A DNA stretch of 64,000 bases from Conexibacter sp. DBS9H8 (GTDB taxonomy: Bacteria; Actinomycetota; Thermoleophilia; Solirubrobacterales; Solirubrobacteraceae): the NCBI RefSeq assembly GCF_023330685.1, contig NZ_CP097128.1:682001-746000 (forward strand), written 5' to 3'. Position numbers and translations under genes: made by a program. Under the pieces are notes generated by a model. It was given only the letters and a program-made list of their open reading frames with translations, was not told the origin of the DNA and made no database searches. Positions 1 through 64,000 of this stretch are shown here, piece after piece (the stretch's first letter is position 1; every line of letters begins with the position of its first letter).

Positions 1-1
1 G

Positions 2-151
2 GCCGTCGGCCCGCTCGCCGGGGAATGGATCCACTACGCCACCCTCGCGATCAAGACCCGCGCCGGCATCGACGTGCTCAGTGACACCGTCGCCCAGTTC
101 CCCACCTACACCGAGGCGTACCTCAAGGCCATCGAGCAGCTCGATTTGTGA
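2..151 (+). CDS. Pyridine nucleotide-disulfide oxidoreductase, C-terminal end (partial)
   Basis: Only the last 49 codons are present; the gene enters from the left edge and stops at TGA 149-151. The visible protein (AVGPLAGEWIHYATLAIKTR, then a tail ending EQLDL) resembles the C-terminal dimerisation domain of the flavin disulfide reductase family (dihydrolipoamide dehydrogenase, mercuric reductase and relatives). In these homodimers this domain carries the alanine-rich helix that packs against the partner active site. The redox-active cysteines and FAD/NAD domains lie outside the window, so the exact member cannot be named. Family assignment is moderately sure. Confidence 0.65.
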   Translation, partial: AVGPLAGEWIHYATLAIKTRAGIDVLSDTVAQFPTYTEAYLKAIEQLDL

Positions 152-246
152 CGGGTCGGAGGTAGTGTGAGAGTTGCTTCATGTCCGCTCGCGGATCGAC
201 TCGGCTGACCGACTACCCGGTGTGACGTCCCAACGAAGGAGCCAGT

Positions 247-402
247 ATGAGCGTTTCACCGATCGGCGGTCAGAACATGATCCTCGCGGCCCAGGCGGCG
301 GCAGCCGCCGCCAAGCCGGAGGCGGCCGAGCCCGCCGGCGTCCCGGACCACGACGGCGACAACGACAGCGCCGTCAAGGTCACGCTGTCGAAGTCCTCCT
401 GA
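247..402 (+). CDS. 51-aa hypothetical peptide
   Basis: ATG 247 follows a strong ribosome-binding site (AAGGAG, about 236-241) at normal spacing. The 51-residue product starts MSVSPIGGQNMILAAQAAAA, then has an acidic stretch with DHDGDNDSAVKV and a short serine-rich end. There is no signal peptide and no cysteine. An alanine-rich helix followed by a DxDGDND-type segment resembles small uncharacterised bacterial proteins of 50-70 residues. It is followed at once by a hairpin terminator, which supports a real monocistronic gene. Function unknown. Confidence 0.6.
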   Translation: MSVSPIGGQNMILAAQAAAAAAKPEAAEPAGVPDHDGDNDSAVKVTLSKSS

Positions 403-408
403 GGCCAG

Positions 409-438
409 AGCGGGTGCCGGCCGTGTGCGGCACCCGCT
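409..438. terminator. Hairpin between convergent genes
   Basis: Perfect 11-bp inverted repeat AGCGGGTGCCG / CGGCACCCGCT with an 8-nt loop. It lies 6 nt after the stop of the 51-aa gene and 16 nt before the stop of the convergent beta-helix gene. There is no T-run, which is common in high-GC actinobacteria. It could serve both strands. Confidence 0.7.
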
Positions 439-454
439 GCCTCCGGGCTCACCC

Positions 455-2512
455 TCAGCAGCGGCGGTAGATCCGCGTGAAGCTGACCGACTCCCGGTGG
501 TGGCCGACGATCATCCGCTCGGTCACCTGCACGCGGACGGGGCGCCGGCCGGCCCCCAGCGGGACCCCGGTGAGGCGGTTGCCACGCCGGCGCAGTCGGA
601 GCCGACGGCCGTTGCGCGTCACGGTCACCGAGGTGATCCGCTCCCCGACCGCGTGGGACAGCGCGATCTGGACCCGCGGGCCGACACAGCGCGCCACTCG
701 GGTCACCGTGTGGCTGCACCACGGGTTTGCGGGCACCCCGCCACAGGGGTCGGGCATCGTCACGAGCTCCGAGGCGGCGGGGAGTTCGTGCAGGACCGGC
801 GTGGTGATCTTCGGGTAGTGGGACCCGGGCGGGCAGGGCAGCGACTGGCCTGCGGCCAGGCCGATTCCCGAATCGCAGGCCACCTGAGCGGTGAACTCCG
901 CTCCCTGGGGGGTGCTGTCCTCGGGGGTGGCGACGGGCTTGCCGTTACAGGTGGGGAACTGCTGCTGCAGGCCCGATGGTGAGCTCGTCCACTTCCCGCT
1001 GGCGTCCGTGTTGTGAGCGAAGCAGTCGGTCGGCTCGTTCGGCTCGAAGTTGGTGAACCCGAAGTCCCCGTTGGTCGGGTTGCCATAGGAGCCGTTGTGC
1101 TTGTAGTAGTTGCCGATCAGCGCGTCCCCGTACTCGTCGAAGATGCACAGCGCGCCCGGCGTCTGGCCGCCGGTGCCGCCGGTGCAGGGCGGGCCGCTGT
1201 CCGGGTAGGGGACGAACGCGTTACCCCACGCGTTGTTGTTCTCGAAGTAGTTGTTCATCACGGTGTCGTTGCGCCCGCCCGATAGCGTCATCCCCGTGCC
1301 GACCGGCCCGGCCGCGGCCGACCCGGCCGCTGGGGCGCTCGCGTTGTTGTTGTCGTGGCTCCAGTTGTCCATGAACACCCAGCAGGAGTGCGTGTGGGTG
1401 ATCGGGCTGATCCCGTTGTTGGGGCAGGCCCCGTTCTGGGGCGACGGCTCGTCAGCGTTCTGGCTGTTGGTGTCGAAGCCATCCTCGTTGTTGTCCCACT
1501 GGGAGTTCTCGATCACCAGGTTCCCTCCGGAGTTCGTTCCCGAGTATCCGAGCGCGCTGAACTCCGACCACGCGTCATTGACGACCTGGTTGCACTGTTG
1601 CTGACAGGCCCCGATGTAGAGACCCGAGTCGTTCATGTTGGAGGCGTACACGTGATCCCACATGCCGCCGTCCCAGTTGCTGGAGAAGATGCCGTACTGG
1701 GCGGCGGAGGTCTCGTTCGCGTAGTAGAGCGTCGTGCCGGTGATGTAGGCCCCGTAGTAGCCCCAGCCGCCGATCTTCTGGCTGTTGGCGCCGCCGTTCC
1801 ACCAGATCCCGTTGCCGGTGTTCCCGTCCGCGCCCGAACCCCCGGGGAAGTTGCAGGCGGTGAGGTTCTCGATGCTGACGTTGTCGGCCTTGTAGACCAT
1901 CAGGCCGTTGAGGCCGGCCGGCCCCGTCGGGGTGGACGGTCCGAAGTTCTGGTCGGCGGTGATGTTGTTGCACGGCGGGCCGGCGGTCGTGTCGTCGATG
2001 ATCACGCCGTTGCGGTTCATTCCGCGGATGGTCAGGTTCGGGGTGGTGACGGGATCGGCGGCGGGAAATTGCCCGCCGGATCCGGCGGGGAAGCTGACAG
2101 ACGTCGTCTTGTAGTCGCCCGGGCCGATCAGGATCACGTCACCGGGATGGGCGGCGTCGAGGGCAGCCTGAATCGTCGAGAACTGCCCGGGGATCCCGTG
2201 AAAACGGCCGACTCGCAGCACCTCGGACGCCCGGGCCGCGTTCCGTGCGGCGATCGCGGGATACGCGTTGCGGACGTGTCCGACGGGACGGCCCTTTGGC
2301 CAGTTCGGGCTCGTGATCCAGCCGGACGGGTTGATCTGCATGTGCCTGCGTGCCGGGGTGCGCATGTTCGCGTCGAGCAGGCGGCCTCGCTGCGGCGCAC
2401 GGCTCGCCGCCGTTTTGAGGCCACGGGCACCGCTCGCCTGGGCGAGCACACCACCGATGGCGGCACCCAGGAGCAGCACCACCGTCACCACCACCGACAC
2501 CGACCGTCGCAT
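455..2512 (-). CDS. Secreted right-handed beta-helix protein
   Basis: 685 residues from ATG 2512; the frame stays open further upstream, but this ATG gives an immediate signal peptide (MRRSVS, then a hydrophobic stretch of about residues 5-24 ending AQA) and a purine-rich GAGGGA site lies upstream. Residues about 90-110 hold the pectate-lyase-like entry motif (FSTIQAALDAAHPGDVILIG). Several hundred residues rich in N, G and aromatics follow (NNxAWGN, DNWSHDNNN, SNWDGGMWDH), typical of parallel beta-helix rungs. The last 85 or so residues form a basic beta-rich tail (RNGRRLRLRRRGNRLTG). Likely an exported carbohydrate-acting or adhesive surface protein. The catalytic residues of a specific lyase or hydrolase family were not identified, so the substrate is unknown. 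Confidence 0.8.
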   Translation of the reverse strand: MRRSVSVVVTVVLLLGAAIGGVLAQASGARGLKTAASRAPQRGRLLDANMRTPARRHMQINPSGWITSPNWPKGRPVGHVRNAYPAIAARNAARASEVLRVGRFHGIPGQFSTIQAALDAAHPGDVILIGPGDYKTTSVSFPAGSGGQFPAADPVTTPNLTIRGMNRNGVIIDDTTAGPPCNNITADQNFGPSTPTGPAGLNGLMVYKADNVSIENLTACNFPGGSGADGNTGNGIWWNGGANSQKIGGWGYYGAYITGTTLYYANETSAAQYGIFSSNWDGGMWDHVYASNMNDSGLYIGACQQQCNQVVNDAWSEFSALGYSGTNSGGNLVIENSQWDNNEDGFDTNSQNADEPSPQNGACPNNGISPITHTHSCWVFMDNWSHDNNNASAPAAGSAAAGPVGTGMTLSGGRNDTVMNNYFENNNAWGNAFVPYPDSGPPCTGGTGGQTPGALCIFDEYGDALIGNYYKHNGSYGNPTNGDFGFTNFEPNEPTDCFAHNTDASGKWTSSPSGLQQQFPTCNGKPVATPEDSTPQGAEFTAQVACDSGIGLAAGQSLPCPPGSHYPKITTPVLHELPAASELVTMPDPCGGVPANPWCSHTVTRVARCVGPRVQIALSHAVGERITSVTVTRNGRRLRLRRRGNRLTGVPLGAGRRPVRVQVTERMIVGHHRESVSFTRIYRRC

Positions 2513-2828
2513 CCTCGTTCCCTCTCTGTTGCTCTCAGGCGGCGTCCCGGACCCCACTCCCGCCGGTCCCCCGGAGGCCGGGGCGCCTGTACCCCGAGAG
2601 ATGGCGTCCGGACCGCACGTCGAGACGCTAGGTTGAGCGCGGTCTGCTGTCAACTGCCAAGCGTGCTCCGGTGGCGAGGCCGCGCGCTCGGAGGGCGTCG
2701 GGGTGTCCTCAGGCGGCGTACCGGTGATGCAGCAGCAGCGAACGGCGGCCTCGAGCGGGCCGCGCCGGACCGCACCGGTCGCGCCACGCGCCTCGGCCGC
2801 CCCCACGGCGGCCGGATAGCCTCCGCGT
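2513..2828. other. Intergenic region, divergent promoters
   Basis: 316 bases between the divergently transcribed beta-helix and yaaA genes. Both promoters must lie here. I see no conserved ORF, strong inverted repeat or riboswitch; the weak overlapping reading frames look like shadows of high GC content. Confidence 0.5.
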
Positions 2829-3476
2829 GTGCTCGTCCTGCTTCCCCCGTCCAAGACGATGGCCGCCCCGGCGCGAGGCCGGCGGCTGGGGCTCTCCACG
2901 CTCGCGTACCCGGCGCGGCTGACCGAGCCGCGCCGCCGGCTCATCGACGCCCTCGATCCCGCTCTCACGCGCACCCCCGCCGTCCCGGCGGCCGAGCTGT
3001 ACACCGGTGTCCTCTACGGCGCCCTCGGCCTCGCCGACCTGCCCTGGGACGGGGTGCTGATCGCCAGCGCGCTGTGGGGCGTGCTGCGCCCCGGGGATCG
3101 GGTGCCCGCCTACCGGCTCGACATGGGAGCCAAGCTGCCCGGCCTGCCCGGGCTCGCCGCGCACTGGCGGGCCCCGCTCGCCGCGGCGCTTCCGGACCGT
3201 GGGCTCGTGCTCGACCTGCGCTCGGGGTCCTACGCGGCCGCCTGGTCGCCCCGTCGCGCCGAGCGGCTCGTCGTCCGCGGCTTCAGTGAGGCGCCCGACG
3301 GGACCCGCCGCGTGATCACCCACATGGTCAAGCGCGTCCGCGGTGAGGTTGCCCGGATCGTCCTCGCCGCCGGGGGCGCCGAGCGGGCCGGTGAGGTCGC
3401 CGAGATCCTCACCGCCGCCGGGCTCCGGGTCGAGCTCTTCCCCGGGTTCTGTGACGTGATCGAGTCATCGGCGTGA
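2829..3476 (+). CDS. yaaA: YaaA family (DUF328) peroxide-stress protein
   Basis: 215 residues from GTG 2829. It carries the DUF328 signature blocks in order: N-terminal LLPPSKTM, then LYTGVLYGALGL, SALWGVLRPGD followed by PAYRLDMGAKL, LDLRSGSYAAAW, and a C-terminal KRVRGEVAR block. E. coli YaaA binds DNA and lowers free iron during hydrogen peroxide stress. The protein is slightly shorter than the E. coli one. The stop overlaps the start of the PfkB kinase gene by 4 nt (GTGA), so the two are translationally coupled; no functional link is known. Confidence 0.88.
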   Translation: MLVLLPPSKTMAAPARGRRLGLSTLAYPARLTEPRRRLIDALDPALTRTPAVPAAELYTGVLYGALGLADLPWDGVLIASALWGVLRPGDRVPAYRLDMGAKLPGLPGLAAHWRAPLAAALPDRGLVLDLRSGSYAAAWSPRRAERLVVRGFSEAPDGTRRVITHMVKRVRGEVARIVLAAGGAERAGEVAEILTAAGLRVELFPGFCDVIESSA

Positions 3477-4306
3477 GTCGCTCCTTCGCCCCCGGGCTGA
3501 CGCTGATCGCCAACGCCTGTCTGGACCGGATCAACGGGTCGGCCTGGCAGGCGGGCGGCGCGCCCGTCTATGCCCTGCCCGCCTACCGCGCCCTCACCGC
3601 GGGCGGGGCGATCCACTACAGCTGCGCGGGCGGGGACGCCGGCCTGATCGGCGCCGCCTTCCGTGGCGCCCCGGAGGGACTCGCTGTCGTCTGTCACGCT
3701 GCCGCGCAGACAATCCACTTCGACATCACCAGCGCCGGGGACGATCGCAGCTTCGGCGTGCTCGCGACCGGACACACCTGGCGGGCGGCGGACCTCGCCG
3801 ACCTCGCGGTTCCGACGCGCTGGGTGCATTTCGCTCCGCTCCTGGGGGGTGACGTGGCAACCGACCTGCTGGCGACGCTCGCCGCCCGTGGGCACATCGT
3901 CTCCTATGACGGTCAGGGCCTCGTCCGCGGCGCCACGATCGGACCGCTCGTCCTCGAGGCCCGTGTCCCCGCCGGTCTGCTCGACCACCTCAGCGTGTTG
4001 AAACTGTCGGTGGAGGAGGCGGCGATCCTCGCCGCCCCGGACCCCTTCAGCGCCGCGACGGCGGCCCGGCTCGGCGTCCCGGAGGTCCTCGTCACCGCCG
4101 GCAGCGGCGGCGCGACGCTGTACTGGGACGGAACGGTCATCCACGTCAGCCCCGCGCGCGTGATCCCGGTCGAGGCGACCGGCGCGGGTGATGCGTTCTC
4201 CACCGCCTACGCGATCGCCCGCGACCGCGGCGAGGACCCCCCGGAGGCGACTCGGACGGCGACGGGCGTCGTCCAGGCGATCCTCGCCGCTCGGCTCGGC
4301 GGCTGA
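3473..4306 (+). CDS. PfkB-family carbohydrate/nucleoside kinase
   Basis: 277 residues from GTG 3473, overlapping the yaaA stop. The C-terminal PfkB signature ATGAGDAFSTAYAIA (about residues 234-248) supplies the anion hole and catalytic Asp of ribokinase-fold kinases. The upstream substrate half includes GGDAGLIG and LKLSVEEAAIL. The enzyme should phosphorylate a sugar, sugar acid or nucleoside with ATP in the cytoplasm. The N-terminal lid region is short and the substrate cannot be read from sequence. Confidence 0.85.
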   Translation: MSRSFAPGLTLIANACLDRINGSAWQAGGAPVYALPAYRALTAGGAIHYSCAGGDAGLIGAAFRGAPEGLAVVCHAAAQTIHFDITSAGDDRSFGVLATGHTWRAADLADLAVPTRWVHFAPLLGGDVATDLLATLAARGHIVSYDGQGLVRGATIGPLVLEARVPAGLLDHLSVLKLSVEEAAILAAPDPFSAATAARLGVPEVLVTAGSGGATLYWDGTVIHVSPARVIPVEATGAGDAFSTAYAIARDRGEDPPEATRTATGVVQAILAARLGG

Positions 4307-4347
4307 GCCCCACCTCTGGCCGGCGACACCCGCCCCGCCGGCGGGTC

Positions 4348-5601
4348 TCATTTTGGCACTCGCACCCGCCGCCGCCACGCACTGAAGGAGCTGACCGTCC
4401 CCGCGTCCGGCCGCACGAGCCACGGCCACGGAAACAGTGCCACCGGGGCGAGCCCCGCGGCCCGGCGGCGGAAGCCGGGGACCGGCGCGAAGGTGACCGC
4501 CAGCGCGTGCCCGGAGAGCAGCGCCACCGGGTCACCGCGGAGGAGGACGAGCTCGCGGCGCGCGGCGAGGTCGGCAAGGCACTCGGCGAGAAACACGAGC
4601 CGCTTGCCCGACAGGCCCAGGCGCGCCAGCAGCGGGGCGTCGAAGACGAACACCGCCGGACGCTCGGGGTGCGTCCTCAGGGCCGGGTCGTCGTCTCCCA
4701 GAGATTCGGCGGTCAGCCACACCCACTCGGGGTCCCGTGGCTCGCGCGCGACCGTGACCGGTCCCGCGGTATGCGCGACATCCGGGTCGTGTCGGAGTCG
4801 CGGGTCGGGGTCACTGAGACGAGGACCCGCCGCCGCCGCCGGCCACGCCTCGATCGGGCAGCGTTCGGCGAGCGCACAGCGCCCACACAGCGCGGGCGCC
4901 CGCCTGGTGACCTGCCAGCGGCTGAACCCGTAGGGCTTGCCGGTCCCCGCCCCGACCGTCCACTGCCAGCCGAGCCGGTTGGCCGCCCGTGAGCCGTCGA
5001 GCAGGTCGGCGAAGAAGCGGTCCTCCCCCGTCCGCCAGTCCGCCCCCGCCCGGACGGTCCACTGCGAGCTCAGCCACATCCGCACCTGGTTGACGAGCCA
5101 GCCGTCGGCGCTCAGCTCCTCCAGCGCCGCCCGCACGCAGGCCATCGTCTCCGGCCACGGCTCGGTCCAGCCGGGGTCGGCGCTGGCCGGCTCATACCGC
5201 AGCGGGCGGGTGGTCGCCGGGCCGAGCCGGGCGTACAGGTGCCGGGCGTACTCCTGCCAGAGCAGTTCCTCCCGGAAGCGGTCCCGGTCCCGGGCCGGCG
5301 CACCGGCCACCGCCCGCCACAGCGCCGGCAGCGGGAGGAGCCCGTGGCGCACATACGGGGAGAGGCCGCTCGCTCCCCGTGCGCTGAGCGGCAGCACCTC
5401 GTTGCGGCGCGCCGCGTACCCGGTCAGGTCCAACCCGGCGAGCGCGGTGTGGGCGGCCCGCTGGCCGCCCCGGAAGCGCGGTGAGGCGGCGACCCCGTCG
5501 GGGCCCTCGCGGGCGAGATCCCCGAGCGTGCGGGCCGTCCAGGCGCGGACGCCGTCGGGATCCCCTGTGGGGGGCAGATCGAGCCGGTCCGGGAAGCGCA
5601 C
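4348..5601 (-). CDS. Photolyase/cryptochrome-like FAD protein with permuted domains
   Basis: 417 residues from GTG 5601. Residues about 60-255 match the helical FAD-binding domain: SGLSPYVRHG (78-87), ELLWQEYARHLYAR (112-125), DGWLVNQVRM, DRFFADLLDG and NRLGWQWTVGAGTGKPYGF (209-226). Residues about 290-400 (WVWLTAESL, VFVFDAPLL, RLVFLAECLADLAARRE, LLRGDP) look like the photolyase alpha/beta antenna domain, which normally comes first. The order is therefore reversed. Cysteines at 155, 239, 242 and 248 are spaced 84-3-6, reminiscent of the four ligands of [4Fe-4S] bacterial photolyases. Light-dependent DNA repair or signalling is likely; DNA-binding and electron-relay residues cannot be certified. 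Confidence 0.75.
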   Translation of the reverse strand: MRFPDRLDLPPTGDPDGVRAWTARTLGDLAREGPDGVAASPRFRGGQRAAHTALAGLDLTGYAARRNEVLPLSARGASGLSPYVRHGLLPLPALWRAVAGAPARDRDRFREELLWQEYARHLYARLGPATTRPLRYEPASADPGWTEPWPETMACVRAALEELSADGWLVNQVRMWLSSQWTVRAGADWRTGEDRFFADLLDGSRAANRLGWQWTVGAGTGKPYGFSRWQVTRRAPALCGRCALAERCPIEAWPAAAAGPRLSDPDPRLRHDPDVAHTAGPVTVAREPRDPEWVWLTAESLGDDDPALRTHPERPAVFVFDAPLLARLGLSGKRLVFLAECLADLAARRELVLLRGDPVALLSGHALAVTFAPVPGFRRRAAGLAPVALFPWPWLVRPDAGTVSSFSAWRRRVRVPK

Positions 5602-5707
5602 CGTCCCGACGATGCCAGGTCGGGATGACCCCGGCCGCCCGTCGCACGGTCGCTCCGCTCGAGCCGCAGCTCACCGGCTGAGGCAACTCGCTCACCCAGG
5701 CGGGAAA

Positions 5708-6592
5708 ATGCCAGAGATGCCCCTCCTTCCCGCAGACACCGGCGCGCGACTGCTCGCCCTCGCCGGCGCCGCGACGCGCCGCGCCGCCGGTCTCGCCACC
5801 CACCGGGTCGACGTCGACGGCCTCTCGGTCACCTACGACGAGGGCGGCGCCGGCGCGCCCGAGACGGTGCTGATGCTCCACGGCTTCAGCGCCGACCGTG
5901 ACGTGTGGGGCCGGTTCGCCGCCGGCCTGCGTGACCGCCACGTTCTCATCCCCGACCTCGCCGGGCACGGACGTACCGCGTTCCGTGCCGGTGCGGGCTA
6001 TTCCGCCCCCGCCCAGGCGGACCGCCTCGTCGCATTCCTCGACGTCCTCGGGATCGACCGCGTCCACGTGATCGGCAACTCGATGGGCGGGTTCATCGCC
6101 GCGACCCTCGCCCGCCGCGCACCCGACCGGGTGCGCAGCCTCGGCCTGATCGACGCCGCCGGGGTGAGCTCACCGACCGCGAGCCCGCTCGAGGAGATGC
6201 TCGCCCGCGGCGAGAACCCGTTCCTGTTCGACGACCCGGCCGGCTTTGGCCCCTTCTACGCGATGACGATGCACCGGGCCCCGTACGTCCCCGCGCTGAT
6301 CCGGGCCGCGATCGCCGCCGACTACGTCCGCCGCCGTCCCGAGCTTGCGGAGATCATCGCCGACTTCCACGGCCACGACGCCCTCGACGACCATCTCAGC
6401 GAGATCGCCGCCCCGACCTGGGTCGCCTGGGGCCGCCACGATCAGCTCATCGACGTGAGCGCCGCCCGGGTGTGGGCCGACGGCATCCCGAGAAGCACGC
6501 TCACCGTCTATGACGACCTCGGGCACATGCCGATGTTCGAGGCGCCGCGGCGCTGCGTCGCCGACTACCGGAGGTTCCTCGCCGGCCTGTGA
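5708..6592 (+). CDS. Alpha/beta hydrolase
   Basis: 294 residues from ATG 5708; ATG 5717 is an alternative and neither has a strong ribosome-binding site. Hydrolase-fold landmarks: oxyanion LMLHGFSADRDVW (about 55-67), nucleophile elbow GNSMGG (Ser125), acid in WGRHDQLID and base in DLGHMPMFEAP. The C-C bond hydrolase/haloperoxidase-like layout suggests a small ester or a ring-cleavage product as substrate, but nothing fixes it. The cap segment is ordinary in length. The neighbour at 6662 is a second hydrolase on the opposite strand. Confidence 0.85.
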   Translation: MPEMPLLPADTGARLLALAGAATRRAAGLATHRVDVDGLSVTYDEGGAGAPETVLMLHGFSADRDVWGRFAAGLRDRHVLIPDLAGHGRTAFRAGAGYSAPAQADRLVAFLDVLGIDRVHVIGNSMGGFIAATLARRAPDRVRSLGLIDAAGVSSPTASPLEEMLARGENPFLFDDPAGFGPFYAMTMHRAPYVPALIRAAIAADYVRRRPELAEIIADFHGHDALDDHLSEIAAPTWVAWGRHDQLIDVSAARVWADGIPRSTLTVYDDLGHMPMFEAPRRCVADYRRFLAGL

Positions 6593-6661
6593 GCGGCCCC
6601 GGCCCGGCCGGCGCAGCGGTCCAGGGGGTGAGGACGGCCGTTCCCAGGCGGTGGGGGCGGT

Positions 6662-7495
6662 TCAGGCGGTGAGGGCGGCGCCGGTGTGGGCGTCGACCCA
6701 GCGGCAGATCGTCGCGGTCACGCCGATGGGGTCGTCCCACATCGGGACGTGCCCGACGCCGGGCAGAATCTCGAAGCGGACGCCGGGGATCTCCCGCCGG
6801 AACCGGGTCGCGCACCCCGCGAGCGGCAGGATCCGATCGTGCTCGGCCCAGGCGATCAGGGTTGGGGCGGCGATCGTGTGCAGGTCCTCGACGTGGGCGT
6901 GCCCGGCCCGCAGGCTGGCGAGCACGTCGTCCACGACCGTGCAGGCGAGCGGGTCGAGGCTGAGCGCGGCCGCCTCCGCAGGGTTGACGAGCTCGCCGTG
7001 GCGCATGATGTCGCGCAGGGCGAGCCGGCGGGCGCCGGGCCGGGCCATCACCCGGCGGACCTGGCCCTGAGAGGCGCGGATCATCCGCATCTGCCGGGCG
7101 AAGAAGTCGGCGATCCGGGCGGGCTCGGGGCCGCCGATCTCCCACCCGCCGCCCGGAGAGAACGCGACGACGCTGCGGGCCCGGCCGCGTTTGGCGAGCT
7201 CGAGGGCGAGCGCGCCACCCATCGAGTTGCCGATCAGGTGGGCGCTGTGGACCCCAAGCTCGTCGAGGTGCTGCTCGAGCGAGTCCCCGGCGTCGGCGAG
7301 CCGGTCCAGCCCGATCCCGGCCGGATAGGCGGGCCCGCCCTGGTGGCCCGACAGCGCGGGGGCGATCACCTCGTAGCGGGCGACGAGGTCGGCGAGCACC
7401 GGCCGCCAGTGCCGCCAGTGCCCGGTGAACCCGTGCAGGAGGACGACCGGCTCCCCGGAGCCGGCGCGGTAGAGGGCGGGGGAGAGCTCACCCAT
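6662..7495 (-). CDS. Alpha/beta hydrolase
   Basis: 277 residues from ATG 7495. The triad is visible: VVLLHGFTGHWRHW oxyanion region (about 17-30), GNSMGG elbow with Ser91, AEHDRILP acid and GVGHVPMWDDP histidine. It lies 7 nt downstream of the fumarylacetoacetate hydrolase-family gene on the same strand, probably one transcript. FAH-family enzymes and hydrolases of this type often act in succession in catabolism of ring-cleavage products, so a joint role is plausible but inferred. Confidence 0.85.
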   Translation of the reverse strand: MGELSPALYRAGSGEPVVLLHGFTGHWRHWRPVLADLVARYEVIAPALSGHQGGPAYPAGIGLDRLADAGDSLEQHLDELGVHSAHLIGNSMGGALALELAKRGRARSVVAFSPGGGWEIGGPEPARIADFFARQMRMIRASQGQVRRVMARPGARRLALRDIMRHGELVNPAEAAALSLDPLACTVVDDVLASLRAGHAHVEDLHTIAAPTLIAWAEHDRILPLAGCATRFRREIPGVRFEILPGVGHVPMWDDPIGVTATICRWVDAHTGAALTA

Positions 7496-7502
7496 CCGCG
7501 GC

Positions 7503-8405
7503 TCAGCTGATCGTGTGCTCGAGCCGGCCGAGGGTCGGCACGTCGATGATCAGCTCATCCCCGGGACGCAGGGCGGGTACCGGCTCGGCGGCGGCGAGCG
7601 CGTCGATGCTGAAGAACTCGCCGGGCAGCAGCCGCTGGCCGGCCGACGCGGTCGCGAGCAGCTCCCCGAGGTCGATCGTCGAGTTCGCTGCGCTCGTCCG
7701 CGCGATGACGCTGCCGTTGACGGCGACCGTCCCGGTCAGCTGCGACCAGGCCTCGCGCAGCTCCGCGGCGCTGACGGCGATCTGGGCGAGCGAACTCGGT
7801 GCGGTCGGCGTGCTCGGGAGCGCCCCGGCGCGGCCGTCTGACCCCTCACCGGCAGAGAACTCGCAGGTGAGGATGAACGCGGCGATCGCGCCGAGCGCCT
7901 CCTCCGGGGTCGCGTCGGCAAGCTCGCGGGCGATCACGAACCCGAGTCGCGGCTCGTATTCGAGTCCGCGCGCCCCGGCGGGGACCGACAGCGGGCTGCC
8001 GGTCGGGACGACCGCGAGCGGGTGGTTGAGCCGGTAGGCCGTCTGGGTCGTCGCGGTCCGCGCCTGGGCGAGCGGGCCCAGGCGCTCCCGGGCGGCCCCG
8101 AGGAAGGTCTCCCACGCGCTCGTCAACGGCGGCATGAGCCGCTTGACCTGCAGGTAGGCGGCCTCGAGCACCGCCTGCTCAGAACCGTAGAAGTGGCGCA
8201 CCGACAGCGGCTGGAAGGGCAGCACGGGCGCGCCGGGCCGGCCGCCGTAGCCGATCGCGTGGCGAACCTCCCAGCCCGGCGTGTACGGCGACTCATACCC
8301 GAGGGCGACGAGGTGGCTGACCGGCTTCCAGGGCGCCTCCGGGTCAGGGCGGGTTTCCACCTGCAGCGTCTGGGCGCCGGTGAAACGGCGGCGGATCTGA
8401 GACAT
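7503..8405 (-). CDS. Fumarylacetoacetate hydrolase-family protein
   Basis: 300 residues from ATG 8405; a TTG 21 nt upstream is in frame but less likely. Family features: the metal-binding block LEYEPRLGFVIARELADATPEEAL in the middle (positions about 153-176), the GEFFSIDAL region and the C-terminal PGDELIIDVPTLG strand. FAH-fold enzymes cleave or decarboxylate acyl-pyruvates and hydrate 2-oxo-pentenoates using Mg2+/Mn2+. The N-terminal 150 residues (VSHLVALGYESPYTPGWEV) differ from the short FAH core, resembling the longer fumarylacetoacetase-like branch. Substrate unassigned. Confidence 0.75.
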   Translation of the reverse strand: MSQIRRRFTGAQTLQVETRPDPEAPWKPVSHLVALGYESPYTPGWEVRHAIGYGGRPGAPVLPFQPLSVRHFYGSEQAVLEAAYLQVKRLMPPLTSAWETFLGAARERLGPLAQARTATTQTAYRLNHPLAVVPTGSPLSVPAGARGLEYEPRLGFVIARELADATPEEALGAIAAFILTCEFSAGEGSDGRAGALPSTPTAPSSLAQIAVSAAELREAWSQLTGTVAVNGSVIARTSAANSTIDLGELLATASAGQRLLPGEFFSIDALAAAEPVPALRPGDELIIDVPTLGRLEHTIS

Positions 8406-8446
8406 CGCCGGACCAGAGTAGTGCAAGCCACTAGCCTCAGCCCCGC

Positions 8447-9538
8447 GTGATCTACCAGCGCCTCTACGACCACGTGCTCGTCCGGATCCCCGCCGAGGCC
8501 GCCCACCACTGGACGAGCGCCGGCCTGCGGATCGCCGCCGCGCCCGCCCCGATCCGCCGGCTCGGCGCCGCCCTGACGATCCCCTCCGAGATCGCCGTCG
8601 ACGCCTTCGGGCTCCGGTTCGCCTCCCCGCTCGGGGTCGCCGCCGGCCTCGACAAGGACGCGACCTTCCACGCCGCCCTCGGCGCTCTCGGCTTCGGGTC
8701 CGTGGAGGTCGGCACGGTCACCCCGCGGCCCCAACCCGGCAACCCGCGCCCGCGGATCGCCCGCATCCCCGCCGACCGCGCGTTGATCAACGCGATGGGC
8801 TTCCCCAGTGACGGCGCCGAGGCGGTCGCCGCCCGGCTCCCGGGCCGGGCGGCCCCGACGGCGGGGACGGCGGGCCCGATCCTCGGGATCAACCTGGCCA
8901 AGAACCGGGACACCCCGATGGCCGCAGCCGCCGACGACTACGCCGCGGTCGCCGGTCGGCTCGCACCGCTGGCGGACTACCTCGTTCTCAACGTCTCCTC
9001 CCCCAACACGCCAGGGCTGCGGGACCTCGAACGGGCCGCCGGGCTCGCGCCGCTCATCACCGCCGTCCGTGCCGTCGCCGGCGCGGTCCCGCTGCTCGTC
9101 AAGATCAGCCCCGATCTGGCGGACGCGGATGTCGACGCCGTCGCCGAGCTCGCCCACCGGGAGGGCCTCGCCGGGGTGATCGCCACGAACACGACCGTCG
9201 ACCGGGGCGTCCTCTCGCCGGCCGGCCGAGCGGTGGCCGCCGGCTTCACCGGCGGTGGGGTGTCCGGCGCGCCGCTGATGACCCGGTCCCTGGCGGTGCT
9301 TGCCCGCCTCCATCGGGCGCTCGCGGGGTCGGGCACGGTGATCGTCTCGGTCGGCGGGGTCACCGGGGCCGAGGACGTGTGGGCGCGGATCCTCGCCGGC
9401 GCGACGCTCGTGCAGGTCTACACCGGCTTTGTCTACGGCGGTCCGGCCTGGCCGGCCCGGGTCAACCACGGCCTTGCCGGCCGGCTCCGTGCCGCCGGGG
9501 TGAGCTCTCTGGGCGAGCTCGTCGGGATCGCCGCCTGA
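8447..9538 (+). CDS. pyrD: Dihydroorotate dehydrogenase (quinone), class 2
   Basis: 363 residues from GTG 8447. Oxidises dihydroorotate to orotate in pyrimidine synthesis, passing electrons to membrane quinone. The short N-terminal helical extension (residues 1-40) marks class 2. FMN and substrate motifs are in order: [43 protein letters not shown] with the class 2 catalytic Ser, [18 protein letters not shown] and the C-terminal YTGFVYGGP phosphate loop. No other pyr gene is nearby. Confidence 0.95.
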
Positions 9539-9639
9539 CTCGCGCCCGTCTCCGCGCCACCGGGTCCTCACGCGCACCGCGGCCGGCCGTTCAGGCCGAG
9601 GACACACGCCGACAGGTGCGCTCAGGTAGGGTGACTCTC

Positions 9640-10665
9640 ATGCAGCTTGCGATGGTCGGTCTCGGTCGGATGGGCGCCAACATGGTGCGGCGCCTGGTCA
9701 AGGACGGGCACGAGCTCGTCGTCTACGACGTCTCCGCGGACGCGGTCGGCGCCCTCGCCAAGGAGACCGGCGCGACGCCGGCCGACAGCCTCGAGGACCT
9801 CGTCGCGAAGCTGAGCCCGCCGCGGGCGGTGTGGGTGATGGTCCCCGCGGCGTTCACGGATGAGACCCTGGACGAGCTCGCCCGCTTCGTCGACCCCGGT
9901 GACGTGCTCATCGACGGCGGCAACAGCCACTACCACGACGACCTCGCCCGCGCGGGTCGTCTCGAGCCGCGCGGGATCCACTACGTCGACGTCGGCACCT
10001 CCGGCGGCGTGTTCGGGCTCGAACGCGGCTACTGCCTGATGATCGGCGGCACCGAGGCGGCGGTGAGCCTGCTCGACCCGGTGTTCAAGACGCTCGCCCC
10101 GGGGGCGGGCGACATCGAGCGCACCCCCGGCCGTGACGGTGAGCTGCTCCAGGAGGAGCAGGGGTACCTGCACTGCGGCCCGGCCGGTGCGGGCCACTTC
10201 GTCAAGATGGTCCACAACGGGATCGAGTACGGGATCATGGCCGCTTACGCGGAGGGTCTCAACATCCTCAAGCACGCCGGCTTCGGCGCCCAGACCCAGG
10301 AGCAGGACGCGGAGACGGCCCCGATCGCCAACGCGACCGAGCTCTACCACTATGACCTCGACCTGCCCGCCGTCGCCGAGGTGTGGCGCCGTGGATCGGT
10401 GATCGCCTCCTGGCTGCTGGACCTCACCGCCGCCGCCCTCGTCGAATCCCCCGAGCTGGAGGAGTTCGGCGGTCGCGTGTCCGATTCGGGTGAGGGCCGC
10501 TGGACGATCCACGCCGCCATCGACGAGGGTGTCCCCGCAGACGTCCTCACCGCCGCCCTGTATGCGCGCTTCAGCTCCCGCGGCAACGCCGAGTACGCGA
10601 ACAAGCTGCTGTCGGCGATGCGCAAGCAGTTCGGCGGCCACGCGGAGAAGCCCGCCTCCAGCTGA
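9640..10665 (+). CDS. gnd: 6-phosphogluconate dehydrogenase, decarboxylating
   Basis: 341 residues from ATG 9640; earlier in-frame codons would only add a non-homologous leader. Converts 6-phosphogluconate to ribulose 5-phosphate and CO2. Rossmann motif GLGRMGANM (7-15), substrate motif [28 protein letters not shown], and the catalytic [14 protein letters not shown] with the conserved Lys and Asn. It is the short (about 300-340 aa) form often NAD-dependent, lacking the long C-terminal tail of the 470-aa form. It is the last core gene before the tRNA-Val and the island. Confidence 0.93.
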
Positions 10666-10781
10666 CGGCCGCGGCGGTCCCCGGCTCCCGGCCCGGTCCC
10701 GGTCGGGTTCGGGTCCCGCCGCGAGCGGACCGGAGCGGCCGCGCCGCCGGCCAGGGCCCGCCGACTACCCTTGCCCGGTCC

Positions 10782-10854
10782 GGGCGATTAGCTCAGCTGG
10801 TAGAGCGCCTCGTTTACACCGAGGATGTCGGCGGTTCGAGTCCGTCATCGCCCA
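10782..10854 (+). tRNA. tRNA-Val (anticodon TAC)
   Basis: Complete cloverleaf: acceptor GGGCGAT/ATCGCCC, D arm GCTC..GAGC, anticodon stem CCTCG/CGAGG around loop TTTACAC with anticodon TAC, a 5-nt variable loop, T arm GGCGG/CCGTC with TTCGAGT. The discriminator is A10854 and CCA is not encoded. It lies at the left boundary of the island: a decayed copy of its 3' half sits at 48017-48056. Confidence 0.97.
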
Positions 10855-10883
10855 CTCACTCATTCCGCCGCGTGTCGCGACCG

Positions 10884-11073
10884 AGCCGGTTCGTTCTCGT
10901 CGACACTTCGGGCACGCGCCACCGGGTCTGCCGACGCGGTGGCGCCACCGTCGCCATGCTGATCGACTGCCTTATCGCGGCCGACGCGATCCGCGCGCCC
11001 CCCGCTTCTCCGCGCGGACTCTGCCTTCGACGTGCTCGCCGGTCATAGCGAGCCCACGCTCTTCTGCGCCTGA
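10884..11073 (+). pseudogene. VapC-type PIN-domain toxin remnant
   Basis: Starting 30 nt after the tRNA, one frame reads SRFVLVDTSG, like the PIN N-terminus (VLVDTS), then jumps to RGGATVAMLIDCLIAADAIRA (split here: GGATVAML, IDCLIAADAIRA), the conserved C-terminal PIN helix with its acidic residue. After a frameshift near 11005 the next frame reads LLRADSAFDVLAGH, matching the final PIN strand (LHRDRDFDVLARH), and ends at TGA 11071-11073. About 60 central residues are missing. PIN toxins are RNases paired with VapB antitoxins; this one cannot be functional and has no antitoxin beside it. Confidence 0.7.
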
Positions 11074-11145
11074 ACCTCGTCGGTTGGGCCGTCCATCGAG
11101 CTTGTCGTTGTTGGTGAAGCTGAGGCGCGCCGGTCACGTCTCCGC

Positions 11146-12363
11146 TCACGTGGCCCGCGACGTCGATGAGGAAGAGAGCGACGCGCAAGTCACGGCGCCA
11201 CTGAGCTCTGCCAGCTCTTGGCCGTCGTAACCGAGGTCGCGCAACACCGCCTCGGTGTGCGCCCCCAGGTCCGGCGCCGGTCGCTGCCACGGAATCTCAC
11301 GATCGTCGATCAGCCAGGGTAGGCGGACCAACGGCACGCCGTCAGAGTCCAACATCGTGCGGCGCTCGCCCGCGACGTTGGTCTTGATCGCCTGCTCGAG
11401 CCCGAGGACCCGTCCGACGGGGACGCGCTCACGGGCGAACACCGGCAGCCAGTCCTCGGTCGGCCGAGTCCGCAGGCGGTCACTCAGCTCGTGGGCGAGT
11501 TCCTGTCGGTTGCCGCTCCGCTCAGCGACGGAGAGAAAGCGGGGATCGTCCGCGAGCTCCGGAGCGTCCAAAGCGCGCGTAACTCCCAGCCACAGCCGCT
11601 GGTTGGCCGCCGCGATGAGCAGATAGCCGTCCTGGGTCTCGTAACACTCGTACGGCGCCGCAATCGGGTTTCCCGAGCCGGCTCGCGGCGGGCGAACACC
11701 CGTCACATACGCGCTCGTGGCCTGGTATGCAGCCAGATTGAAGCCTGTGTCGACCAACGCCGTTTCGATCTCCTCAACCGGCTGGCCGGCATGGCGGGCC
11801 ATCAGCGCTGCCACCACGCCCAGCGCGATCCACTGGCCGGTGCCGAGATCAATCACCGAGGGTGCGCATCGTGTGGGAGGAGAGCCGTCGTGTCCGGTCA
11901 TCTCCATGATCCCGGTGAAGGCCTGCACCAACGGGTCATAGCCAGGGAGAGTTGCTCCGACGGCACCGGCGCCAAAGCCGTTGACGTCGTAATACAGCAG
12001 CGACGGATTGATCTCGCGAGTCGCCTCCTTGCCGAGCCCGAGGCGCTCCAGTGTACCGGGACGCATGCTCTGTAACAGGACGTTTGCGGTGCCGATCAGT
12101 CGTAGCGCTGCCTCTTGACCCTTCTGGCTCTTGAGGTCGAGCACTAAGCTCCGCTTGCCCGCATTCACGTAGCGGTGAACGACGCTGACGTCGTTGAGGG
12201 GTGACGCATAGTGGCGAGAGTCATCGCCGGTCGGAGACTCGATCTTGATCACGTCAGCGCCGAGTTGCGCCAGGATCATCGCCCCAAACGGCCCGGCGAT
12301 ATTCGTGCAAAGCTCGACAATACGGATGCCGCGAAGGGGCGCAAAATCAGGCGGGAAGGTCAT
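11146..12363 (-). CDS. Family III CoA-transferase (CaiB/BaiF)
   Basis: 405 residues from ATG 12363, chosen because family members begin close to the LRGIRIVEL motif; ATG 12405 is also in frame and neither has a clear ribosome-binding site. N-terminal block [20 protein letters not shown] (CoA binding) and the catalytic Asp in GYDPLVQAFTGIM are present. It should move CoA between acids, or act as a racemase-like lyase, on an acyl-CoA intermediate. First gene of the island, transcribed toward the tRNA; its serine-rich last 15 residues (CASLSSSSTSRAT) look like run-on sequence at the island edge. Confidence 0.88.
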   Translation of the reverse strand: MTFPPDFAPLRGIRIVELCTNIAGPFGAMILAQLGADVIKIESPTGDDSRHYASPLNDVSVVHRYVNAGKRSLVLDLKSQKGQEAALRLIGTANVLLQSMRPGTLERLGLGKEATREINPSLLYYDVNGFGAGAVGATLPGYDPLVQAFTGIMEMTGHDGSPPTRCAPSVIDLGTGQWIALGVVAALMARHAGQPVEEIETALVDTGFNLAAYQATSAYVTGVRPPRAGSGNPIAAPYECYETQDGYLLIAAANQRLWLGVTRALDAPELADDPRFLSVAERSGNRQELAHELSDRLRTRPTEDWLPVFARERVPVGRVLGLEQAIKTNVAGERRTMLDSDGVPLVRLPWLIDDREIPWQRPAPDLGAHTEAVLRDLGYDGQELAELSGAVTCASLSSSSTSRAT

Positions 12364-12539
12364 GCAGCGTGACTGATTCGCATGGAGTTGATTAGAAGCC
12401 AGCATTGAGCAGACGGCGACTGACCATTGCGCTAGTCACGATTGTCCGGCGGCTGCTCGGCAGCCCGCCGCCTCCCAGTTGGTTGCCAGCACGATGGCGA
12501 GGGCCTCCAGCACGTCGCCAGGGATCGCGGACGCCATGG

Positions 12540-12960
12540 GTAGTGCGGGAGGCGCGACCTCTCTCAGGTCTCCGAGTGCGGACAAGGAGTCGGACATGGA
12601 TGGCGTCGGCGAACTCGCCGACGAGGCGAAACATATAAGGCCGCACATCTGCAACGTACATCGGATGTGCGGATCCTCGATCGCGTCTGGCGCTGCATCG
12701 GCGACAGGCCGAGGTCGTAGAACTCCCCGTGGAACGACAGAGCGTGCTCGCTCTGGACCCCTCCCAGATGTGACCCAACGCGCCGATCGGCTTGTGCAGC
12801 CATGGTTCCGACCCGTCGCGCCGGGGTTTCGTATGAGCACGCGTTGTGGACGCCACGTGAGTGCCGAGGCCGAGCGCAAGGCGCCCATGGGAGGCCACTT
12901 GAGATCTCAGGTAGTCAGGACGATGACCAACGGACTCCCCGTGAAGGCGGTTGAGACGCC
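12540..12960 (-). pseudogene. F420-dependent luciferase-like oxidoreductase remnant
   Basis: On the minus strand homologous pieces of one LLM-class flavin/F420 oxidoreductase follow each other in three frames. VSTAFTGSPLVIVLTT is interrupted by a stop at 12907-12909. RLALGLGTHV (12883-12854) is the diagnostic GRxxLGLGxQV-like motif. ALSFHGEFYDL (about 12743-12711) is in another frame, and HPMYVADVRPYMFRLVGEF continuing into ADAIHV (about 12667-12590) returns to the second frame. At least two frameshifts plus a stop make it dead. It lies between the CoA-transferase and the importer operon and was probably part of the original pathway. Confidence 0.72.
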
Positions 12961-13468
12961 GGCACCCCGCAGAGGTGGGGGATCGATCCGACGATTCCGG
13001 CCTGGTGCGGCTGCCCGAGCGCGGTCACGGTCGTGTGGAGCGCCTCGGCCGCTGGGAACTGGGATAACCACGCGGGCCGACGCGACCGAGACGACATCGA
13101 TCGCCCTGTGATCGGGCCGATTAACAGTGGTGTTCAGGATGCGCTCGACGCCGGCGGCGGTACACGCGTCGGCGATCGCGTCTGAGACCGCGGCCGGGCT
13201 GGACACAAGCTCGACGCTGTCGCTGGGGTGGCTCTACCAATGGCGAATAGCGAGCACTGGCTCGGTCGCCCGCCTTCAGCGAAACTAGCGCTTCGGATAG
13301 TTGCTGGTGGGTGCTGCGCTAGCCATGCTCGACGGGAAAGCTCGTCTTCGGAACCCGTGGCGGCTCGGTGACTGTAGGGCGTCACAGGCCCCCGAAGACA
13401 CAGCCATCTGAGGCTCAACAGCGCGCATGCGCTGGGGATCCCGGACTGAGGAGAGGAATAGGTACATC

Positions 13469-14746
13469 ATGAAACAGGATCGACACAATAAGAGGCGATC
13501 CACGCGCTGGGTCGCGATATTGGCGGGCTGTGTGCTCGCCGCAATCACGTTGGCGGCATGTGGCGCCGGCAATAGCGGTACTAGCGCCAGTTCGAGCGGC
13601 TCGGGGAAGAGCAGCGGCGGTTCAGGCGGGAAGTCGGACTTTGTGGTCGGGACCGTTCAGCCCCTGACAGGGGTATACGGAGCAGCGGGCCTCGACATCG
13701 TCCATGCACTCAAGGCGGAAGCCAGCATCATCAACGCCAAGGGCGGCATTCTGGGGCACCCGGTCAAGATCGTCGCCGTCGATGATGCGTCCAACCCGCA
13801 GACCGCGATCTCCGCGACCCAGGAGCTGATCAGCTCCAACTCACTGAACATGTTCGAGCCGGACGTGATTTACGGTGCCACGCAGTTGCCTCTGACCAAG
13901 AACATCTTGTCGGTCAACATCTGCGGGAGCGCGGAGTGCAGCGACGCCAGCAAGTATCCGCTCGACTTTTCACTCAACCCCCCAGCGGGTGCGCAGGTCC
14001 CACCGCTGATTGCCTATGCCAAGCAGCACGGCTATACCAAGGTCGGGATCCTCGCCACCAACGACGCGGCAGGGACGTATTTCACCCAGACCGTCACGAC
14101 TGACGCAAAGGCGGCCGGACTGACGGTCGTCGGCTCCCAGTCCTTCAGTCCGACCGCCACCGACATCTCGGCTGAGGTCCAGGCCCTCAAGGGCAGCGGC
14201 GCCCAGACGGTTCTCACCTGGGCGGCCGGCGCCACGATCGGCGTAGTGATGAAGGGCATGCAGGCAGTCGACTACACCGTCCCCGTGCTCGGGACGCCGA
14301 CCGTGTTTACCGCCCCGGTTGCCCAGCTTGTGCCTGCTCCCGTACAGAAGCAGCTGACCTGCCTCTGCTACGCAGTCGGCATCCGCACCGGCGCGACCGC
14401 TCCGGCCGTGCTGCAGCCGCTGGTCAGTCGCGTTACCAAGTACGGCCCAATCGCGAGCATGATGGTCGTTGGCCTTGCCGCCGACACTCTGGAGTTGGCC
14501 AACTACGGCTTTACCAAGGCCGGGTCACTCGATCCGAAGGCGGCCGCTACGGCGATCCAGGGCATCGGATCTGCCTCGAATTACCCGGGGACGGATTTCT
14601 GGTCCTACCGCACCAAGGCGCCAGAGTTCACGGCGACCAATCACGCCCCTGCGAGCGGACCGCTATCACAAGGGTTCTATGGCGTGGCCAAGGTCAGCCC
14701 TCTGGTGGACGGGATGTACCTCGGCACGTATCCGTTCAAGTATTAG
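13469..14746 (+). CDS. ABC importer substrate-binding lipoprotein (LivJ type)
   Basis: 425 residues from ATG 13469, which follows a GAGGAGAGG site; an upstream in-frame ATG (13427) would bury the signal peptide. Residues 13-31 form a lipoprotein signal with lipobox LAAC (Cys31), then a Ser/Gly linker. The mature protein is a Peripla_BP_6 fold (VGTVQPLTGVYGAAG, GILGHPVKIVAVDDASNP, YTKVGILATNDAAG). Such proteins deliver branched-chain amino acids, but in catabolic clusters often aromatic or alicyclic carboxylates, to a Liv-type permease. It is the first gene of the four-gene importer operon and likely defines the imported substrate. Confidence 0.92.
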   Translation: MKQDRHNKRRSTRWVAILAGCVLAAITLAACGAGNSGTSASSSGSGKSSGGSGGKSDFVVGTVQPLTGVYGAAGLDIVHALKAEASIINAKGGILGHPVKIVAVDDASNPQTAISATQELISSNSLNMFEPDVIYGATQLPLTKNILSVNICGSAECSDASKYPLDFSLNPPAGAQVPPLIAYAKQHGYTKVGILATNDAAGTYFTQTVTTDAKAAGLTVVGSQSFSPTATDISAEVQALKGSGAQTVLTWAAGATIGVVMKGMQAVDYTVPVLGTPTVFTAPVAQLVPAPVQKQLTCLCYAVGIRTGATAPAVLQPLVSRVTKYGPIASMMVVGLAADTLELANYGFTKAGSLDPKAAATAIQGIGSASNYPGTDFWSYRTKAPEFTATNHAPASGPLSQGFYGVAKVSPLVDGMYLGTYPFKY

Positions 14747-14820
14747 GCCAGTCCTGGATAGCTGACGAGAGCCAACGACCACGATCACAGACCAATTCCC
14801 ATGCAAATGAGTGCTAACAC

Positions 14821-15711
14821 ATGAATCTCACAACACTCGGTGTCGGCATCGCATCGGGAATTGGTCTGGGGAGTGCGTACGCGCTCGTCGCAGTCAGCTT
14901 CACCCTCATCGTCGCATCCACCGGGTACTTTATCTTCGCGCTGGAGTCGCTCGTGTCCATCGGTGGAGTCTTGACCTACGTCCTCAGTGCCGACGCTCAT
15001 CTTCCGATGCTCCTCGTCGGAGTGCTCGTGTGCATCGGTGGTCTGATCGCCGGTGCGGCACTTGACGTTATCGCGCGCCGGCCGTTCGAGGGCAGGACGA
15101 CGAACATCGGCCTGGTCGTCCTGCTCGCCTCGATCGGACTGTCGATCGCCATCGATGCCACGGTCGGGCTGCTGTTCGGGAGCAATACACTGAACGTGCC
15201 CGGCTACGTATCCGCGAACCCGTTGATCGTCGACGGCGTCGCGATCAACCCGGCCTATGTTGTGATGTTTGGCGCGATCGTGGTGCTGACCATCGTCTCC
15301 GAGTTCGTCTTCCGCCGAACCAGTACCGGTCGGAATCTGCGCGCGACCCAGCTCGACAGTGAGGGGGTTAGGCTCCTCGGCCTGAACGTCGGATTGATGA
15401 CCACCTGTGTGTTCGGGGTGTCAGGCCTGCTGGCGATGTTCGCCGGCTACCTCCTCACTCCGATCACCTCGGCGTCGGCAACCACGGGTTCTGGGCTGGT
15501 GATTCCTGCATTCGCCGCGTTGGCAATCGGCGGCTTTGGCAGTTTCCGTGGTGCCATCGGCGGCAGCATCGCCGTCGGCCTCGTTGTCGGGATCGTGCCG
15601 TTGTACATGCAGTCGGCCTACGTCGATCCGATCCTGCTTGCGGCAATCGTGTTGGTCCTGCTCGTGCGGCCCCAGGGCCTGTTTGGTACGACGGCCGCCC
15701 GAGCACTCTGA
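14821..15711 (+). CDS. ABC importer permease (LivH type)
   Basis: 296 residues from ATG 14821. Mostly hydrophobic with about eight membrane segments; opens GIASGIGLGSAYALVAVSFT and contains the coupling-loop region FRRTSTGRNLRATQLDSEG before GLNVGLMTTCVFGVSG, the family EAA-like loop that contacts the ATPases. Forms the membrane channel together with the LivM half of the next protein. Lies 74 nt after the binding protein gene and 8 nt before the fused permease-ATPase gene, within one operon. Confidence 0.92.
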   Translation: MNLTTLGVGIASGIGLGSAYALVAVSFTLIVASTGYFIFALESLVSIGGVLTYVLSADAHLPMLLVGVLVCIGGLIAGAALDVIARRPFEGRTTNIGLVVLLASIGLSIAIDATVGLLFGSNTLNVPGYVSANPLIVDGVAINPAYVVMFGAIVVLTIVSEFVFRRTSTGRNLRATQLDSEGVRLLGLNVGLMTTCVFGVSGLLAMFAGYLLTPITSASATTGSGLVIPAFAALAIGGFGSFRGAIGGSIAVGLVVGIVPLYMQSAYVDPILLAAIVLVLLVRPQGLFGTTAARAL

Positions 15712-15719
15712 GTTCGATC

Positions 15720-17627
15720 ATGCCTGAGCCCACCGTCCAGCCTCCGACCCCCACGCCACCCGCCGTTCGCGGCAATGCTCTGCGCGCCCTGTTGTCAGCC
15801 AAGCAGCGGCCTGGCGTCAACTGGGGGGTCGCTCTCGCTGTCCTAATCATGGCGCTGCTTGTCCCCTTCATCACGGGCGGTTACGTTCTCTTTCAGCTGG
15901 AATTGGTCCTGATCTACATCGGTGCCGCCAGCGGCCTCAACCTCGCGGTCGGCTACGCAGGGGAATTCCTGCTGTGTCAGGCCACCGTGATCGGTATGGC
16001 GGCATATGTCTCCGGCATCTTGAGCAGCATGCACAACTGGTCGCCGATCGAGACGTTGCCGCTGGCGATCGTCGCCGCGATCATCTGGCAGCTGATCATC
16101 AGCATCTCCGGACTTCGGGTCCGAGGTCTCTACCTCGGGATTCTCTCTTTCTTCTCTGTCCTCGTCTTCCCGGATCTCGTCCTGCTGACGAGCAACATCA
16201 GCGGAGGCACCGGCGGACTGATCGGGATCTCGCCGTTTGCCCAGCCCGGCTCATCTGACTTCACGGTCCTGCCTTTTGAGATCGCGGTTGCTGTCGCCGC
16301 GGTTTCGGCCCTGATCGTCCGCAATCTTGTCGTGTCCGGATGGGGCATCAGGCTCCGCTACCTCCGAGACGCCCCTCATTCGCTGGCCTCGGCCGGGGTC
16401 AACATCACGAGAACCAAGTTGACGGTGTACGTCGTCTCGGCTATTCCCGCAGCGCTCGCGGGCTGGGCGCTTGCGTACTTCAGCGAGTCGCTGACCTCGT
16501 CGGTGTTCGGACTGTCGCTGACACTCATTCTGTTCGCCGGGGTCCAACTCGTCCGTCCCGGGTCCATCGCGGGACCGATCATCGGCGCTGGGCTGTTGGA
16601 GGGCTACAGCCAGCTTGTCGGCCCCTTCAGTCAGTACAACACGCTCGGGCTCGGGGCCCTGCTGACCCTTGCGTTGATCGTTCTCCCGGGTGGTTTCGGC
16701 CGCTTTCTCTCGCGCAACAGCGGGAGCGCCGCCGCCACGCGGCGTCGGCGTATCCTCAGCGCTGGACCGGTCACGCCCGAGCTCAATCCGCTGGTCGAGT
16801 TACGCCGCGCGCGTCAGGATGCCAGCGCAGCCGGTCAGGCGGAGAACGATACAGCGGTAGTGCTGGAGGTTCGTGACATCGTCAAGTCCTTCGGTGGCAA
16901 CCGTGCGGTCGACGGCGCGGGCTTCACCGTCGGGACCGGTCGGATCGTCGCGTTGATGGGTGAGAACGGATCGGGAAAGACGACCTTGGTGAACATCATT
17001 TCGGGGTTTCTGCGTCCCGACTCCGGCCAGGTGCTGATCAAGGGCCGGCCGACGACCGGCATGGTTGCCTCGCAGGTGGCCCGGCTCGGCTGTGCCCGGA
17101 CCTTTCAGGTGCCCCAGGTGGTTGGCGAACTGACCGTGCGCGAGAACGTCGAAGTTGGACTGCTGTATCGCTCGTGCGTCGGTCCGGCGCGGGCGATTCT
17201 GCTCCCGTTCATCGCTCGGCGCGCCGACCGGGTGCGTCGCGAGGCGGCGGTGCGCATCTGTGAGGAGATGGGCCTCTCCGCAGAGCAGATCGATCAGGAG
17301 ACCGACACTCTGTCGCTCGGCATGCGCCGGATCGTCGAGGTGGCCAGGGCGATCGCCAGTTCGGCCGACCTGATCTGTCTTGACGAGCCGGCCGCGGGCC
17401 TCAACGACGATGAAATCGATTCGCTGTCCCAGGTGCTTAAGGATGTGCGGCAGACCGGTGAGGCGATCCTCCTCGTCGAGCACAACGCGCGCTTTGTGCT
17501 CAGCACCTGCGACGACATCATCCTGCTGCGCGCCGGCAAGGTGGAGGCGTTCTTCTCGGACGTCGATGAAGACAACCTGCCTCCAGCGTTACAGCGTCAT
17601 CTGCGTCGTGCGACGGTAAGCGTCTGA
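15720..17627 (+). CDS. Fused LivM-type permease and LivG-type ATPase
   Basis: 635 residues from ATG 15720. Residues about 35-340 are a LivM permease with roughly nine hydrophobic segments (GLNLAVGYAGEFLLCQA, SGLRVRGLYLGILSFF, GTGGLIGI). A basic linker (RRRRILSAG, about 343-351) leads to a complete LivG ATPase: VVLEVRDIVKSFGG from about 380, Walker A GENGSGKTT (about 414-422), signature LSLGMRR (about 530), Walker B ICLDEPAAGL and the switch His in EHN. These are separate proteins in the classical Liv system; fusion is known in some actinobacteria. It supplies one permease half and one ATPase of the importer. Confidence 0.92.
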   Translation: MPEPTVQPPTPTPPAVRGNALRALLSAKQRPGVNWGVALAVLIMALLVPFITGGYVLFQLELVLIYIGAASGLNLAVGYAGEFLLCQATVIGMAAYVSGILSSMHNWSPIETLPLAIVAAIIWQLIISISGLRVRGLYLGILSFFSVLVFPDLVLLTSNISGGTGGLIGISPFAQPGSSDFTVLPFEIAVAVAAVSALIVRNLVVSGWGIRLRYLRDAPHSLASAGVNITRTKLTVYVVSAIPAALAGWALAYFSESLTSSVFGLSLTLILFAGVQLVRPGSIAGPIIGAGLLEGYSQLVGPFSQYNTLGLGALLTLALIVLPGGFGRFLSRNSGSAAATRRRRILSAGPVTPELNPLVELRRARQDASAAGQAENDTAVVLEVRDIVKSFGGNRAVDGAGFTVGTGRIVALMGENGSGKTTLVNIISGFLRPDSGQVLIKGRPTTGMVASQVARLGCARTFQVPQVVGELTVRENVEVGLLYRSCVGPARAILLPFIARRADRVRREAAVRICEEMGLSAEQIDQETDTLSLGMRRIVEVARAIASSADLICLDEPAAGLNDDEIDSLSQVLKDVRQTGEAILLVEHNARFVLSTCDDIILLRAGKVEAFFSDVDEDNLPPALQRHLRRATVSV

Positions 17628-17629
17628 CC

Positions 17630-18304
17630 ATGACGAAGCCGGTACTCAAAGTGACGGCGCTGCGTGCGTGGTACGGCCGCTCTCAGGTGCTCTGGGATGT
17701 CGGGTTCGAGATTGGGTCCGGTGAGGGCCTCGGGATCATCGGCCGCAACGGGGCCGGTAAGTCGACGTTGCTGCGTAGCCTGGCGGGGGTGCATGAGAAG
17801 GTCGCGGGTGCCATCGAGTTCAGTGGTGCCAACGTGACCGGGCGCCCGCCGCACGAGATCACCCGCCGCGGGCTCTCGCTCGTGCGTGAGGGGGCGCCGG
17901 TGTTCGGCGATCTGACGATTCTCGAGAACATCACGCTCGGTGCTGCGCTCGCCAAGCGGCGTGGCTTATCGCCGCTGGACCTCGAGGAGGTCTGGGAGAC
18001 CTTCCCGGTGCTCCTCCAGATGGCTGATCGCAAGGCCGGTTATCTGAGCGGTGGCCAGCGCCAGATGCTCGCTCTGGCCACAGCGCTCGTGTCGCGACCT
18101 GTGCTACTGCTGCTTGATGAGCCCTCGGCCGGTCTGGCGCCGGAGGCGGCCGCCACCGCGTTTGAGGCGATCGCCAAAATGCGCCAGGGCGGACTGTGCA
18201 TTCTCATCGCCGAGCAGAACCTTGAGTGGCTCACCGGGATCACCTCGAACACCCTGGAGATCGAGAGCGGCCGTGTTGAGGGCCGCGGGTCTGTGCACGT
18301 CTGA
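17630..18304 (+). CDS. ABC importer ATPase (LivF type)
   Basis: 224 residues from ATG 17630, 2 nt after the fused protein. Walker A GRNGAGKST (about 38-46), signature LSGGQRQMLALA (about 140-151), Walker B LLLLDEPSAGLAP. The switch residue region reads AEQNLEWL, Gln-Asn where many ATPases have His, usual for LivF. Last gene of the importer operon, followed by a hairpin terminator facing the convergent crotonase gene. Confidence 0.93.
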   Translation: MTKPVLKVTALRAWYGRSQVLWDVGFEIGSGEGLGIIGRNGAGKSTLLRSLAGVHEKVAGAIEFSGANVTGRPPHEITRRGLSLVREGAPVFGDLTILENITLGAALAKRRGLSPLDLEEVWETFPVLLQMADRKAGYLSGGQRQMLALATALVSRPVLLLLDEPSAGLAPEAAATAFEAIAKMRQGGLCILIAEQNLEWLTGITSNTLEIESGRVEGRGSVHV

Positions 18305-18330
18305 CGCGTCGGGCTGACGACGTCCTGGAT

Positions 18331-18346
18331 GCGCGCACAAGCGCGC
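18331..18346. terminator. Hairpin between convergent operons
   Basis: GCGCGC-ACAA-GCGCGC, a 6-bp all-GC stem with a 4-nt loop, sits between the importer ATPase stop (18304) and the stop of the convergent crotonase gene (18351). No T-run. Probable bidirectional terminator. Confidence 0.5.
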
Positions 18347-18350
18347 GTGC

Positions 18351-19145
18351 TCAGCCCTCGGGCCGGAACCTGGGCCGCCGCTTTTCGAGGAAGGCTCGCG
18401 TCCCCTCGTGGAACTCGGCTGTCCCGTAGATATAGGTGAGCGCTTCGAAGCCCTGGCGGACCGACGCGAGCACCGCGTCGTTATCGGCGTTGATCGAGGT
18501 CTTGGTCAGACGCATCGACTGTGGGCTGTGGCTGAGCAGCCGCTCGCACCAGCTCTGGACGACCGCGTCGAGCTCGTCGTCAGGAACCGCCCGATTGATC
18601 CACCCGATACGCGCCGCCTCAGTCGCAGTGTAGGTTTCACCCAGCATGATGATTTCCTTGGCGAGCTTCTCCCCGACGAGCCGATTCATCAGCTGAGTCC
18701 CGAACCAGATCGGCGAGTTGCCGAGGCGGGCATCAGTGTGGGCGAAGCGGGCGGACTCGGCGGCGATCGAGAAATCGCAGAACAGGTTGAGCTCGTTGCC
18801 ACCGCCGACACACCAGCCGCTGATCTTGGCGATCGTCGGCTTACCGGTGCCCCGCATAGCCTCAGCAAGACGCATCAGGAGACGCGCCATCCTGCGCCCT
18901 TCATCTGGTGTGAACTCGCCTTCCATGTCCACCTCACCACCGGTGCTAAACGCTTGCTGTCCGGCTCCGCTGAGTACGATGACGCGGACCTCCGAGTTGG
19001 CGTCGGCACGGTCGAAGGCCTCGATCAGCTCATGGATCGTCTGCTCGCGGAAGGCGTTGTGGACCTCCGGACGGTTGATCACGATCCGACAGACCCCGTC
19101 CGCTGCGGCATAGCTGATGTCGGGGCTGGAAGCGGTCCCGCTCAT
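18351..19145 (-). CDS. Crotonase-fold protein, MenB/BadI-like
   Basis: 264 residues from ATG 19145, overlapping the upstream ligase stop by 4 nt. Oxyanion-hole blocks AFSTGGEVDMEG and GWCVGGGNELNLFCDFSIAA are clear. The block after FAHTDARLGNSPIWFGTQLMNRL lacks the two glutamates of a simple enoyl-CoA hydratase and looks more like the naphthoate synthase (MenB) and 2-ketocyclohexanecarboxyl-CoA hydrolase (BadI) branch, including the GEKLAKEI motif after it. A ring-closing or ring-opening Claisen-type reaction is therefore possible. Co-transcribed with the acyl-CoA ligase at 19142. Confidence 0.8.
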   Translation of the reverse strand: MSGTASSPDISYAAADGVCRIVINRPEVHNAFREQTIHELIEAFDRADANSEVRVIVLSGAGQQAFSTGGEVDMEGEFTPDEGRRMARLLMRLAEAMRGTGKPTIAKISGWCVGGGNELNLFCDFSIAAESARFAHTDARLGNSPIWFGTQLMNRLVGEKLAKEIIMLGETYTATEAARIGWINRAVPDDELDAVVQSWCERLLSHSPQSMRLTKTSINADNDAVLASVRQGFEALTYIYGTAEFHEGTRAFLEKRRPRFRPEG

Positions 19146-20827
19146 GCGGTGCCAGCCGCGGGCGGCGGCGTGGGGGTCTCGGTCAGCATCTGGCGTAGAC
19201 GGTATTTGAGCACCTTGCCGCCGACGGTGACCGGCATCTCCTCGAGCACCACGATACGTTTGGGCGTTTCGAAGCCCGCCAGACGCTCCCGGCAGAAAGC
19301 GATCACGGCGGCTTCATCGACAACGTGGCCCGCGGTCGCCGTCACGACGGCCGTCACCGCCTCGCCCCAGCGATCGTCGGGCAGGCCGATGACTCCGACG
19401 GAGTTGACACTGGGATGTTGGAGGAGAACCGCCTCGACGCGCAGGGTCGAGACGTTCTCGCCTCCGGACTTGACGATGTCCTTGTAGCGATCCACCATGA
19501 TTCGCAGTCCTTGCTCATCGAACATGCAACTGTCCCCGCTGTGGAACCAGCCACCGCGGAAGGCCGCCTCGGTTGCCTCCGGGTTGCGGAAGTATCCAGA
19601 TGTCATGGCGGGAGAGCGGTACACGGCCTCGCCGGCCTGCCCGGGCCGGTCGCGCAATGGTTCGCCGTCCTCATCGACGATCGTGGCTCCAAGCAGCCCG
19701 ATTGGTAGGCCAATGTGGTTGACCTCCGGGGCTGTGCGCAGAAACTTCTCCGGCCAGCGACTGGGTGAGAAGCGGTGACAGGCGATCGCCTCGGTCTGTC
19801 CGAACAGCCCGATCATGCTGACGTCGCCACACACCCGCTCGATGCTTTTGACGAGACCCGGTGCGGGCGTTGACCAGCCGTAGACGATGGTCGTGAGGCT
19901 ACGGAGGTCATAGGCCATCGGATCAGCGTCGACGTCGCGGACGAGATCCGCCAGAAACTGAGGCGAACCCGCCCAAAGGCACGTGACCTGCTCGCGCGTG
20001 ACCGCTCGTGCGGTCGCCGCGCCGGTCGGCTTGCGCCCGAACACGACACTGCCGCCACATAGGAGGCTTGACAACACAGAGGCATGGTCGCCAACGTGGT
20101 AGATAACCGGGAGGAACGTGCACGTGCGGAAGTCGGACTCGAACTGAAGCCCACGAGTGTAAGAGAGCGCGTGGCCGAGTGCGGCAGTGTAGGAGTAAGT
20201 GTGGGAGATCATTACGGCCTTTGGCAGTGCCGTGGTCCCCGAGGTGAGGATGATCTCCCAGATGTCGTCGCCATGGATCCGGACGTCCGGTTCGGACTCC
20301 GCATCGGAGGCGGTGAAGTCAAAGAAGTCCGTCGTTCCGGGGACGACCGCGGAGCCTCCCGCCCGGATCGTGGCGACGGGTGCGACGCCCGCCGACGTGA
20401 AGGCGCTAACAGCGCCCGGCCAGAGGTCGCCGTCCACGATGGCGACACTGGCCTCGACGTGTGCCAGCATCGCCTCAGCAACATCGTTGGTCATCATCGG
20501 GTTGATGGGCGCCGCGACAAGCCCGGCCTTAGCGATCCCGAGCTTGCTGAGGTACGCCTCGACTGAGTTCTCACAGAGCATCGCGACACGGTCAGAGCGG
20601 TTGAGCCCAAGTGCCAGCAGCGCGTTGGCGACACCGTTGGCGACGCGGTCCGCATCGGCGTACGACAGCCGCTGAAAGCGCGGATCCGCTAACGCCTCGG
20701 GCGCGGCAATGAACGCGACCTTGTCCGGGGTACTGTGCGAGATCCGCTCAAGCACGTCACCGACGGCCATTCTGTCCCACCGGTTGTCGGCTCGCCGGTT
20801 GTGGAGTGAATCAACGTCAAAGGTCAC
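19142..20827 (-). CDS. Acyl-CoA synthetase (AMP-forming)
   Basis: 561 residues from GTG 20827, chosen because GGGAGA lies about 10 nt upstream; a TTG 39 nt earlier is less likely. ANL superfamily: P-loop ILTSGTTALPKAVMISH, GLFGQTEAI, hinge region FHSGDSCMFDEQGLRIMVDRYKD split by VDRYKD, SGGENVSTLRVEA, and the C-terminal catalytic Lys in VTVGGKVLKYRLR. It activates a carboxylic acid to its CoA thioester via an acyl-AMP. It precedes and overlaps the MenB/BadI-like gene and is divergent from a second synthetase, sharing a 143-nt promoter region with a palindrome. Confidence 0.92.
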   Translation of the reverse strand: MTFDVDSLHNRRADNRWDRMAVGDVLERISHSTPDKVAFIAAPEALADPRFQRLSYADADRVANGVANALLALGLNRSDRVAMLCENSVEAYLSKLGIAKAGLVAAPINPMMTNDVAEAMLAHVEASVAIVDGDLWPGAVSAFTSAGVAPVATIRAGGSAVVPGTTDFFDFTASDAESEPDVRIHGDDIWEIILTSGTTALPKAVMISHTYSYTAALGHALSYTRGLQFESDFRTCTFLPVIYHVGDHASVLSSLLCGGSVVFGRKPTGAATARAVTREQVTCLWAGSPQFLADLVRDVDADPMAYDLRSLTTIVYGWSTPAPGLVKSIERVCGDVSMIGLFGQTEAIACHRFSPSRWPEKFLRTAPEVNHIGLPIGLLGATIVDEDGEPLRDRPGQAGEAVYRSPAMTSGYFRNPEATEAAFRGGWFHSGDSCMFDEQGLRIMVDRYKDIVKSGGENVSTLRVEAVLLQHPSVNSVGVIGLPDDRWGEAVTAVVTATAGHVVDEAAVIAFCRERLAGFETPKRIVVLEEMPVTVGGKVLKYRLRQMLTETPTPPPAAGTA

Positions 20828-20881
20828 GCTGATCGTGAGTCTCCCACCGCGCGGACGCGCGGGCAACTGGCGTTTCCGTCA

Positions 20882-20896
20882 GGTCACGGCGTGACC
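20882..20896. promoter_or_regulatory. Palindromic operator candidate in divergent promoter region
   Basis: GGTCACG-G-CGTGACC, a perfect 15-bp palindrome centred at 20889, lies in the only non-coding stretch between the two divergent synthetase operons (20828-20970). Its position would allow one regulator to control both. No matching second copy was found by eye. Confidence 0.5.
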
Positions 20897-20970
20897 GGCT
20901 GCCGCTAACGTCGGCGTACCGGCAAACGGTTGTGAAACTTGGTCGTGTGCGGTCGAGGGAAGATGCGTCG

Positions 20971-22614
20971 ATGAATCTCAGATGGTGGCTCGAACGGGCG
21001 TCATGGGAGTACCCAGAGAAGGCGGCGGTCATCGATGGCGACGGCGCCGAGACGGACTACACCCATTTGCGCGCGATGTCGAACCGGATCGGGAACGTGC
21101 TGGGAGAGCATGCGGCCGTCACGGAGGACGAGATCGTCCTGACGCTGATGCGCGACCACCATCGCCACGTTGCCGCCTTCTGGGGGACGATTGGGATCGG
21201 CGCCGTCTTCAGCGGGCTCAACCCTCGTCAGGTGCCCTCTAAATACGTCTCGGATGTACAGCGAAGCCGTGCAACGACCCTCATCGTCGATCCCGAGTTC
21301 GTCGCTATCGCCGAGTTGCTGGAGTCAAAGACGGCGCTGAGCAGGATCTATGTGAGTCGCGGGACACACCCGCGGTTTGCCAGCCTCGAGTGGCTTGCCG
21401 CCGAATGCTCTGACGAGCGACGCATCGCCCCGCGGGCGACCTCTGATGCAGCGGCAGTCAACTTTACGTCAGGCACCTCGGGAGTAGCCAAGGGTGTGAC
21501 GTTCACCCACGGGACGCTGAACAACTCCTGCTGGGGGTCGGTGTTTCTGGCCGGTATCACGAGCAGCACACGCAACTTGTCGCTGGTGGGCATGTTCCAC
21601 AGCGGTGGGATTCACGATTCGGTGCGCCTGGCCATGGCGGGCGGCACGGTGGTCTGGTGCGATGGTTGGGATGTCGATCGCGTCGTACGAATCTTCCGCG
21701 AACATCGACCCAACTGGATGTACTGGATCATTCCGACGATGGTGCGAGACCTGATGCGCCACCCGGCCTGGGCGGACCTCGATCTCAGTGGCGTGAGCGC
21801 CTACATCGCCGGGGAGCCGGTCCCGCCCGACGTCGAGGACGCGTTGACCGGCAAGGGAGTGAGGCTGGCGAACATGTATGGACTGACCGAAGCGATGCCG
21901 GTCTGCGTGCTCGGACCCTCTCTTTATTACGGCGATCAGGCGACAGTGCCTGCTGGGTCCTCCGGTCGGCCGAACAAGGAGTTCTGCGAGGTGAAGCTTG
22001 CCGACGCCCTCACGGGTGCGGCGCTGACCGGCGGCGACGTCGAGGGCGAAGTCTGCATCCGTGGGGACGTCGTGTCACCCGGGTACTTCAACGACCCGGA
22101 GCGGACGGCTCAGTCGATCGACGCGGAGGGGTTCCTGCATACCCGTGATGTCGCGTACCGCGACGCCGAGGGTTGGTACTACGTCCGCGGTCGCGCGGAT
22201 GACGTCATCAACAGTGGCGGGGAGAAGTTGTCGCTGATCGAGGTGGATGACGCGCTCCTCGCCCACCCGAAAGTGTTTGACGCGGCATGCATCGGAGTCG
22301 CGCATGAGCGCTTCGGCGAGGTCCCAGCAGCCTTTGTCGTGCTTGATGGCACCTTCGACGACGGCGCGGCACGGGACATGCTGGACGCTCACTGCCTCGG
22401 GACGATCGAGCGCTGGAAACGACCACGTCTCTACGTATTCGTCGAGGCGGTGCCCCGTACGGTGGCCAAGCGGTCGAAGTGGCAGGGGGAGATGCGTCGC
22501 CAACTGGAGGGCATCACTGTGCCCGACGCCAACGGGGTCACGACGCTGACCGAGTTGCGCGGTCTGCCAACCACGTCAGGTGCCGCGGATCTGGCCCAGG
22601 ACGGTCAGCGGTGA
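20971..22614 (+). CDS. Acyl-CoA synthetase (AMP-forming)
   Basis: 547 residues from ATG 20971 after GAGGGA at 20955-20960; the frame extends upstream to a GTG with no homology. ANL motifs: NFTSGTSGVAKGVTFTHG (P-loop), MYGLTEAMP, HTRDVAYRDAEGWYYVRGR, NSGGEKLSLIEVDDAL and the C-terminal AKRSKWQGEMRR with catalytic Lys. First gene of a six-gene run joined by 4-nt ATGA or similar overlaps (synthetase, FMN enzyme, AtuA, biotin carboxylase, carrier, carboxyltransferase), so it probably makes the acyl-CoA that this carboxylase pathway consumes. Confidence 0.92.
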   Translation: MNLRWWLERASWEYPEKAAVIDGDGAETDYTHLRAMSNRIGNVLGEHAAVTEDEIVLTLMRDHHRHVAAFWGTIGIGAVFSGLNPRQVPSKYVSDVQRSRATTLIVDPEFVAIAELLESKTALSRIYVSRGTHPRFASLEWLAAECSDERRIAPRATSDAAAVNFTSGTSGVAKGVTFTHGTLNNSCWGSVFLAGITSSTRNLSLVGMFHSGGIHDSVRLAMAGGTVVWCDGWDVDRVVRIFREHRPNWMYWIIPTMVRDLMRHPAWADLDLSGVSAYIAGEPVPPDVEDALTGKGVRLANMYGLTEAMPVCVLGPSLYYGDQATVPAGSSGRPNKEFCEVKLADALTGAALTGGDVEGEVCIRGDVVSPGYFNDPERTAQSIDAEGFLHTRDVAYRDAEGWYYVRGRADDVINSGGEKLSLIEVDDALLAHPKVFDAACIGVAHERFGEVPAAFVVLDGTFDDGAARDMLDAHCLGTIERWKRPRLYVFVEAVPRTVAKRSKWQGEMRRQLEGITVPDANGVTTLTELRGLPTTSGAADLAQDGQR

Positions 22615-23711
22615 TGACCGACGGCGGCCCTGGGCCGCGGATCACGACGCGCGTCACGGAGTTGCTGGGGATCGAGCATCCGATCATCCAGGAGGGATTG
22701 GGTCCCTACAAGACCGTTCAGTTGGCGGCCGCCGTCACTAACGCCGGAGGTCTCGGGACGATCAGCATGCCAGGGATGACCGCCGGTGCGCAGGGGGTAC
22801 GAGACCTACGCGCCTACATCGAGCAGGCATGTGAACTGACGGACGGGACGCTGGCGGTCAACATTCCCGTCGGCACCGCTAAGGGGGCTGAGCCTCCGGA
22901 GTTGCTGCCGTTCAGCGCCGCTTACGTCGGCTGCGTCATCGACGCGTTACGCGATTCCGCGATCGCCCAGCGGCTGCGGGTGATCACCACCTCGGCCGGC
23001 CCTCCCGGGGTGGTCCGCCGTGCGATCGCTGACAGCGGCCTCATCCACGCGCACAAAGTGGGTGGCACTCGCCAGGCGATCCGCGCCGAGCGCGATGGCG
23101 TCGACGTCATCATCGCATCCGGCTATGAAGCCGGAGGGCACACCCACGCCCGCCCGGTTCACACGATAGTGCTCGGGGCGAACGTGACCGAGGCTGTCGA
23201 CGTGCCGGTTGTGATCGCTGGCGGCATCCGGGATGCTCGCGGCATCCTGGCGGCGCTCGCGCTCGGCGCGGACGCGGTGGCGATGGGGACCCGCTTCGTG
23301 GCCAGCTGCGACAACCCTGATTGGGATGACGCCTACGCGCAGCGGGTGCTCGCCATGCAGGAGGGCGAGGATGTGGTCTTCCCCGCCGTCTTCGGTCCCT
23401 CACGCGGATTGGCCAGCGACGGGCTGAGTGAGCTGCTGTCGTTCGTCGGTTCCGAGGCAATGACTGAGAGCGAACTCACCGCATGGAAGGACGACCGGTT
23501 GATCATCGCCCAGCGTGACGGCGACGTGACTCACGGGATCATGCCCTGCGGTCAGGTGGCCAGCGGGATCGGCGACCTCATTCATGTGGCGGAATTTGTA
23601 CCCGGGGTCGTTGCCGAGACCGCCGCTCTGCTGGAGCGGCTCTCCGGCCTGTTCGGTGGGACGGGCCGGCCGGAGTCAGATCCCAGGACAAGGACGAGGG
23701 CGCCATCATGA
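22614..23711 (+). CDS. Nitronate monooxygenase/enoyl-reductase family FMN protein
   Basis: 365 residues from ATG 22614, overlapping the previous stop; GTG 22611 is an alternative. TIM-barrel FMN features: GIEHPIIQEGLGPY near the N-terminus, VTNAGGLGTIS, HKVGGTRQAIRAERDGVD, ASGYEAGGHTHARP, VVIAGGIRDARG and LGADAVAMGTRFVAS. Relatives are nitronate monooxygenases and FabK-like enoyl reductases. In a CoA-ester operon that has no acyl-CoA dehydrogenase, an enoyl-CoA reduction or desaturation role is more likely than nitronate oxidation, but this is inference. Confidence 0.85.
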   Translation: MTDGGPGPRITTRVTELLGIEHPIIQEGLGPYKTVQLAAAVTNAGGLGTISMPGMTAGAQGVRDLRAYIEQACELTDGTLAVNIPVGTAKGAEPPELLPFSAAYVGCVIDALRDSAIAQRLRVITTSAGPPGVVRRAIADSGLIHAHKVGGTRQAIRAERDGVDVIIASGYEAGGHTHARPVHTIVLGANVTEAVDVPVVIAGGIRDARGILAALALGADAVAMGTRFVASCDNPDWDDAYAQRVLAMQEGEDVVFPAVFGPSRGLASDGLSELLSFVGSEAMTESELTAWKDDRLIIAQRDGDVTHGIMPCGQVASGIGDLIHVAEFVPGVVAETAALLERLSGLFGGTGRPESDPRTRTRAPS

Positions 23712-25555
23712 AGACGAGCCTGCGCTTCGCGGCTTGGGCGGCCTTCTGGGGGGACACCCCGCGCGCGGCCGAGCAGGTGCTCCGGTCCGAGCGGATCGAC
23801 TATCTGGTCTCTGACTACCTGGCGGAGATCACCATGGCCCTGTTGGCACGCGCACGGGCCAAGGATCCGGCGACCGGCTATGTCGCCGACGCGGTCCGGA
23901 CGCTGGCGGCGATCCTCCCGGAGATCGAGGCCAGGGGGATCAAGGTGATCACGAACGCGGGCGCGCTCAACGCGGACGCCTGCGCCGAGGCGCTTGAGCG
24001 GGCCGCCCGCGAGGCAGGTGTCTCGCTGCGCGTTGCCTCAGTTGAAGGAGATGACCTGATGCCGCGTCTGGACGAAATCCTGGCTGCGGATCCCCATGAC
24101 ATGTTCACCGGAGAGTCGATCCCCGGGGCCGTCAGCACGATGAATGCGTACCTTGGTGCTCGTCCCATCGCCGAGGCGCTCGCGGCCGGCGCGGACATTG
24201 TCGTGACGGGACGCTGCGCCGACGCTGCGGTCGTGCTCGGACCGCTGATGTACGAGTTCGGTTGGTCCGACGACGACTATGACCGGCTGGCCGCAGGGAG
24301 CCTGGTGGGTCACATCATCGAGTGCGGCCCTCAAGCCACCGGCGGCATCCACACCGACTGGTGGGCCGTCCCCGGTTGGGACAACCTCGGTTATCCGATC
24401 GCCGACGTCGATCCCGACGGCACGGCTGTGATCAGCAAGCCGCCGGACACGGGAGGTCTCGTCTCGGTCGGCACGGTCTCCGAACAAGTCCTCTATGAGA
24501 TCGGAGACCCCGGGGCCTATGTCATGCCCGACGTCGTGTGTGATTGGCGGGAGGTTCACCTCGAGCAGATCGGTCCGGATCAGGTACGTGTCTCCGGTGC
24601 GCGCGGCTCGGCCCCGACCACGACCTACAAAGTCACGGCCACCCACTCAGACAGTTATCGGGCGATGGCAACCGCCATGTTCGCGGGCCTCGACGCGGTG
24701 GCCCGAGCCCATCGCGCCGGCGAGGCGATGGTCACGCGTGCCGGACGGTTGCTGGAACACGATGGCTTCGCCCCTCTGGCCGAAGCCTCGATTGAGGTCA
24801 TCGGGGACGGCAAGGTGCTCGCTCCGCACGCCGCAGCCGAGGTCGCGACCGGGGCTGTGCTCAAGATCGGCGTGCGGCACCCCGATAAGGCCGCGCTGGA
24901 GATCTTCGCTCAGGAGTTCGCGGCCTTCGGGCTCGTGGCTCAGGGGATGACCGGGGTGTTCGCCGGGCGCCCGCGGGTTGCGCCGGTGTTTCGAGTTCTT
25001 CACCTGCTGGTCGACAAGGCGACCACGCCCGTCACGGTACGCATCGCAGGTGAGTCCCGAACCGTCGCTGTTGCCCCGGGCGTCGCCGGTCCGCCCGTCG
25101 AAACCCCAACGGTCGCTCTGGTCCTGGGACCGGTCCCGGATGAGAGCGCGAGTTCGGCTGCCGCCGGCGGCGGTCCCGCAGCCGATCGTGTTGAGGTTCC
25201 GTTGCGGGCGCTGGCGTGGGCGCGCAGCGGTGACAAGGGTGACCGGGCGAACATCGGTGTGATCGCCCGGCGGCCTGAGTTCTTGCCGGTCATCCGGGAA
25301 CAGCTGACGGTTGAGCGCGTGGCCCAATTCTTCGCCCACTACTCACCGAGCGCGGTCCGCTGCTGGGAGCTTCCCGGCCTCAACGCCCTCAACTTTCTGC
25401 TCGACGATGTCCTCGGCGGGACGGGCGGGACCTCGACGCTCCGCTACGACCCCCAGGGCAAGTCGTATGCGGCGATGCTGCTGACTGTCGGGATCGAGGT
25501 GCCGCGAGATTGGGATTGGCCGGCGCACCCGGAGCTTGTGGCGGTGACGTCATGA
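23708..25555 (+). CDS. atuA: AtuA-family protein (DUF1446 plus AtuA-like C-domain)
   Basis: 615 residues from ATG 23708, overlapping the preceding stop. Residues 1-450 match the DUF1446 domain of acyclic terpene utilisation protein A: LVSDYLAEITMALLAR, TNAGALNADACAEAL, VTGRCADAAVVLGPL, ATGGIHTDW. After a variable linker, residues about 495-605 form the small AtuA-like ferredoxin-fold domain (RALAWARSGDKGDRANIGV). AtuA accompanies geranyl-CoA carboxylase in citronellol/geraniol degradation and may hydrate the carboxylated product; its biochemistry is incompletely known. Here it sits directly before the carboxylase subunits. Confidence 0.88.
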   Translation: MKTSLRFAAWAAFWGDTPRAAEQVLRSERIDYLVSDYLAEITMALLARARAKDPATGYVADAVRTLAAILPEIEARGIKVITNAGALNADACAEALERAAREAGVSLRVASVEGDDLMPRLDEILAADPHDMFTGESIPGAVSTMNAYLGARPIAEALAAGADIVVTGRCADAAVVLGPLMYEFGWSDDDYDRLAAGSLVGHIIECGPQATGGIHTDWWAVPGWDNLGYPIADVDPDGTAVISKPPDTGGLVSVGTVSEQVLYEIGDPGAYVMPDVVCDWREVHLEQIGPDQVRVSGARGSAPTTTYKVTATHSDSYRAMATAMFAGLDAVARAHRAGEAMVTRAGRLLEHDGFAPLAEASIEVIGDGKVLAPHAAAEVATGAVLKIGVRHPDKAALEIFAQEFAAFGLVAQGMTGVFAGRPRVAPVFRVLHLLVDKATTPVTVRIAGESRTVAVAPGVAGPPVETPTVALVLGPVPDESASSAAAGGGPAADRVEVPLRALAWARSGDKGDRANIGVIARRPEFLPVIREQLTVERVAQFFAHYSPSAVRCWELPGLNALNFLLDDVLGGTGGTSTLRYDPQGKSYAAMLLTVGIEVPRDWDWPAHPELVAVTS

Positions 25556-27030
25556 CCCTCCCGGGCAAGGTACTGATCGCCAACCGCGGCGAGGTCACCG
25601 TTCGCATCATTCGGACATTGCGGGAGCTTGGAATTCCGAGCGTTGTCGCCTACCACGCGATGGAGCGCCACGGGCTCGCCGCACGCGAGGCCGATAAGGC
25701 AGTCGAGGTGTTCGGCGAGCCGCCGGTCTCGGCGTATCTCAACGGTGAGGCGATGATCGAGGCCGCACTCCGAACCGGCGCTGACGCGATCCATCCCGGC
25801 TTCGGATTTCTCGCGGAAAACGCAGACTTCGCCCGAGCCGTCGGGGATGCCGGCATCACCTTCATCGGTCCTCCCCCCTCGGCGATCCGGGCGATGGGCG
25901 ACAAGATCGAGGCCAAGCGTCTCGCCCAGGCCGCCGGCGTCCCGACGCTGCCCGGATCCAAGCACGCGCTGTCAGACGCCGAGGAGGCCGTCGCTGAAGG
26001 CGAACGGATCGGCTACCCCGTCCTGCTCAAGGCGAGCGCCGGCGGTGGCGGCAAGGGCATGCGCATCGCTCATGACAGCGACGGCTGCCGCGATGCTTTC
26101 GTGCGCGCATCTCAGGAGGCCAAGGCCGCCTTCGGTGATGGACGCGTCTTCCTGGAGCGCTACATCGAGAAGCCGCGCCACATCGAGGTTCAGGTGCTCG
26201 CCGACACGCACGGGACCGTCCTCGCCTTGGGCGAACGGGAATGTTCGATCCAACGGCGCTACCAGAAGGTCGTTGAGGAGGCTCCCTCTCCGTTGATCAC
26301 GCCGGAGGTGCGCGTCGCGATGGGCGACCGGGCGGTCGCCCTGGCACGATCGGTCGGCTACGTGTCGGCCGGCACTGTCGAGATGGTGGCCGACAGAGAG
26401 GCCAACTTCTACTTCCTCGAGATGAACACTCGGCTACAGGTCGAGCACCCGGTCACCGAGCTCGTCACGGGGATCGACATCGTGGCCGAGCAGCTGCGGA
26501 TCGCGGGTGGTGAGCCGCTCGGGTTCGGTCAGGACGACATCCGGATCGGTTGTCATGCGATCGAATGTCGGATCTACGCCGAGGATGTCGAGGCGGGCTT
26601 CATTCCGGCAACTGGTCGGCTCAATCTTGTACGCTTTCCGAGCGGCGCCGGCGTGCGAGTGGATCACGGAGTGCGCGAGGGCGAGGCGGTCACGGCGGCG
26701 TTCGACCCGATGGTCGCCAAGGTGATCGGCTACGGCACCACGCGGGCAGACGCCATCGAGAGCACACGCAGGGCGCTGTCAGAGACGGTGCTACTCGGGA
26801 CCGTCACCAACACGAGTTTCCTCGAGCGTGTCCTCGCCCATCCCGCCTTCGCTGCCGGCGAGATTGACACCGCATTCCTTGACGACCACCCGGAGGTTTG
26901 CGAACACAGGCCGGCGACCGAGGAGCAACAGCGTTTGCTGATCGCTGCTGCCGCGCTGGCCAGCCCCCGCTACGAACGCCGTCACACCCTTGCTGAGCCG
27001 CTCGCCTCACTCGGCGAATGGAGGCCCTGA
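25552..27030 (+). CDS. Acyl-CoA carboxylase, biotin carboxylase subunit
   Basis: 492 residues from ATG 25552 (ATGA overlap with atuA). ATP-grasp biotin carboxylase: IANRGEVTVRIIRTLRELGI, HPGFGFLAENADFARA, glycine-rich KASAGGGGKGMRIA, ERECSIQRRYQKVVEEAPSP, EMNTRLQVEHPVTE. Uses ATP and bicarbonate to carboxylate biotin on the carrier protein. It stops after the BC domain, so carrier and BC are split, unlike the fused alpha chains of most actinobacterial acyl-CoA carboxylases. Confidence 0.95.
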   Translation: MTLPGKVLIANRGEVTVRIIRTLRELGIPSVVAYHAMERHGLAAREADKAVEVFGEPPVSAYLNGEAMIEAALRTGADAIHPGFGFLAENADFARAVGDAGITFIGPPPSAIRAMGDKIEAKRLAQAAGVPTLPGSKHALSDAEEAVAEGERIGYPVLLKASAGGGGKGMRIAHDSDGCRDAFVRASQEAKAAFGDGRVFLERYIEKPRHIEVQVLADTHGTVLALGERECSIQRRYQKVVEEAPSPLITPEVRVAMGDRAVALARSVGYVSAGTVEMVADREANFYFLEMNTRLQVEHPVTELVTGIDIVAEQLRIAGGEPLGFGQDDIRIGCHAIECRIYAEDVEAGFIPATGRLNLVRFPSGAGVRVDHGVREGEAVTAAFDPMVAKVIGYGTTRADAIESTRRALSETVLLGTVTNTSFLERVLAHPAFAAGEIDTAFLDDHPEVCEHRPATEEQQRLLIAAAALASPRYERRHTLAEPLASLGEWRP

Positions 27031-27545
27031 TGTCACTGCAGATCTCTCTTGACGAAGGTCCGGCGCGCGACGTCGCACTCACCCGGCTCGGGGCCGGGCC
27101 TGCCCGGCTGTGGATCGACGGCCGGGAGTACGTTGGGCAGCTTCTTCCGGTTGGCGGTGGCTTTGAGATCCAACTCGACGACCGTACAGAGCGGATCTGG
27201 CTGGTCGTCGACCGCGACACCGTGTTCATCCACGCCTTCGGCCGAGTGTGGCAAGCGCAGGTGACCGACCCGTCCGAACGGTCGGGCGCTGACGCTCACG
27301 CCGCGGACGTGATTACCGCACCGATGCCGGGCATGGTCATCAGCGTCGCCGCCAGCGTCGGAGAGCCTGTCGCCGTCGGTCAAGTCCTGCTGGTGATCGA
27401 GAGCATGAAGATGCAGAGTGAGATCGTCGCGGGGCGGGACGGTGTCATCGAGCGTGTCCACCTTCGGGTCGGCGACACCTTCGACCGCGGTGCGTGGCTT
27501 GTCCAACTCCAGTCGCTGGAAGCAGACCAAGGAGCTCAGCCATGA
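27030..27545 (+). CDS. Biotin carboxyl carrier protein subunit
   Basis: 171 residues from ATG 27030, overlapping the BC stop (TGATG). The last 75 residues are a biotinyl domain with APMPGMVISV and the biotin-accepting Lys127 in ESMKMQSE. Residues 1-85 form a beta-rich segment (DGREYVGQLLP, VFIHAFGRVWQAQV), like the BT linker that docks carboxylase halves together. It therefore corresponds to the C-terminal half of an MccA/AccA3-type alpha chain released as its own protein. Confidence 0.93.
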   Translation: MSLQISLDEGPARDVALTRLGAGPARLWIDGREYVGQLLPVGGGFEIQLDDRTERIWLVVDRDTVFIHAFGRVWQAQVTDPSERSGADAHAADVITAPMPGMVISVAASVGEPVAVGQVLLVIESMKMQSEIVAGRDGVIERVHLRVGDTFDRGAWLVQLQSLEADQGAQP

Positions 27546-29143
27546 GGCGCATCGCCTCTCGGATCGACACAAGTACGGATGCCTACCGACGCAACCGCGA
27601 GACCAACCTCGCGCTTGCTGCGGATCTCCGCGAGAAGATTCACACAGCGCGGTATGACCGGCCGGCCCGAGCGCTCGCCCGTCTGGCCGAGCGCAACAAG
27701 CTGACGGTACGGCGGCGACTTGAGCTGCTGTTGGATCCCGGCTCCCCGTTTCTCGAACTGTCACCTCTCGCGGCGATGCACGCCTATGGCGGTGAGGCGC
27801 CCCAGGCCTTGATCGTCACCGGCATCGGCGTGGTCAGCGGACGCGAGGTCATGATCACCGCCGGGGATAGCTCGCTGAAGGGCGGCTCGTGGTATCCATT
27901 GTCGACGAAGAAGATCGTCCGCGCCCAGGAGATCGCGCTGGCGAACCACCTGCCCGTCGTCAACCTCGTCGACTCCGGCGGGGCCTACCTGCCACTCGGC
28001 GACGAGATCTACGCACTCGGCGGTTACACCTACCGGGCTCAGTGCCTGATGAGCGGGGCCGGAATTCCTCAGCTCGCGCTTGTGCTCGGACCGTCGACCG
28101 CGGGTGGGGCCTATCTCCCGACGCTGTGTGATCAGTCGATCATGGTCCGCGGGACCGGCTTTGTCTTCCTCGGCGGTCCGCCGCTCGTGAAGGCTGCGAC
28201 TGGAGAGGACGTCAGCGCCGATGAGCTCGGCGGTGCCGATATGCATACCTCCGTCTCCGGTACCGCCGACTATGCGGTCGACGATGAGGAGGAAGGACTC
28301 GAACTCTGTCGCGAGATCGTCGGCACCTGGACCCGTCCGTCGAAGCTTGCGATCGACCGGCGCGATCCGGAGCCTCCCTACTACGATCCTGACGAGCTCT
28401 ACGGGATCATTCCCGGCGACATCAAGAAGCAGTTCGACATGCGTGAGGTCATTGCCCGCATCGTCGACGGCAGCTTGTTCCTTGAGTTCAAACCGGCCTA
28501 CGGCGAGACGATGGTGACCGGCTGGGCCTACCTCCAGGGGATGAAGGTGGGGATCCTCGGCAACAACGGCGTGCTCTTCAGTGAGGCTGCCAACAAGGCA
28601 ACACAGTTCATGCAGCTGTGTGATCGCGACGGCACGCCGCTGATCTTCTTGCACAACATCACCGGATTCATGGTCGGACGCGAGTACGAGCGCGGTGGGA
28701 TCACCAAGGACGGCGCAAAGATGCTGATGGTCCAGGCCAACGTGACTGTGCCGAAGTTCTCGGTCTACGTGCACGCGTCCCAAGGTGCCGGCAATTACGC
28801 GATGACCGGCCCGGCCTGGGACCCGCGGTTCCTCTTCGCCTGGCCCAACTCGCGCTCCTCGATCATGGGCGCCGAGCAGGCGGTGAAGACGCTCAGTGAG
28901 GTGCGGGTGGCCAACCTCAGACGTGAGCAGGGCCGTGAGGCGACCGAGGCTGAGCTGACCCAGATCCACGAGGACGTCTGGGAGTACTACGAACGCACGT
29001 CTCATCCTTACCACCTCACCTCAGAACTCCGCGACGACGGTCTGATCGATCCGGTGGAGACACGGAACACCCTTGCGATGGCTCTGTCGGCCTCGCTGAA
29101 TGCACCGATCCAGCGCACGCCCGGCGGCGTGCTCCGGATCTGA
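27542..29143 (+). CDS. Acyl-CoA carboxylase, carboxyltransferase subunit (MCC/GCC type)
   Basis: 533 residues from ATG 27542, overlapping the carrier stop by 4 nt. Two crotonase-like halves: GAGIPQLALVLGPSTAGGAY then FLGGPPLVKAATGEDVSA and ELGGADMHTSVSGTADY in the N half; GILGNNGVLFSEAANKATQF, LHNITGFMVGREYERGG, KFSVYVHASQGAGNYAM and FAWPNSRSSIMGAEQA in the C half. The FLGGPPLVKAATGE block is typical of methylcrotonyl- and geranyl-CoA carboxylases rather than propionyl-CoA ones. With AtuA next door, a branched enoyl-CoA is the likely substrate. Confidence 0.93.
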   Translation: MRRIASRIDTSTDAYRRNRETNLALAADLREKIHTARYDRPARALARLAERNKLTVRRRLELLLDPGSPFLELSPLAAMHAYGGEAPQALIVTGIGVVSGREVMITAGDSSLKGGSWYPLSTKKIVRAQEIALANHLPVVNLVDSGGAYLPLGDEIYALGGYTYRAQCLMSGAGIPQLALVLGPSTAGGAYLPTLCDQSIMVRGTGFVFLGGPPLVKAATGEDVSADELGGADMHTSVSGTADYAVDDEEEGLELCREIVGTWTRPSKLAIDRRDPEPPYYDPDELYGIIPGDIKKQFDMREVIARIVDGSLFLEFKPAYGETMVTGWAYLQGMKVGILGNNGVLFSEAANKATQFMQLCDRDGTPLIFLHNITGFMVGREYERGGITKDGAKMLMVQANVTVPKFSVYVHASQGAGNYAMTGPAWDPRFLFAWPNSRSSIMGAEQAVKTLSEVRVANLRREQGREATEAELTQIHEDVWEYYERTSHPYHLTSELRDDGLIDPVETRNTLAMALSASLNAPIQRTPGGVLRI

Positions 29144-29178
29144 CCCGCGCCGAAGGCCGATCGACCAGAGGAGAGAAC

Positions 29179-29943
29179 ATGGCGGACGAGATCATCTACG
29201 ACGTACGCGAATCAATCGCGTGGCTCACCATCAACCGGCCAGAAGCGCGCAACGCACTCAACAAGGCGGCCCGTGACGGCTTCGCAGACGCGTGCCGAGC
29301 GTTTGCCTCCGATGACTCAGCGACCGTGCTGATCATCACCGGAGCCGGCGAGAAGGCCTTCTGTGCCGGCGCGGATCTCAAGGAGATGGCCGAGACCGCC
29401 ATGCGGGTACCGCCCAAGGATCTGTTCATCGAGTTCAACCGGACGCTGATGACCGACAAGCCGATCATCGCGGCCGTCAACGGCCACGCGTTCGCCGGCG
29501 GCTTCCGGATCGCTCAGATGGTCGACCTCGTCGTGTCCGCTGATCACGCCACCTACGCGATCTCCGAACCGAAGGTCGGACGTGGAGCGCCGTGGGCAGC
29601 GCCACTGGGCAGGCTGGTGGGCCCGCGGATCGCGCTCGAGCTGCTGACCACGGCTGCGCCGCTCAGCGCTCAGCGCATGTATGAGCTCGGCTTCATCAAT
29701 CGCGTGGTTCCCCACGACCAGTTGCTCACCGCCGCCGAGGAGATGGCTCGGTCGATTGCCGACAACGCCCCGCTCTCGGTGCGGGCCGGCAAACGCATGG
29801 TCTATGACTCCGCGTCGCTCGGCTGGTTGGAGGGCCTTGACCACGCTGATGAGCTCTGGAAACACGTCTACCTCAGTGAGGACGGTCAGGAGGGGCCACG
29901 GGCATTTCGTGAGAAGCGCAAGCCGGTGTGGCAAGGGCGCTGA
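29179..29943 (+). CDS. Enoyl-CoA hydratase/isomerase family protein
   Basis: 254 residues from ATG 29179 with a GAGGAGAG site just upstream. Oxyanion-hole blocks [11 protein letters not shown] and [17 protein letters not shown] are present. The region after [20 protein letters not shown] does not show the paired catalytic glutamates of mitochondrial hydratase clearly, so isomerase or hydrolase activity is possible. AtuE in the terpene pathway is a comparable crotonase, which makes hydration of the carboxylated enoyl-CoA a reasonable guess. 35 nt downstream of the carboxyltransferase, same transcript. Confidence 0.85.
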
Positions 29944-29968
29944 GACAGCGCTGGACAGGCTTCACGCG

Positions 29969-30727
29969 ATGTCCGTGTTAGACAAGTTCCGGTTGGACGG
30001 CAAGGTTGCCATCGTGACCGGTGCGTCCTCGGGGTTGGGGGTTGCGATCGCGCGGACTCTGGCGGAGGCGGGGGCTGACGTCGCACTCGGCGCCCGTCGT
30101 CTTCAGGGTCTCAGGCGGACCCGTGCGCTGGTCGAGGCGACCGGTCGCCGCGGCCTCGTCGCCCAAGTCGACGTTGCGGATGCTGAACAGTGCCGACGAC
30201 TCGTCGCCGAGACGGTCGGAGAGCTCGGACGCGTCGACATTGTCGTCAACAATGCCGGGATCGGCGAGATTGTGCCTGCGCTCAAGCAGGACCGCGCTGA
30301 CTTTCAGCGTGTGCTCGACGTCAATCTGAGTGGCGCTCACTGGATGGCGTGCGCCGCTGCCCAGGCGATGACCGACGGTGGCTCGATCGTCAACGTCGCG
30401 AGCATGTTGGCGCTGACGACGGCCGGTTCGCCCCAGGCCGCGTACGCGGCGAGCAAGAGCGGCATGCTCGGGTTGACGCGCGATCTCGCTCACGAGTGGA
30501 GCCAGCGCCGGGGCATCCGCGTCAATGCCGTCGCACCGGGCTATTTCGCGACCGAGCTGACCGACGCCCATCTCGAGTCGATCGATCTGCTCGTCCAGCG
30601 CGCCGCGCTACGCCGAATCGGAGAGCCCGACGAGCTCGCCGCCGCCGTCCTCTTCCTCGCCAGTCCCGCGTCGAGCTACATCACCGGAGAGACACTGGTC
30701 GTCGACGGCGGCTTCGCGGTCGGCTGA
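29969..30727 (+). CDS. Short-chain dehydrogenase/reductase
   Basis: 252 residues from ATG 29969. NAD(P) motif [12 protein letters not shown], catalytic Ser in NVASML and YAASK with Tyr and Lys all in place, and the C-terminal [12 protein letters not shown] typical of FabG-like enzymes. Probably oxidises a hydroxyacyl-CoA of the pathway or another alcohol intermediate. Last gene of the carboxylase operon, followed by a hairpin before the convergent TetR gene. AtuB and AtuG in the acyclic terpene cluster are also SDRs. Confidence 0.9.
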
Positions 30728-30748
30728 TGGAAGCGACGCTGCGACGCG

Positions 30749-30771
30749 GCGATCAGAGCAACTCTGGTCGC
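30749..30771. terminator. Hairpin between SDR and tetR
   Basis: Stem GCGATCAGAG / CTCTGGTCGC (10 bp with one G-T pair) closing a 3-nt CAA loop, followed on the + strand by TTTCG. Located between two convergent stops, so it may terminate both transcripts. Confidence 0.6.
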
Positions 30772-30814
30772 TTTCGCCGGTGTGCGGCATCGACCGCTCG
30801 GCGGAGCGAGTCTG

Positions 30815-31408
30815 CTACAGGATGACCTCAAGTAGTTCCCCGAACTCCTCTGCGGCTTTGCGCTGAGCGTGAACGGGTTCGATCTGCTGGATCAGGAAAC
30901 CCTGCAGGGCGGCGTTGATCGCCTGCCCGAGCGCAGTCGCTTTCACGTCGGAACGAATCGAGCCGTCATCCTGACCCGTGGCGACAAGATCGATCATGTA
31001 TTTGCGCTGGCTCGCTTGCACACGCCGTGCGATCGGCGCCAGATGCGGGCGCGAGGTGCCCGCCTCGACGTGCAGGCGCAGGAGCAGGCGGTAGAAGGGC
31101 GTCGCGGATCCGTAGAGCCGTGCAGACTCGGCGACCAGCCCATGCAGACGTTCTCTCCCGGAGCCGGAGTCGCTGGCGGTGATCACCTGCTCGGCGTGCC
31201 GTCTGACCGCCTCCTTGAAGACCTCCTCGACAAGTCCCTCCTTGGAGCCGAAGTGGTGGTACAACGCACCGCGGGTCACGCCGACATCCGCCGCGATCGC
31301 ATCGAAGCTGGCATCCGGGCCGCGCTCGGCGAGGCGTGAGATCGCTGCGTCCAAGAGTCGACGCTGGGTCTCCTTGCCAGCAGCGACGCGAGTGGTCGGG
31401 GCGCTCAT
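30815..31408 (-). CDS. TetR-family transcriptional regulator
   Basis: 197 residues from ATG 31408; a TTG 9 nt upstream is also in frame. N-terminal helix-turn-helix: RRLLDAAISRLAERG, then FDAIAADVGVTRGALYHHFG and SKEGLVEEVF (about residues 15-68). The C-terminal ligand domain is unassigned; CoA-ester sensing TetR proteins are common in such islands. Divergent from the CoA-transferase at 31542; the 133-nt gap holds an imperfect palindrome that also occurs upstream of the response regulator (33618-33639), so it probably represses both promoters and itself. Confidence 0.9.
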   Translation of the reverse strand: MSAPTTRVAAGKETQRRLLDAAISRLAERGPDASFDAIAADVGVTRGALYHHFGSKEGLVEEVFKEAVRRHAEQVITASDSGSGRERLHGLVAESARLYGSATPFYRLLLRLHVEAGTSRPHLAPIARRVQASQRKYMIDLVATGQDDGSIRSDVKATALGQAINAALQGFLIQQIEPVHAQRKAAEEFGELLEVIL

Positions 31409-31457
31409 TGCCGTCAACTCGAACTCGTCTGGAGCCGCATCGGACCGAGGATACCTT

Positions 31458-31479
31458 CATACAGACTCGCACGTATGCC
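31458..31479. promoter_or_regulatory. Putative TetR operator, copy 1
   Basis: Inverted repeat CATAC (31458-31462) and GTATG (31473-31477) with a 10-nt spacer, between tetR and the divergent CoA-transferase. Read on the + strand it agrees with the reverse complement of 33618-33639 at 16 of 22 positions, including CATACA, AC and ACG.ATGC. Placement and repetition suggest the binding site of the adjacent TetR protein. Confidence 0.6.
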
Positions 31480-31541
31480 GTTGGCTGCGACTAGCGTAAG
31501 CGCCAGTGCGCGGTGACCACGCGGCCGCCTACCGTAGGTGC

Positions 31542-32765
31542 ATGCCCGATTTGACGCGCGACGCCGAACCGGCTCCGACGGGACCCCTGCGTGGGCTGCG
31601 CGTGGTCGAATTCGCTCAGATCATCGCTGGTCCTCTCGCGGGAACGCTGATGGCGGATCTGGGCGCGGAGGTCATTCACGTCGAGCCGCCGGGTGTCGGC
31701 GACCCGCACCGCAATACTGGACCGACCAAGGACGGTGAGGCGCTGTGGTGGAAGGCTGCCGCCCGCAACAAGCGCTCGGTCACGCTTAACCTCCACGAGC
31801 CGAAGGCTCAGGAGATCGCTCACGGGCTTGTGGCGCAGGCCGACATCGTGATCGTAACGATGCGCTCCTCCACGGTGCAGAAGTGGCGTCTCGATTTCGC
31901 GACGCTGCACGCCATCAATCCGAAGCTCATCTTCGTTCAGATCTCAGGGTTCGGATCGACGACTTCGCGGGCTGACGATCCAGGATTCGGGAAGGTCGGA
32001 GAGGCTCGTAGCGGCACCGTCTACATCACGGGCTACCCGGAGCACCCGCCTGTCCACGCCGGATTCTCACAAGGAGACGCCACGACTGCGCTGATGGCCG
32101 CCTTCGCCGCCATGTCGGCGCTCCATCAACGTGACGCCGACCCTGAGTTCGACGGCGAGCACATCGACCTCGCTCTCTTCGAGTCGCTCTTCCGCCTCGC
32201 CGACTGGCAGGTCATCTACTACGACCAACTCGGCAGGACGCCGGAGCGGTCCGGCAACCGCCTCGCAAACGCTCCGGCGGCCGTCGTCAACACGTACCTC
32301 ACCGCTGATGACACATGGATCACCATCACGTCGGCGACTCTACGATCGGTGCTGAACGTCGTCCGCATGGCCGGTCTCGACGAGTCCGACTACCAAACCT
32401 GGGAGGCCCAGAGGGCCGGGGCCGACGAGATCGATCTCGCGCTGAGGCAATGGGTGTCTGCCCGCACCGCGCAGGAGTGCCTCGACGCGATGCGTGCCCA
32501 CAGCGTCACCGGAGACCGGATCTTCAGCATGGCGGACATCGTCAATGACCCGATCTACGCTGAGCGTGAGGACATCGTCACGGTTGACGATGCGGTTCTC
32601 GGACCAATCCGCATGCAGGGGGTCGTACCCAAGCTGATCCGCAATCCGGGCAATGTCTGGCGGTCAGCGCCCACGCTCGGGCAGGACAACATTGACGTAT
32701 TCGGTCGCTGGTTAGGAATGAGCGTGAATGAATGCGCCGAGCTCGCCTCCCACGGCGTGATCTGA
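31542..32765 (+). CDS. Family III CoA-transferase (CaiB/BaiF)
   Basis: 407 residues from ATG 31542; the frame runs 36 nt further up without homology. LRGLRVVEFAQIIAGPLAG and LGAEVIHVEPPG form the N-terminal CoA-binding block. At the position of the catalytic Asp (PG-F/Y-D in most members) it reads DPGFGKVGEARSG, with Gly instead of Asp. Some family branches carry this PGFG variant; the covalent aspartyl-CoA mechanism is then doubtful. Under likely TetR control and 7 nt from the next crotonase gene. Confidence 0.85.
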   Translation: MPDLTRDAEPAPTGPLRGLRVVEFAQIIAGPLAGTLMADLGAEVIHVEPPGVGDPHRNTGPTKDGEALWWKAAARNKRSVTLNLHEPKAQEIAHGLVAQADIVIVTMRSSTVQKWRLDFATLHAINPKLIFVQISGFGSTTSRADDPGFGKVGEARSGTVYITGYPEHPPVHAGFSQGDATTALMAAFAAMSALHQRDADPEFDGEHIDLALFESLFRLADWQVIYYDQLGRTPERSGNRLANAPAAVVNTYLTADDTWITITSATLRSVLNVVRMAGLDESDYQTWEAQRAGADEIDLALRQWVSARTAQECLDAMRAHSVTGDRIFSMADIVNDPIYAEREDIVTVDDAVLGPIRMQGVVPKLIRNPGNVWRSAPTLGQDNIDVFGRWLGMSVNECAELASHGVI

Positions 32766-32772
32766 CTGCGAC

Positions 32773-33600
32773 ATGGAACTCAAAGTCACCCGATATGAAG
32801 TCGATGCGGACGGGATCGCAACAGTCTGGCTCCATCGCCCCGAGCGGCGGAACTCCTGGACTGCGCGGATGCACACTGAATACCGCTGGATCATGGCTCA
32901 GCTTGATGCTGATCCCGCGGTCCGAGTTGCGGTCTTGACCGGCACTGGCTCCACATTCTGTGTCGGGGCGGACGCCAAGGCACTTGAGACATACGTCGGC
33001 GGGGACGGATTTGATCCGGGTCTGAGCCACGACGTTGACCGACCTGGAGGCGGTGTGCGCCCCGAATTCGACGCCGACGTAGTCTGGCAACTAGGGCTAC
33101 GGTTACCGCTCATCTGCGCAGTGAACGGGGCCTGCGCTGGTGTGGCGATGGCGATGGCGGCCTTCTCTGACATCCGGTTCGGGCTGATGGGCGCCAAGGT
33201 GACGACCGCCACGGCAAAGCTGGCGATGCCGGCCGAGTATGGACTCTCCTGGGCCCTGCCGCGCCTGATCGGGCTCACTCACGCTGCCGACGTGCTGCTC
33301 AGCGGCCGGATCCTGCTGGCCGAGGAGCTCGGCGAAATGGGGTTCTTCAATGGCGTGTTCGAGCCCGATGAGTTCGAGGGCCGAGTGTACGACTACGCGC
33401 GTCGTCTGGCGGCCAACTCACCGGAGGCGGTTACAGTCACCAAGCGGCAGCTCTATGACGACATGCTTCGGCACGATCCGGCGGCGTCGGTTAACGACAG
33501 CAAAGCCCTGATCGGTCGTCTCATGGGCCGCCCGGACTATGAGGAAGGGGTGAGGGCGTTGATTGAGAAGCGGCCCCCTCGCTTCGGGGCAGCGATCTGA
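32773..33600 (+). CDS. Enoyl-CoA hydratase/isomerase family protein
   Basis: 275 residues from ATG 32773, 7 nt after the CoA-transferase. Crotonase blocks CVGADAKALE and NGACAGVAMAMAAFSDI are present, followed by LAMPAEYGLSWALPRLIG, the active-site segment typical of the mycobacterial EchA-type proteins, with a Glu in PAEYG. N-terminal EVDADGIATVWLHRPERRN is standard. Expected to add water to, or isomerise, an enoyl-CoA from the neighbouring transferase step. Confidence 0.88.
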   Translation: MELKVTRYEVDADGIATVWLHRPERRNSWTARMHTEYRWIMAQLDADPAVRVAVLTGTGSTFCVGADAKALETYVGGDGFDPGLSHDVDRPGGGVRPEFDADVVWQLGLRLPLICAVNGACAGVAMAMAAFSDIRFGLMGAKVTTATAKLAMPAEYGLSWALPRLIGLTHAADVLLSGRILLAEELGEMGFFNGVFEPDEFEGRVYDYARRLAANSPEAVTVTKRQLYDDMLRHDPAASVNDSKALIGRLMGRPDYEEGVRALIEKRPPRFGAAI

Positions 33601-33617
33601 CCGGCAGCTTCTTCGCA

Positions 33618-33639
33618 TGCATGCGTAAGGGTATGTATG
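33618..33639. promoter_or_regulatory. Putative TetR operator, copy 2
   Basis: Located in the 104-nt gap before the response regulator gene. The minus strand matches the TetR/CoA-transferase intergenic site at 16 of 22 positions. It lies inside a near-perfect inverted repeat, GCATGCATGC (33615-33624) and GTATGTATGC (33631-33640), with two mismatches. Confidence 0.6.
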
Positions 33640-33704
33640 CTGCTTCGTGAGAGAGAACCCGCCGCTTCTGACCCAGCTCGGTTGAGGAGTGCTGAGGAGG
33701 AGAG

Positions 33705-34424
33705 ATGACGATTGCAACGCTGTTCCCGTCTGGCATCTCCAGCGGGGTAGAACAGATGAAGGTGATGATCGTCGATGATCACGAGGTGGTCACCGAGGGG
33801 CTGCGAACGGCGATTGAGCGTGACGAGCGCTTCATCGTCGTTGGGGTTGCGCACACTGGTGGCGATGCCAGAGCGCTGGCGCGTCGGGTGCTGCCCGATG
33901 TCGTGATCCTCGACATGCATCTACCGGACATGCCGGGAGATGACGCGTGCCGCCAGCTGCGCGTACTGCTGCCGAGGGTCACGGTCATCGCGCTGAGCGC
34001 ATACCTGAACGAAGCTGCTGTTCGCAGCGCCATGGAAGCGGGCGCATGGGCGTACGTCACGAAGTCCGCGGGCCTGCCCGAGCTGCGCGCAACCCTCGAT
34101 CGGCTCTGGACGGGGCAGCCAGACGGTGAGTCCGCCAACGCGCCCCGAATCGTCAAGCACCTGGCCGGGATTGTGGAGCGACGTTCCGACAGCGAGACAC
34201 TCACTCCACAGCAGGCTCGGGTACTGGAACTGCTCGCGCAGGGCCTGACGTACCGCAAGATCGCGCTGAAGATGATGATCTCCGAATCGACGGTCCGCTT
34301 TCACATTCAGAAGCTGAAGGTGAAGTTCGGGACCGATTCCAAAACGGAGATGATCGTCCAATGTCTCCGGAGGGGAGTGATCTCCTCACCCGAAGAAGAG
34401 GCCACCGCCCAGTCCGCCCGCTGA
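33705..34424 (+). CDS. NarL/FixJ-type response regulator
   Basis: 239 residues from ATG 33705 behind a very strong GAGGAGGAGAG site; an internal ATG at 33756 starts exactly at the receiver but lacks such a site. Receiver domain (about 19-135): acidic pair Asp24-Asp25, phospho-acceptor Asp70 in VILDMHLPD, Lys120 in YVTKSA. C-terminal LuxR-type helix-turn-helix (LTPQQARVLELLAQGLTYRK, then ISESTVRFHIQKL). Overlaps the kinase start by one base; together a two-component system controlling island transcription is likely. Confidence 0.92.
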   Translation: MTIATLFPSGISSGVEQMKVMIVDDHEVVTEGLRTAIERDERFIVVGVAHTGGDARALARRVLPDVVILDMHLPDMPGDDACRQLRVLLPRVTVIALSAYLNEAAVRSAMEAGAWAYVTKSAGLPELRATLDRLWTGQPDGESANAPRIVKHLAGIVERRSDSETLTPQQARVLELLAQGLTYRKIALKMMISESTVRFHIQKLKVKFGTDSKTEMIVQCLRRGVISSPEEEATAQSAR

Positions 34425-36397
34425 TGCTCGCCGAACGCGTGAGGCGCCGGCTGAGCTCAGAGCTCCGTGGCGTGGCGGATTTCGGTGCGCGTCAACTCGC
34501 CGCAGAGGCGGTCATTGTCGTCGATGAGCGCGAAAGCCCACTGGTGTTGGTCGCCTGTGAAGGACCGCGGAGAGAGGAACTCCTCGCGCAGCCGGACGCG
34601 TTCACCCGCCTCGCGAACAGTTCTGACCGCTGGGGGTTGCGGGAAGCCTCGATCCAAGTCGTCCCGCTCACATTCACTGACAGCGAGCCGGTCGGAACCC
34701 TTTACGTGCTGGCCGGCCCCCCCGATCGGTCCCACAGGCCAGACATGCGCAGTGAGCATACTCAAGCTCTCGCCCGTCAGATCGCTCTCGTGCTGTGCAA
34801 GCCGGGCTGCGGCGCCGTCGATTCCGAGCGAGCCGGTACCGGCGGCGGCTGGCTCAGCGAACTGGACGCGCTGCCGTCGCTGCCGGACGCGATTGGTCGG
34901 TTGACCCCCACTGTTGCCCGCGGCGCCTCGGAGCTGCTCGGTGTCACGGCTGGTTGTCTTGTGGTGTGGGATGGTGAGCGTTCGATTCTCCGCGCGTTGC
35001 CTGGTGCGTTCGGAACGTCAGACCGCGCGTTGAGCGACTCGATCTCGGGTCCGCCGACAAACCCCCACAGCCTGACCTCGCGGGTCTTCGCGACCGATCA
35101 GCCGTACATGACCAACGACGCATCGTCTGACCCGAGTCTGCATCAGCAGTATGTCGACGTCTTCCGATTGCGCCGCGTGCTCGCGGTCCCCTTGACGGTC
35201 GGCGCCCGACGGGTGGGCGTTCTGATGGTCGCGAACAAGCCAGCTCCGTTCACCGTTGCGGATGTTGTTGCGCTCGAGCGGCTGGCCCCGCGGATCGCAA
35301 CCACGGTGCAGTTTGCGCTGTCGATCGAGAAGATCCGCCGGAGTCAGCGGATGGAGCGAATCCTGGCTCAGGCGGCGACTGATGTTGCCTCGGGCAAGAG
35401 CGTTGAGGACTGTCTGGGGCCGGCACTTCGCGAGCTCGGGGCGACGACTGGGTCGGCGCTCGCGGTATTGAGCCGCCGAACGGCCGCGCCGGTTCTGTGG
35501 CGTGGGGCGAGCGTCGATGCGGAGCTGGAGCAAGCCTTCCTCAAGGCCGCCCAGAACATGTCGATGCGCGCCGCGGGGGCGTATCCGCATGATGTCGGTG
35601 ACCCCGGCTGGGCGGCAGCCCATGCGCCGGTGTTGTTCTCCAACGACCTGGTGGCCGTCGTATCCCTGTTGCGTCGCAACGGAATGCCGTTTGGAAGTGA
35701 CGAAGAGGAATCACTCGGCAGGCTGGCCGATATCGCTGCGCTTGCATGGGCGACGGACCGCTATCAGCGCCAGGTTCTTGAGCTCACCCGGTCACGTGAG
35801 CGAGCGCGGATCGCCGACGAGCTGCATGACCACGTCGCCCAGATCATGTTCGCGGCGCAGATCGGCCTCGACTCCCTGCTTGAGTCTGACGTTACCGAAT
35901 GTGACGAGGAGCGCGGGCGGCTCGTGGAGATCCGCGGTCTCTTGACGATCGGCGAGGCTGCGATTCGCGCGGTGATAGATGAGTGCGACCCGGGACCTCA
36001 GGAGAACCTGGTCCGCCGCCTGGAGAACACGATCGCGGCCGTCGATGACCAGTTTCACGTCGCTGTCGTTCTCAGCCTGCCGGACCCGGAGAGCGTCGCC
36101 GAGGTACCACGTTCGGTTGCTGACGGTGTCGTGAGGATCGCACACGAGGCGACCATCAATGCCGTCAAGCATGCGGGTCAGTGCCGCATCGGCCTGACTC
36201 TATATCAGGCCGCTGACGCGTTATGCTTGCGTGTCCGTGACGACGGCAAAGGGACGAACGGGCCTGGCTTTACGAGCCGCCACGGTGTCAACTCGATGCG
36301 TCGGGCTGCGCTCGAGATCGGCGGTGTTCTCGACATCACGGCTGGTCCGGGTATCAGGGGAACGCAGGTACAGCTAACGGTTCCGCTCGAGCTCTGA
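34424..36397 (+). CDS. Soluble GAF-domain histidine kinase (HisKA_3)
   Basis: 657 residues from ATG 34424 (TGATG overlap); the frame is open upstream but that part overlaps the regulator. Residues about 160-310 and 330-460 look like GAF sensor domains (FRLRRVLAVPLTVGARRVGVLMVA in the first). HisKA_3 with phospho-acceptor His468 in RIADELHDHVAQ, and an HATPase with N-box HEATINAVKHA (about 574) and G-box RDDGKGT. No membrane segment is apparent, so it should sense a cytoplasmic signal, perhaps a small pathway compound bound by GAF. Cognate partner is the upstream regulator. Confidence 0.9.
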   Translation: MLAERVRRRLSSELRGVADFGARQLAAEAVIVVDERESPLVLVACEGPRREELLAQPDAFTRLANSSDRWGLREASIQVVPLTFTDSEPVGTLYVLAGPPDRSHRPDMRSEHTQALARQIALVLCKPGCGAVDSERAGTGGGWLSELDALPSLPDAIGRLTPTVARGASELLGVTAGCLVVWDGERSILRALPGAFGTSDRALSDSISGPPTNPHSLTSRVFATDQPYMTNDASSDPSLHQQYVDVFRLRRVLAVPLTVGARRVGVLMVANKPAPFTVADVVALERLAPRIATTVQFALSIEKIRRSQRMERILAQAATDVASGKSVEDCLGPALRELGATTGSALAVLSRRTAAPVLWRGASVDAELEQAFLKAAQNMSMRAAGAYPHDVGDPGWAAAHAPVLFSNDLVAVVSLLRRNGMPFGSDEEESLGRLADIAALAWATDRYQRQVLELTRSRERARIADELHDHVAQIMFAAQIGLDSLLESDVTECDEERGRLVEIRGLLTIGEAAIRAVIDECDPGPQENLVRRLENTIAAVDDQFHVAVVLSLPDPESVAEVPRSVADGVVRIAHEATINAVKHAGQCRIGLTLYQAADALCLRVRDDGKGTNGPGFTSRHGVNSMRRAALEIGGVLDITAGPGIRGTQVQLTVPLEL

Positions 36398-36515
36398 GCG
36401 ACCGCACGTCGCGCCATCGCTCGAGGACTGACGGTTGTGCCAGTTGGGCCGCCCGGAGGTGACAACTAGCGTGCGGTGAGGACATTTACCACCGTGAGGG
36501 TTGAGGGTCGTTGCC

Positions 36516-38180
36516 GTGGAGCTGTGGAATTTTGCTGATGTTTGGGAGACCGTGGCGGCGACCGTCCCGGAGCGACTCGCACTGATACACGGCACGACCC
36601 GGCGCACCTGGGCACAACTCTCAGCTCGCGCCGACCGCGTGGGCCGGGGCCTCGTGGGGGCGGGGCTCGGTCCCCAGGACAAGGTGTCCCTCCTGCTCTA
36701 CAACGGACCCGAGTACATCGAGACCGCCTTCGCCGCCCTCAAGTGTGCCCTCGTGCCGGTCAACACGAACTATCGCTATGGGCCGGACGAGCTCGTCTAT
36801 CTCTGGAGCGACGCTGATACGGCAGCCGTCGTCTTCAGCGGTGCACTGACCGAGAGCGTTGCCGCGGCTCGAAACCACTTGCCGGACATCCGTCTCTGGA
36901 TCCACGTTGACGACGGCTCCCACCCGCGACCGAGCTGGGCCGCCGACTATGAGCAGCTCGCCTCCGGCAGAGATACGGACTCCGCCCCGCTGGCCGGCGG
37001 CGCCGCAACGGACCCGAGGCGTCAGCGCTCCGGCGATGACCTCATTCTCATTTACACCGGCGGCACCACCGGGCGGCCCAAGGGGGTCATGTGGCGTCAG
37101 CACGATCTCTACAGAGTGTCCGATACGGCACGGGATCCGGCAGAGGCCGATCTTGACCGCGTTCGCCAGCGGCTGCTGGAGCAGCGTCCCGCGCCCCCGG
37201 TAGGGCTTCCCGCCGCGCCGCTGATGCACGGCACGGGGTTTGTCTTTGCGGGGACGATCCTCAGCCGTGGTGGCACGCTCGTCACGCTCACCTCGCGCAG
37301 CTTCGTCGTCAGCGAGCTGCTCGACACGATCGACCGTGAGCGCGTCACCGCGCTCTGCATCGTCGGCGACGCGTTCTGCCTGCCGATCGTCAACGCGCTT
37401 GACGCGGAGCCCGAGCGCTGGGACATCTCCAGTCTCACGGCGGTCTCCTCGGCCGGAATGGTGTGGTCGGCCCAGAACAAGGAGCGTCTGTTGGTACACG
37501 CCCCAGACGCGCTGCTCCTCGACACGCTCAACAGCAGCGAGGCCAGCGGCATGGGACGCTCGATCACCTCGCGCCAGCGCCCGGCCGGGCAGACTCGCTT
37601 TCGTCTTGGCGAGAACGCCTTTGTGATCGGTGACGACGGCAGGGAACTGGCGCCGGGGTCCGGCCAGGTAGGGCGGCTCGCCGTGCGCGGGCACCTGCCG
37701 CTGGGCTACTACAAGGACCCGGTCAAGACCGCAGAGGTGTTCACGGAGATCCGCGGTCGGCGCTGCTCGATCCCGGGCGACTACGCGACGGTCGAGCTCG
37801 ACGGAACGATCACCCTGCTCGGGCGCGGATCGACGAGCATCAATACCGCCGGTGAGAAGGTCTATCCCGAAGAGGTCGAGGCAGTTCTCAGGGGCCACCC
37901 CGACGTCGTTGACGCGCTTGTGATCGGCGTACCGGATGAACGGTTCGGTGAGGTGGTGGTGGCAGCCGTGCAGACGGTGCCCGGAGCCGCAATCGATGCC
38001 GCGATGCTGATCGCGCACACGCGAGATCGGTTGGCGGGTTACAAGACGCCACGGCACGTGATGCTCGTCGGATCGGTTGAGCGCGGCCCCAGCGGCAAGG
38101 CCGACTATCCGGCCGTGCGCCGTCGACTGCTCGAGTGGATGCGCCAACCCCAACCAGCGAACGCGGGTGACCGGCGATGA
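36516..38180 (+). CDS. Acyl-CoA synthetase (AMP-forming)
   Basis: 554 residues from GTG 36516, which follows GAGGG by 8 nt; a TTG at 36501 is an alternative. ANL motifs: IYTGGTTGRPKGVMWRQHD, MHGTGFVFAG, SSEASGMGRS, GDYATVELDGTITLLGRGS, NTAGEKVYPEEVEAVL and the C-terminal GKADYPAVRRRL with catalytic Lys. The third synthetase of the island, in an operon of seven same-strand genes (synthetase, crotonase, CoA-transferase, thiolase-like, DUF35, kinase) that runs to 42857. Confidence 0.93.
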   Translation: MELWNFADVWETVAATVPERLALIHGTTRRTWAQLSARADRVGRGLVGAGLGPQDKVSLLLYNGPEYIETAFAALKCALVPVNTNYRYGPDELVYLWSDADTAAVVFSGALTESVAAARNHLPDIRLWIHVDDGSHPRPSWAADYEQLASGRDTDSAPLAGGAATDPRRQRSGDDLILIYTGGTTGRPKGVMWRQHDLYRVSDTARDPAEADLDRVRQRLLEQRPAPPVGLPAAPLMHGTGFVFAGTILSRGGTLVTLTSRSFVVSELLDTIDRERVTALCIVGDAFCLPIVNALDAEPERWDISSLTAVSSAGMVWSAQNKERLLVHAPDALLLDTLNSSEASGMGRSITSRQRPAGQTRFRLGENAFVIGDDGRELAPGSGQVGRLAVRGHLPLGYYKDPVKTAEVFTEIRGRRCSIPGDYATVELDGTITLLGRGSTSINTAGEKVYPEEVEAVLRGHPDVVDALVIGVPDERFGEVVVAAVQTVPGAAIDAAMLIAHTRDRLAGYKTPRHVMLVGSVERGPSGKADYPAVRRRLLEWMRQPQPANAGDRR

Positions 38181-38995
38181 GCCACGACGCACCACAGGTC
38201 CTGTATGAGCAGCGAGACGGGATCGCCTACGTCACGCTCAACCGCCCCGAGAAGCGCAACGCGCTGACCCCCGAGATGGTGGTGCGCCTCGTTGACATCT
38301 GGGAACGGGTCGCCGAGGACTCAGACGTCAGGGTCGTGCTCGTGACCGGGGCCGGCGATCAGGCGTTCTCCACCGGTGGAGACCTGGGCACGCTCATCCC
38401 GATCATGATGCGGGCCCGGGAGCCCGAGAATGAGTGGGAGGAGAAGGTCGCCGCCAACCGGCGCCTGCTCTACCAGGCGCTGCTGCGCGGTGCCGAGTTC
38501 TACAAACCGATCGTCGCGGCGGTTCGCGGGCAAGCCTTCGGTGGCGGCGCTGAATTTCTGCTGAGTACAGACGTGCGTGTCGCCTCGACTGAGTCGAGCT
38601 TTGCGTTGACCGAGGTTCGCCGCGGGTTGATCGCCGGCGGCGGATCACTCGCCCGGTTGGCCCGCCAAGTCTCGTGGGCCAATGCGATGGAGTTGGCGCT
38701 GACCGGCGAACCGATCAGCGCCGAACACGCGCTCCGGATCGGTCTCGTCAATCGCGTCGTCCCCTCCGAACAGGTGATTGCGGTGGCTGAGGAACTCGCG
38801 AACAAGATCAGTCTCGGAGCGCCGGTCGCGTTGGCCAAAACCAAAGAGGCGATCGTACGCTCCAACGGTCGACCGCTCGATGAGGCGTTTGAGATCGAGA
38901 GCCAATGCACGCGCGAGAACGCTCGGACCGACGATGCGAAGGAAGGCCCGCGGGCCTTCATGGAAAAGCGAGCTCCCGTTTTCCATGGACGATGA
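38177..38995 (+). CDS. Enoyl-CoA hydratase/isomerase family protein
   Basis: 272 residues from ATG 38177, overlapping the synthetase stop by 4 nt. The most canonical crotonase of the island: GIAYVTLNRPEKRNALTPEM split by standard spacing, STGGDLGTL, RGQAFGGGAEFLLSTDVRVA, FALTEVRRGLIAGGGSLARL and the HALRIGLVNRVVP block, with Glu in LTEVRRG. Expected to hydrate an enoyl-CoA formed after the upstream synthetase. Lacks one obvious second Glu, so isomerase is possible. Confidence 0.9.
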   Translation: MSHDAPQVLYEQRDGIAYVTLNRPEKRNALTPEMVVRLVDIWERVAEDSDVRVVLVTGAGDQAFSTGGDLGTLIPIMMRAREPENEWEEKVAANRRLLYQALLRGAEFYKPIVAAVRGQAFGGGAEFLLSTDVRVASTESSFALTEVRRGLIAGGGSLARLARQVSWANAMELALTGEPISAEHALRIGLVNRVVPSEQVIAVAEELANKISLGAPVALAKTKEAIVRSNGRPLDEAFEIESQCTRENARTDDAKEGPRAFMEKRAPVFHGR

Positions 38996-38996
38996 G

Positions 38997-40235
38997 ATGA
39001 CGTTGCTAAAGGGCATTCGCGTGGTGGAGATGGGCCTCTGGCTCGCTGGGCCGGCGGCCGGTGGCATCCTCAGCGATTGGGGCGCCGACGTGATCAAGAT
39101 CGAGCCGCTGTCAGGGGATCCGATGCGCAACCTGTACGGACGCCTGTCGGGCTCGAAGGAATCCCGGACTCCCGCGTTCGACCAGCACAATCGAGGCAAG
39201 CGCAGCGTCGCGCTTGACATCAACAGCGAGCACGGACGCGATCTGGCTGAGCGGATCATCGCGAGCGCAGACGTCTTCGTGTCCAACATGCGGCCGGCGT
39301 TCCTTGAGCGCGTCGGGCTGGACCACCAGGGCATGCTGGAGCGCCATCCCCACCTGGTCTACGCGATCCTGACCGGCTACGGCCTCGAGGGACCCGACAG
39401 CGGGGCGCCTGGATTCGACGTCGCAGCCTTCTCCGCACGGAGCGGAGTTGCGGGCCGCTGTGCGCCCGAAGGGGAGCCGCCTGCCACACTCGCCGGTGGC
39501 TTTGGCGACATCGTTACGGCTATCAGCGCCACGGCCGCGATCATGGGCGGGCTGGTGCACCGCGAGCGCACCGGCCAAGGGCAGCTTGTGTCGACATCGC
39601 TGCTGCGCACCGGGATCTATTGCATCAGCATGGACGTGGCGACGCGGCTTGGTCTTGATCGGCTGGCGCCCTCCCCGTCGCGGACGCACGCCGCCAACCC
39701 ACTGCTCAACTCCTACGCGGCCGGAGACGGCAAGTGGTTCTGGCTGATGGGCGCGGAGTCTGAACGCCACTGGCCGAACCTTGTTGCAGCGATTGGCGAC
39801 GGGGCCGTGGCACTGGGTGAGGAACGCTTCGGCTCCCCGCGAGACCGGCGCCGCAACGCCGGAGAGCTCATCGCGCTGCTCGACGCGCTGTTTGCGCAGC
39901 AGCCGCGGGAGGAGTGGGCTCGGCGGTTTGCTGAGCATGGTGTTTGGTGGTCTCCGGTCAACACGGTCGAGGATCTGCTGAGCGATCCTCAGGTACAGGC
40001 GTCCGGGGCCTTTGTCGGTGCGTCACCCGAGCGCAGCGTGACGGGATGCGCGGTCGCCACCCCAGTCGACTTCAGTCTCACCCCGGTGGGGCCGAGCGGA
40101 CCCGCTCCGGAGGTCGGGGCCGACACCGATGCGGTCCTGCGGGAAATCGGTCTCGAGCAGGTTGAGATCGAGCAGCTCAAGCTTGCCCGGACCGTCGGCG
40201 GAACCCCAGACAACGCGCGAGCTGCTTGGCCATGA
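38997..40235 (+). CDS. Family III CoA-transferase (CaiB/BaiF)
   Basis: 412 residues from ATG 38997; ATG 38985, four codons earlier, overlaps the crotonase gene more and is equally possible. [30 protein letters not shown], and catalytic Asp in [16 protein letters not shown]. The carboxyl half has the family [20 protein letters not shown] segment. Third CoA-transferase of the island; having three suggests several CoA recycling steps or several entry acids. Confidence 0.88.
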
Positions 40236-41425
40236 CGCCGCTCGCCTGGCCGGGTAGCACGGCGCTCGTGGGCATCGGGGAGACGGATTACGTCCGTGGC
40301 AGCGATGCCTCCCCGCTCCGGCTGATGCTCGAGGCTTCGACGACGGCGATCGTGGACGCCGGACTCTCGCCTGCCGATATCGACGGGATCATTCCCCCAC
40401 CTGGGTTCACCTCCGCCGAGGAGATTGCCGCCCACCTAGGCTGCTCCGAGCTTCGCTTCTCGGTGACCTCCCACATGGGGGGCGCGAGCCCCGTTGCCTC
40501 GTTGCAGAGCGCCGCGCTCGCGATCTCGGCCGGACTGGTCAGGAACGTCCTCATCACAGTTGGCTGGAACGGCTATTCGGCGTTCCGACGCCGTGAGGGG
40601 ACGACGCCGCCGCGCAAGCGGAGGGACCCGGGCGCCTACGCTGGGGTCACACCCGACTTCTACGTACCCTACGGCCTGCGGGCTCCCGCACAGATGTACG
40701 CGCTCTACCTCATGCACTACGTGCAGCGCTACGGCGTTTCCGGAGACGCGGCCGCGGCCGTCGCTCTGGCCTGTCGCCGGCACGCACAGCTCAACCCGCG
40801 TGCACTGATGCGCGGCCGGGAGCTGACGCTTGAGGAGTACGCCGCGTCGCCCTGGGTGGCCGAGCCGCTCCGCAAGCTCGACTGCTGCCTGGAGACCGAC
40901 TGTGCCGCGGCTGTTGTGATGACCTCGCTGGAGCGAGCGCGGAGTCTGCGCGCAGCACCGGTCGTCTACCTGGCCGGTGCCGAAGGCCACCCGTTCCCCG
41001 CTGATGACGTCATCAATCGGTCTGACCCGTTACGCCTCGGCTTGCACGACGCCGCTCCCCGGGCGCTCGCGATGGCCGGCGCGCGGATCCAGGACGCGGA
41101 CTTCCTGCAGATCTACGACTGTTTCACCTACGTGGTGCTGCTCGAGCTCGAGGCACTCGGATTGGCCGATCCGGGTGGCGCCGCAGAGTTTGTCGCCGGA
41201 GGCTCGATCGAGCTCGGCGGACGGTATCCGCTCAACACGCACGGCGGCTTGCTGTCCCAGGGGCACGCCTGGGGACTCAACCACGTCATCGAAGCCGTGC
41301 GGCAACTGCGCCATGAGGCCGGAGCCGCGCAAGTAAAGGACGCAGGACTGGGCGTCGTCACCGGTTACGGCGACCTCGGCGACGGCAGCATCGCGATCCT
41401 TGCGCGGGAGAGTGAGTCCAGATGA
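40232..41425 (+). CDS. Thiolase-like / lipid-transfer protein, cysteine-less
   Basis: 397 residues from ATG 40232 (ATGA overlap). Thiolase fold: [10 protein letters not shown] at the start, [23 protein letters not shown], and the [18 protein letters not shown] His motif. The nucleophilic Cys position reads HMGGASPVA and the C-terminal Cys position reads GYGDLGDGS, so both catalytic cysteines are absent. That pattern, with a DUF35 gene overlapping downstream, matches the steroid side-chain retro-aldolase Ltp2 and its DUF35 partner. C-C cleavage of a beta-hydroxyacyl-CoA is therefore more likely than thiolysis. Confidence 0.85.
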
Positions 41426-41829
41426 GCATCCAGCCACGTGCCCCTCAGCCCGAGGGGCTGAACCTCGAGTTCTACGAGCACGCCGCCTCAGGCACGCTGC
41501 ACATTCAGCAGTGCAGCGACTGCGGACACTTCCGGCATCCGCCACGATACTTCTGTCCGGTCTGCTTTTCGTCGCACTATCGCTGGACCCCCTCGGAGGG
41601 ACGTGGAACGCTCTTCTCCTGGACCGTCACCCACTTCCCGTACGACCGCGGGTGGGCCGAAGGCCTCCCGTACGCGACGCTCGTGGTCGAGCTCGATGAG
41701 GGCGTGCGGCTGATCGGGGCCGATGGGACACAGGACATCGCTGTCCTGAGCCCAGGTCTCCGTATGGTGGGGCAGCTCACGCAGGACTCCTACGGCTTCC
41801 CGTTCCTGACCTTCGTCGAGCACCCATGA
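41422..41829 (+). CDS. DUF35 (Zn-ribbon/OB-fold) partner protein
   Basis: 135 residues from ATG 41422, overlapping the thiolase-like gene by 4 nt. Zinc ribbon cysteines 31, 34, 45 and 48 (CSDCGHF, FCPVCF), then an OB-fold ([19 protein letters not shown]). DUF35 proteins bind CoA esters and form complexes with thiolase-like or Ltp2-type enzymes. The overlap argues for a stoichiometric complex with the protein at 40232. Confidence 0.92.
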
Positions 41830-42857
41830 GTGTGCGGAACCCAAGCACCGGAATTGACCGCTTCGCGGTGACGCGGTGGCTTGCAGCCGAGGCCGGCCTG
41901 ATTCTGCCCCTGAGGTTTACCCGTATCGGTGGCGGCCAGTCGAACCTCACCTTCAGGGTGGAGGACGCCACCGGGGGCTTCACCGTCCTGCGTCGCCCAC
42001 CGATCGGGGCCGTGCTCGAAACGGCGCACGACATGGCCCGCGAGTTCGAGATCACCGCGGGCCTCCACCGCGCCGATCAGAAGGTCCCCAGGCCGATCGC
42101 CCTGTGCCGCGATGTCGCCGTGACTGGAGCGCCCTTCTACCTGATGGAGCATGTAACGGGCCATGTCCTACTCGACCGTGACGCCGCGGAGCTCCTCGCT
42201 CCGGAGATACGGCGGCGAGCGGGCCTGGAGATGATCGACACGTTGGTCGACCTCCAGCACGTCGACCTGGACCTCGCCGGTCTCGAACAGCTGAGACGGC
42301 GGACACCCTATATCGCGCGTCAGGTGCGTCGCTGGCACGGACAGTGGGAGGCATCGCGGACCCGCGACCTGCCCGAGGTGGACGAGCTTGCGGTGCTGCT
42401 CGCCGAGGCGGCGCCGTCGACGGATGAGCACGTGCTCGTCCACGGCGACTACCGCCTCGACAACCTGCTGGTCGTCGACGACGGTTCGGTCGCCGCTGTG
42501 CTCGACTGGGAGCTGTGCACGACCGGGCCGCCCTTGGCGGACCTTGGCCTCGCACTCGCCTACTGGGAGGAGGCCTCCATGCCCGCCGGTCTGTTTCCGA
42601 GTCCCGTCACGTCGCTCGTCGGGTTCCCGACGCCCGGTGAGCTGATCGAGCGCTACATCCAACGCTCGGGTCGCGACGCCAGCGGCCTTGAGTATTACAC
42701 CGCGCTCGCGTTCTGGAAGATCGCGATCATCATCGAGGGGGTCTATCGCCGGTGGCTCACCGACCCGACGAATGGTGCAGAGACCGCCGGTGACCTTGGT
42801 GAGATCGTCCCTCGCCTCGTCCACCGCGCGACCGAGGTCGCGCGCGGTGCCGCCTGA
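41826..42857 (+). CDS. Aminoglycoside phosphotransferase-fold kinase (ACAD10/11-like)
   Basis: 343 residues from ATG 41826 (ATGA overlap). N-lobe GGQSNLTFRVED and VLRRPPIGAVLETAHDMARE are typical of the kinase part of ACAD10/ACAD11; catalytic loop HGDYRLDNLLV (Asp, Asn) and metal-binding DWELCTTGPPLADLG are intact. In ACAD10/11 and in bacterial levulinate catabolism this kinase phosphorylates a 4-hydroxyacyl-CoA so that the hydroxyl can leave. A similar hydroxyacyl-CoA kinase role is inferred here; no acyl-CoA dehydrogenase domain is attached or nearby, unlike ACAD10/11. Confidence 0.88.
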   Translation: MSVRNPSTGIDRFAVTRWLAAEAGLILPLRFTRIGGGQSNLTFRVEDATGGFTVLRRPPIGAVLETAHDMAREFEITAGLHRADQKVPRPIALCRDVAVTGAPFYLMEHVTGHVLLDRDAAELLAPEIRRRAGLEMIDTLVDLQHVDLDLAGLEQLRRRTPYIARQVRRWHGQWEASRTRDLPEVDELAVLLAEAAPSTDEHVLVHGDYRLDNLLVVDDGSVAAVLDWELCTTGPPLADLGLALAYWEEASMPAGLFPSPVTSLVGFPTPGELIERYIQRSGRDASGLEYYTALAFWKIAIIIEGVYRRWLTDPTNGAETAGDLGEIVPRLVHRATEVARGAA

Positions 42858-42915
42858 CAGCGCAGGCATCGGCCGCCGCCGAACCACTTCACCGCTCTTT
42901 CTGAGCTAGCGGGCC

Positions 42916-43881
42916 CTACAGGCTGACGACGAGCTTGCCGCGCACATCACCGGAGCTCATGCGAGCGATGCCCACGGGGACATCGTCCAAGGACAGCGTG
43001 TCACTGATCGGTGGACGGATGCCGGTCTTGACCATCAAAGCGAGCAGCTTTATGAGCTCGTCCCTCGTTCCCATGGTCGAGCCCTGGATCCGCACGTTGT
43101 TGGAGAACAGCCGGCCCAGGTCATAGGTGGCCGCCAGGCCGCTCGTGCCGCCCGCGACCACCACCGTCCCACCCTTGCGCACTGAGTACAGCGAGTGTTC
43201 GGCAGTTTTGGCCCCGACCGAGTCCAGCACGGCGTCGACGCGTGCCGGCAGCCGCGCGCCCGGCTCAAAGGCCGCGTCAGCGCCAAGCGAGCGGGCGTAC
43301 TCACGCTTCTCCTCAGAGCGGCCGGTCACCCAGACGATCAGCCCAGCGGCGTTGGCGAGCATGATCGCGGCGCTGGCCAGGCCTCCGGCCGCGCCCTGGA
43401 TCAGCACCGTCTCGCCGGGCTTCAGTGCCGCCTGAACAAACAGCATCCGGTAGGCCGTCAGCCAGGCGGTCGGGAGGCAGGACGCCTCGGCGAAGCTCAG
43501 CTCCTGTGGCTTGGGCACCAGGTTCGCGCGCGGCACGACGACCTGTTCAGCCAGAGCACCCTGGTGGCGCTCTGACAGCAACGACAGCTGTGGATCAAGC
43601 TCCTGCGGCCCGAGCCAGTTCTCGGCGTTGATCACGCCGTGGATGATCACCGCGTTGCCGTCCGCGTCGTCGCCTGCGGCGTCGGTGCCGAGGATCATCG
43701 GCAGCGCCTCCTCGCGAATGCACAGGCCCCGCGCCGACCAGACATCGTGGTGGTTGATCGACGCTCCCCGTACGGTGACGACGGTCCAGCCCGCCGGTGG
43801 ATCGGGTGTTGGCCGCTCGCCAACGGTGACCGCGGCGGCCGGGTCCTCCGCGTCAAAGCGCTCCAGGTAGGCGGCGCGCAT
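42916..43881 (-). CDS. Zinc-independent MDR oxidoreductase (quinone/enoyl reductase-like)
   Basis: 321 residues from ATG 43881, overlapping the MeaB-SDR stop by one base. Medium-chain dehydrogenase fold: ASINHHDVWSARG, GTDAAG, nucleotide motif IQGAAGGLASAAIML, and DAVLDSVGAKT. The structural zinc cysteine cluster is missing, as in quinone oxidoreductases and enoyl-CoA/crotonyl-CoA reductase relatives. Last gene of the mutase operon, so reduction of an unsaturated thioester or oxidation of an alcohol intermediate next to the mutase step is plausible. Confidence 0.87.
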   Translation of the reverse strand: MRAAYLERFDAEDPAAAVTVGERPTPDPPAGWTVVTVRGASINHHDVWSARGLCIREEALPMILGTDAAGDDADGNAVIIHGVINAENWLGPQELDPQLSLLSERHQGALAEQVVVPRANLVPKPQELSFAEASCLPTAWLTAYRMLFVQAALKPGETVLIQGAAGGLASAAIMLANAAGLIVWVTGRSEEKREYARSLGADAAFEPGARLPARVDAVLDSVGAKTAEHSLYSVRKGGTVVVAGGTSGLAATYDLGRLFSNNVRIQGSTMGTRDELIKLLALMVKTGIRPPISDTLSLDDVPVGIARMSSGDVRGKLVVSL

Positions 43882-45518
43882 CAACGTGCCGTCCAGCCGC
43901 CGTCAACGGCGATCGTCTGGCCCGTGCAGTAGCTGGAGGCATCGGAGGCGAGGAAGAGCAGGACCCCGTCAAGCTCGTCCTCGCGACCCATCCGCTCCAT
44001 CGGACAAGAGCGCCGGATGTAACGCTGAGAGGAGTCGTCATCGACCATGTCGGCGGTCATCTCGGAGGGGAACCAGCCGGGCGCAATGGCATTCACACGG
44101 ACACCGCGCTTGGCCCACTCGACCGCCAGCTCACGCGTCAGGTTCACCAGCCCGGCCTTCGAGGCTGCGTAGGCGGCATCCATCACCGGCGCGTTGGCGA
44201 CCAGACCGAAGACCGACGTGATGTTGACGATGCTGCCATGGGCCTGAGCCAGCATCGGCGTGGCCACCAGTTGGGCCATGGAGAAGACCGATGAGAGGTT
44301 CACGTCGATCGTCGTCGTCCAGCGCTCAGCCGGAAGATGTTCGGCCGGGACTGGATCGCCAGATACGCCGGCGTTGTTGATCAACACGTCGATGCGGCCC
44401 AAACGCTTCAGCGTGGCGGCGATCACCGACTCGCGGTCCCCAGCCCTCGTGATGTCGCCCGCTACGGCGATCGACCGCTCGAGCGTAGCCGTCAGCTCAT
44501 TCAGGCGGTCGGCACGGCGGCCGGTCAGCACGACGCTGGCGCCCGCCGCGTGCAGCACCTCGGCAAAGCGGCGCCCCAGGCCGCTGGTTGCACCGGTCAC
44601 GATCGCCACCCGTCCGGTCAGGTCGAATGGCGTGAGCGCTTGGGCCGACGGGCGGACCGCCGGCACCGGGCGGGGGGGCGCCACCGGCGCCGACTTCGGC
44701 TGGCCCAACTGGTCAGCCGATGAGAGCGGCGCGGTCTCCGTTGGCGTTCCCCCCACAGGAGTTGGCTCCTGGCGTTCGAGTAGGTCAACCAGCCCAGCGA
44801 TCCCGTCCCCGCTGGTCGCGCTGGTCAGCAGCACGGGGCGGTCGGTCCCTGTGCGACCACCAGGGCCTGCATCGGCGAGGCCGGCGGCAAGTGCCTGAGC
44901 GCCCGGGCGGTCGGATTTGGTCACGACGAAGATGTCGGCTACCTCCATCAGGCCGGCCTTCATCACCTGCATCTCATCGCCGAGGCCGGGCGGCGCGCTG
45001 ACCATCGTCACATCCGCCAGGCCACAGACGTCAATGTCGCTCTGCCCGGCACCGACGGTCTCAATCAGCACAACGTCGGCACCCCAGTGCTCCAGCAGCC
45101 GGATCGCCGTCGCGGTCACCTCGGCCAGCCCGCCGTGGCCGAGGCGCGAGCCGATCGAGCGGACGTAGAGGCGGGGGTGGGGACGATGTTTCATCCGCAC
45201 GCGGTCAGCCAGGATGGCACCGCCCGTACGTGCGCTGGAGGGGTCGATCAGCAGGACTCCGACCGTGTGGTTGCGGCGGACGAACTCAGGCACAACCGCG
45301 CCCAACAGCGTTGACTTGCCAGCCCCGGGCGGGCCGGTCAAGCCGATCCGTAGCGCTCGTTGACCGGCGGCGGCAAGCTGGGAATCGATCAATCCGGCCA
45401 ACGCGGGCGAGTTCTCTGCGCGGGAGATCGCCTGGGCCAGGACGGTGCGATCACCAGCCGCGATCGCGGCCAGCGATGCGGCCAGACTCTCCGAACTGCC
45501 CACCACGGCTGTGCTCAT
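43881..45518 (-). CDS. MeaB-type mutase GTPase fused to an SDR dehydrogenase
   Basis: 545 residues from ATG 45518, one open frame. Residues about 15-245 are a MeaB/ArgK GTPase: P-loop TGPPGAGKST (61-70), LIDPSSARTGG (90-100), ETVGAGQSD (153-161), TKSD (200-203). The C-terminal helical arm normally following is replaced by a Pro-rich linker (about 250-295). Residues about 298-545 are a full SDR: TGATSGLG (308-315), NNAG (381-384), Ser435, Tyr450, Lys454 and TGQTIAVDGGW. MeaB loads and protects B12 mutases. The dehydrogenase would be positioned to oxidise the mutase product. I know of no characterised protein with this pairing. Confidence 0.92.
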   Translation of the reverse strand: MSTAVVGSSESLAASLAAIAAGDRTVLAQAISRAENSPALAGLIDSQLAAAGQRALRIGLTGPPGAGKSTLLGAVVPEFVRRNHTVGVLLIDPSSARTGGAILADRVRMKHRPHPRLYVRSIGSRLGHGGLAEVTATAIRLLEHWGADVVLIETVGAGQSDIDVCGLADVTMVSAPPGLGDEMQVMKAGLMEVADIFVVTKSDRPGAQALAAGLADAGPGGRTGTDRPVLLTSATSGDGIAGLVDLLERQEPTPVGGTPTETAPLSSADQLGQPKSAPVAPPRPVPAVRPSAQALTPFDLTGRVAIVTGATSGLGRRFAEVLHAAGASVVLTGRRADRLNELTATLERSIAVAGDITRAGDRESVIAATLKRLGRIDVLINNAGVSGDPVPAEHLPAERWTTTIDVNLSSVFSMAQLVATPMLAQAHGSIVNITSVFGLVANAPVMDAAYAASKAGLVNLTRELAVEWAKRGVRVNAIAPGWFPSEMTADMVDDDSSQRYIRRSCPMERMGREDELDGVLLFLASDASSYCTGQTIAVDGGWTAR

Positions 45519-45940
45519 GCGGCGGCATTGCGCTCGGCGCGGGTGCTGAGCGCGAGGGCACGGAAGGTCTCAATCACACGCTCAAAGCTCTCGCCACCGC
45601 GGAAGATCGCACGCACGCCTGCGGAGTTCAGGCCCTCAACATCGAAGGGACGGATCGTCCCGCCGACCACGACCGGGATGTCGCCGCGGTTGGCTTGAGC
45701 CAGGGAGCCAACGATCGCCTCTGTGACCGACACCTGGCCGCCGGACATGAAGCTGACGCCGATCACGTCGACATCCTCATCGACGGCCACGTGCGCCACG
45801 TCGCTTGGCATCTCGTAATCGATCAGGATCACCTCAAAGCCGGCATCGCGCAGCGCCAGTGCGATCGTCTTGATCGCGCGGTCGTGGCTGTCGATGAAGC
45901 TCTTGGTGAGCAGGACGCGGGGGACAAAATCGGTGGACAT
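45515..45940 (-). CDS. B12-binding small subunit of acyl-CoA mutase
   Basis: 141 residues from ATG 45940, 10 nt after the large subunit stop and overlapping the MeaB-SDR start by 4 nt. Cobalamin-binding motif: DSHDRAIKTIAL has the lower-ligand His but Ala in place of the usual Gly of DxHxxG; SFMSGG and VVVGGTI follow in the expected positions. Corresponds to IcmB/HcmB-type small subunits of about 135 residues, not to the long fused mutases. Partner is the 575-residue protein at 45951. Confidence 0.93.
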   Translation of the reverse strand: MSTDFVPRVLLTKSFIDSHDRAIKTIALALRDAGFEVILIDYEMPSDVAHVAVDEDVDVIGVSFMSGGQVSVTEAIVGSLAQANRGDIPVVVGGTIRPFDVEGLNSAGVRAIFRGGESFERVIETFRALALSTRAERNAAA

Positions 45941-45950
45941 GCGCTCTGGC

Positions 45951-47678
45951 CTACTTGTTGCGGCCGAAGACTTCGTGCAAAACGGTCTGCATCTCTCCGA
46001 GCGTCGCGCCGATCTGGGCGGCGTCGACCAGCGCAGCGGTGACCGACCCGATTTCGCGGCCCTCCTGGATCGCGTGGCCGGCCCTGCGCAGCTTCTCCAG
46101 CGCCGCGCTCGTCGCCGCGTTGTCGCGCTCGGTTCGGTGGCGGGCCAGATCCTCGAGCGCCAGACGAGCGGCCTCGGGGTCCGGCTGGAAGACACGGACT
46201 TTTGGCTCCTCATCCACGACGTGGGTGTTGACGCCGACCATCGGCCGGGCGCCTGACTCAACCTCTTGGCGCCAACGGTAGGCCGAGCGGGCAACCTGCT
46301 CGGTCATCCAGCCGGACTCGATGCACTCGATCAGGCCGCCGCGCTCATCGATCTCATCAATCACCGCCATCGCTGCCCGTTCCACCTCATCGGTCAGTCT
46401 CTCGAGGTAAAAGGACCCACCGAGGGGGTCGGTGACCTTGGTGACGCCAGTCTCCTCGGCGAGGATCTGGCTCGTTCTGAGAGAGAGGGTCACCGCCTCC
46501 TCGGTGGGGATCCCCAACGCCTCGTCATAGGCGTTGATCGTCATGCCGTTGACGCCGCTCAGTACGGCGGACATCGCGCCGTAGGCGTTACGCATGAGGT
46601 TGTTCAGCGGCTGCTGCACGGTCAACAGTGAGCCAGCGGTTTGGGCGTGGATGCGCGCCTGGAGCGAGCCCACTTTCACACAGGCGAAACGGTCGCGGTT
46701 CACCTTCGCATACATCCGCCGCAACGCTCGCGTCTTGGCGATGTCCTCGAAGAAGTCCTCGCCGTAGCGTACGTGGAAGCCGTACCGGGGAACGACGGTG
46801 TCGAGATCGATCCCAAGGGAGCGGCACTCCTCATTCAGCGCGATGATCGTCGCAATCGAGAAGGCGACCGCCTGGACGTGATTGGCGCCGGCCTCACAGA
46901 TGTTGTGCTCGCTAACGGTCAACGTGTTGAAGCGCGGCGCGACGCCAGCGCAGTAGACGGCGATGTCGGCACACAGACGGTAACTGCCGCGCGGTGAGAA
47001 GTTGATGCCGCCGCAATGACCGAAGAAGTCCCAGATATAGTTGGTGATGTTGCCGCCCAGCTTGGTGAGATCGAATCCCCGGTTGCGGGCAGCCGCCAGA
47101 TACAGCGCGAGGATGCCGGGCGAGCCGGCGTTGCAGACCATCGACACGTGTGTGGCCGTGAGGTCCTTGCCATCGAACAGCGTCTCGAAGTCCGACATCT
47201 TCGAGATGGACACGCCGGTGTCGCCGATGGCGCCCTGTACGCCCGGGAAGTCCGGATCGATGCCCATCGAGGTGGGCATGTCAAAGATGATGTTGTAGGC
47301 CTCGCCACCGAAGTAGCCGCGGGCGCCGCCCTCCTCCTTGAGTAGGTCCATGCGTTCGCGCAGTTGGCTCGCCACGCCGTAGCCGATGATCTGCAGATCC
47401 ATCCACGGCTGGTACTGGTAGTGGACTGGGTAGAGGTTGCGGTCGTAGGGGAACTGGCCCGGCATGACCAGCTCCTCAACAGGCTTGGCGGCTAGGTCCT
47501 GGGGACCGTAGGCGGGTTGGACCACAACGCCTGATCGGTTGGTTGATTCGAAGGTGGCTTCGCCATAGCGCTTGTGGCGGGCATCGAGCCAGCGCTCGGC
47601 CGCGGAGTCCACAACTGCGGCGGCCGTGTCGGACAGCCAGCGCTTGATCCTCGGGGCGTCGTTGGTGCCTGTGAGCAT
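45951..47678 (-). CDS. Adenosylcobalamin-dependent acyl-CoA mutase, large subunit (divergent)
   Basis: 575 residues from ATG 47678, the usual size of IcmA/HcmA. Family blocks: FDMPTSMGIDPD, GDTGVSISKMSDFETLF, SMVCNAGSPGILALY, CEAGANHVQAVAFSIA, RIHAQTAGSLLTVQQPLNN and TDPLGGSFYLERLTDE. By eye against methylmalonyl-CoA mutase, Tyr89 aligns with Ile97 (as in 2-hydroxyisobutyryl-CoA mutase), Gln197 with Thr212, Arg207 with Cys222, and Tyr243-His244 with His258-Asn259. It should therefore not take methylmalonyl-CoA. First gene of the mutase operon (mutase, B12 subunit, MeaB-SDR, MDR). Substrate unknown. Confidence 0.92.
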   Translation of the reverse strand: MLTGTNDAPRIKRWLSDTAAAVVDSAAERWLDARHKRYGEATFESTNRSGVVVQPAYGPQDLAAKPVEELVMPGQFPYDRNLYPVHYQYQPWMDLQIIGYGVASQLRERMDLLKEEGGARGYFGGEAYNIIFDMPTSMGIDPDFPGVQGAIGDTGVSISKMSDFETLFDGKDLTATHVSMVCNAGSPGILALYLAAARNRGFDLTKLGGNITNYIWDFFGHCGGINFSPRGSYRLCADIAVYCAGVAPRFNTLTVSEHNICEAGANHVQAVAFSIATIIALNEECRSLGIDLDTVVPRYGFHVRYGEDFFEDIAKTRALRRMYAKVNRDRFACVKVGSLQARIHAQTAGSLLTVQQPLNNLMRNAYGAMSAVLSGVNGMTINAYDEALGIPTEEAVTLSLRTSQILAEETGVTKVTDPLGGSFYLERLTDEVERAAMAVIDEIDERGGLIECIESGWMTEQVARSAYRWRQEVESGARPMVGVNTHVVDEEPKVRVFQPDPEAARLALEDLARHRTERDNAATSAALEKLRRAGHAIQEGREIGSVTAALVDAAQIGATLGEMQTVLHEVFGRNK

Positions 47679-48016
47679 CGTGCGCTAACGGTAGGCATCG
47701 GGCTGCTCGCTCGACACTGGCGATTCAGCTAGTTGCCCGATGCACTGATCGCCCGTTGACAGGAGGTCTTGGCCCGCTTCACGCTTCGATCCCTGCATGC
47801 ACGCCGCCCCCAGCTCGGGGATGACGCGAAAAGGTATGGCGGAATATGGGGAATGGTCTCGCAAGGGAGCAGCTCAGTTACGGTGCGGCTCCGTTCGTGG
47901 GCAGTTCATGGACAGTTCAAAACTGGAATGGCAGCGTCGTTGTGTGATCTGCAGGAATCGACCGTGGGCTCGGCACATTCAGCACGGCAACCAACGCGCG
48001 ACTTCAGGGTCGATCC
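47679..48016. other. Non-coding right end of the island
   Basis: 338 bases upstream of the mutase operon. It holds that operon's promoter and a relatively AT-richer stretch (about 47820-47990). Reading frames here show no recognisable protein; I looked for integrase C-termini on both strands and saw none. Confidence 0.5.
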
Positions 48017-48056
48017 TTTACCCCGAGCATGTCGGCGGTTCGAGCCGTCGTCGCCA
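48017..48056 (+). repeat. Degenerate copy of tRNA-Val 3' half (attR-like)
   Basis: Aligns with 10813-10854 of the tRNA-Val gene with three substitutions and two single-base deletions; 16 bases in a row (ATGTCGGCGGTTCGAG, 48029-48044) are identical. It carries the anticodon-loop 3' side, variable loop, T arm and acceptor strand but no 5' half, so it is not a tRNA. Same orientation as the tRNA, as expected for a direct-repeat attachment site. Confidence 0.8.
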
Positions 48057-48254
48057 GGTCGTCGGAATGGTCACCGACGCAAATGGCGATCTCTCAGCTT
48101 CGGCTGTGCGTTGAGCGCGTCTGAGGGAGTCTCGGCACGAGTGAGCAGCGGCGGTGACCGGCCGTGGAGAAGACCGCGACTGACCACAACCGCGCAGGTC
48201 ACGCGAAGCAACGACGCTGCCAGGTCGCGCGTGGGTGGGCGATGCCGTCGGCGC

Positions 48255-49037
48255 TCATGCCCCCGGTCCGCGGGCGCGCAGCCAGCCGGTGAAGTCCCGG
48301 GCGACGATCCGCTCGTCATGCACCCCCGCGGCGGCGGGAGACGCCAGCCAGACGATCGGTTCTCCCATCACCGACGGGTCCAGCAGCCGGGCACGCAGAT
48401 CCTCGCTGAGGTCGTCGGGCACCATGCCGGTCGCCGTCGCACCCCCGGGAAGGAGGAGGTTGGCTCTCACCGGGGTCCCCGCCAGGTCGGCGGCCATCAC
48501 CCGGGCGAACGCCTCGACGGCCGCCCCGGACGGGCCGTAGGGGACAAAGCCACGGCGGGTCATCGTCGACTCGTTCATGGAGACGGTCACGACCCGACCA
48601 CCACCGGCCGTGAGCATCCGCGGCACGACGGTGCGGCTGACCAGGAACGTTCCGCTCACCTTCGTGTCGAGCACGTCGCGAAAGCCGGTGTCGGTGACCG
48701 TCCAGAACGGCTGCGGGTCGGTCATGAACTGTGGATTCACCGTCCGCATCCCGATCCCGGCGTTGTTGACCAGCAGATCGAGGCCCCCGAACGCCCCATA
48801 CACCGCATCGACGCCCGCCGCGACCGCCCTGGCGTCCCGCACGTCGAAGGCGACAGCCAGCGCGTTGGCCCCCACCTCGTCAGCCGCCGCGCGGGCTCGG
48901 TCCTCGCTCCGGCTCGACACGGCCACGCGCGCACCCGCATCCGCCAGGGCCCGCGCCATCGCACGCCCGATCCCGCTCGACGCGCCGGTCACGAGGGCGC
49001 GCACGCCCCGGAGGCGTTCATCCACGATCGTCGTCAT
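48255..49037 (-). CDS. Short-chain dehydrogenase-like protein lacking catalytic Lys
   Basis: 260 residues from ATG 49037; the longer frame adds a non-homologous leader. TGASSGIG and NNAGIG are normal and a Ser lies in TVSMNES, but the catalytic YxxxK reads YGPSG, Gly replacing Lys. Residue use is back to the very GC-rich flank type, so it belongs to the core chromosome. Either the enzyme uses another residue or it is a non-catalytic binder. Divergent from the thioesterase gene at 49169. Confidence 0.82.
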   Translation of the reverse strand: MTTIVDERLRGVRALVTGASSGIGRAMARALADAGARVAVSSRSEDRARAAADEVGANALAVAFDVRDARAVAAGVDAVYGAFGGLDLLVNNAGIGMRTVNPQFMTDPQPFWTVTDTGFRDVLDTKVSGTFLVSRTVVPRMLTAGGGRVVTVSMNESTMTRRGFVPYGPSGAAVEAFARVMAADLAGTPVRANLLLPGGATATGMVPDDLSEDLRARLLDPSVMGEPIVWLASPAAAGVHDERIVARDFTGWLRARGPGA

Positions 49038-49168
49038 CCATCTCTTATAGCCGGAACCCCCAACCAGCCGAAACCCCCATCCCGTCCACGGCCGGCCGTT
49101 CGCGGATACCGCGAGGCGGCGCCTCTGTCGGTGCTCGATCACCTCGACCCTTTAGATTCCGCGCTGTC

Positions 49169-49954
49169 GTGAACTCGAGTGCGCAAGAGGACTTCACTCC
49201 CCCGACCCCGGGAGGCCGCGTGTTCGCCCAGATGATGCGGCCGGGGCTTGCCGACTGTGCCCCCGACGGCCGCATGCGCCTCGACGCGATCGCCCGCTGG
49301 TGTCAGGACATCGCCTACGCCGATGTTGCCGACGCCATGCTCGCTGACCGGGCCTTCTGGATCCTGCGGCGCACCCGGATCCGGGTGCGGCGCTTCCCGA
49401 TCATCAACGAGCCGCGGCTCGTGCAGACCTTCTGCAGCGGGGTCGGGAAGCTCGTCGCGGAGCGGCGGACGGTGATCGGACCCGCCGAGGACCCCGACCG
49501 CCATGACGTCGACACGGTCTCCCTGTGGGTCCACTTGGACCCGGTTAGTCGCCGGCCCTCGAACGTCACCGTGGAGGAGCTTGCCACCTACACGACCCCC
49601 GCCTCCCGCCAGCGGCGGGTCTCACACCGCCTCCGCCACCGCCACCCCGCCCCGGAGGCGTGCGGCCATCTGTTCGACTGGCGGTTCCGCCGGGTCGATA
49701 CCGACATGGCCGACCATGTCAACAACGCCGCCTACTGGGAGCCGGTGGAGGAGGAGCTCCTCGGTGCCGCCGAGTTCGGCGGCACCGGCGCCGCCGACGG
49801 CCTGGACGCGGAGCTCGAGTTCCGGGACGGCGCCCAGCCGGGTCCGGTCCGCTACCTCGGCGCCGGTGAGCGGTTGCGGATGATCGTCGACCCCCACGAT
49901 GGACTGCTCGCGACGATCACCCTCACCCGAGCCGGGATCGGGGCCCCGGCGTGA
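49169..49954 (+). CDS. Acyl-ACP thioesterase-like (double hotdog)
   Basis: 261 residues from GTG 49169. Two hotdog halves: the first with RLDAIARWCQDIAYADVADA and WILRRTRIRVRRFPI, the second with DWRFRRVDTDMADHVNNAAY, the DxxxHVNN helix motif of FatA/FatB-type thioesterases. Likely releases a fatty acyl chain from ACP or CoA. Overlaps the MFS gene by 4 nt (GTGA). Confidence 0.82.
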   Translation: MNSSAQEDFTPPTPGGRVFAQMMRPGLADCAPDGRMRLDAIARWCQDIAYADVADAMLADRAFWILRRTRIRVRRFPIINEPRLVQTFCSGVGKLVAERRTVIGPAEDPDRHDVDTVSLWVHLDPVSRRPSNVTVEELATYTTPASRQRRVSHRLRHRHPAPEACGHLFDWRFRRVDTDMADHVNNAAYWEPVEEELLGAAEFGGTGAADGLDAELEFRDGAQPGPVRYLGAGERLRMIVDPHDGLLATITLTRAGIGAPA

Positions 49955-51135
49955 GGCGCCGCTCGGGGTGGGCGGTCGTGATCGCCTACGCGCTTGTCGT
50001 CGCGGTCACCCAGATGCTGTGGCTCACCTTCGCGCCGATCGACACGGACGTCGCCCGTGACTTCCACACCTCCCAGGCGGCCGTCGGCTGGCTCGCCAAC
50101 GTCTTCCCGCTCCTCTACGTCCTCCTGGCGCTGCCCGCCGGGCTCGCCCTCGACCGCTGGTTCCGCGGCAGCCTGCTCACCGGGGCGGGACTCACCGCCC
50201 TCGGCGGGCTGCTCCGGCTCGTCCACCAGGACTACGCGTGGGCGCTCGCCGGGCAGCTGCTCGTCGCCGTCGCCCAGCCGCTCGTTCTCAACGCGCTCAC
50301 CAAGACCGCCACCGGATATCTGCCCGCCCGCCAGCGGCCGGCTGGGATCGCCACCGGATCGGCCGGCCAGTTCATCGGCTCGATCGTCGCGCTCGCGATG
50401 GGGCCGCTGCTGGAGGGACGCCACCACCTCGGCCTGCTGCTGCCCGTCCAGGCGGCGATCGGCGTCATCGCCTTCCTCATCCTCGCCGGTGTCCTCGCGC
50501 GTCACGCGCCCGCGGAGGACGGTCCTCCGGCGGCGATCGGCGTCGCCGAGCTACGAGCAGTCTGGGCGGTCCCGCTGTCCAAGACCCTCGCCCGGCTCGC
50601 CTTCGTCGGCGTCGGCGTGTTCGTCGCCCTCTCCACCTACCTACAGCCGATCCTCCATCACAACCACATCTCCTCCACGAGCGCCGGCCTGATGCTCGCC
50701 GGCATGCTCGCCGCCGGCATCATCGGCTGTGGCGCGTTCCCGCCGCCGGTCGCCCGCCGGGACGCCGCCCGCCGCTACCTCATCTTCGCCGTCAGCTGGG
50801 TGAGCCTCTGCTGCGTCCTGCTGGCGCTCGCCCACGCCTCCGTGCTCGCCGACTTCATCCTCGTGCCGGCGCTCGGCCTGATCCTGCTCGCCGCGCTCCC
50901 GGTGATGCTCGAGCTGATCGAACGGGACCTCGGGGCCGCCGGCGGGGTCGCCACGGGCATCCTCCTGCTCGCCGGCAACGCGGGCGGGCTCGTTGTCGCC
51001 GTCATCGTCAGCCTCGTCACGGGCACCGCCTGGATCGCCTTCCTCATCCTCGCCCTCGTCGCCCTCTTCGGCGTCGTCCCCGCCCGTCGGGTCGCCGGCC
51101 CCGCGCCGACCGTGCCGGCCCCTCAGCCCGTATAG
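49951..51135 (+). CDS. Major facilitator superfamily transporter
   Basis: 394 residues from GTG 49951. About twelve hydrophobic helices; MFS landmarks include the loop 2-3 region LALDRWFRGSLLTGAGLTAL and repeated glycine-rich helices. N-half helices AYALVVAVTQMLWLTFAPI and VGWLANVFPLLYVLLALPAG resemble the CynX/NimT-like branch. Substrate and direction unknown. Translationally coupled to the thioesterase. Confidence 0.88.
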   Translation: MRRRSGWAVVIAYALVVAVTQMLWLTFAPIDTDVARDFHTSQAAVGWLANVFPLLYVLLALPAGLALDRWFRGSLLTGAGLTALGGLLRLVHQDYAWALAGQLLVAVAQPLVLNALTKTATGYLPARQRPAGIATGSAGQFIGSIVALAMGPLLEGRHHLGLLLPVQAAIGVIAFLILAGVLARHAPAEDGPPAAIGVAELRAVWAVPLSKTLARLAFVGVGVFVALSTYLQPILHHNHISSTSAGLMLAGMLAAGIIGCGAFPPPVARRDAARRYLIFAVSWVSLCCVLLALAHASVLADFILVPALGLILLAALPVMLELIERDLGAAGGVATGILLLAGNAGGLVVAVIVSLVTGTAWIAFLILALVALFGVVPARRVAGPAPTVPAPQPV

Positions 51136-51231
51136 GAACGTCACCGCGAACTTTGGCCCATTGGCCAACCCGGCCAGGATGCCGATACGTCAAGATAGGT
51201 ACAGAAGTTCTCGCGACACAGGGAGGCCCTG

Positions 51232-51525
51232 ATGAGCCCCGAACGTTCATACGCATACCGCCGAGTGCTGGAGACCCTCCAGGAACTCGGGCCGAGCAAG
51301 CTCCAGCACGCCGAGCAGGAACAGATCCGCGTCGCCGCGGACAGCCTCCTCTTCTGCGGAGAGCTCGCCGGGGACCTGGCCGCCCAGGAGGCGCTGATCG
51401 ACTCGCGCCTGCTCTGTGACCGGCTCTGTGAGTCCGGCCGCTGGGAGCAGGTCACCGCCGATCGCCTCGCCGAGGACATCCGCGCCTGTGGCCCCGAACC
51501 GGTGCGAGAGCCTGTCGCCGCCTGA
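51232..51525 (+). CDS. 97-aa hypothetical protein
   Basis: ATG 51232 with GGGAGG about 8 nt upstream. Highly helical, charged product (YAYRRVLETLQELGPSKLQH, RVAADSLLFCGELAGDLAAQ, LCDRLCESGRWE) with three cysteines, no signal and no membrane segment. Codon use matches the surrounding core genes, supporting a real gene. No family recognised; could be a small regulatory or scaffold protein. Confidence 0.72.
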   Translation: MSPERSYAYRRVLETLQELGPSKLQHAEQEQIRVAADSLLFCGELAGDLAAQEALIDSRLLCDRLCESGRWEQVTADRLAEDIRACGPEPVREPVAA

Positions 51526-51537
51526 GGCGACCGTCGG

Positions 51538-52506
51538 TCAGGACGCAAGGAGAGCGCGCAACTCGGCCCGGTCGGTCGCCGTCGGCACCCATGTGGCCGC
51601 GGCGGCGTTGGCGCGCACCTGATCGGAGCTCGTCGCTCCGGCGATCACCGACCCGACGGCCGGGTGAAGCGCCAACGCCCCGATCGCCACCTGGACGACG
51701 GAGAGGCCGCGGTCAGCCGCGTAACGCTCGAGCGCCTCGATCACATCCCACTCGGCCGCGGTGGCCAGGTCGCCCCCGCCGCTCAGGCGACCGGCGGCGG
51801 GCTGGGCGCCGCTCCGGCGGTACTTGCCGGTGAGCAGGCCCGAGGCGAGCGGGAAGTACGGGATGAAGCTGACCCCCAGCTCGGCGCACGCGGCGAGGGT
51901 CCCGTCCTCCTCGGCGCCGCGGCGCAGCAGGCTGTACTCGTTCTGGAGGGCGCAGAAGGGAGTCAGCCCGTGCTGCGCGGCGACGGTGGCCGCCTCCCGC
52001 AGTTGGGCGGCGGTGACGTTCGAGGCGCCGATCGCCCGCACCGTCCCGGTCCGGACGAGCTCGTCGAGGGCCTCGAGCGTCTCCCGGATCGGAGTCACCC
52101 CGTCAGGCCGGTGATACCAGTACAGGTCGATCACGTCGGTGCGCAGGCGTCGCAGCGACGCCTCGACGGCCCGGCGGATGTAGGCGGCACTCCCGCGCGG
52201 GCCCGGGTCGCCGTCCTGCATGTCCCCACCGAACTTGGTCGCCAGCACAACCTGATCGCGTCGGCCGGCGAGGACCTCGCCGAGGAACTCCTCCGAGCGG
52301 CCCGGGCCCGGCCGGCTTGCCCCGCCGAAGTGACGGCCGTACACGTCGGCGGTGTCGATGAAGGTGATTCCGGCCTCCAGTGCGGCGTCGATCACCGCCC
52401 GGGTCGCCTCGAGGTCGAGGCGACCCCCGAAGTTGTTGGCACCCAACCCGACGATCGTGGTGGTGAGCCCGCTGGACCCCAACGGACGGCTCGGCAGTTC
52501 ATTCAT
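51538..52506 (-). CDS. Aldo/keto reductase
   Basis: 322 residues from ATG 52506 (ATG 52515 also possible). NADPH-dependent (beta/alpha)8 fold with the full tetrad: Asp and Tyr in FIDTADVYGRHFGG, Lys in VLATKFGGDM, His in LYWYHRPDG. Cofactor-end motifs GASNVTAAQL and IAGATSSDQVRANA are present. Resembles the general oxidoreductase YajO/Tas-type branch acting on aldehydes or ketones. Confidence 0.92.
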   Translation of the reverse strand: MNELPSRPLGSSGLTTTIVGLGANNFGGRLDLEATRAVIDAALEAGITFIDTADVYGRHFGGASRPGPGRSEEFLGEVLAGRRDQVVLATKFGGDMQDGDPGPRGSAAYIRRAVEASLRRLRTDVIDLYWYHRPDGVTPIRETLEALDELVRTGTVRAIGASNVTAAQLREAATVAAQHGLTPFCALQNEYSLLRRGAEEDGTLAACAELGVSFIPYFPLASGLLTGKYRRSGAQPAAGRLSGGGDLATAAEWDVIEALERYAADRGLSVVQVAIGALALHPAVGSVIAGATSSDQVRANAAAATWVPTATDRAELRALLAS

Positions 52507-52561
52507 ACCGACCATCTTGCCCGGTCAGGCGGCCGGCGAGATCCCAGCCGACACATGCCGG

Positions 52562-52580
52562 CTGGGTGTCAGACACCCAG
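52562..52580. promoter_or_regulatory. 19-bp perfect palindrome
   Basis: CTGGGTGTC-A-GACACCCAG in the gap between the aldo/keto reductase start and the VapB remnant. Single-base centre makes a hairpin terminator unlikely; an operator (for example of the former VapB protein, which autoregulates) is more likely. Confidence 0.5.
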
Positions 52581-52607
52581 TGAGCGGCCGTACGCGAGGG
52601 GAAGACC

Positions 52608-52673
52608 TTGCCGATCCGGAATGTCCCCGACGAGGTCCACGCAACGCTGCGGATGCTCGCAGTGGCCGCAGAC
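52608..52673 (+). pseudogene. VapB/FitA-type antitoxin N-terminal remnant
   Basis: From TTG 52608 the frame reads IRNVPDEVHATLRMLAVAA after one or two residues, the ribbon-helix-helix start of VapB/FitA antitoxins (TIRNVPDEVHRALR). After about 22 residues the similarity ends and the frame runs into unrelated sequence to 52802. The usual 75-85 residue length and the toxin gene are missing. Confidence 0.55.
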
Positions 52674-52712
52674 CGTGGTTGGCACACTCACTCGGGCGGT
52701 TCCCCGCGCCCC

Positions 52713-54125
52713 TCAGCGGAGAGTCAACGTTTCCATCCGCTGAACGATCACTCCCCCCGGCAACCGGGCGCGGGCGACGACGCGCAGGCGACGGTCGCGT
52801 GATCGCGAGAGCCGACGCAGGCTCGCCGGCTTCAGGCGCACCGTGAGCGTGCGGGCGTGTCCCGCCGCCACGGAGAAGGGTGCGCTCGCCAGCACGACCG
52901 TCCTGGTCACTGCCACCGGGTGGTTGCGGCGGCGGACCTCCTGCCGAACACGCAGGGTGAGCGTGATCGTCCCGCGGCAGGCGCTGTTCCCGGTACAGGC
53001 GATCCGCAACGCTGCCCGACCTTGGCGGACGGGAACGGTTAGGTCGGGAAGCGACACCTTCGCCTCCGGAACGCGGGCGGTGCCGACGACGACGTCCCCA
53101 GCCCCGTCGGCGGCGAGGCACAGGTTCGGGTCAGGGCAGGACACGGCGGCGAGTCCAGAGTTTGGATCGATCATCTGGGCGACCCAGGGGCCGACGGTCG
53201 GATCCCGGCTGGAGACGGCGTCGCCGCTGGCGTTGACACCAACACACAGGTTCTCAGCCGGGCAGGTGATGCCGGTGAGGGGTGAGAACGGGTAGCTGCG
53301 GTCGATCGCGACCTGTTCGTGCCAGGCCTGCGGGCCGCCGGTGGGGTCTGTGGTGGCATAGGCGTTGCCGTTGCCGTCCACGGCGACGCAGAGATGTGAG
53401 TCCGCGCAGGAGACGCTCTGGGCGCTGAGAGCCGAGCTGGACCTCCAGGCGCTCGGTCCGCCGGTCGGATCGGTGGACGTCGCCACCCCGACTCCCACCG
53501 CCACACACAGTTCGGTGGTGGGGCAGGAGATACCGTCGAGCTGGTTGCCCTCGTTCACAGACGCCAGCTGCCAGATCCCGCCGGCGGCCGGATCGGTGCT
53601 GGTGAACACGTTGCCGGCGTCGTCCACCGCCGTGCACAGCGATGGGCTTGGACATGAGACGGACTGCAGGTTGGCCGCCGGTGTGCCTCCGGGCTCGATG
53701 GGTTCGATTGTGGTCGCGCTCCACGCGCCGGCTCCACCGGTCGGATCGGCCGAGCTGAACGCCTGGCCGGTGTTGGGATCGATCGCCACGCACAGCGTTG
53801 GCGTCGGGCAGGAGATACCCGCGAGATTGGTGCCGCCCAGGGGCGAGGTGATCTGAACCGTGTTCCAGGCTCCGCTGCCGCCCCGCGGGTCTGTGCTGGT
53901 GATGGCCTCGCCCGCCTCATCGACAGCGACGCACAGCGACGCCGTCGGGCAGGACATGCCCGTGAGCGGGCTCCCGTGGCCGATCGGCAACGGGCTCTGC
54001 CACGCCAGCGGAGAGGCTGAGGCGGGGCTCGCTCCAGCGCCGCCGACGACAATCACCGCCAGCCCGGCCGACAGAGCCATACGGAGCGCTCGCCGGGCTG
54101 ACCGGACCCCAATCAGATCCCGCAT
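52713..54125 (-). CDS. Secreted seven-repeat protein (probable beta-propeller)
   Basis: 470 residues from ATG 54125, which has GGAGGGG 6 nt upstream; an ATG 30 nt earlier lacks this. Signal peptide at about residues 15-40 ending ASPASA. Seven repeats of about 45-55 residues, each with the core SCPxxxLCVAVDxxGxAxxS and mostly DPxGGxxAW. Every repeat carries two cysteines five residues apart, likely a disulfide. Seven units suggest a seven-bladed propeller. The last 110 residues (from about 360) are a basic beta-sandwich-like tail with CTGNSAC. Exported, extracellular; function unknown. Confidence 0.85.
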   Translation of the reverse strand: MRDLIGVRSARRALRMALSAGLAVIVVGGAGASPASASPLAWQSPLPIGHGSPLTGMSCPTASLCVAVDEAGEAITSTDPRGGSGAWNTVQITSPLGGTNLAGISCPTPTLCVAIDPNTGQAFSSADPTGGAGAWSATTIEPIEPGGTPAANLQSVSCPSPSLCTAVDDAGNVFTSTDPAAGGIWQLASVNEGNQLDGISCPTTELCVAVGVGVATSTDPTGGPSAWRSSSALSAQSVSCADSHLCVAVDGNGNAYATTDPTGGPQAWHEQVAIDRSYPFSPLTGITCPAENLCVGVNASGDAVSSRDPTVGPWVAQMIDPNSGLAAVSCPDPNLCLAADGAGDVVVGTARVPEAKVSLPDLTVPVRQGRAALRIACTGNSACRGTITLTLRVRQEVRRRNHPVAVTRTVVLASAPFSVAAGHARTLTVRLKPASLRRLSRSRDRRLRVVARARLPGGVIVQRMETLTLR

Positions 54126-54380
54126 TCGACCCCTCCATGCCGCCCACAGCCGCAACCGGCGACGGGTCTCTGCCTGCGATTCTCAGTCATCGATTCAATC
54201 GTCCTCAACCTACTACGAACCGGCTCGTGGGGGCAGTTTTCCCGCGCATCTGCCGCGCGGGGGCGACCAAAGCCCGACCAATAGCCGATGGCATGGGGAT
54301 GCAAGCACGCTCGGGGGGTTGGACAGCGCGGGCCCGGAAACTTCCGCGGCTCGGGCGATCCGCGGCGTTCGCTCCGCCGC

Positions 54381-54944
54381 CTACTCTGCGCGTGCGTCAA
54401 TCGTCGTGAGGATCTGATCGGTGTGCGCCGTCTCCCCGAGGCCGGGGAAGATGCGTTCGACGCTGTGCCGGTGGTTCTCGAGGTCCCGGTCGCTCATCGC
54501 GTCGATGGCGAGGACGACGTGGTAGCCGAGGTCGTAGCCGGCGCGGGCGGTCGACTCGACGCCGGCGCTCGTCGACAGGCCGGCGAGCACGACCTGGGTG
54601 ACGCGGGCGTGTCGGAGGCGGGCGTCGAGGTCCGTGCCGGCAAAGGCGCTGCGGCGGTGCTTGGTGATGAGGATGTCGCTGGGCTGGGCCTCGAGCTCGT
54701 CGACGAGGTCGGTCCAGCCGGGTGGGCGGCTGAAGTTGACGGCGCCGCGGTCGGTGCGGCCGGGGGCCGCCCCGGCGACGTTGACGAGCACGACCGGCCA
54801 GCCGCGCCGGCGGAAGGCGCGCGCGAGATCGGCGGCGCGGGCGACGATCGCCTCGGTCGGGTGGACGAGCGGGACGGCGGTGATCCCCTTCTGTAAGTCG
54901 ATGAGCACGAGCGCGGGGGTGGGGTCCAGGGTGGTGAGGGGCAT
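54381..54944 (-). CDS. Isochorismatase-family hydrolase
   Basis: 187 residues from ATG 54944. Fold motifs: catalytic Asp in LVLIDLQKGI, Lys in ILITKHRRSAF. The nucleophile segment reads LSTSAGVESTARAG, with Gly where nicotinamidase-like members have Cys. EntB-type isochorismatases, which do not need Cys, also have Gly there, so vinyl-ether hydrolysis is possible while amidase activity is not. No siderophore genes nearby. Confidence 0.88.
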   Translation of the reverse strand: MPLTTLDPTPALVLIDLQKGITAVPLVHPTEAIVARAADLARAFRRRGWPVVLVNVAGAAPGRTDRGAVNFSRPPGWTDLVDELEAQPSDILITKHRRSAFAGTDLDARLRHARVTQVVLAGLSTSAGVESTARAGYDLGYHVVLAIDAMSDRDLENHRHSVERIFPGLGETAHTDQILTTIDARAE

Positions 54945-54965
54945 GAGCTTCCTTCCGTGGCGGGG

Positions 54966-55358
54966 TCAGGGGCGGGTGCGGGCCTCGGCGACCAGGTCTC
55001 GCGCGGACGCGGTCGACGGGGCTCCGTGGCCGAAGTAGAGGATCTGTGGGGTGAGCGGCTCGATCTGTGACAGGGACGGCGGGTGGACGACCTCGAGCCG
55101 TACGGGGACGTCGAGTGTGTCGCCGTCGTCGAAGGCGACGACACCGGCGACGGGCGGCGGTTTGGCACCGCCGTGGGCGATCATGTGCCCAAGCGCCCGG
55201 CGGGCATGGCGGTGGCGGACCATGCCGAGCATCGCCAACGGCGACCCCTCGCTCGCCTTGAGCGTGCCCTGCTCGGTGCGCTGGTTGTCCCCCCCGTGGA
55301 CGTGGACGGCGATCCCGTGCTCGCGCTGCAGCTCGCCGGCAAAGCCGACGCGGTCGGG
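54966..55358 (-). pseudogene. Metallo-beta-lactamase-fold gene, twice deleted
   Basis: From about 55358 the frame begins inside the metal motif region (PDRVGFAGELQREHGIAVHV resembles HPDHVGFAxxL...), so the first 70 or so codons including HxHxDH are lost. It continues RHARRALGHMI and DDGDTLDVPVRLEVVH normally, then jumps directly to SLSQIEPLTPQILYFGHGAP, skipping the GHTPGS and second metal site, and ends at 54966. The gene cannot encode an active hydrolase. It overlaps the read-through tail of the YCII gene in another frame. Confidence 0.68.
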
Positions 55359-55750
55359 ATCGGGATCGCGGGCTCGTCCATGCTCTGGAACGGTCGCACC
55401 TCCACGCGACCCCGGCAGGCCGCCGAGCCCTCCGCGGCGAGCGCGAGCGCGACGTCGAGGTCGGGCGCCTCGATCACCCAGAACCCGCCGAGGTACTCCT
55501 TGGATTCGAGGTACGGCCCGTCGGTGAAGATCGGCGTGTCCCCGGTGGCGGCGACGACGGTGGCGGTGTGGGCGCAACGGAGACCGCCGGCGAAGACGAG
55601 ATGCCCCGCACGGGCGAGCTTCTCGTTGAAGGCGCCGGTGGCGGCCATGGCCGCGTGGGCCTCCTCAGCGGACCCGTAGGCACCGTACCGGCCGGCGGCC
55701 GGGTCAAAGTCGGACTCGACACCGTGCACCGACGACAGATATTGGGCCAT
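55181..55750 (-). CDS. YCII/DGPF-domain protein with run-on tail
   Basis: 189 residues from ATG 55750 with GAGGAG 8 nt upstream. Residues 1-125 are a complete YCII (DGPF) domain: AQYLSSVHG, AGHLVFAGGLRCAHTATVV, FTDGPYLESKEYLGGFWVIE and CRGRVEVRPF. Most family members end here. The remaining 64 residues are Ser/Arg-rich and read out of frame through the metallo-beta-lactamase remnant, so the original stop was probably lost by deletion. DGPF proteins often accompany ECF sigma factors; none is nearby. Confidence 0.75.
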   Translation of the reverse strand: MAQYLSSVHGVESDFDPAAGRYGAYGSAEEAHAAMAATGAFNEKLARAGHLVFAGGLRCAHTATVVAATGDTPIFTDGPYLESKEYLGGFWVIEAPDLDVALALAAEGSAACRGRVEVRPFQSMDEPAIPIPTASALPASCSASTGSPSTSTGGTTSAPSRARSRRARGRRWRCSAWSATAMPAGRLGT

Positions 55751-55846
55751 CACAGACACTCCTCAGGTTCGGTCAGGCGATCCCGGCGATCGCCCGTCAC
55801 ATCTCCACGAATGGCAGCGGTCAGATCGGACAGCCGCCTCCTGAGA

Positions 55847-56206
55847 TCACAGGTCTCGAGGCTCTGCCGTCAGCGGGCCACCGGCGTCACCGGTGTTCGG
55901 CGTGCCGTCCGGTTCGATCAGCAGCACCCACGTCTCCTCGGTCGCGTCGGGACAGTGCTCCACCCCACGGGGAACGACGAACAGCTCACCGGCGTCGAGT
56001 TCGATGTCGCGATCCCGCAGGTGGATGGTGAGATGGCCACGGATGACGAGGAAGAAGTCGTCGGTCTCGGCGTGGCGGTGCCAGACGAACGGTCCGCTGA
56101 CCTTGACGACCTGCAGCTTGTCGCCGTTGTAGTGCCCGATCACCCCGGGCCGGTAGGGGCCGTCGAGGAGGGCGAACGTCTCCGCGAGGTTGATCTTGTT
56201 CTCCAC
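55847..56206 (-). CDS. Small cupin protein
   Basis: 119 residues from GTG 56206 behind GGAGGAGGAG; the longer frame upstream is not homologous. Single cupin barrel: motif 1 WHRHAETDDFFLVIRGHLTI with two His and a Glu-like Asp, motif 2 GELFVVPRGVEHCPDA with the third His. Binds a divalent metal; may be an isomerase, dioxygenase or sensor. Upstream of the YCII gene on the same strand. Confidence 0.85.
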   Translation of the reverse strand: MENKINLAETFALLDGPYRPGVIGHYNGDKLQVVKVSGPFVWHRHAETDDFFLVIRGHLTIHLRDRDIELDAGELFVVPRGVEHCPDATEETWVLLIEPDGTPNTGDAGGPLTAEPRDL

Positions 56207-56366
56207 GTCACTCCTCCTCCGCTGACCGGTGCGCCGACGCGGCGACGCGAGTGAGGCGCCCCGGCACGGCGCGACCGAGTATCCCAGCGAAACCGTGCCG
56301 GCGTGAGCGACCGCCCGATGACGGCGAACTTGCAGCCCCGGCCCGGCGCTCCGGTCCAATGACGCG

Positions 56367-57170
56367 ATGGAGTCACACCGGCCCGACATTCAGGCGATCT
56401 GGCACCGCGCGCTCGCCGACGGCGGACTCGAGGCGGCCTGGGAGGTCCGTCTGGCGGGCCGTCGCCTCGCCGGCCGGGCCCTCACCCAACCCTTCCGGGC
56501 CGGCGCGATGGTCGCGACCCTGCTCGCCGCCCTGATCGAGGAGGACCTCGGCACCGGCGGGCTCACCCTCAGCCGCGCGGTGCCGGTCACCCGGGCCCAC
56601 GCCGAGGCGGCCGCAGAGGCAGCCGCCGGGGCGGGGTTGCTCGCCGCCGGCCAGCTCCCGACGGTGCACCGCCTCGGCGACCTCATCCTCCTCGCCGTCG
56701 GCGCCGGCGACCTCACCGCGGCGGGTGCGCTCATCGCCTTCCTCGGCGGTCCGGTGGCCGTCAACGCCCGCTGGGCCCGGCGGGGCTGGTCAAGCGCCCT
56801 GCCGGCCCCGGGGACCGGGGAGCCCGGCGCCGGTTCGGCGAGCGTCACCCTCGCCGACCATCAGGACGCCCTCGCCGCCGTCCGCCACCCGCTGCTGGCC
56901 GGCCCCTTCGCCGCCCACCGGGGCGGCGAAGGGCTCGCGCGCGCCCTCGACCCGGCGGCGGCGTTCTTTCACATGAGCGCGGCGGCCGGTGGTGCCCGCC
57001 ACGACGCCGGCGTCCTGCGCACCTCAGACGGCCCGCTGTGGGTCGGGTGCCTCAGCGACGGCGGGCCCGCCCGGGCGGGCGTCGATCACCCGGCGTGGGT
57101 GGCGATGGCCACCGCGCTCGCCGCCACCCTCGAGCGGCTCGGACTGAGCCCGCTCACGCCTGAGCGGTGA
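56367..57170 (+). CDS. Serine hydrolase (beta-lactamase)-like, probably inactive
   Basis: 267 residues from ATG 56367. Segment order resembles class A beta-lactamase-like proteins: VATLLAALIEEDLGTGGLTL followed by SRAVPVT, GDLILLAVGAGDLTAAGALI (the SDN region), a small FLGGPVAVNARWARRGW block, and the late GGARHDAGVLRTSDGPLWVG strand. The active-site SxxK, SDN and KTG motifs are not visible, no signal peptide is present, so catalysis is doubtful. Assignment is tentative; alternative is an orphan alanine-rich protein. Confidence 0.5.
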   Translation: MESHRPDIQAIWHRALADGGLEAAWEVRLAGRRLAGRALTQPFRAGAMVATLLAALIEEDLGTGGLTLSRAVPVTRAHAEAAAEAAAGAGLLAAGQLPTVHRLGDLILLAVGAGDLTAAGALIAFLGGPVAVNARWARRGWSSALPAPGTGEPGAGSASVTLADHQDALAAVRHPLLAGPFAAHRGGEGLARALDPAAAFFHMSAAAGGARHDAGVLRTSDGPLWVGCLSDGGPARAGVDHPAWVAMATALAATLERLGLSPLTPER

Positions 57171-57257
57171 CCGGCGGCCCGCGGCGGCACCTCGCGGCCG
57201 TGGCCTGCACCGGCGGCCCCCGCCGACGGCCTGCGGCGGCGGCCCGCGGGTCGATCC

Positions 57258-58076
57258 TCAGGCGCCGAGCCGGGCGCGACGGTCCTTGAGCAGCGCCTTG
57301 TAGGCGTCGCGGATGATCATCAGCCGCAGCCGGCGCGGCATCGCGAACATCGCGTCGAAGCCGAGCTTCAACGCCGGCTTGTCGGCGAGCACAACGAGCG
57401 GTCCGCCCTCGGCGGCGGCGGCGATCGTCGCGGCGACGGCCTCAGGCGCGAGCGCCTTCTCCGGCGGGGCGCCAGCCCCGAGACCCCAGGCGTACTCCTC
57501 CGCGAGCTGATCGGTGCGGACGTTGCCCGGGCAGACGACCGCCACCCGCACGCCGGTCCCGGCGAGCTCGTGGCTGAGCACCTCCGCCAGGCCGATCAGG
57601 GCGAACTTGGACATGCAGTAGCTGCCGTAGGACGGTGCGCCGATCAGGCCGAGCTCGGAGGAGACGAGCACGATCGCGCCCCGCCCGCGTTCGCGCATCC
57701 CCGGGATCGCCGCCTTCGCGAGCCACACCGCGCCGCCGACGTTGGTCCGGTAGCTCTCCTCGAAGTCGCTGACACTGATGTCCTCGATGAAGTCGCGCCG
57801 GAGGATCCCCGCGTTGGAGACGAGCACGTCGATCGGGCCGAGCCGCTCCGTGACGGTCGCGATCACCCGGGCGCAGTCGGCCGGGTCGGCGGTGTCGGCG
57901 GGGATGGCGACGGCACCGTTCCCGAGTTCGGCGGCGACCGCCTCAAGCCGGTCGGCGCTGCGGGCCACGAGCGCGACCCGCGCCCCCTGCCCGGAGAAGT
58001 GGCGGGCGCACGCCAGCCCGATTCCGCGTGAGGCGCCGGTCACCAGCACCGTCTGTCCTGAGTAGCTCCCTGACAT
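57258..58076 (-). CDS. Short-chain dehydrogenase/reductase
   Basis: 272 residues from ATG 58076, trimming a 48-codon non-homologous leader. TGASRGIG, NAGI, Ser in LVSSELGLIG and SYCMSK with Tyr and Lys are intact. The C-terminal 60 residues (ALKLGFDAMFAMPRRLRLMI, then RDAYKALLKD) are basic and amphipathic, a feature of SDRs acting on lipids or membrane-associated substrates. Substrate unknown. Confidence 0.9.
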   Translation of the reverse strand: MSGSYSGQTVLVTGASRGIGLACARHFSGQGARVALVARSADRLEAVAAELGNGAVAIPADTADPADCARVIATVTERLGPIDVLVSNAGILRRDFIEDISVSDFEESYRTNVGGAVWLAKAAIPGMRERGRGAIVLVSSELGLIGAPSYGSYCMSKFALIGLAEVLSHELAGTGVRVAVVCPGNVRTDQLAEEYAWGLGAGAPPEKALAPEAVAATIAAAAEGGPLVVLADKPALKLGFDAMFAMPRRLRLMIIRDAYKALLKDRRARLGA

Positions 58077-58122
58077 GGGCCCGCACCCTAGCGGTCGGCG
58101 TGACCGCCGGGGGCGCCGAGGC

Positions 58123-58599
58123 TCACAACCCGAGGTCGCTGAGGCCTGGGTGGTCGGCCGGACGGGGCCCCGAGCGGTCCCAGTGAAAGAGCCGCTCGGA
58201 CTCCTCGATCGCGACGTCATTGATGCTCGCGTGACGGGTCGCCATCAGGCCGTCAGGCGCGAACTGCCAGTTCTCGTTGCCGTAGGCGCGAAACCACTGG
58301 CCCGCGTCCGAGTGCCACTCGTAGGCGAAGCGGACGGCGATGCGATCGCCCGCGGTCGCCCACAGCTCCTTGATCAGGCGGTACTCGTGCTCGCGCTCCC
58401 ACTTGGCGGTGAGGAAGGCGATGATCTCCTCCCGGCCGGTGAGGAACGTCGACCGGTTCCGCCAGCGGCTGTCGGGGGTGTAGGCGCCCGCACAGCGGAC
58501 CGGGTCCCGCGCGTTCCACGCGTCCTCGGCCGCCCGGACCTTGACGGTCGCGCTCGCGGTGTCAAAGGGGGGAAGCGGGGGCCGGGCCTGGCTGGACAT
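58123..58599 (-). CDS. DUF1348 (NTF2/SnoaL-like) protein
   Basis: 158 residues from ATG 58599. Characteristic DUF1348 blocks: [56 protein letters not shown] and [24 protein letters not shown]2-like cone fold, cytoplasmic. Function of the family is not established. Confidence 0.9.
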
Positions 58600-58658
58600 G
58601 GAGCCGAGCCTAGCGTCCTCGGTCCCCGGTTCGGCGGGACCGCGGCGGCCAGGGTCGC

Positions 58659-59462
58659 TCAGGCGACCCGGAGGGGGGCGACCCCCGGGGTGCTCAGGAC
58701 CGTGTCGTCCTCGCAGATGAGCACCGCCTCATATCCATCCAGGCCCGCACACCACTGTGCGGCCCGGTCGGCGCCCATCGCGAAGGCGGCCGTCGCATAC
58801 ACGTCGGCGGTGGCGAGCTGGGGGCCGATGATCGTCACCGACAACAGGCCCTGCGGTGCGGCGCCGGTGTGCGGGTCGATGATGTGGGCACCGCGCGCCG
58901 CGGTCCCCGAGGTCGCGACGGCGCCGTCGCGGAGGGCGACCGCGAGGGCGATCCGGTCCCGCTCACGGGGATGCTCGATCCCGATCCGCCACGGCTCCCC
59001 GTCCTCGGGGTGGCCGTGGACGACGATGTCGCCGCCCGCGTAGATCGCGACGTTCTCCGCGCCGGCGTGGCGCAGGCGGGCCATCGCGGAGGCGACCGCC
59101 CAGCCCTTCACATAGCCGGACGGGTCGACCGAGCCGGCCCGGCCCCGCCCGGGCGCCGGGGCGGCGTTGGCGGCGGCCGCCGGGACCAGGTAGGGGGCGG
59201 CGATATCGAAGAACCCGTCGGTGTCGGCGCGCAGCTGAGCACACCGCTCGAGGACGGCGGCGACCATCGGGTGCAGCTCCGCAGCGGTCAGCTCGCCGCG
59301 GTTGAGCGCGCTGATCTCACTGTCGGCCCGGTAGGTGGAGAAGCGCCGGTCGACCTCCTGCAGCCAGGCGATCGCGTCGCCGAGCGCGGGCAGGAGCGGA
59401 TCCTCGACGACGAACAGCACCGGCAGGCCCATCACGTGCTCGGTCTGGGACACCATCGACAT
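58659..59462 (-). CDS. apbE: FAD:protein FMN transferase (ApbE family)
   Basis: 267 residues from ATG 59462 (ATG 59456 also possible). ApbE landmarks: [55 protein letters not shown], and the Mg2+-binding [18 protein letters not shown] plus [14 protein letters not shown]. Attaches FMN covalently to Thr/Ser of flavoproteins. No lipobox, so it is cytoplasmic. No NqrB/RnfG-type target gene is in view. Confidence 0.92.
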
Positions 59463-59486
59463 CGGACGGCGGGCCGATCGCGGCGC

Positions 59487-61133
59487 TCAGCGGGCGGTGA
59501 GCTCGTCGAGGGTGACCGCGGGCGCGGCCTCCCGGAACTGGGCGAGGGCGAACGGGGTGCGAAATGCGGCGAGGCGGGTACCGTCGCCCCGTTCGAGCAG
59601 CTCGGCCCAACGCGAGGCGCGCACCGCCTCCGCGTCCTCGGCGGCCACCCGCCGGGCGAGATGGAGGTCGAGCGGATCGAGGCGGACCTGGACGGAGAAC
59701 TCGTCGGCGAGGCGGTGCACGGCGACGTCGAACTGCAGTGGCCCGACGGCGGCGAGCACCGGCGCGGGGTCGCGTTCGGCGCGGTGGTAGAGCTGAACGA
59801 CCCCCTCCTGGTCGAGCTGGGTGAGGGCGCGGTGGAACTGCTTGCGCCGGGTCGGGTCGCGGTTGTGGACGGTCACGAAGTGTTCAGGGGCGAGCGTCGG
59901 GATCGGCGGGAAGGCGACCGGGTCACCGGCGCTGAGCGTGTCGCCGACGAGCACGTCCGCCGCGTTGACGACCCCGATGATGTCGCCCGGGAAGGCGGCG
60001 TCGATCGTCGTCCGCTCCTGCCCGAACAGCTCGTGGGCGTGGGCGAGGTTGACCGGCCGTCCCGTGCGGGAGTTGACCACCCGCATGCCGCGACGGAACT
60101 CGCCCGAGCAGATCCGCACGAAGGCGATCCGGTCGCGGTGGCGCGGATCCATGTTCGCCTGGACCTTGAACACGAGCGCCGACAGCGGGCCTTCGAGCGC
60201 GAGCGCCTCCCCCGAGACGGTGCGTCGCGGGGTGGGCGCGGGCGCCCGGGCGACGATCGCCTCGAGCAGGTGCGACACCCCGAAGTTCCACAGCGCCGAG
60301 CCGAACAGGACCGGGGTCAGCTCCCCGGCGAGGAACGCGTCCCGGTCCCAGTGGCGGCCGTCGGCGGCGAGCAGCTCGAGCTCCTCGGCGGCGGTCACCC
60401 AGGCGGGGTCGGTCGGGTCCGGGGCGCTGTCCGTCAGCCGTTCCTCCCCCGCCCGGGTCGCCCCGTGCGCGCTGCGGGTGAAACGGACGAAGGTGCCGCT
60501 GTCGGCCTCGAGCACCCCCTGGAATGCGCCGGGGTGACCGACCGGCCAGGTGACCGGTGTCGTCGCGAGCGACAGCGTCGCCTCAATGTGGTCGATCATC
60601 GCGAGGGGCTCCATCCCCGGCCGGTCGCACTTGTTGACGAGCGTGATCAGCGGGATCCCGCGGGCGCGGGCGACCTGGAAGAGCTTGAGGGTCTGCTCCT
60701 GCACCCCGCGGGCGGCGTCGAGCAGCATCACCGCGCAGTCGGCGGCCGCGAGCACCCGCAGGGTGTCCTCGGAGAAGTCGCGGTGGCCCGGGGTGTCGAG
60801 CAGGTTGAGCACCGTGTTGCCGTGGGCGAAGCGCAGCACGGTCGAGGTGACCGAGATCCCGCGCGCCCGTTCGAGGGCCATCCAGTCCGAGGTGACCTCA
60901 CGGCGGCCGCCCCCGTGGGTCTTGATCGCCCCCGCCTCCGTGAGCGCGCCGCCGTAGAGCAGCAGCTTCTCCGTCAGCGTCGTCTTGCCCGCGTCCGGGT
61001 GGGAGATGATCGCAAACGTCCGCCGCCGCGCCGCCTCAGCGAGAATCGCCGCCGCCTCCGTCCCGATCGGTGCGCTGCTGGGATCGCTCGCGATGAGGGC
61101 CGGTTCGGCCAGGGTGGCGCCCGGCCCGCCCAC
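59487..61133 (-). CDS. prfC: Peptide chain release factor 3
   Basis: 548 residues from GTG 61133. Translational GTPase recycling RF1/RF2. G1 SHPDAGKTTLTEK (44-56), G2 region RGISVTSTVLRF, G3 DTPGHRDFSED, G4 NKCDRPG, followed by RF3-specific VGHPGAFQGVLE, VFKVQANMDPRHRDRIAFVR and the C-terminal LQFDVAVHRLADEF. Size fits the 530-residue family with a 30-residue Ala/Ser-rich extension. RF3 is patchy in actinobacteria. Confidence 0.95.
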   Translation of the reverse strand: MGGPGATLAEPALIASDPSSAPIGTEAAAILAEAARRRTFAIISHPDAGKTTLTEKLLLYGGALTEAGAIKTHGGGRREVTSDWMALERARGISVTSTVLRFAHGNTVLNLLDTPGHRDFSEDTLRVLAAADCAVMLLDAARGVQEQTLKLFQVARARGIPLITLVNKCDRPGMEPLAMIDHIEATLSLATTPVTWPVGHPGAFQGVLEADSGTFVRFTRSAHGATRAGEERLTDSAPDPTDPAWVTAAEELELLAADGRHWDRDAFLAGELTPVLFGSALWNFGVSHLLEAIVARAPAPTPRRTVSGEALALEGPLSALVFKVQANMDPRHRDRIAFVRICSGEFRRGMRVVNSRTGRPVNLAHAHELFGQERTTIDAAFPGDIIGVVNAADVLVGDTLSAGDPVAFPPIPTLAPEHFVTVHNRDPTRRKQFHRALTQLDQEGVVQLYHRAERDPAPVLAAVGPLQFDVAVHRLADEFSVQVRLDPLDLHLARRVAAEDAEAVRASRWAELLERGDGTRLAAFRTPFALAQFREAAPAVTLDELTAR

Positions 61134-61183
61134 CCCGGCGGGCCGGGCCTCAGCGTCGGCGTCGGTGCGGAGGGCCGGGGCGC

Positions 61184-62221
61184 TCAGAGCGCGCTCACCC
61201 GAACCAGGGACTTGATCGCCCGCCGTTCATCCATCGCCGCGTACGCGTCGGCGATCCCCTCCAGGCCGGTGCTGTAGTCGAACACTCGGCCGGGATCGAT
61301 CCGCTCCGCGAGGACGTCCTCAAGCAGGTCGGGGATGTACACCCGCGCCGGGGCGGGGCCGCCCTGGAACCCGACCGTCCGGTAGAACAGCTGGCGGACC
61401 GACAGCTCGACGCCGTGGGGCACCCCGACGAAGCCGACCATCGACCCGGCTCGGGCGATCGCGGCGGCGGTGTGCATCGACTCGCCGGTACCGACGCACT
61501 CGAGCGTCGCGTCGACCCCGATCCCGCCGGTCAGCTCCTTCACCTCCGCGATCGCCTCCTCACCGCGGGCGGCGATCACCTCCGTCGCGCCGAACGCGCG
61601 CGCGAGCGCCTGGCGGGGGGCGTGCCGGCTGAGGGCGATGATCCGTTCGGCGCCCATCCGCCGGGCCGCGAGGACCGCACAGAGACCGACGGCCCCGTCC
61701 CCCACCACCGCAACGGTCGCCCCCGGCGTCACCCGGGCGCAGACGGCGGCGTGATGGCCGGTGGCCATCACGTCCGAAAGAGTGAGCAGGGAGGCGAGGA
61801 TCGTCTCGGAGTGGCCGCTGCCGGGAACCGGCACGAGCGTCGCGTCCGCCCACGGCACCCGCACGGCCTCCCCCTGGCCGCCGTCCCCGTTGGCCGGGAA
61901 GAACCCGCCGTGCAGGCAGGCGGTGGTGATCCCGTGCGCGCAGTTGGGGCAGCTCCCGTCGCTGAAGGCGAACGGGGCGATCACGAGCGCGCCGGGACGA
62001 ACCGCCGTCACCTCCGCGCCGATCGCCTCGACGACGCCGATGAACTCGTGCCCGATCGGCCCAGGAGCAAAATCGGTCGCGCCGCGGTAGTACCAGAGAT
62101 CGGATCCGCACACGCAGGCGAGGACGACCCGGACGACCGCGTCGGTCGGCTCGCGCAGGCCGGCGTCCGGCCGGTCACCGGCGCGAACATCACGGGGGGC
62201 ATGGAAGATCGCTGCGCGCAC
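61184..62221 (-). CDS. Zinc-dependent alcohol dehydrogenase family protein
   Basis: 345 residues from GTG 62221, with GAGGAG 8 nt upstream. Catalytic zinc ligands Cys in CVCGSDLW and His-Glu in PIGHEFIGVVEA; Rossmann motif VVGDGAVGLCAVLAARRMGA. The structural zinc lobe reads DGSCPNCAHGITTAC, three cysteines where four are usual. Oxidises an alcohol or reduces an aldehyde with NAD(P). 50 nt upstream of prfC on the same strand. Confidence 0.9.
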   Translation of the reverse strand: MRAAIFHAPRDVRAGDRPDAGLREPTDAVVRVVLACVCGSDLWYYRGATDFAPGPIGHEFIGVVEAIGAEVTAVRPGALVIAPFAFSDGSCPNCAHGITTACLHGGFFPANGDGGQGEAVRVPWADATLVPVPGSGHSETILASLLTLSDVMATGHHAAVCARVTPGATVAVVGDGAVGLCAVLAARRMGAERIIALSRHAPRQALARAFGATEVIAARGEEAIAEVKELTGGIGVDATLECVGTGESMHTAAAIARAGSMVGFVGVPHGVELSVRQLFYRTVGFQGGPAPARVYIPDLLEDVLAERIDPGRVFDYSTGLEGIADAYAAMDERRAIKSLVRVSAL

Positions 62222-62344
62222 GTACGGCTCCTCGGTCGCTTACGGGAGAGGGGACGTCCCTAGGGTGACAGGCCGCGGCGGGGTGGGGCCGGCGGCCGCT
62301 GTCGTGAACGCGGCTGCCTACGGTCTGCCTCGGTCGCGGCGGCC

Positions 62345-63628
62345 TCAGGCTCCCGGTGGTGAGGGTGACTCGGTGATCGAGGCGCCCTCGAGGTCGGCCA
62401 GCTCGGTCGGGTTGACCGCGGCGAGGGTCGCCAGCGCGCAGACGCCGAGGGAGATCACCCCGATCGTGTGCGCCCAGGGTGGGTTGGCGAACGTGAGAAA
62501 ACCGAGCCCGCCGAGCAATCCGGCGATCGCCACCCTCACACTGACGGTCGCCGAGCGCGTCCGTCCGCCATCGGTCGGGACGGCGAGGATGACCGCGAGC
62601 GGCTGGTCGTCGAAGCCGCCGCGCAGGAACAGGCCGAAGAGCAGCCCGAGGGAGGGGAACAGGATGACGATCCCCATCCCGATCGCGATGAGAACGGCGA
62701 TCAGCGTCGTCGTCGGGGCGGCCGCCTGGGCGACGGTGAGATCGGGCAGCAGCCGAGGCTGCTGGGCGAGCGCCCAGCCGACGATCATCCCGACGACCGC
62801 GAGCGCGGCGGAGATCCGCGCCTGACCGTAGCGGCGGGCGAGCACGAGCCCGAGCGTCGTCACCCCGGCGAGCAGGGAGATCCCCACCCCGACGAGACCA
62901 GGTCCCTCCAGCAGCCCGACGTAGAGACGGTGGGCGTCTGCGTGCAGGACGGGCAGGCCGGCGAGGGCGATCGCCCCGGCGATCACGGCCGTCACGAGCG
63001 CGCGGCGCCGGAACGCCCCCGCGAGCTCGGTTTCGTCGTGTCGGTCGGCGTCGGCGGCGAGGTAGACGGCCGCGAGGTAGGCGGAGAGGACGACCGCGAG
63101 GGCGCCGGCGAGCAGGGAGGTCGGGTTGAGCCACGAGCTGATCAGGTTGCCCGCCGCGTTGCCCTTGGGCACCCGGCCGGAGGCGATCGCGCCGACCATC
63201 GTCCCGAGCGCGAACGGGGTGAGGAAGGAGGCGGCGGAGAACAGCCCGTCGATGATCCGCAGCTCCCGGCGCTGCGCCGTCCCCGACCGGAGCGCGTAGG
63301 CGGTGCCGCGGAAGATGATCCCGACCCCGGCGAACAGGAGCGGCACCGCGAGCGTGGAGGCGAGCGCGCCGAACGCCGCCGGGTAGGCGGTCCAGGTGAC
63401 GGTGAGCACGAAGATCAACCACACGTGGTTGGCCTCCCACACCGGCCCGATCGCATGGTGGGCGTGCTCGCGGATCGCCCGCGAGCGCCCGCGCCCCTCC
63501 GCGCTGCTCGCCGGGGTGAGGAGGGACACGAGCTGCCAGATGCCGGCACCGAAGTCCGCCCCGCCGAGGATCGTGTAGAGCGCGAGGCCGATGAGGACCG
63601 CGATGATCGGGAGGTCATAGAGGTGCAT
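62345..63628 (-). CDS. cydB: Cytochrome bd ubiquinol oxidase subunit II
   Basis: 427 residues from ATG 63628, 6 nt after cydA. Membrane protein with about eight to nine helices; family landmarks LYTILGGADFGAGIWQLV, GPVWEANHVWLIFVLTVTWT and AFPxA-like AYPAAFGALASTLAVPLL, FRGTAYALR. Partner of CydA in the oxygen-reducing quinol oxidase used at low oxygen. It is about 80 residues longer than typical CydB, with extra C-terminal hydrophobic segments and a Pro/Ser end. Confidence 0.95.
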   Translation of the reverse strand: MHLYDLPIIAVLIGLALYTILGGADFGAGIWQLVSLLTPASSAEGRGRSRAIREHAHHAIGPVWEANHVWLIFVLTVTWTAYPAAFGALASTLAVPLLFAGVGIIFRGTAYALRSGTAQRRELRIIDGLFSAASFLTPFALGTMVGAIASGRVPKGNAAGNLISSWLNPTSLLAGALAVVLSAYLAAVYLAADADRHDETELAGAFRRRALVTAVIAGAIALAGLPVLHADAHRLYVGLLEGPGLVGVGISLLAGVTTLGLVLARRYGQARISAALAVVGMIVGWALAQQPRLLPDLTVAQAAAPTTTLIAVLIAIGMGIVILFPSLGLLFGLFLRGGFDDQPLAVILAVPTDGGRTRSATVSVRVAIAGLLGGLGFLTFANPPWAHTIGVISLGVCALATLAAVNPTELADLEGASITESPSPPGA

Positions 63629-63634
63629 GAGCGA

Positions 63635-64000
63635 TCACACCCCGAGCAGCTGTCGGTCCTGGTTGTTCCTCTCCAGGGGATCCTCCGCCCCGCCGAGTGG
63701 GGCCCGGGCGAGCCGGCGCAGAATCCACACGGCGGCGATCGCGATCATCACGTAGGCGGCCGACAGCACGCCGTAGCTGACGGGTACCGAGCCCGCGCGG
63801 GTCACCGCCTGGGCGGTCGTCATCACGTGGTAGACGACCCAGGGCTGGCGGCCGACCTCGGTCACCATCCACCCGGCGATGAGGGCGGTGATCGCCCCGG
63901 GGCCGGCGGCCGCGGCGGCGAGGAAGAACAGGCGTTGGCGGGGCAGGCGACGGTGACGGTAACGAACCCACAGGAACCACATGGCGAGCACCGCGAGCCC
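63635..64000 (-). CDS. cydA: Cytochrome bd ubiquinol oxidase subunit I, C-terminal part (partial)
   Basis: The last 121 residues are in the window; the gene continues beyond the right edge. GWMVTEVGRQPWVVYHVMTT is the conserved penultimate-helix signature of CydA (the GRQPW motif), followed by QAVTRAGSVP and a final membrane helix. Heme-ligand and Q-loop regions lie outside. Forms the bd oxidase with the CydB encoded 6 nt downstream. Confidence 0.94.
   Translation of the reverse strand, partial: GLAVLAMWFLWVRYRHRRLPRQRLFFLAAAAAGPGAITALIAGWMVTEVGRQPWVVYHVMTTAQAVTRAGSVPVSYGVLSAAYVMIAIAAVWILRRLARAPLGGAEDPLERNNQDRQLLGV

What the first reader, a model, noticed from the sequence alone, without database searches (positions are those of the whole stretch)
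11146..47678. Candidate undescribed pathway: AtuA/carboxylase, hydroxyacyl-CoA kinase, cysteine-less thiolase and B12 mutase in one island
No pathway I know combines AtuA with a split MCC/GCC-type carboxylase, an ACAD10/11-type kinase, an Ltp2/DUF35-like pair, a BadI/MenB-like crotonase and a divergent mutase. Together they offer ways past branches, tertiary carbons or rings that block beta-oxidation. Notably there is no acyl-CoA dehydrogenase in the island.
Basis: inference. Interest (0 to 1): 0.85.

Follow-up and report, generated by a model that had tools for sequence, protein, structure and literature searches.

The report
Mobile catabolic island with unusual B12-mutase
A block of imported genes beside a transfer-RNA gene in an actinobacterium seems to encode the uptake and breakdown of branched carboxylic acids, built around an unusual vitamin-B12 enzyme that probably rearranges carbon skeletons ordinary fatty-acid breakdown cannot handle.

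Summary
All the named gene families are in the island, and no acyl-CoA dehydrogenase is. The island runs from tRNA-Val to a degenerate copy of that tRNA 37 kb away and has lower G+C than its flanks.

The "one pathway" reading is only partly right. A Solirubrobacterales MAG carries the two-component system, importer, three CoA-transferases, ligase, two crotonases, aldolase/DUF35, MDR, MeaB-SDR and B12 mutase as one run of 18 genes, mostly 58-82% identical, without the AtuA/carboxylase genes. The AtuA-carboxylase-crotonase cassette stands alone in three same-family genomes without the mutase. So there are a core regulon and a separable cassette. AtuA plus mutase nevertheless recurs, apparently assembled independently, in a sphingomonad clade, once on a conjugative plasmid.

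The mutase is the most notable part: a separate subfamily (16 sequences, 100/100 support) in which seven pocket sites differ invariantly from known acyl-CoA mutases. It travels with MeaB and an SDR, fused in three actinobacterial loci, in the gene order of a published 2-hydroxyisobutyryl-CoA mutase cluster.

Best reading: the mutase shifts the thioester of a branched acyl-CoA to give a 3-hydroxyacyl-CoA that the SDR oxidises. Rival: a 2,2-dimethylacyl-CoA becomes 3-methylacyl-CoA. The substrate is unknown.

The parts
10782..10855 (+). tRNA-Val (tac), left boundary of the island
   Evidence: ARAGORN
11146..12405 (-). family III CoA-transferase a (core)
   Evidence: PF02515 9.5e-102; 58% id in L054, 55-59% in L010/L015/L018
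13427..14746 (+). periplasmic binding lipoprotein of a Liv-type ABC importer (core)
   Evidence: PF13458; lipobox LAAC; 75% id in L054
14821..18304 (+). LivH, LivM-LivG fusion, LivF (core importer; genes at 14821-15711, 15720-17627, 17630-18304)
   Evidence: PF02653/PF00005; 68-72% id in L054
18351..19145 (-). crotonase a (not in the core of L054)
   Evidence: PF00378
19142..20866 (-). acyl-CoA ligase a (not in the core)
   Evidence: PF00501
20932..22614 (+). acyl-CoA ligase b (homologues near the AtuA cassette in L048)
   Evidence: PF00501; 55-63% id in L048
22614..23711 (+). NMO/FabK-like flavoprotein (with the AtuA cassette in L048; start inferred by eye)
   Evidence: PF03060; 66% id in L048
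23708..25555 (+). AtuA (cassette)
   Evidence: PF07287 + PF23544; 61-63% id in L046-L048, 48% in Sphingobium
25552..27030 (+). biotin carboxylase subunit (cassette; start inferred by eye)
   Evidence: PF02786/PF00289/PF02785; 63-69% id
27018..27545 (+). biotin carrier protein (cassette)
   Evidence: PF00364; MKM motif; 50-52% id
27494..29143 (+). carboxyltransferase, MCC/GCC type (cassette)
   Evidence: PF01039; solved matches; 67-77% id
29179..29943 (+). crotonase b (cassette)
   Evidence: PF00378; 64-73% id in L046-L048
29969..30727 (+). SDR b (start codon inferred by eye)
   Evidence: PF13561
31506..32765 (+). family III CoA-transferase b (core)
   Evidence: PF02515; 76% id in L054
32773..33600 (+). 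crotonase c (core)
   Evidence: PF00378; 78% id in L054
33705..36397 (+). response regulator (33705-34424) and GAF histidine kinase (34361-36397) (core)
   Evidence: 72% and 50-58% id in L053/L054
36501..38180 (+). acyl-CoA ligase c (core)
   Evidence: NF005863 603 bits, over its cut-off 543; 69-71% in L051/L054, 58-60% in three alphaproteobacterial genomes
38177..38995 (+). crotonase d, EchA19-like (core)
   Evidence: 261 bits, below the cut-off 400; 81% in L054, 71% in L058
38985..40235 (+). family III CoA-transferase c (core; start inferred by eye)
   Evidence: PF02515; 75% in L054
40226..41425 (+). thiolase-fold retro-aldolase candidate with YDCF motif (core)
   Evidence: closest PDB 6ok1 2.1e-63; motif; 82% in L054
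41422..41829 (+). DUF35/ChsH2-C-like partner, C4 zinc ribbon (core)
   Evidence: PF01796/PF12172; sequence; 66% in L054
41826..42857 (+). ACAD10/11-type kinase (absent from L054; a homologue lies within one gene of the mutase quartet in L010, L011, L016)
   Evidence: PF01636; 8v3v ACAD11 2.3e-46
42916..43884 (-). MDR oxidoreductase (core)
   Evidence: PF00107; 67% in L054
43881..45518 (-). MeaB GTPase fused to an SDR (core)
   Evidence: PF03308 + PF13561; one open frame also in L008 and L017
45515..45940 (-). B12-binding mutase small subunit, DSHDRA motif (core; start inferred by eye)
   Evidence: PF02310; motif
45951..47678 (-). divergent B12-dependent mutase large subunit (core)
   Evidence: PF01642; residue table; trees
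48014..48055 (+). degenerate copy of the 3' half of tRNA-Val (38 identical of 43 alignment columns), right boundary

Best explanation
The region is a horizontally acquired catabolic island made of a core regulon and a separable AtuA/carboxylase cassette. In the core, a two-component system controls a Liv-type importer for a branched carboxylate, which is activated by a ligase and family III CoA-transferases. The central step is a radical 1,2-shift by a new subfamily of AdoCbl mutase. Most likely it moves the thioester of an alpha-branched (probably alpha-hydroxy-alpha-methyl) acyl-CoA to the neighbouring carbon and gives a 3-hydroxyacyl-CoA, which the SDR fused to the mutase's own G-protein chaperone oxidises to a 3-oxoacyl-CoA. 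The crotonase and the Sal-like aldolase/DUF35 pair would remove beta-branched pieces by hydration and retro-aldol cleavage. The AtuA cassette is a second, gamma-carboxylation way past a beta-branch. Shown: genes, boundaries, co-conservation, fusion, residue changes. Inferred: every chemical step, the control by the two-component system and the substrate class.
For: The core is conserved as a contiguous run in L053/L054. MUT-B12b-MeaB-SDR is contiguous in 14 of 16 family loci (window; L005; the others) and MeaB-SDR is one open frame in the window, L008 and L017. The acetone cluster of Desulfosarcina cetonica has the same set and, by its locus-tag numbers, the same order (SDR 105214, MeaB 105215, B12 subunit 105216, mutase 105217); there 2-hydroxyisobutyryl-CoA becomes 3-hydroxybutyryl-CoA and is then oxidised (PMC7888143, passages). 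The closest solved mutase by sequence and fold is 2-hydroxyisobutyryl-CoA mutase 4r3u, and the window keeps the Ile found in the two HCM-type rows at the place of MCM Tyr89 (I97). Aldolase motif. tRNA-bounded island.
Against: The Asp of HCM (Asp117, role recalled; D in both HCM-type rows) is Ile131 here, and Q197, R207, Y243 and H244 of MCM are all replaced, so the analogy is to logic, not active site. No source of an alpha-hydroxy-alpha-methyl acid is visible. Isovaleryl-CoA dehydrogenase and MCC-type genes next to the mutase in five sphingomonad loci fit the rival better. L018 lacks MeaB and SDR, and L019 lacks MeaB, in the stretch seen.
Confidence: 0.42

Rival explanations
1. Quaternary-carbon route: the mutase converts a 2,2-dimethylacyl-CoA (pivalyl-CoA-like, or a ring carbon bearing CH3 and COSCoA) into a 3-methylacyl-CoA. 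An acyl-CoA dehydrogenase from the chromosome desaturates it. The beta-branch is then removed by hydration and Sal-type retro-aldol cleavage, or by gamma-carboxylation, hydration and AtuA.
For: The sphingomonad cluster reads ACAD, isovaleryl-CoA dehydrogenase, (hydrolase on the other strand), ligase, carboxyltransferase, crotonase, biotin carboxylase, AtuA, NTF2-like, mutase in L005, and isovaleryl-CoA dehydrogenase to mutase likewise in L012, L013, L020 and L025. That is the set needed downstream of a 3-methylacyl-CoA. Both discriminating pocket positions are hydrophobic (I97, I131), as in Xaut_5043 (L, L), recalled as pivalyl-CoA mutase. Xaut_5043 groups with the family in both trees (95/91; 88/80).
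Against: It leaves the SDR fused to MeaB unexplained. No AtuA was found in 8 of 16 genomes or records with the mutase. The tree position is undecided: a grouping with HCM is not rejected (AU p 0.488), and long branches meet there.
Confidence: 0.3
2. The island is a loose collection of separately acquired acyl-CoA modules beside a tRNA, with no single pathway through mutase, aldolase and AtuA.
For: The AtuA cassette is free-standing in L046-L048; the core lacks AtuA, the kinase and two ligases in L054; the mutase quartet keeps varied company in sphingomonads.
Against: The 18-gene core is itself one conserved unit with its own regulator and importer; AtuA and the mutase came together twice.
Confidence: 0.2
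3. The mutase is a degenerate or moonlighting homologue that has lost mutase chemistry.
For: The MCM His244 and Gln197 equivalents are gone in 16 of 16 sequences.
Against: The replacements are themselves invariant. The B12 subunit keeps the His of its DxHxx motif (11 of 11 family rows examined), the window's MeaB keeps its P-loop, and the set is maintained across two phyla and on mobile DNA.
Confidence: 0.06

Closest known systems
2-Hydroxyisobutyryl-CoA mutase systems (HcmAB/RcmAB with MeaH; Desulfosarcina cetonica acetone cluster)
   Same: Large and small mutase subunits with a MeaB-type chaperone; mutase, B12 subunit, MeaB, SDR in the locus-tag order of D. cetonica (PMC7888143, passages); Ile at the position of MCM Tyr89; best solved match 4r3u.
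   Different: 36% identity to Xaut_5021; the HCM Asp is Ile; Gln197, Tyr243 and His244 equivalents replaced; MeaB fused to the SDR; no TPP-enzyme domain among the 30 ORFs scanned; hcl was not searched for by name.
Pivalyl/isovaleryl-CoA mutase (IcmF side activity, PMC10481361 passage; Xaut_5043, recalled)
   Same: Hydrophobic pair at the two pocket positions; neighbours in some loci that would process a 3-methylacyl-CoA.
   Different: 33% identity to Xaut_5043; pocket otherwise different; not a mutase-chaperone fusion.
Atu/Liu pathway (acyclic terpene and leucine degradation)
   Same: AtuA, biotin carboxylase and carboxyltransferase, crotonase.
   Different: AtuB/D/G/H-type genes not looked for by name; biotin carboxylase and carrier are separate genes; carboxyltransferase scores above GCC-beta with MCC- and PCC-named chains but lacks the MCC 3-residue insertion.
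Steroid side-chain aldolases (Ltp2-ChsH2, Sal-Shy) with FadD19/EchA19
   Same: Thiolase-fold enzyme plus DUF35; YDCF motif like the YDC of Sal; neighbouring EchA19-like crotonase (below that model's cut-off). The FadD19 likeness of ligase c is recalled.
   Different: Second Ltp2 tyrosine (Tyr344) aligns with His347; DUF35 has a C4 zinc ribbon, not Shy's C3H1; no hydratase domain on DUF35; no steroid-ring genes recognised among the 30 ORFs.
Levulinate LvaA and ACAD10/11 kinases
   Same: APH-fold kinase next to acyl-CoA genes; ACAD11 is among the closest solved matches.
   Different: No ACAD partner in the island; kinase absent from the core in L054.

Membership tests
MM_CoA_mutase superfamily (AdoCbl acyl-CoA mutases) | Large-subunit fold and family score | tested here: met
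   PF01642 469 bits, cut-off 22; fold match 4r3u, TM 0.74-0.76 but rmsd 15.6, model pLDDT 69
MM_CoA_mutase superfamily (AdoCbl acyl-CoA mutases) | B12-binding subunit with axial His (DxHxxG) | tested here: met
   DSHDRA: His kept, last Gly is Ala; 11 of 11 family rows examined
MM_CoA_mutase superfamily (AdoCbl acyl-CoA mutases) | AdoCbl-dependent carbon-skeleton rearrangement | not testable with these tools
   needs enzyme assay
Methylmalonyl-CoA mutase | Tyr89 and Arg207 that hold the carboxylate (role recalled) | tested here: not met
   I97 and C222 (S in 12 of 16)
2-Hydroxyisobutyryl-CoA mutase (HcmA) | Ile90 plus Asp117 (recalled) | tested here: not met
   Ile kept, Asp is Ile, 16 of 16 rows
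2-Hydroxyisobutyryl-CoA mutase (HcmA) | MeaB-type chaperone in the gene cluster | tested here: met
   MeaB domain at 43881-45518
R-specific RcmA | Val at position 117 (recalled) and sequence clustering with RcmA | not tested
   no RcmA sequence was available to me
Pivalyl-CoA mutase (Xaut_5043, recalled) | Clustering with Xaut_5043 | tested here: inconclusive
   groups with the family at 95/91 and 88/80; HCM instead is not rejected, p 0.488
Thiolase | Two catalytic cysteines | tested here: not met
   GGAS at 85-88 and TGYG at 379, no Cys at either site
Sal-type aldolase | Tyr and Cys of the YDC motif, with DUF35 partner | tested here: met
   Y297, C299; DUF35 adjacent
Sal-type aldolase | Retro-aldol activity | not testable with these tools
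   needs assay
MCC (carboxyltransferase) | 3-residue insertion followed by Phe191 | tested here: not met
   insertion absent; Tyr/Arg where 3u9r has Phe-Phe after it; which Phe is 191 is inferred
GCC (carboxyltransferase) | Gly162 at that site | tested here: inconclusive
   no insertion, as in GCC, but the site is not clearly Gly; no structural alignment
AtuA | PF07287 and AtuA ferredoxin-like domain | tested here: met
ACAD10/11-type kinase | APH fold with HGD and DWE motifs, ACAD11 kinase domain among nearest solved | tested here: met
tRNA-targeted integrative island | tRNA boundary plus direct repeat of its 3' part | tested here: met
tRNA-targeted integrative island | Resident integrase | tested here: not met
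   none of 12 PF00589 genome hits lies in the window's range; other recombinase families not searched
tRNA-targeted integrative island | Empty site in relatives | tested here: inconclusive
   1 of 10 genus-mate loci showed tRNA-Val beside gnd; what follows there matched neither flank

The most novel reading that the evidence does not exclude
A new class of B12-dependent acyl-CoA mutase, with a catalytic pocket unlike the characterised ones compared here, works in one complex with an SDR through a MeaB-SDR chaperone-dehydrogenase fusion. It opens quaternary or tertiary branch points of terpenoid-like or alicyclic carboxylates for degradation, and it spreads between actinobacteria and sphingomonads on plasmids and islands with interchangeable downstream modules (Sal-type aldolase or AtuA/carboxylase).
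Probability: 0.35. Interest if true: 0.82.

Novelty: new variant of a known kind. Interest (0 to 1): 0.6.

Why it matters
Quaternary and tertiary branched carbons block beta-oxidation, and few enzymes are known that get past them (recalled). Fully substituted sp3 carbon is a sizeable part of freshwater dissolved organic matter: CqC4 units 5.5-9.4% and OCqC3 units 4.7-6.0% of carbon in five samples (PMC11043043, passages). A small mobile mutase-chaperone-dehydrogenase unit would give a concrete, assayable route for such carbon, though no link between this island and dissolved organic matter was tested. It would also test whether a mutase can work without the His244/Gln197 pair kept in all 11 comparison rows.

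Tried and rejected
Rejected: 'all genes are one pathway'. Rejected: MenB identity of crotonase b. Rejected: a second copy of the same module in the genome; the mutase near the second AtuA (3.49 Mb) is 29% identical. Not settled: which known mutase is sister to the family (long branches). Not shown: an empty site in genus-mates. The structure model is of middling confidence (pLDDT 69) and was used only for the fold. The HCM Asp117/Ile90 and RcmA Val117 statements, Xaut_5043 = pivalyl-CoA mutase, Xaut_5021 = HCM, and the roles of MCM residues are recalled, not read; that Y89 and H244 were mutated in MCM is seen in PDB titles.

Limits: several relatives are MAGs. The absence of AtuA in L008's genome rests, whose answer warns that nothing rang in it or its controls; the same family search did ring. 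Locus flanks are cut short by contig ends for L008, L009, L010, L011, L017, L018, L020, L022 and L024. ORFs were assigned by BLAST to window and Sphingobium genes, so other genes are listed as unassigned; Pfam was run on 20 chosen neighbouring ORFs only. The genome-contig scan sees only carriers of two exact peptide patterns. In the genome search with a protein only the best 4 candidates per genome were scored in the class searches.

Full report
What is there. The window lies at 682001-746000 of a 3.64-Mb single-contig genome whose name is not given. A same-family genome, G023, has a contig of the length (259,720) of the MAG 'Actinomycetota bacterium isolate UFOp-RH-23may17-598', so the host is most likely an actinobacterium. 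None of the 30 ORFs has an acyl-CoA dehydrogenase domain; the chromosome has 25 hits.

Boundaries. G+C is 0.63-0.68 from 12 to 48 kb and 0.70-0.76 in most of the flanks, though 0.68 in the first 2 kb of the window. The island starts at tRNA-Val (10782-10855). A degenerate copy of the tRNA's 3' half lies at 48014-48055 (38 identical of 43 columns; local score 32, against at most 18 in 43 control segments of 2.5 kb). None of 12 PF00589 integrase hits in the genome lies in the window. An empty site could not be shown: of 10 genus-mate loci with gnd, one showed the tRNA beside it, and what follows there matches neither flank. None of the 8 genus-mates listed in the class search has the mutase at E <= 1e-120; 2 of 299 genomes do, the host included.

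Two modules. In the MAG 'Solirubrobacterales bacterium isolate clean386' (L053/L054), a run of RR, HK, CoA-transferase a, LivF, LivMG, LivH, SBP, ligase c, crotonase d, CoA-transferase c, thiolase-fold enzyme, DUF35, CoA-transferase b, crotonase c, MDR, MeaB-SDR, B12 subunit and mutase (18 genes) is contiguous at 58-82% identity (50% for the short first piece of HK). Crotonase a, ligases a and b, NMO, AtuA, BC, BCCP, CT, crotonase b, SDR b and the kinase are missing from it; no AtuA was found in that genome, with the caveat that nothing rang or its controls. An acyl-CoA dehydrogenase homologue lies about 3.4 kb from its response regulator. Conversely AtuA-BC-BCCP-CT-crotonase b stands together at 50-77% identity in three same-family genomes, G298, G202 and G081, none of which gave a mutase match. 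Two further genomes (L049, L050) have AtuA with carboxylase genes nearer the Sphingobium ones. The island therefore holds a core regulon and a separable AtuA cassette.

The mutase family. A scan of genome contigs gave 18 loci: 14 at 62-80% identity (by title Solirubrobacterales, sphingomonads and one other alphaproteobacterial MAG, Amycolatopsis echigonensis, one further actinobacterial MAG) and 4 Chloroflexi at 37-42%. The scan finds only carriers of two exact peptide patterns, so the count is a lower bound. A Sphingobium conjugative plasmid adds one at 68-69%. In 16 of 16 sequences (window, L005 and 14 loci) the equivalents of MCM R82, R87, Y89, A116, Q197, Y243 and H244 are Q, L, I, I, T, H and N; R207 is C in 4 and S in 12. 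The numbering follows the alignments to 5req/1req. Q197 and H244 are kept in 11 of 11 comparison rows; the other sites vary among those rows, Ile at the Tyr89 site also occurring in the two HCM-type rows; the 4 Chloroflexi rows keep neither Q197 nor H244. The family plus Chloroflexi form one clade (100/100) on long branches; its sister is undecided.

Company of the mutase. Mutase, B12 subunit, MeaB and SDR are contiguous in 14 of 16 loci; L018 shows neither MeaB nor SDR and L019 an SDR on the other strand without MeaB (L020's MeaB is in two frames). MeaB and SDR are one open frame in the window, L008 and L017 and separate in the other 11. In L005, L012, L013, L020 and L025, one clade, isovaleryl-CoA dehydrogenase, ligase, CT, crotonase, BC and AtuA precede the mutase. 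In L010, L015 and L018 a ligase (58-60% to ligase c) and CoA-transferase a (55-59%) stand in the same stretch as the mutase; crotonase d (71%) was seen for L010, the only one extended. A kinase lies within one gene of the quartet in L010, L011 and L016 and about 12 kb off in L005. AtuA occurs somewhere in 8 of 16 genomes or records (L005 is a plasmid record only). The window's AtuA is 61-64% identical to the same-family ones but 48% to the Sphingobium one, so the two AtuA-mutase pairings look independently assembled.

Mechanism. The gene set mutase, B12 subunit, MeaB, SDR is that of the acetone cluster of Desulfosarcina cetonica, in the same order by locus-tag numbers (PMC7888143, passages), where the mutase turns 2-hydroxyisobutyryl-CoA into 3-hydroxybutyryl-CoA and the SDR oxidises it. 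Fusion of the SDR to the mutase's chaperone argues that mutase and SDR act in sequence. This favours a 2-hydroxy-2-methylacyl-CoA substrate. The 117 position is Ile rather than HCM's Asp; the R-specific mutase of Kyrpidia tusciae is recalled to have Val there, so this does not exclude it, but I could not read that paper. The rival, a 2,2-dimethylacyl-CoA giving a 3-methylacyl-CoA, is favoured by the isovaleryl-CoA dehydrogenase/MCC-type/AtuA clusters of the sphingomonads and by the hydrophobic pocket pair. The thiolase-fold enzyme lacks both thiolase cysteines but has Y297-D-C299-F; in Sal, Tyr302 and Cys304 of YDCY are the base and the acid (PMC12329534, passages), so retro-aldol cleavage of a beta-hydroxyacyl-CoA is the likely reaction. 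The carboxyltransferase matches a PCC-named chain (9tps, 550 bits) and MCC-beta (534) better than GCC-beta (448) but lacks the 3-residue insertion that PMC4673880 (passages) gives as an MCC mark, so it may take a larger substrate.

Known or not. My searches returned listings only for most papers and no description of this combination; passages were read in nine papers. Most subscription papers are not in that library. SAR202 genomes with many CaiB/BaiF CoA-transferases and flavin monooxygenases (PMC5395668, passages) are the nearest published genomic theme seen, and the remote mutase relatives here are also Chloroflexi.

Verdict. Observation confirmed; interpretation partly supported. A mobile, conserved catabolic core with a new mutase subfamily, to which an AtuA cassette was added; the substrate is unknown.

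Noticed in passing
L034-L036 (genome 3476000-3535999): The host has a second region with another AtuA (about 3.509 Mb), an ACAD 54% identical to the Sphingobium one, a 29%-identical mutase at 3.490 Mb with MeaB- and B12-subunit-like genes nearby, and a ligase/SDR/DUF35/thiolase/CoA-transferase/crotonase/ACAD run.
   Followed up: partly
L014 7105-16130: The mutase quartet follows a phage-type integrase and an alpha/beta hydrolase and is followed by a hydantoinase A-type protein, a superfamily recalled to include acetone and acetophenone carboxylases.
   Followed up: no
L005 (NZ_CP119128.1): The Sphingobium WTD-1 cluster sits on a 450-kb conjugative plasmid next to Tn3 and IS21 transposases; the record gives activated sludge as source.
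   Followed up: no
L022, L023, L024: In three Chloroflexi loci the remote mutase and B12 subunit are flanked on both sides by crotonases 31-37% identical to crotonase d.
   Followed up: no
window 12436-12888: ORF of 150 aa in the island without a Pfam match; the gap 30728-31505 has only short ORFs that were not searched.
   Followed up: no
L010, L015, L018: Three family III CoA-transferase-like genes in a row beside an FMO-like flavoprotein, with the mutase further on, recalling the three CoA-transferases of the window.
   Followed up: no
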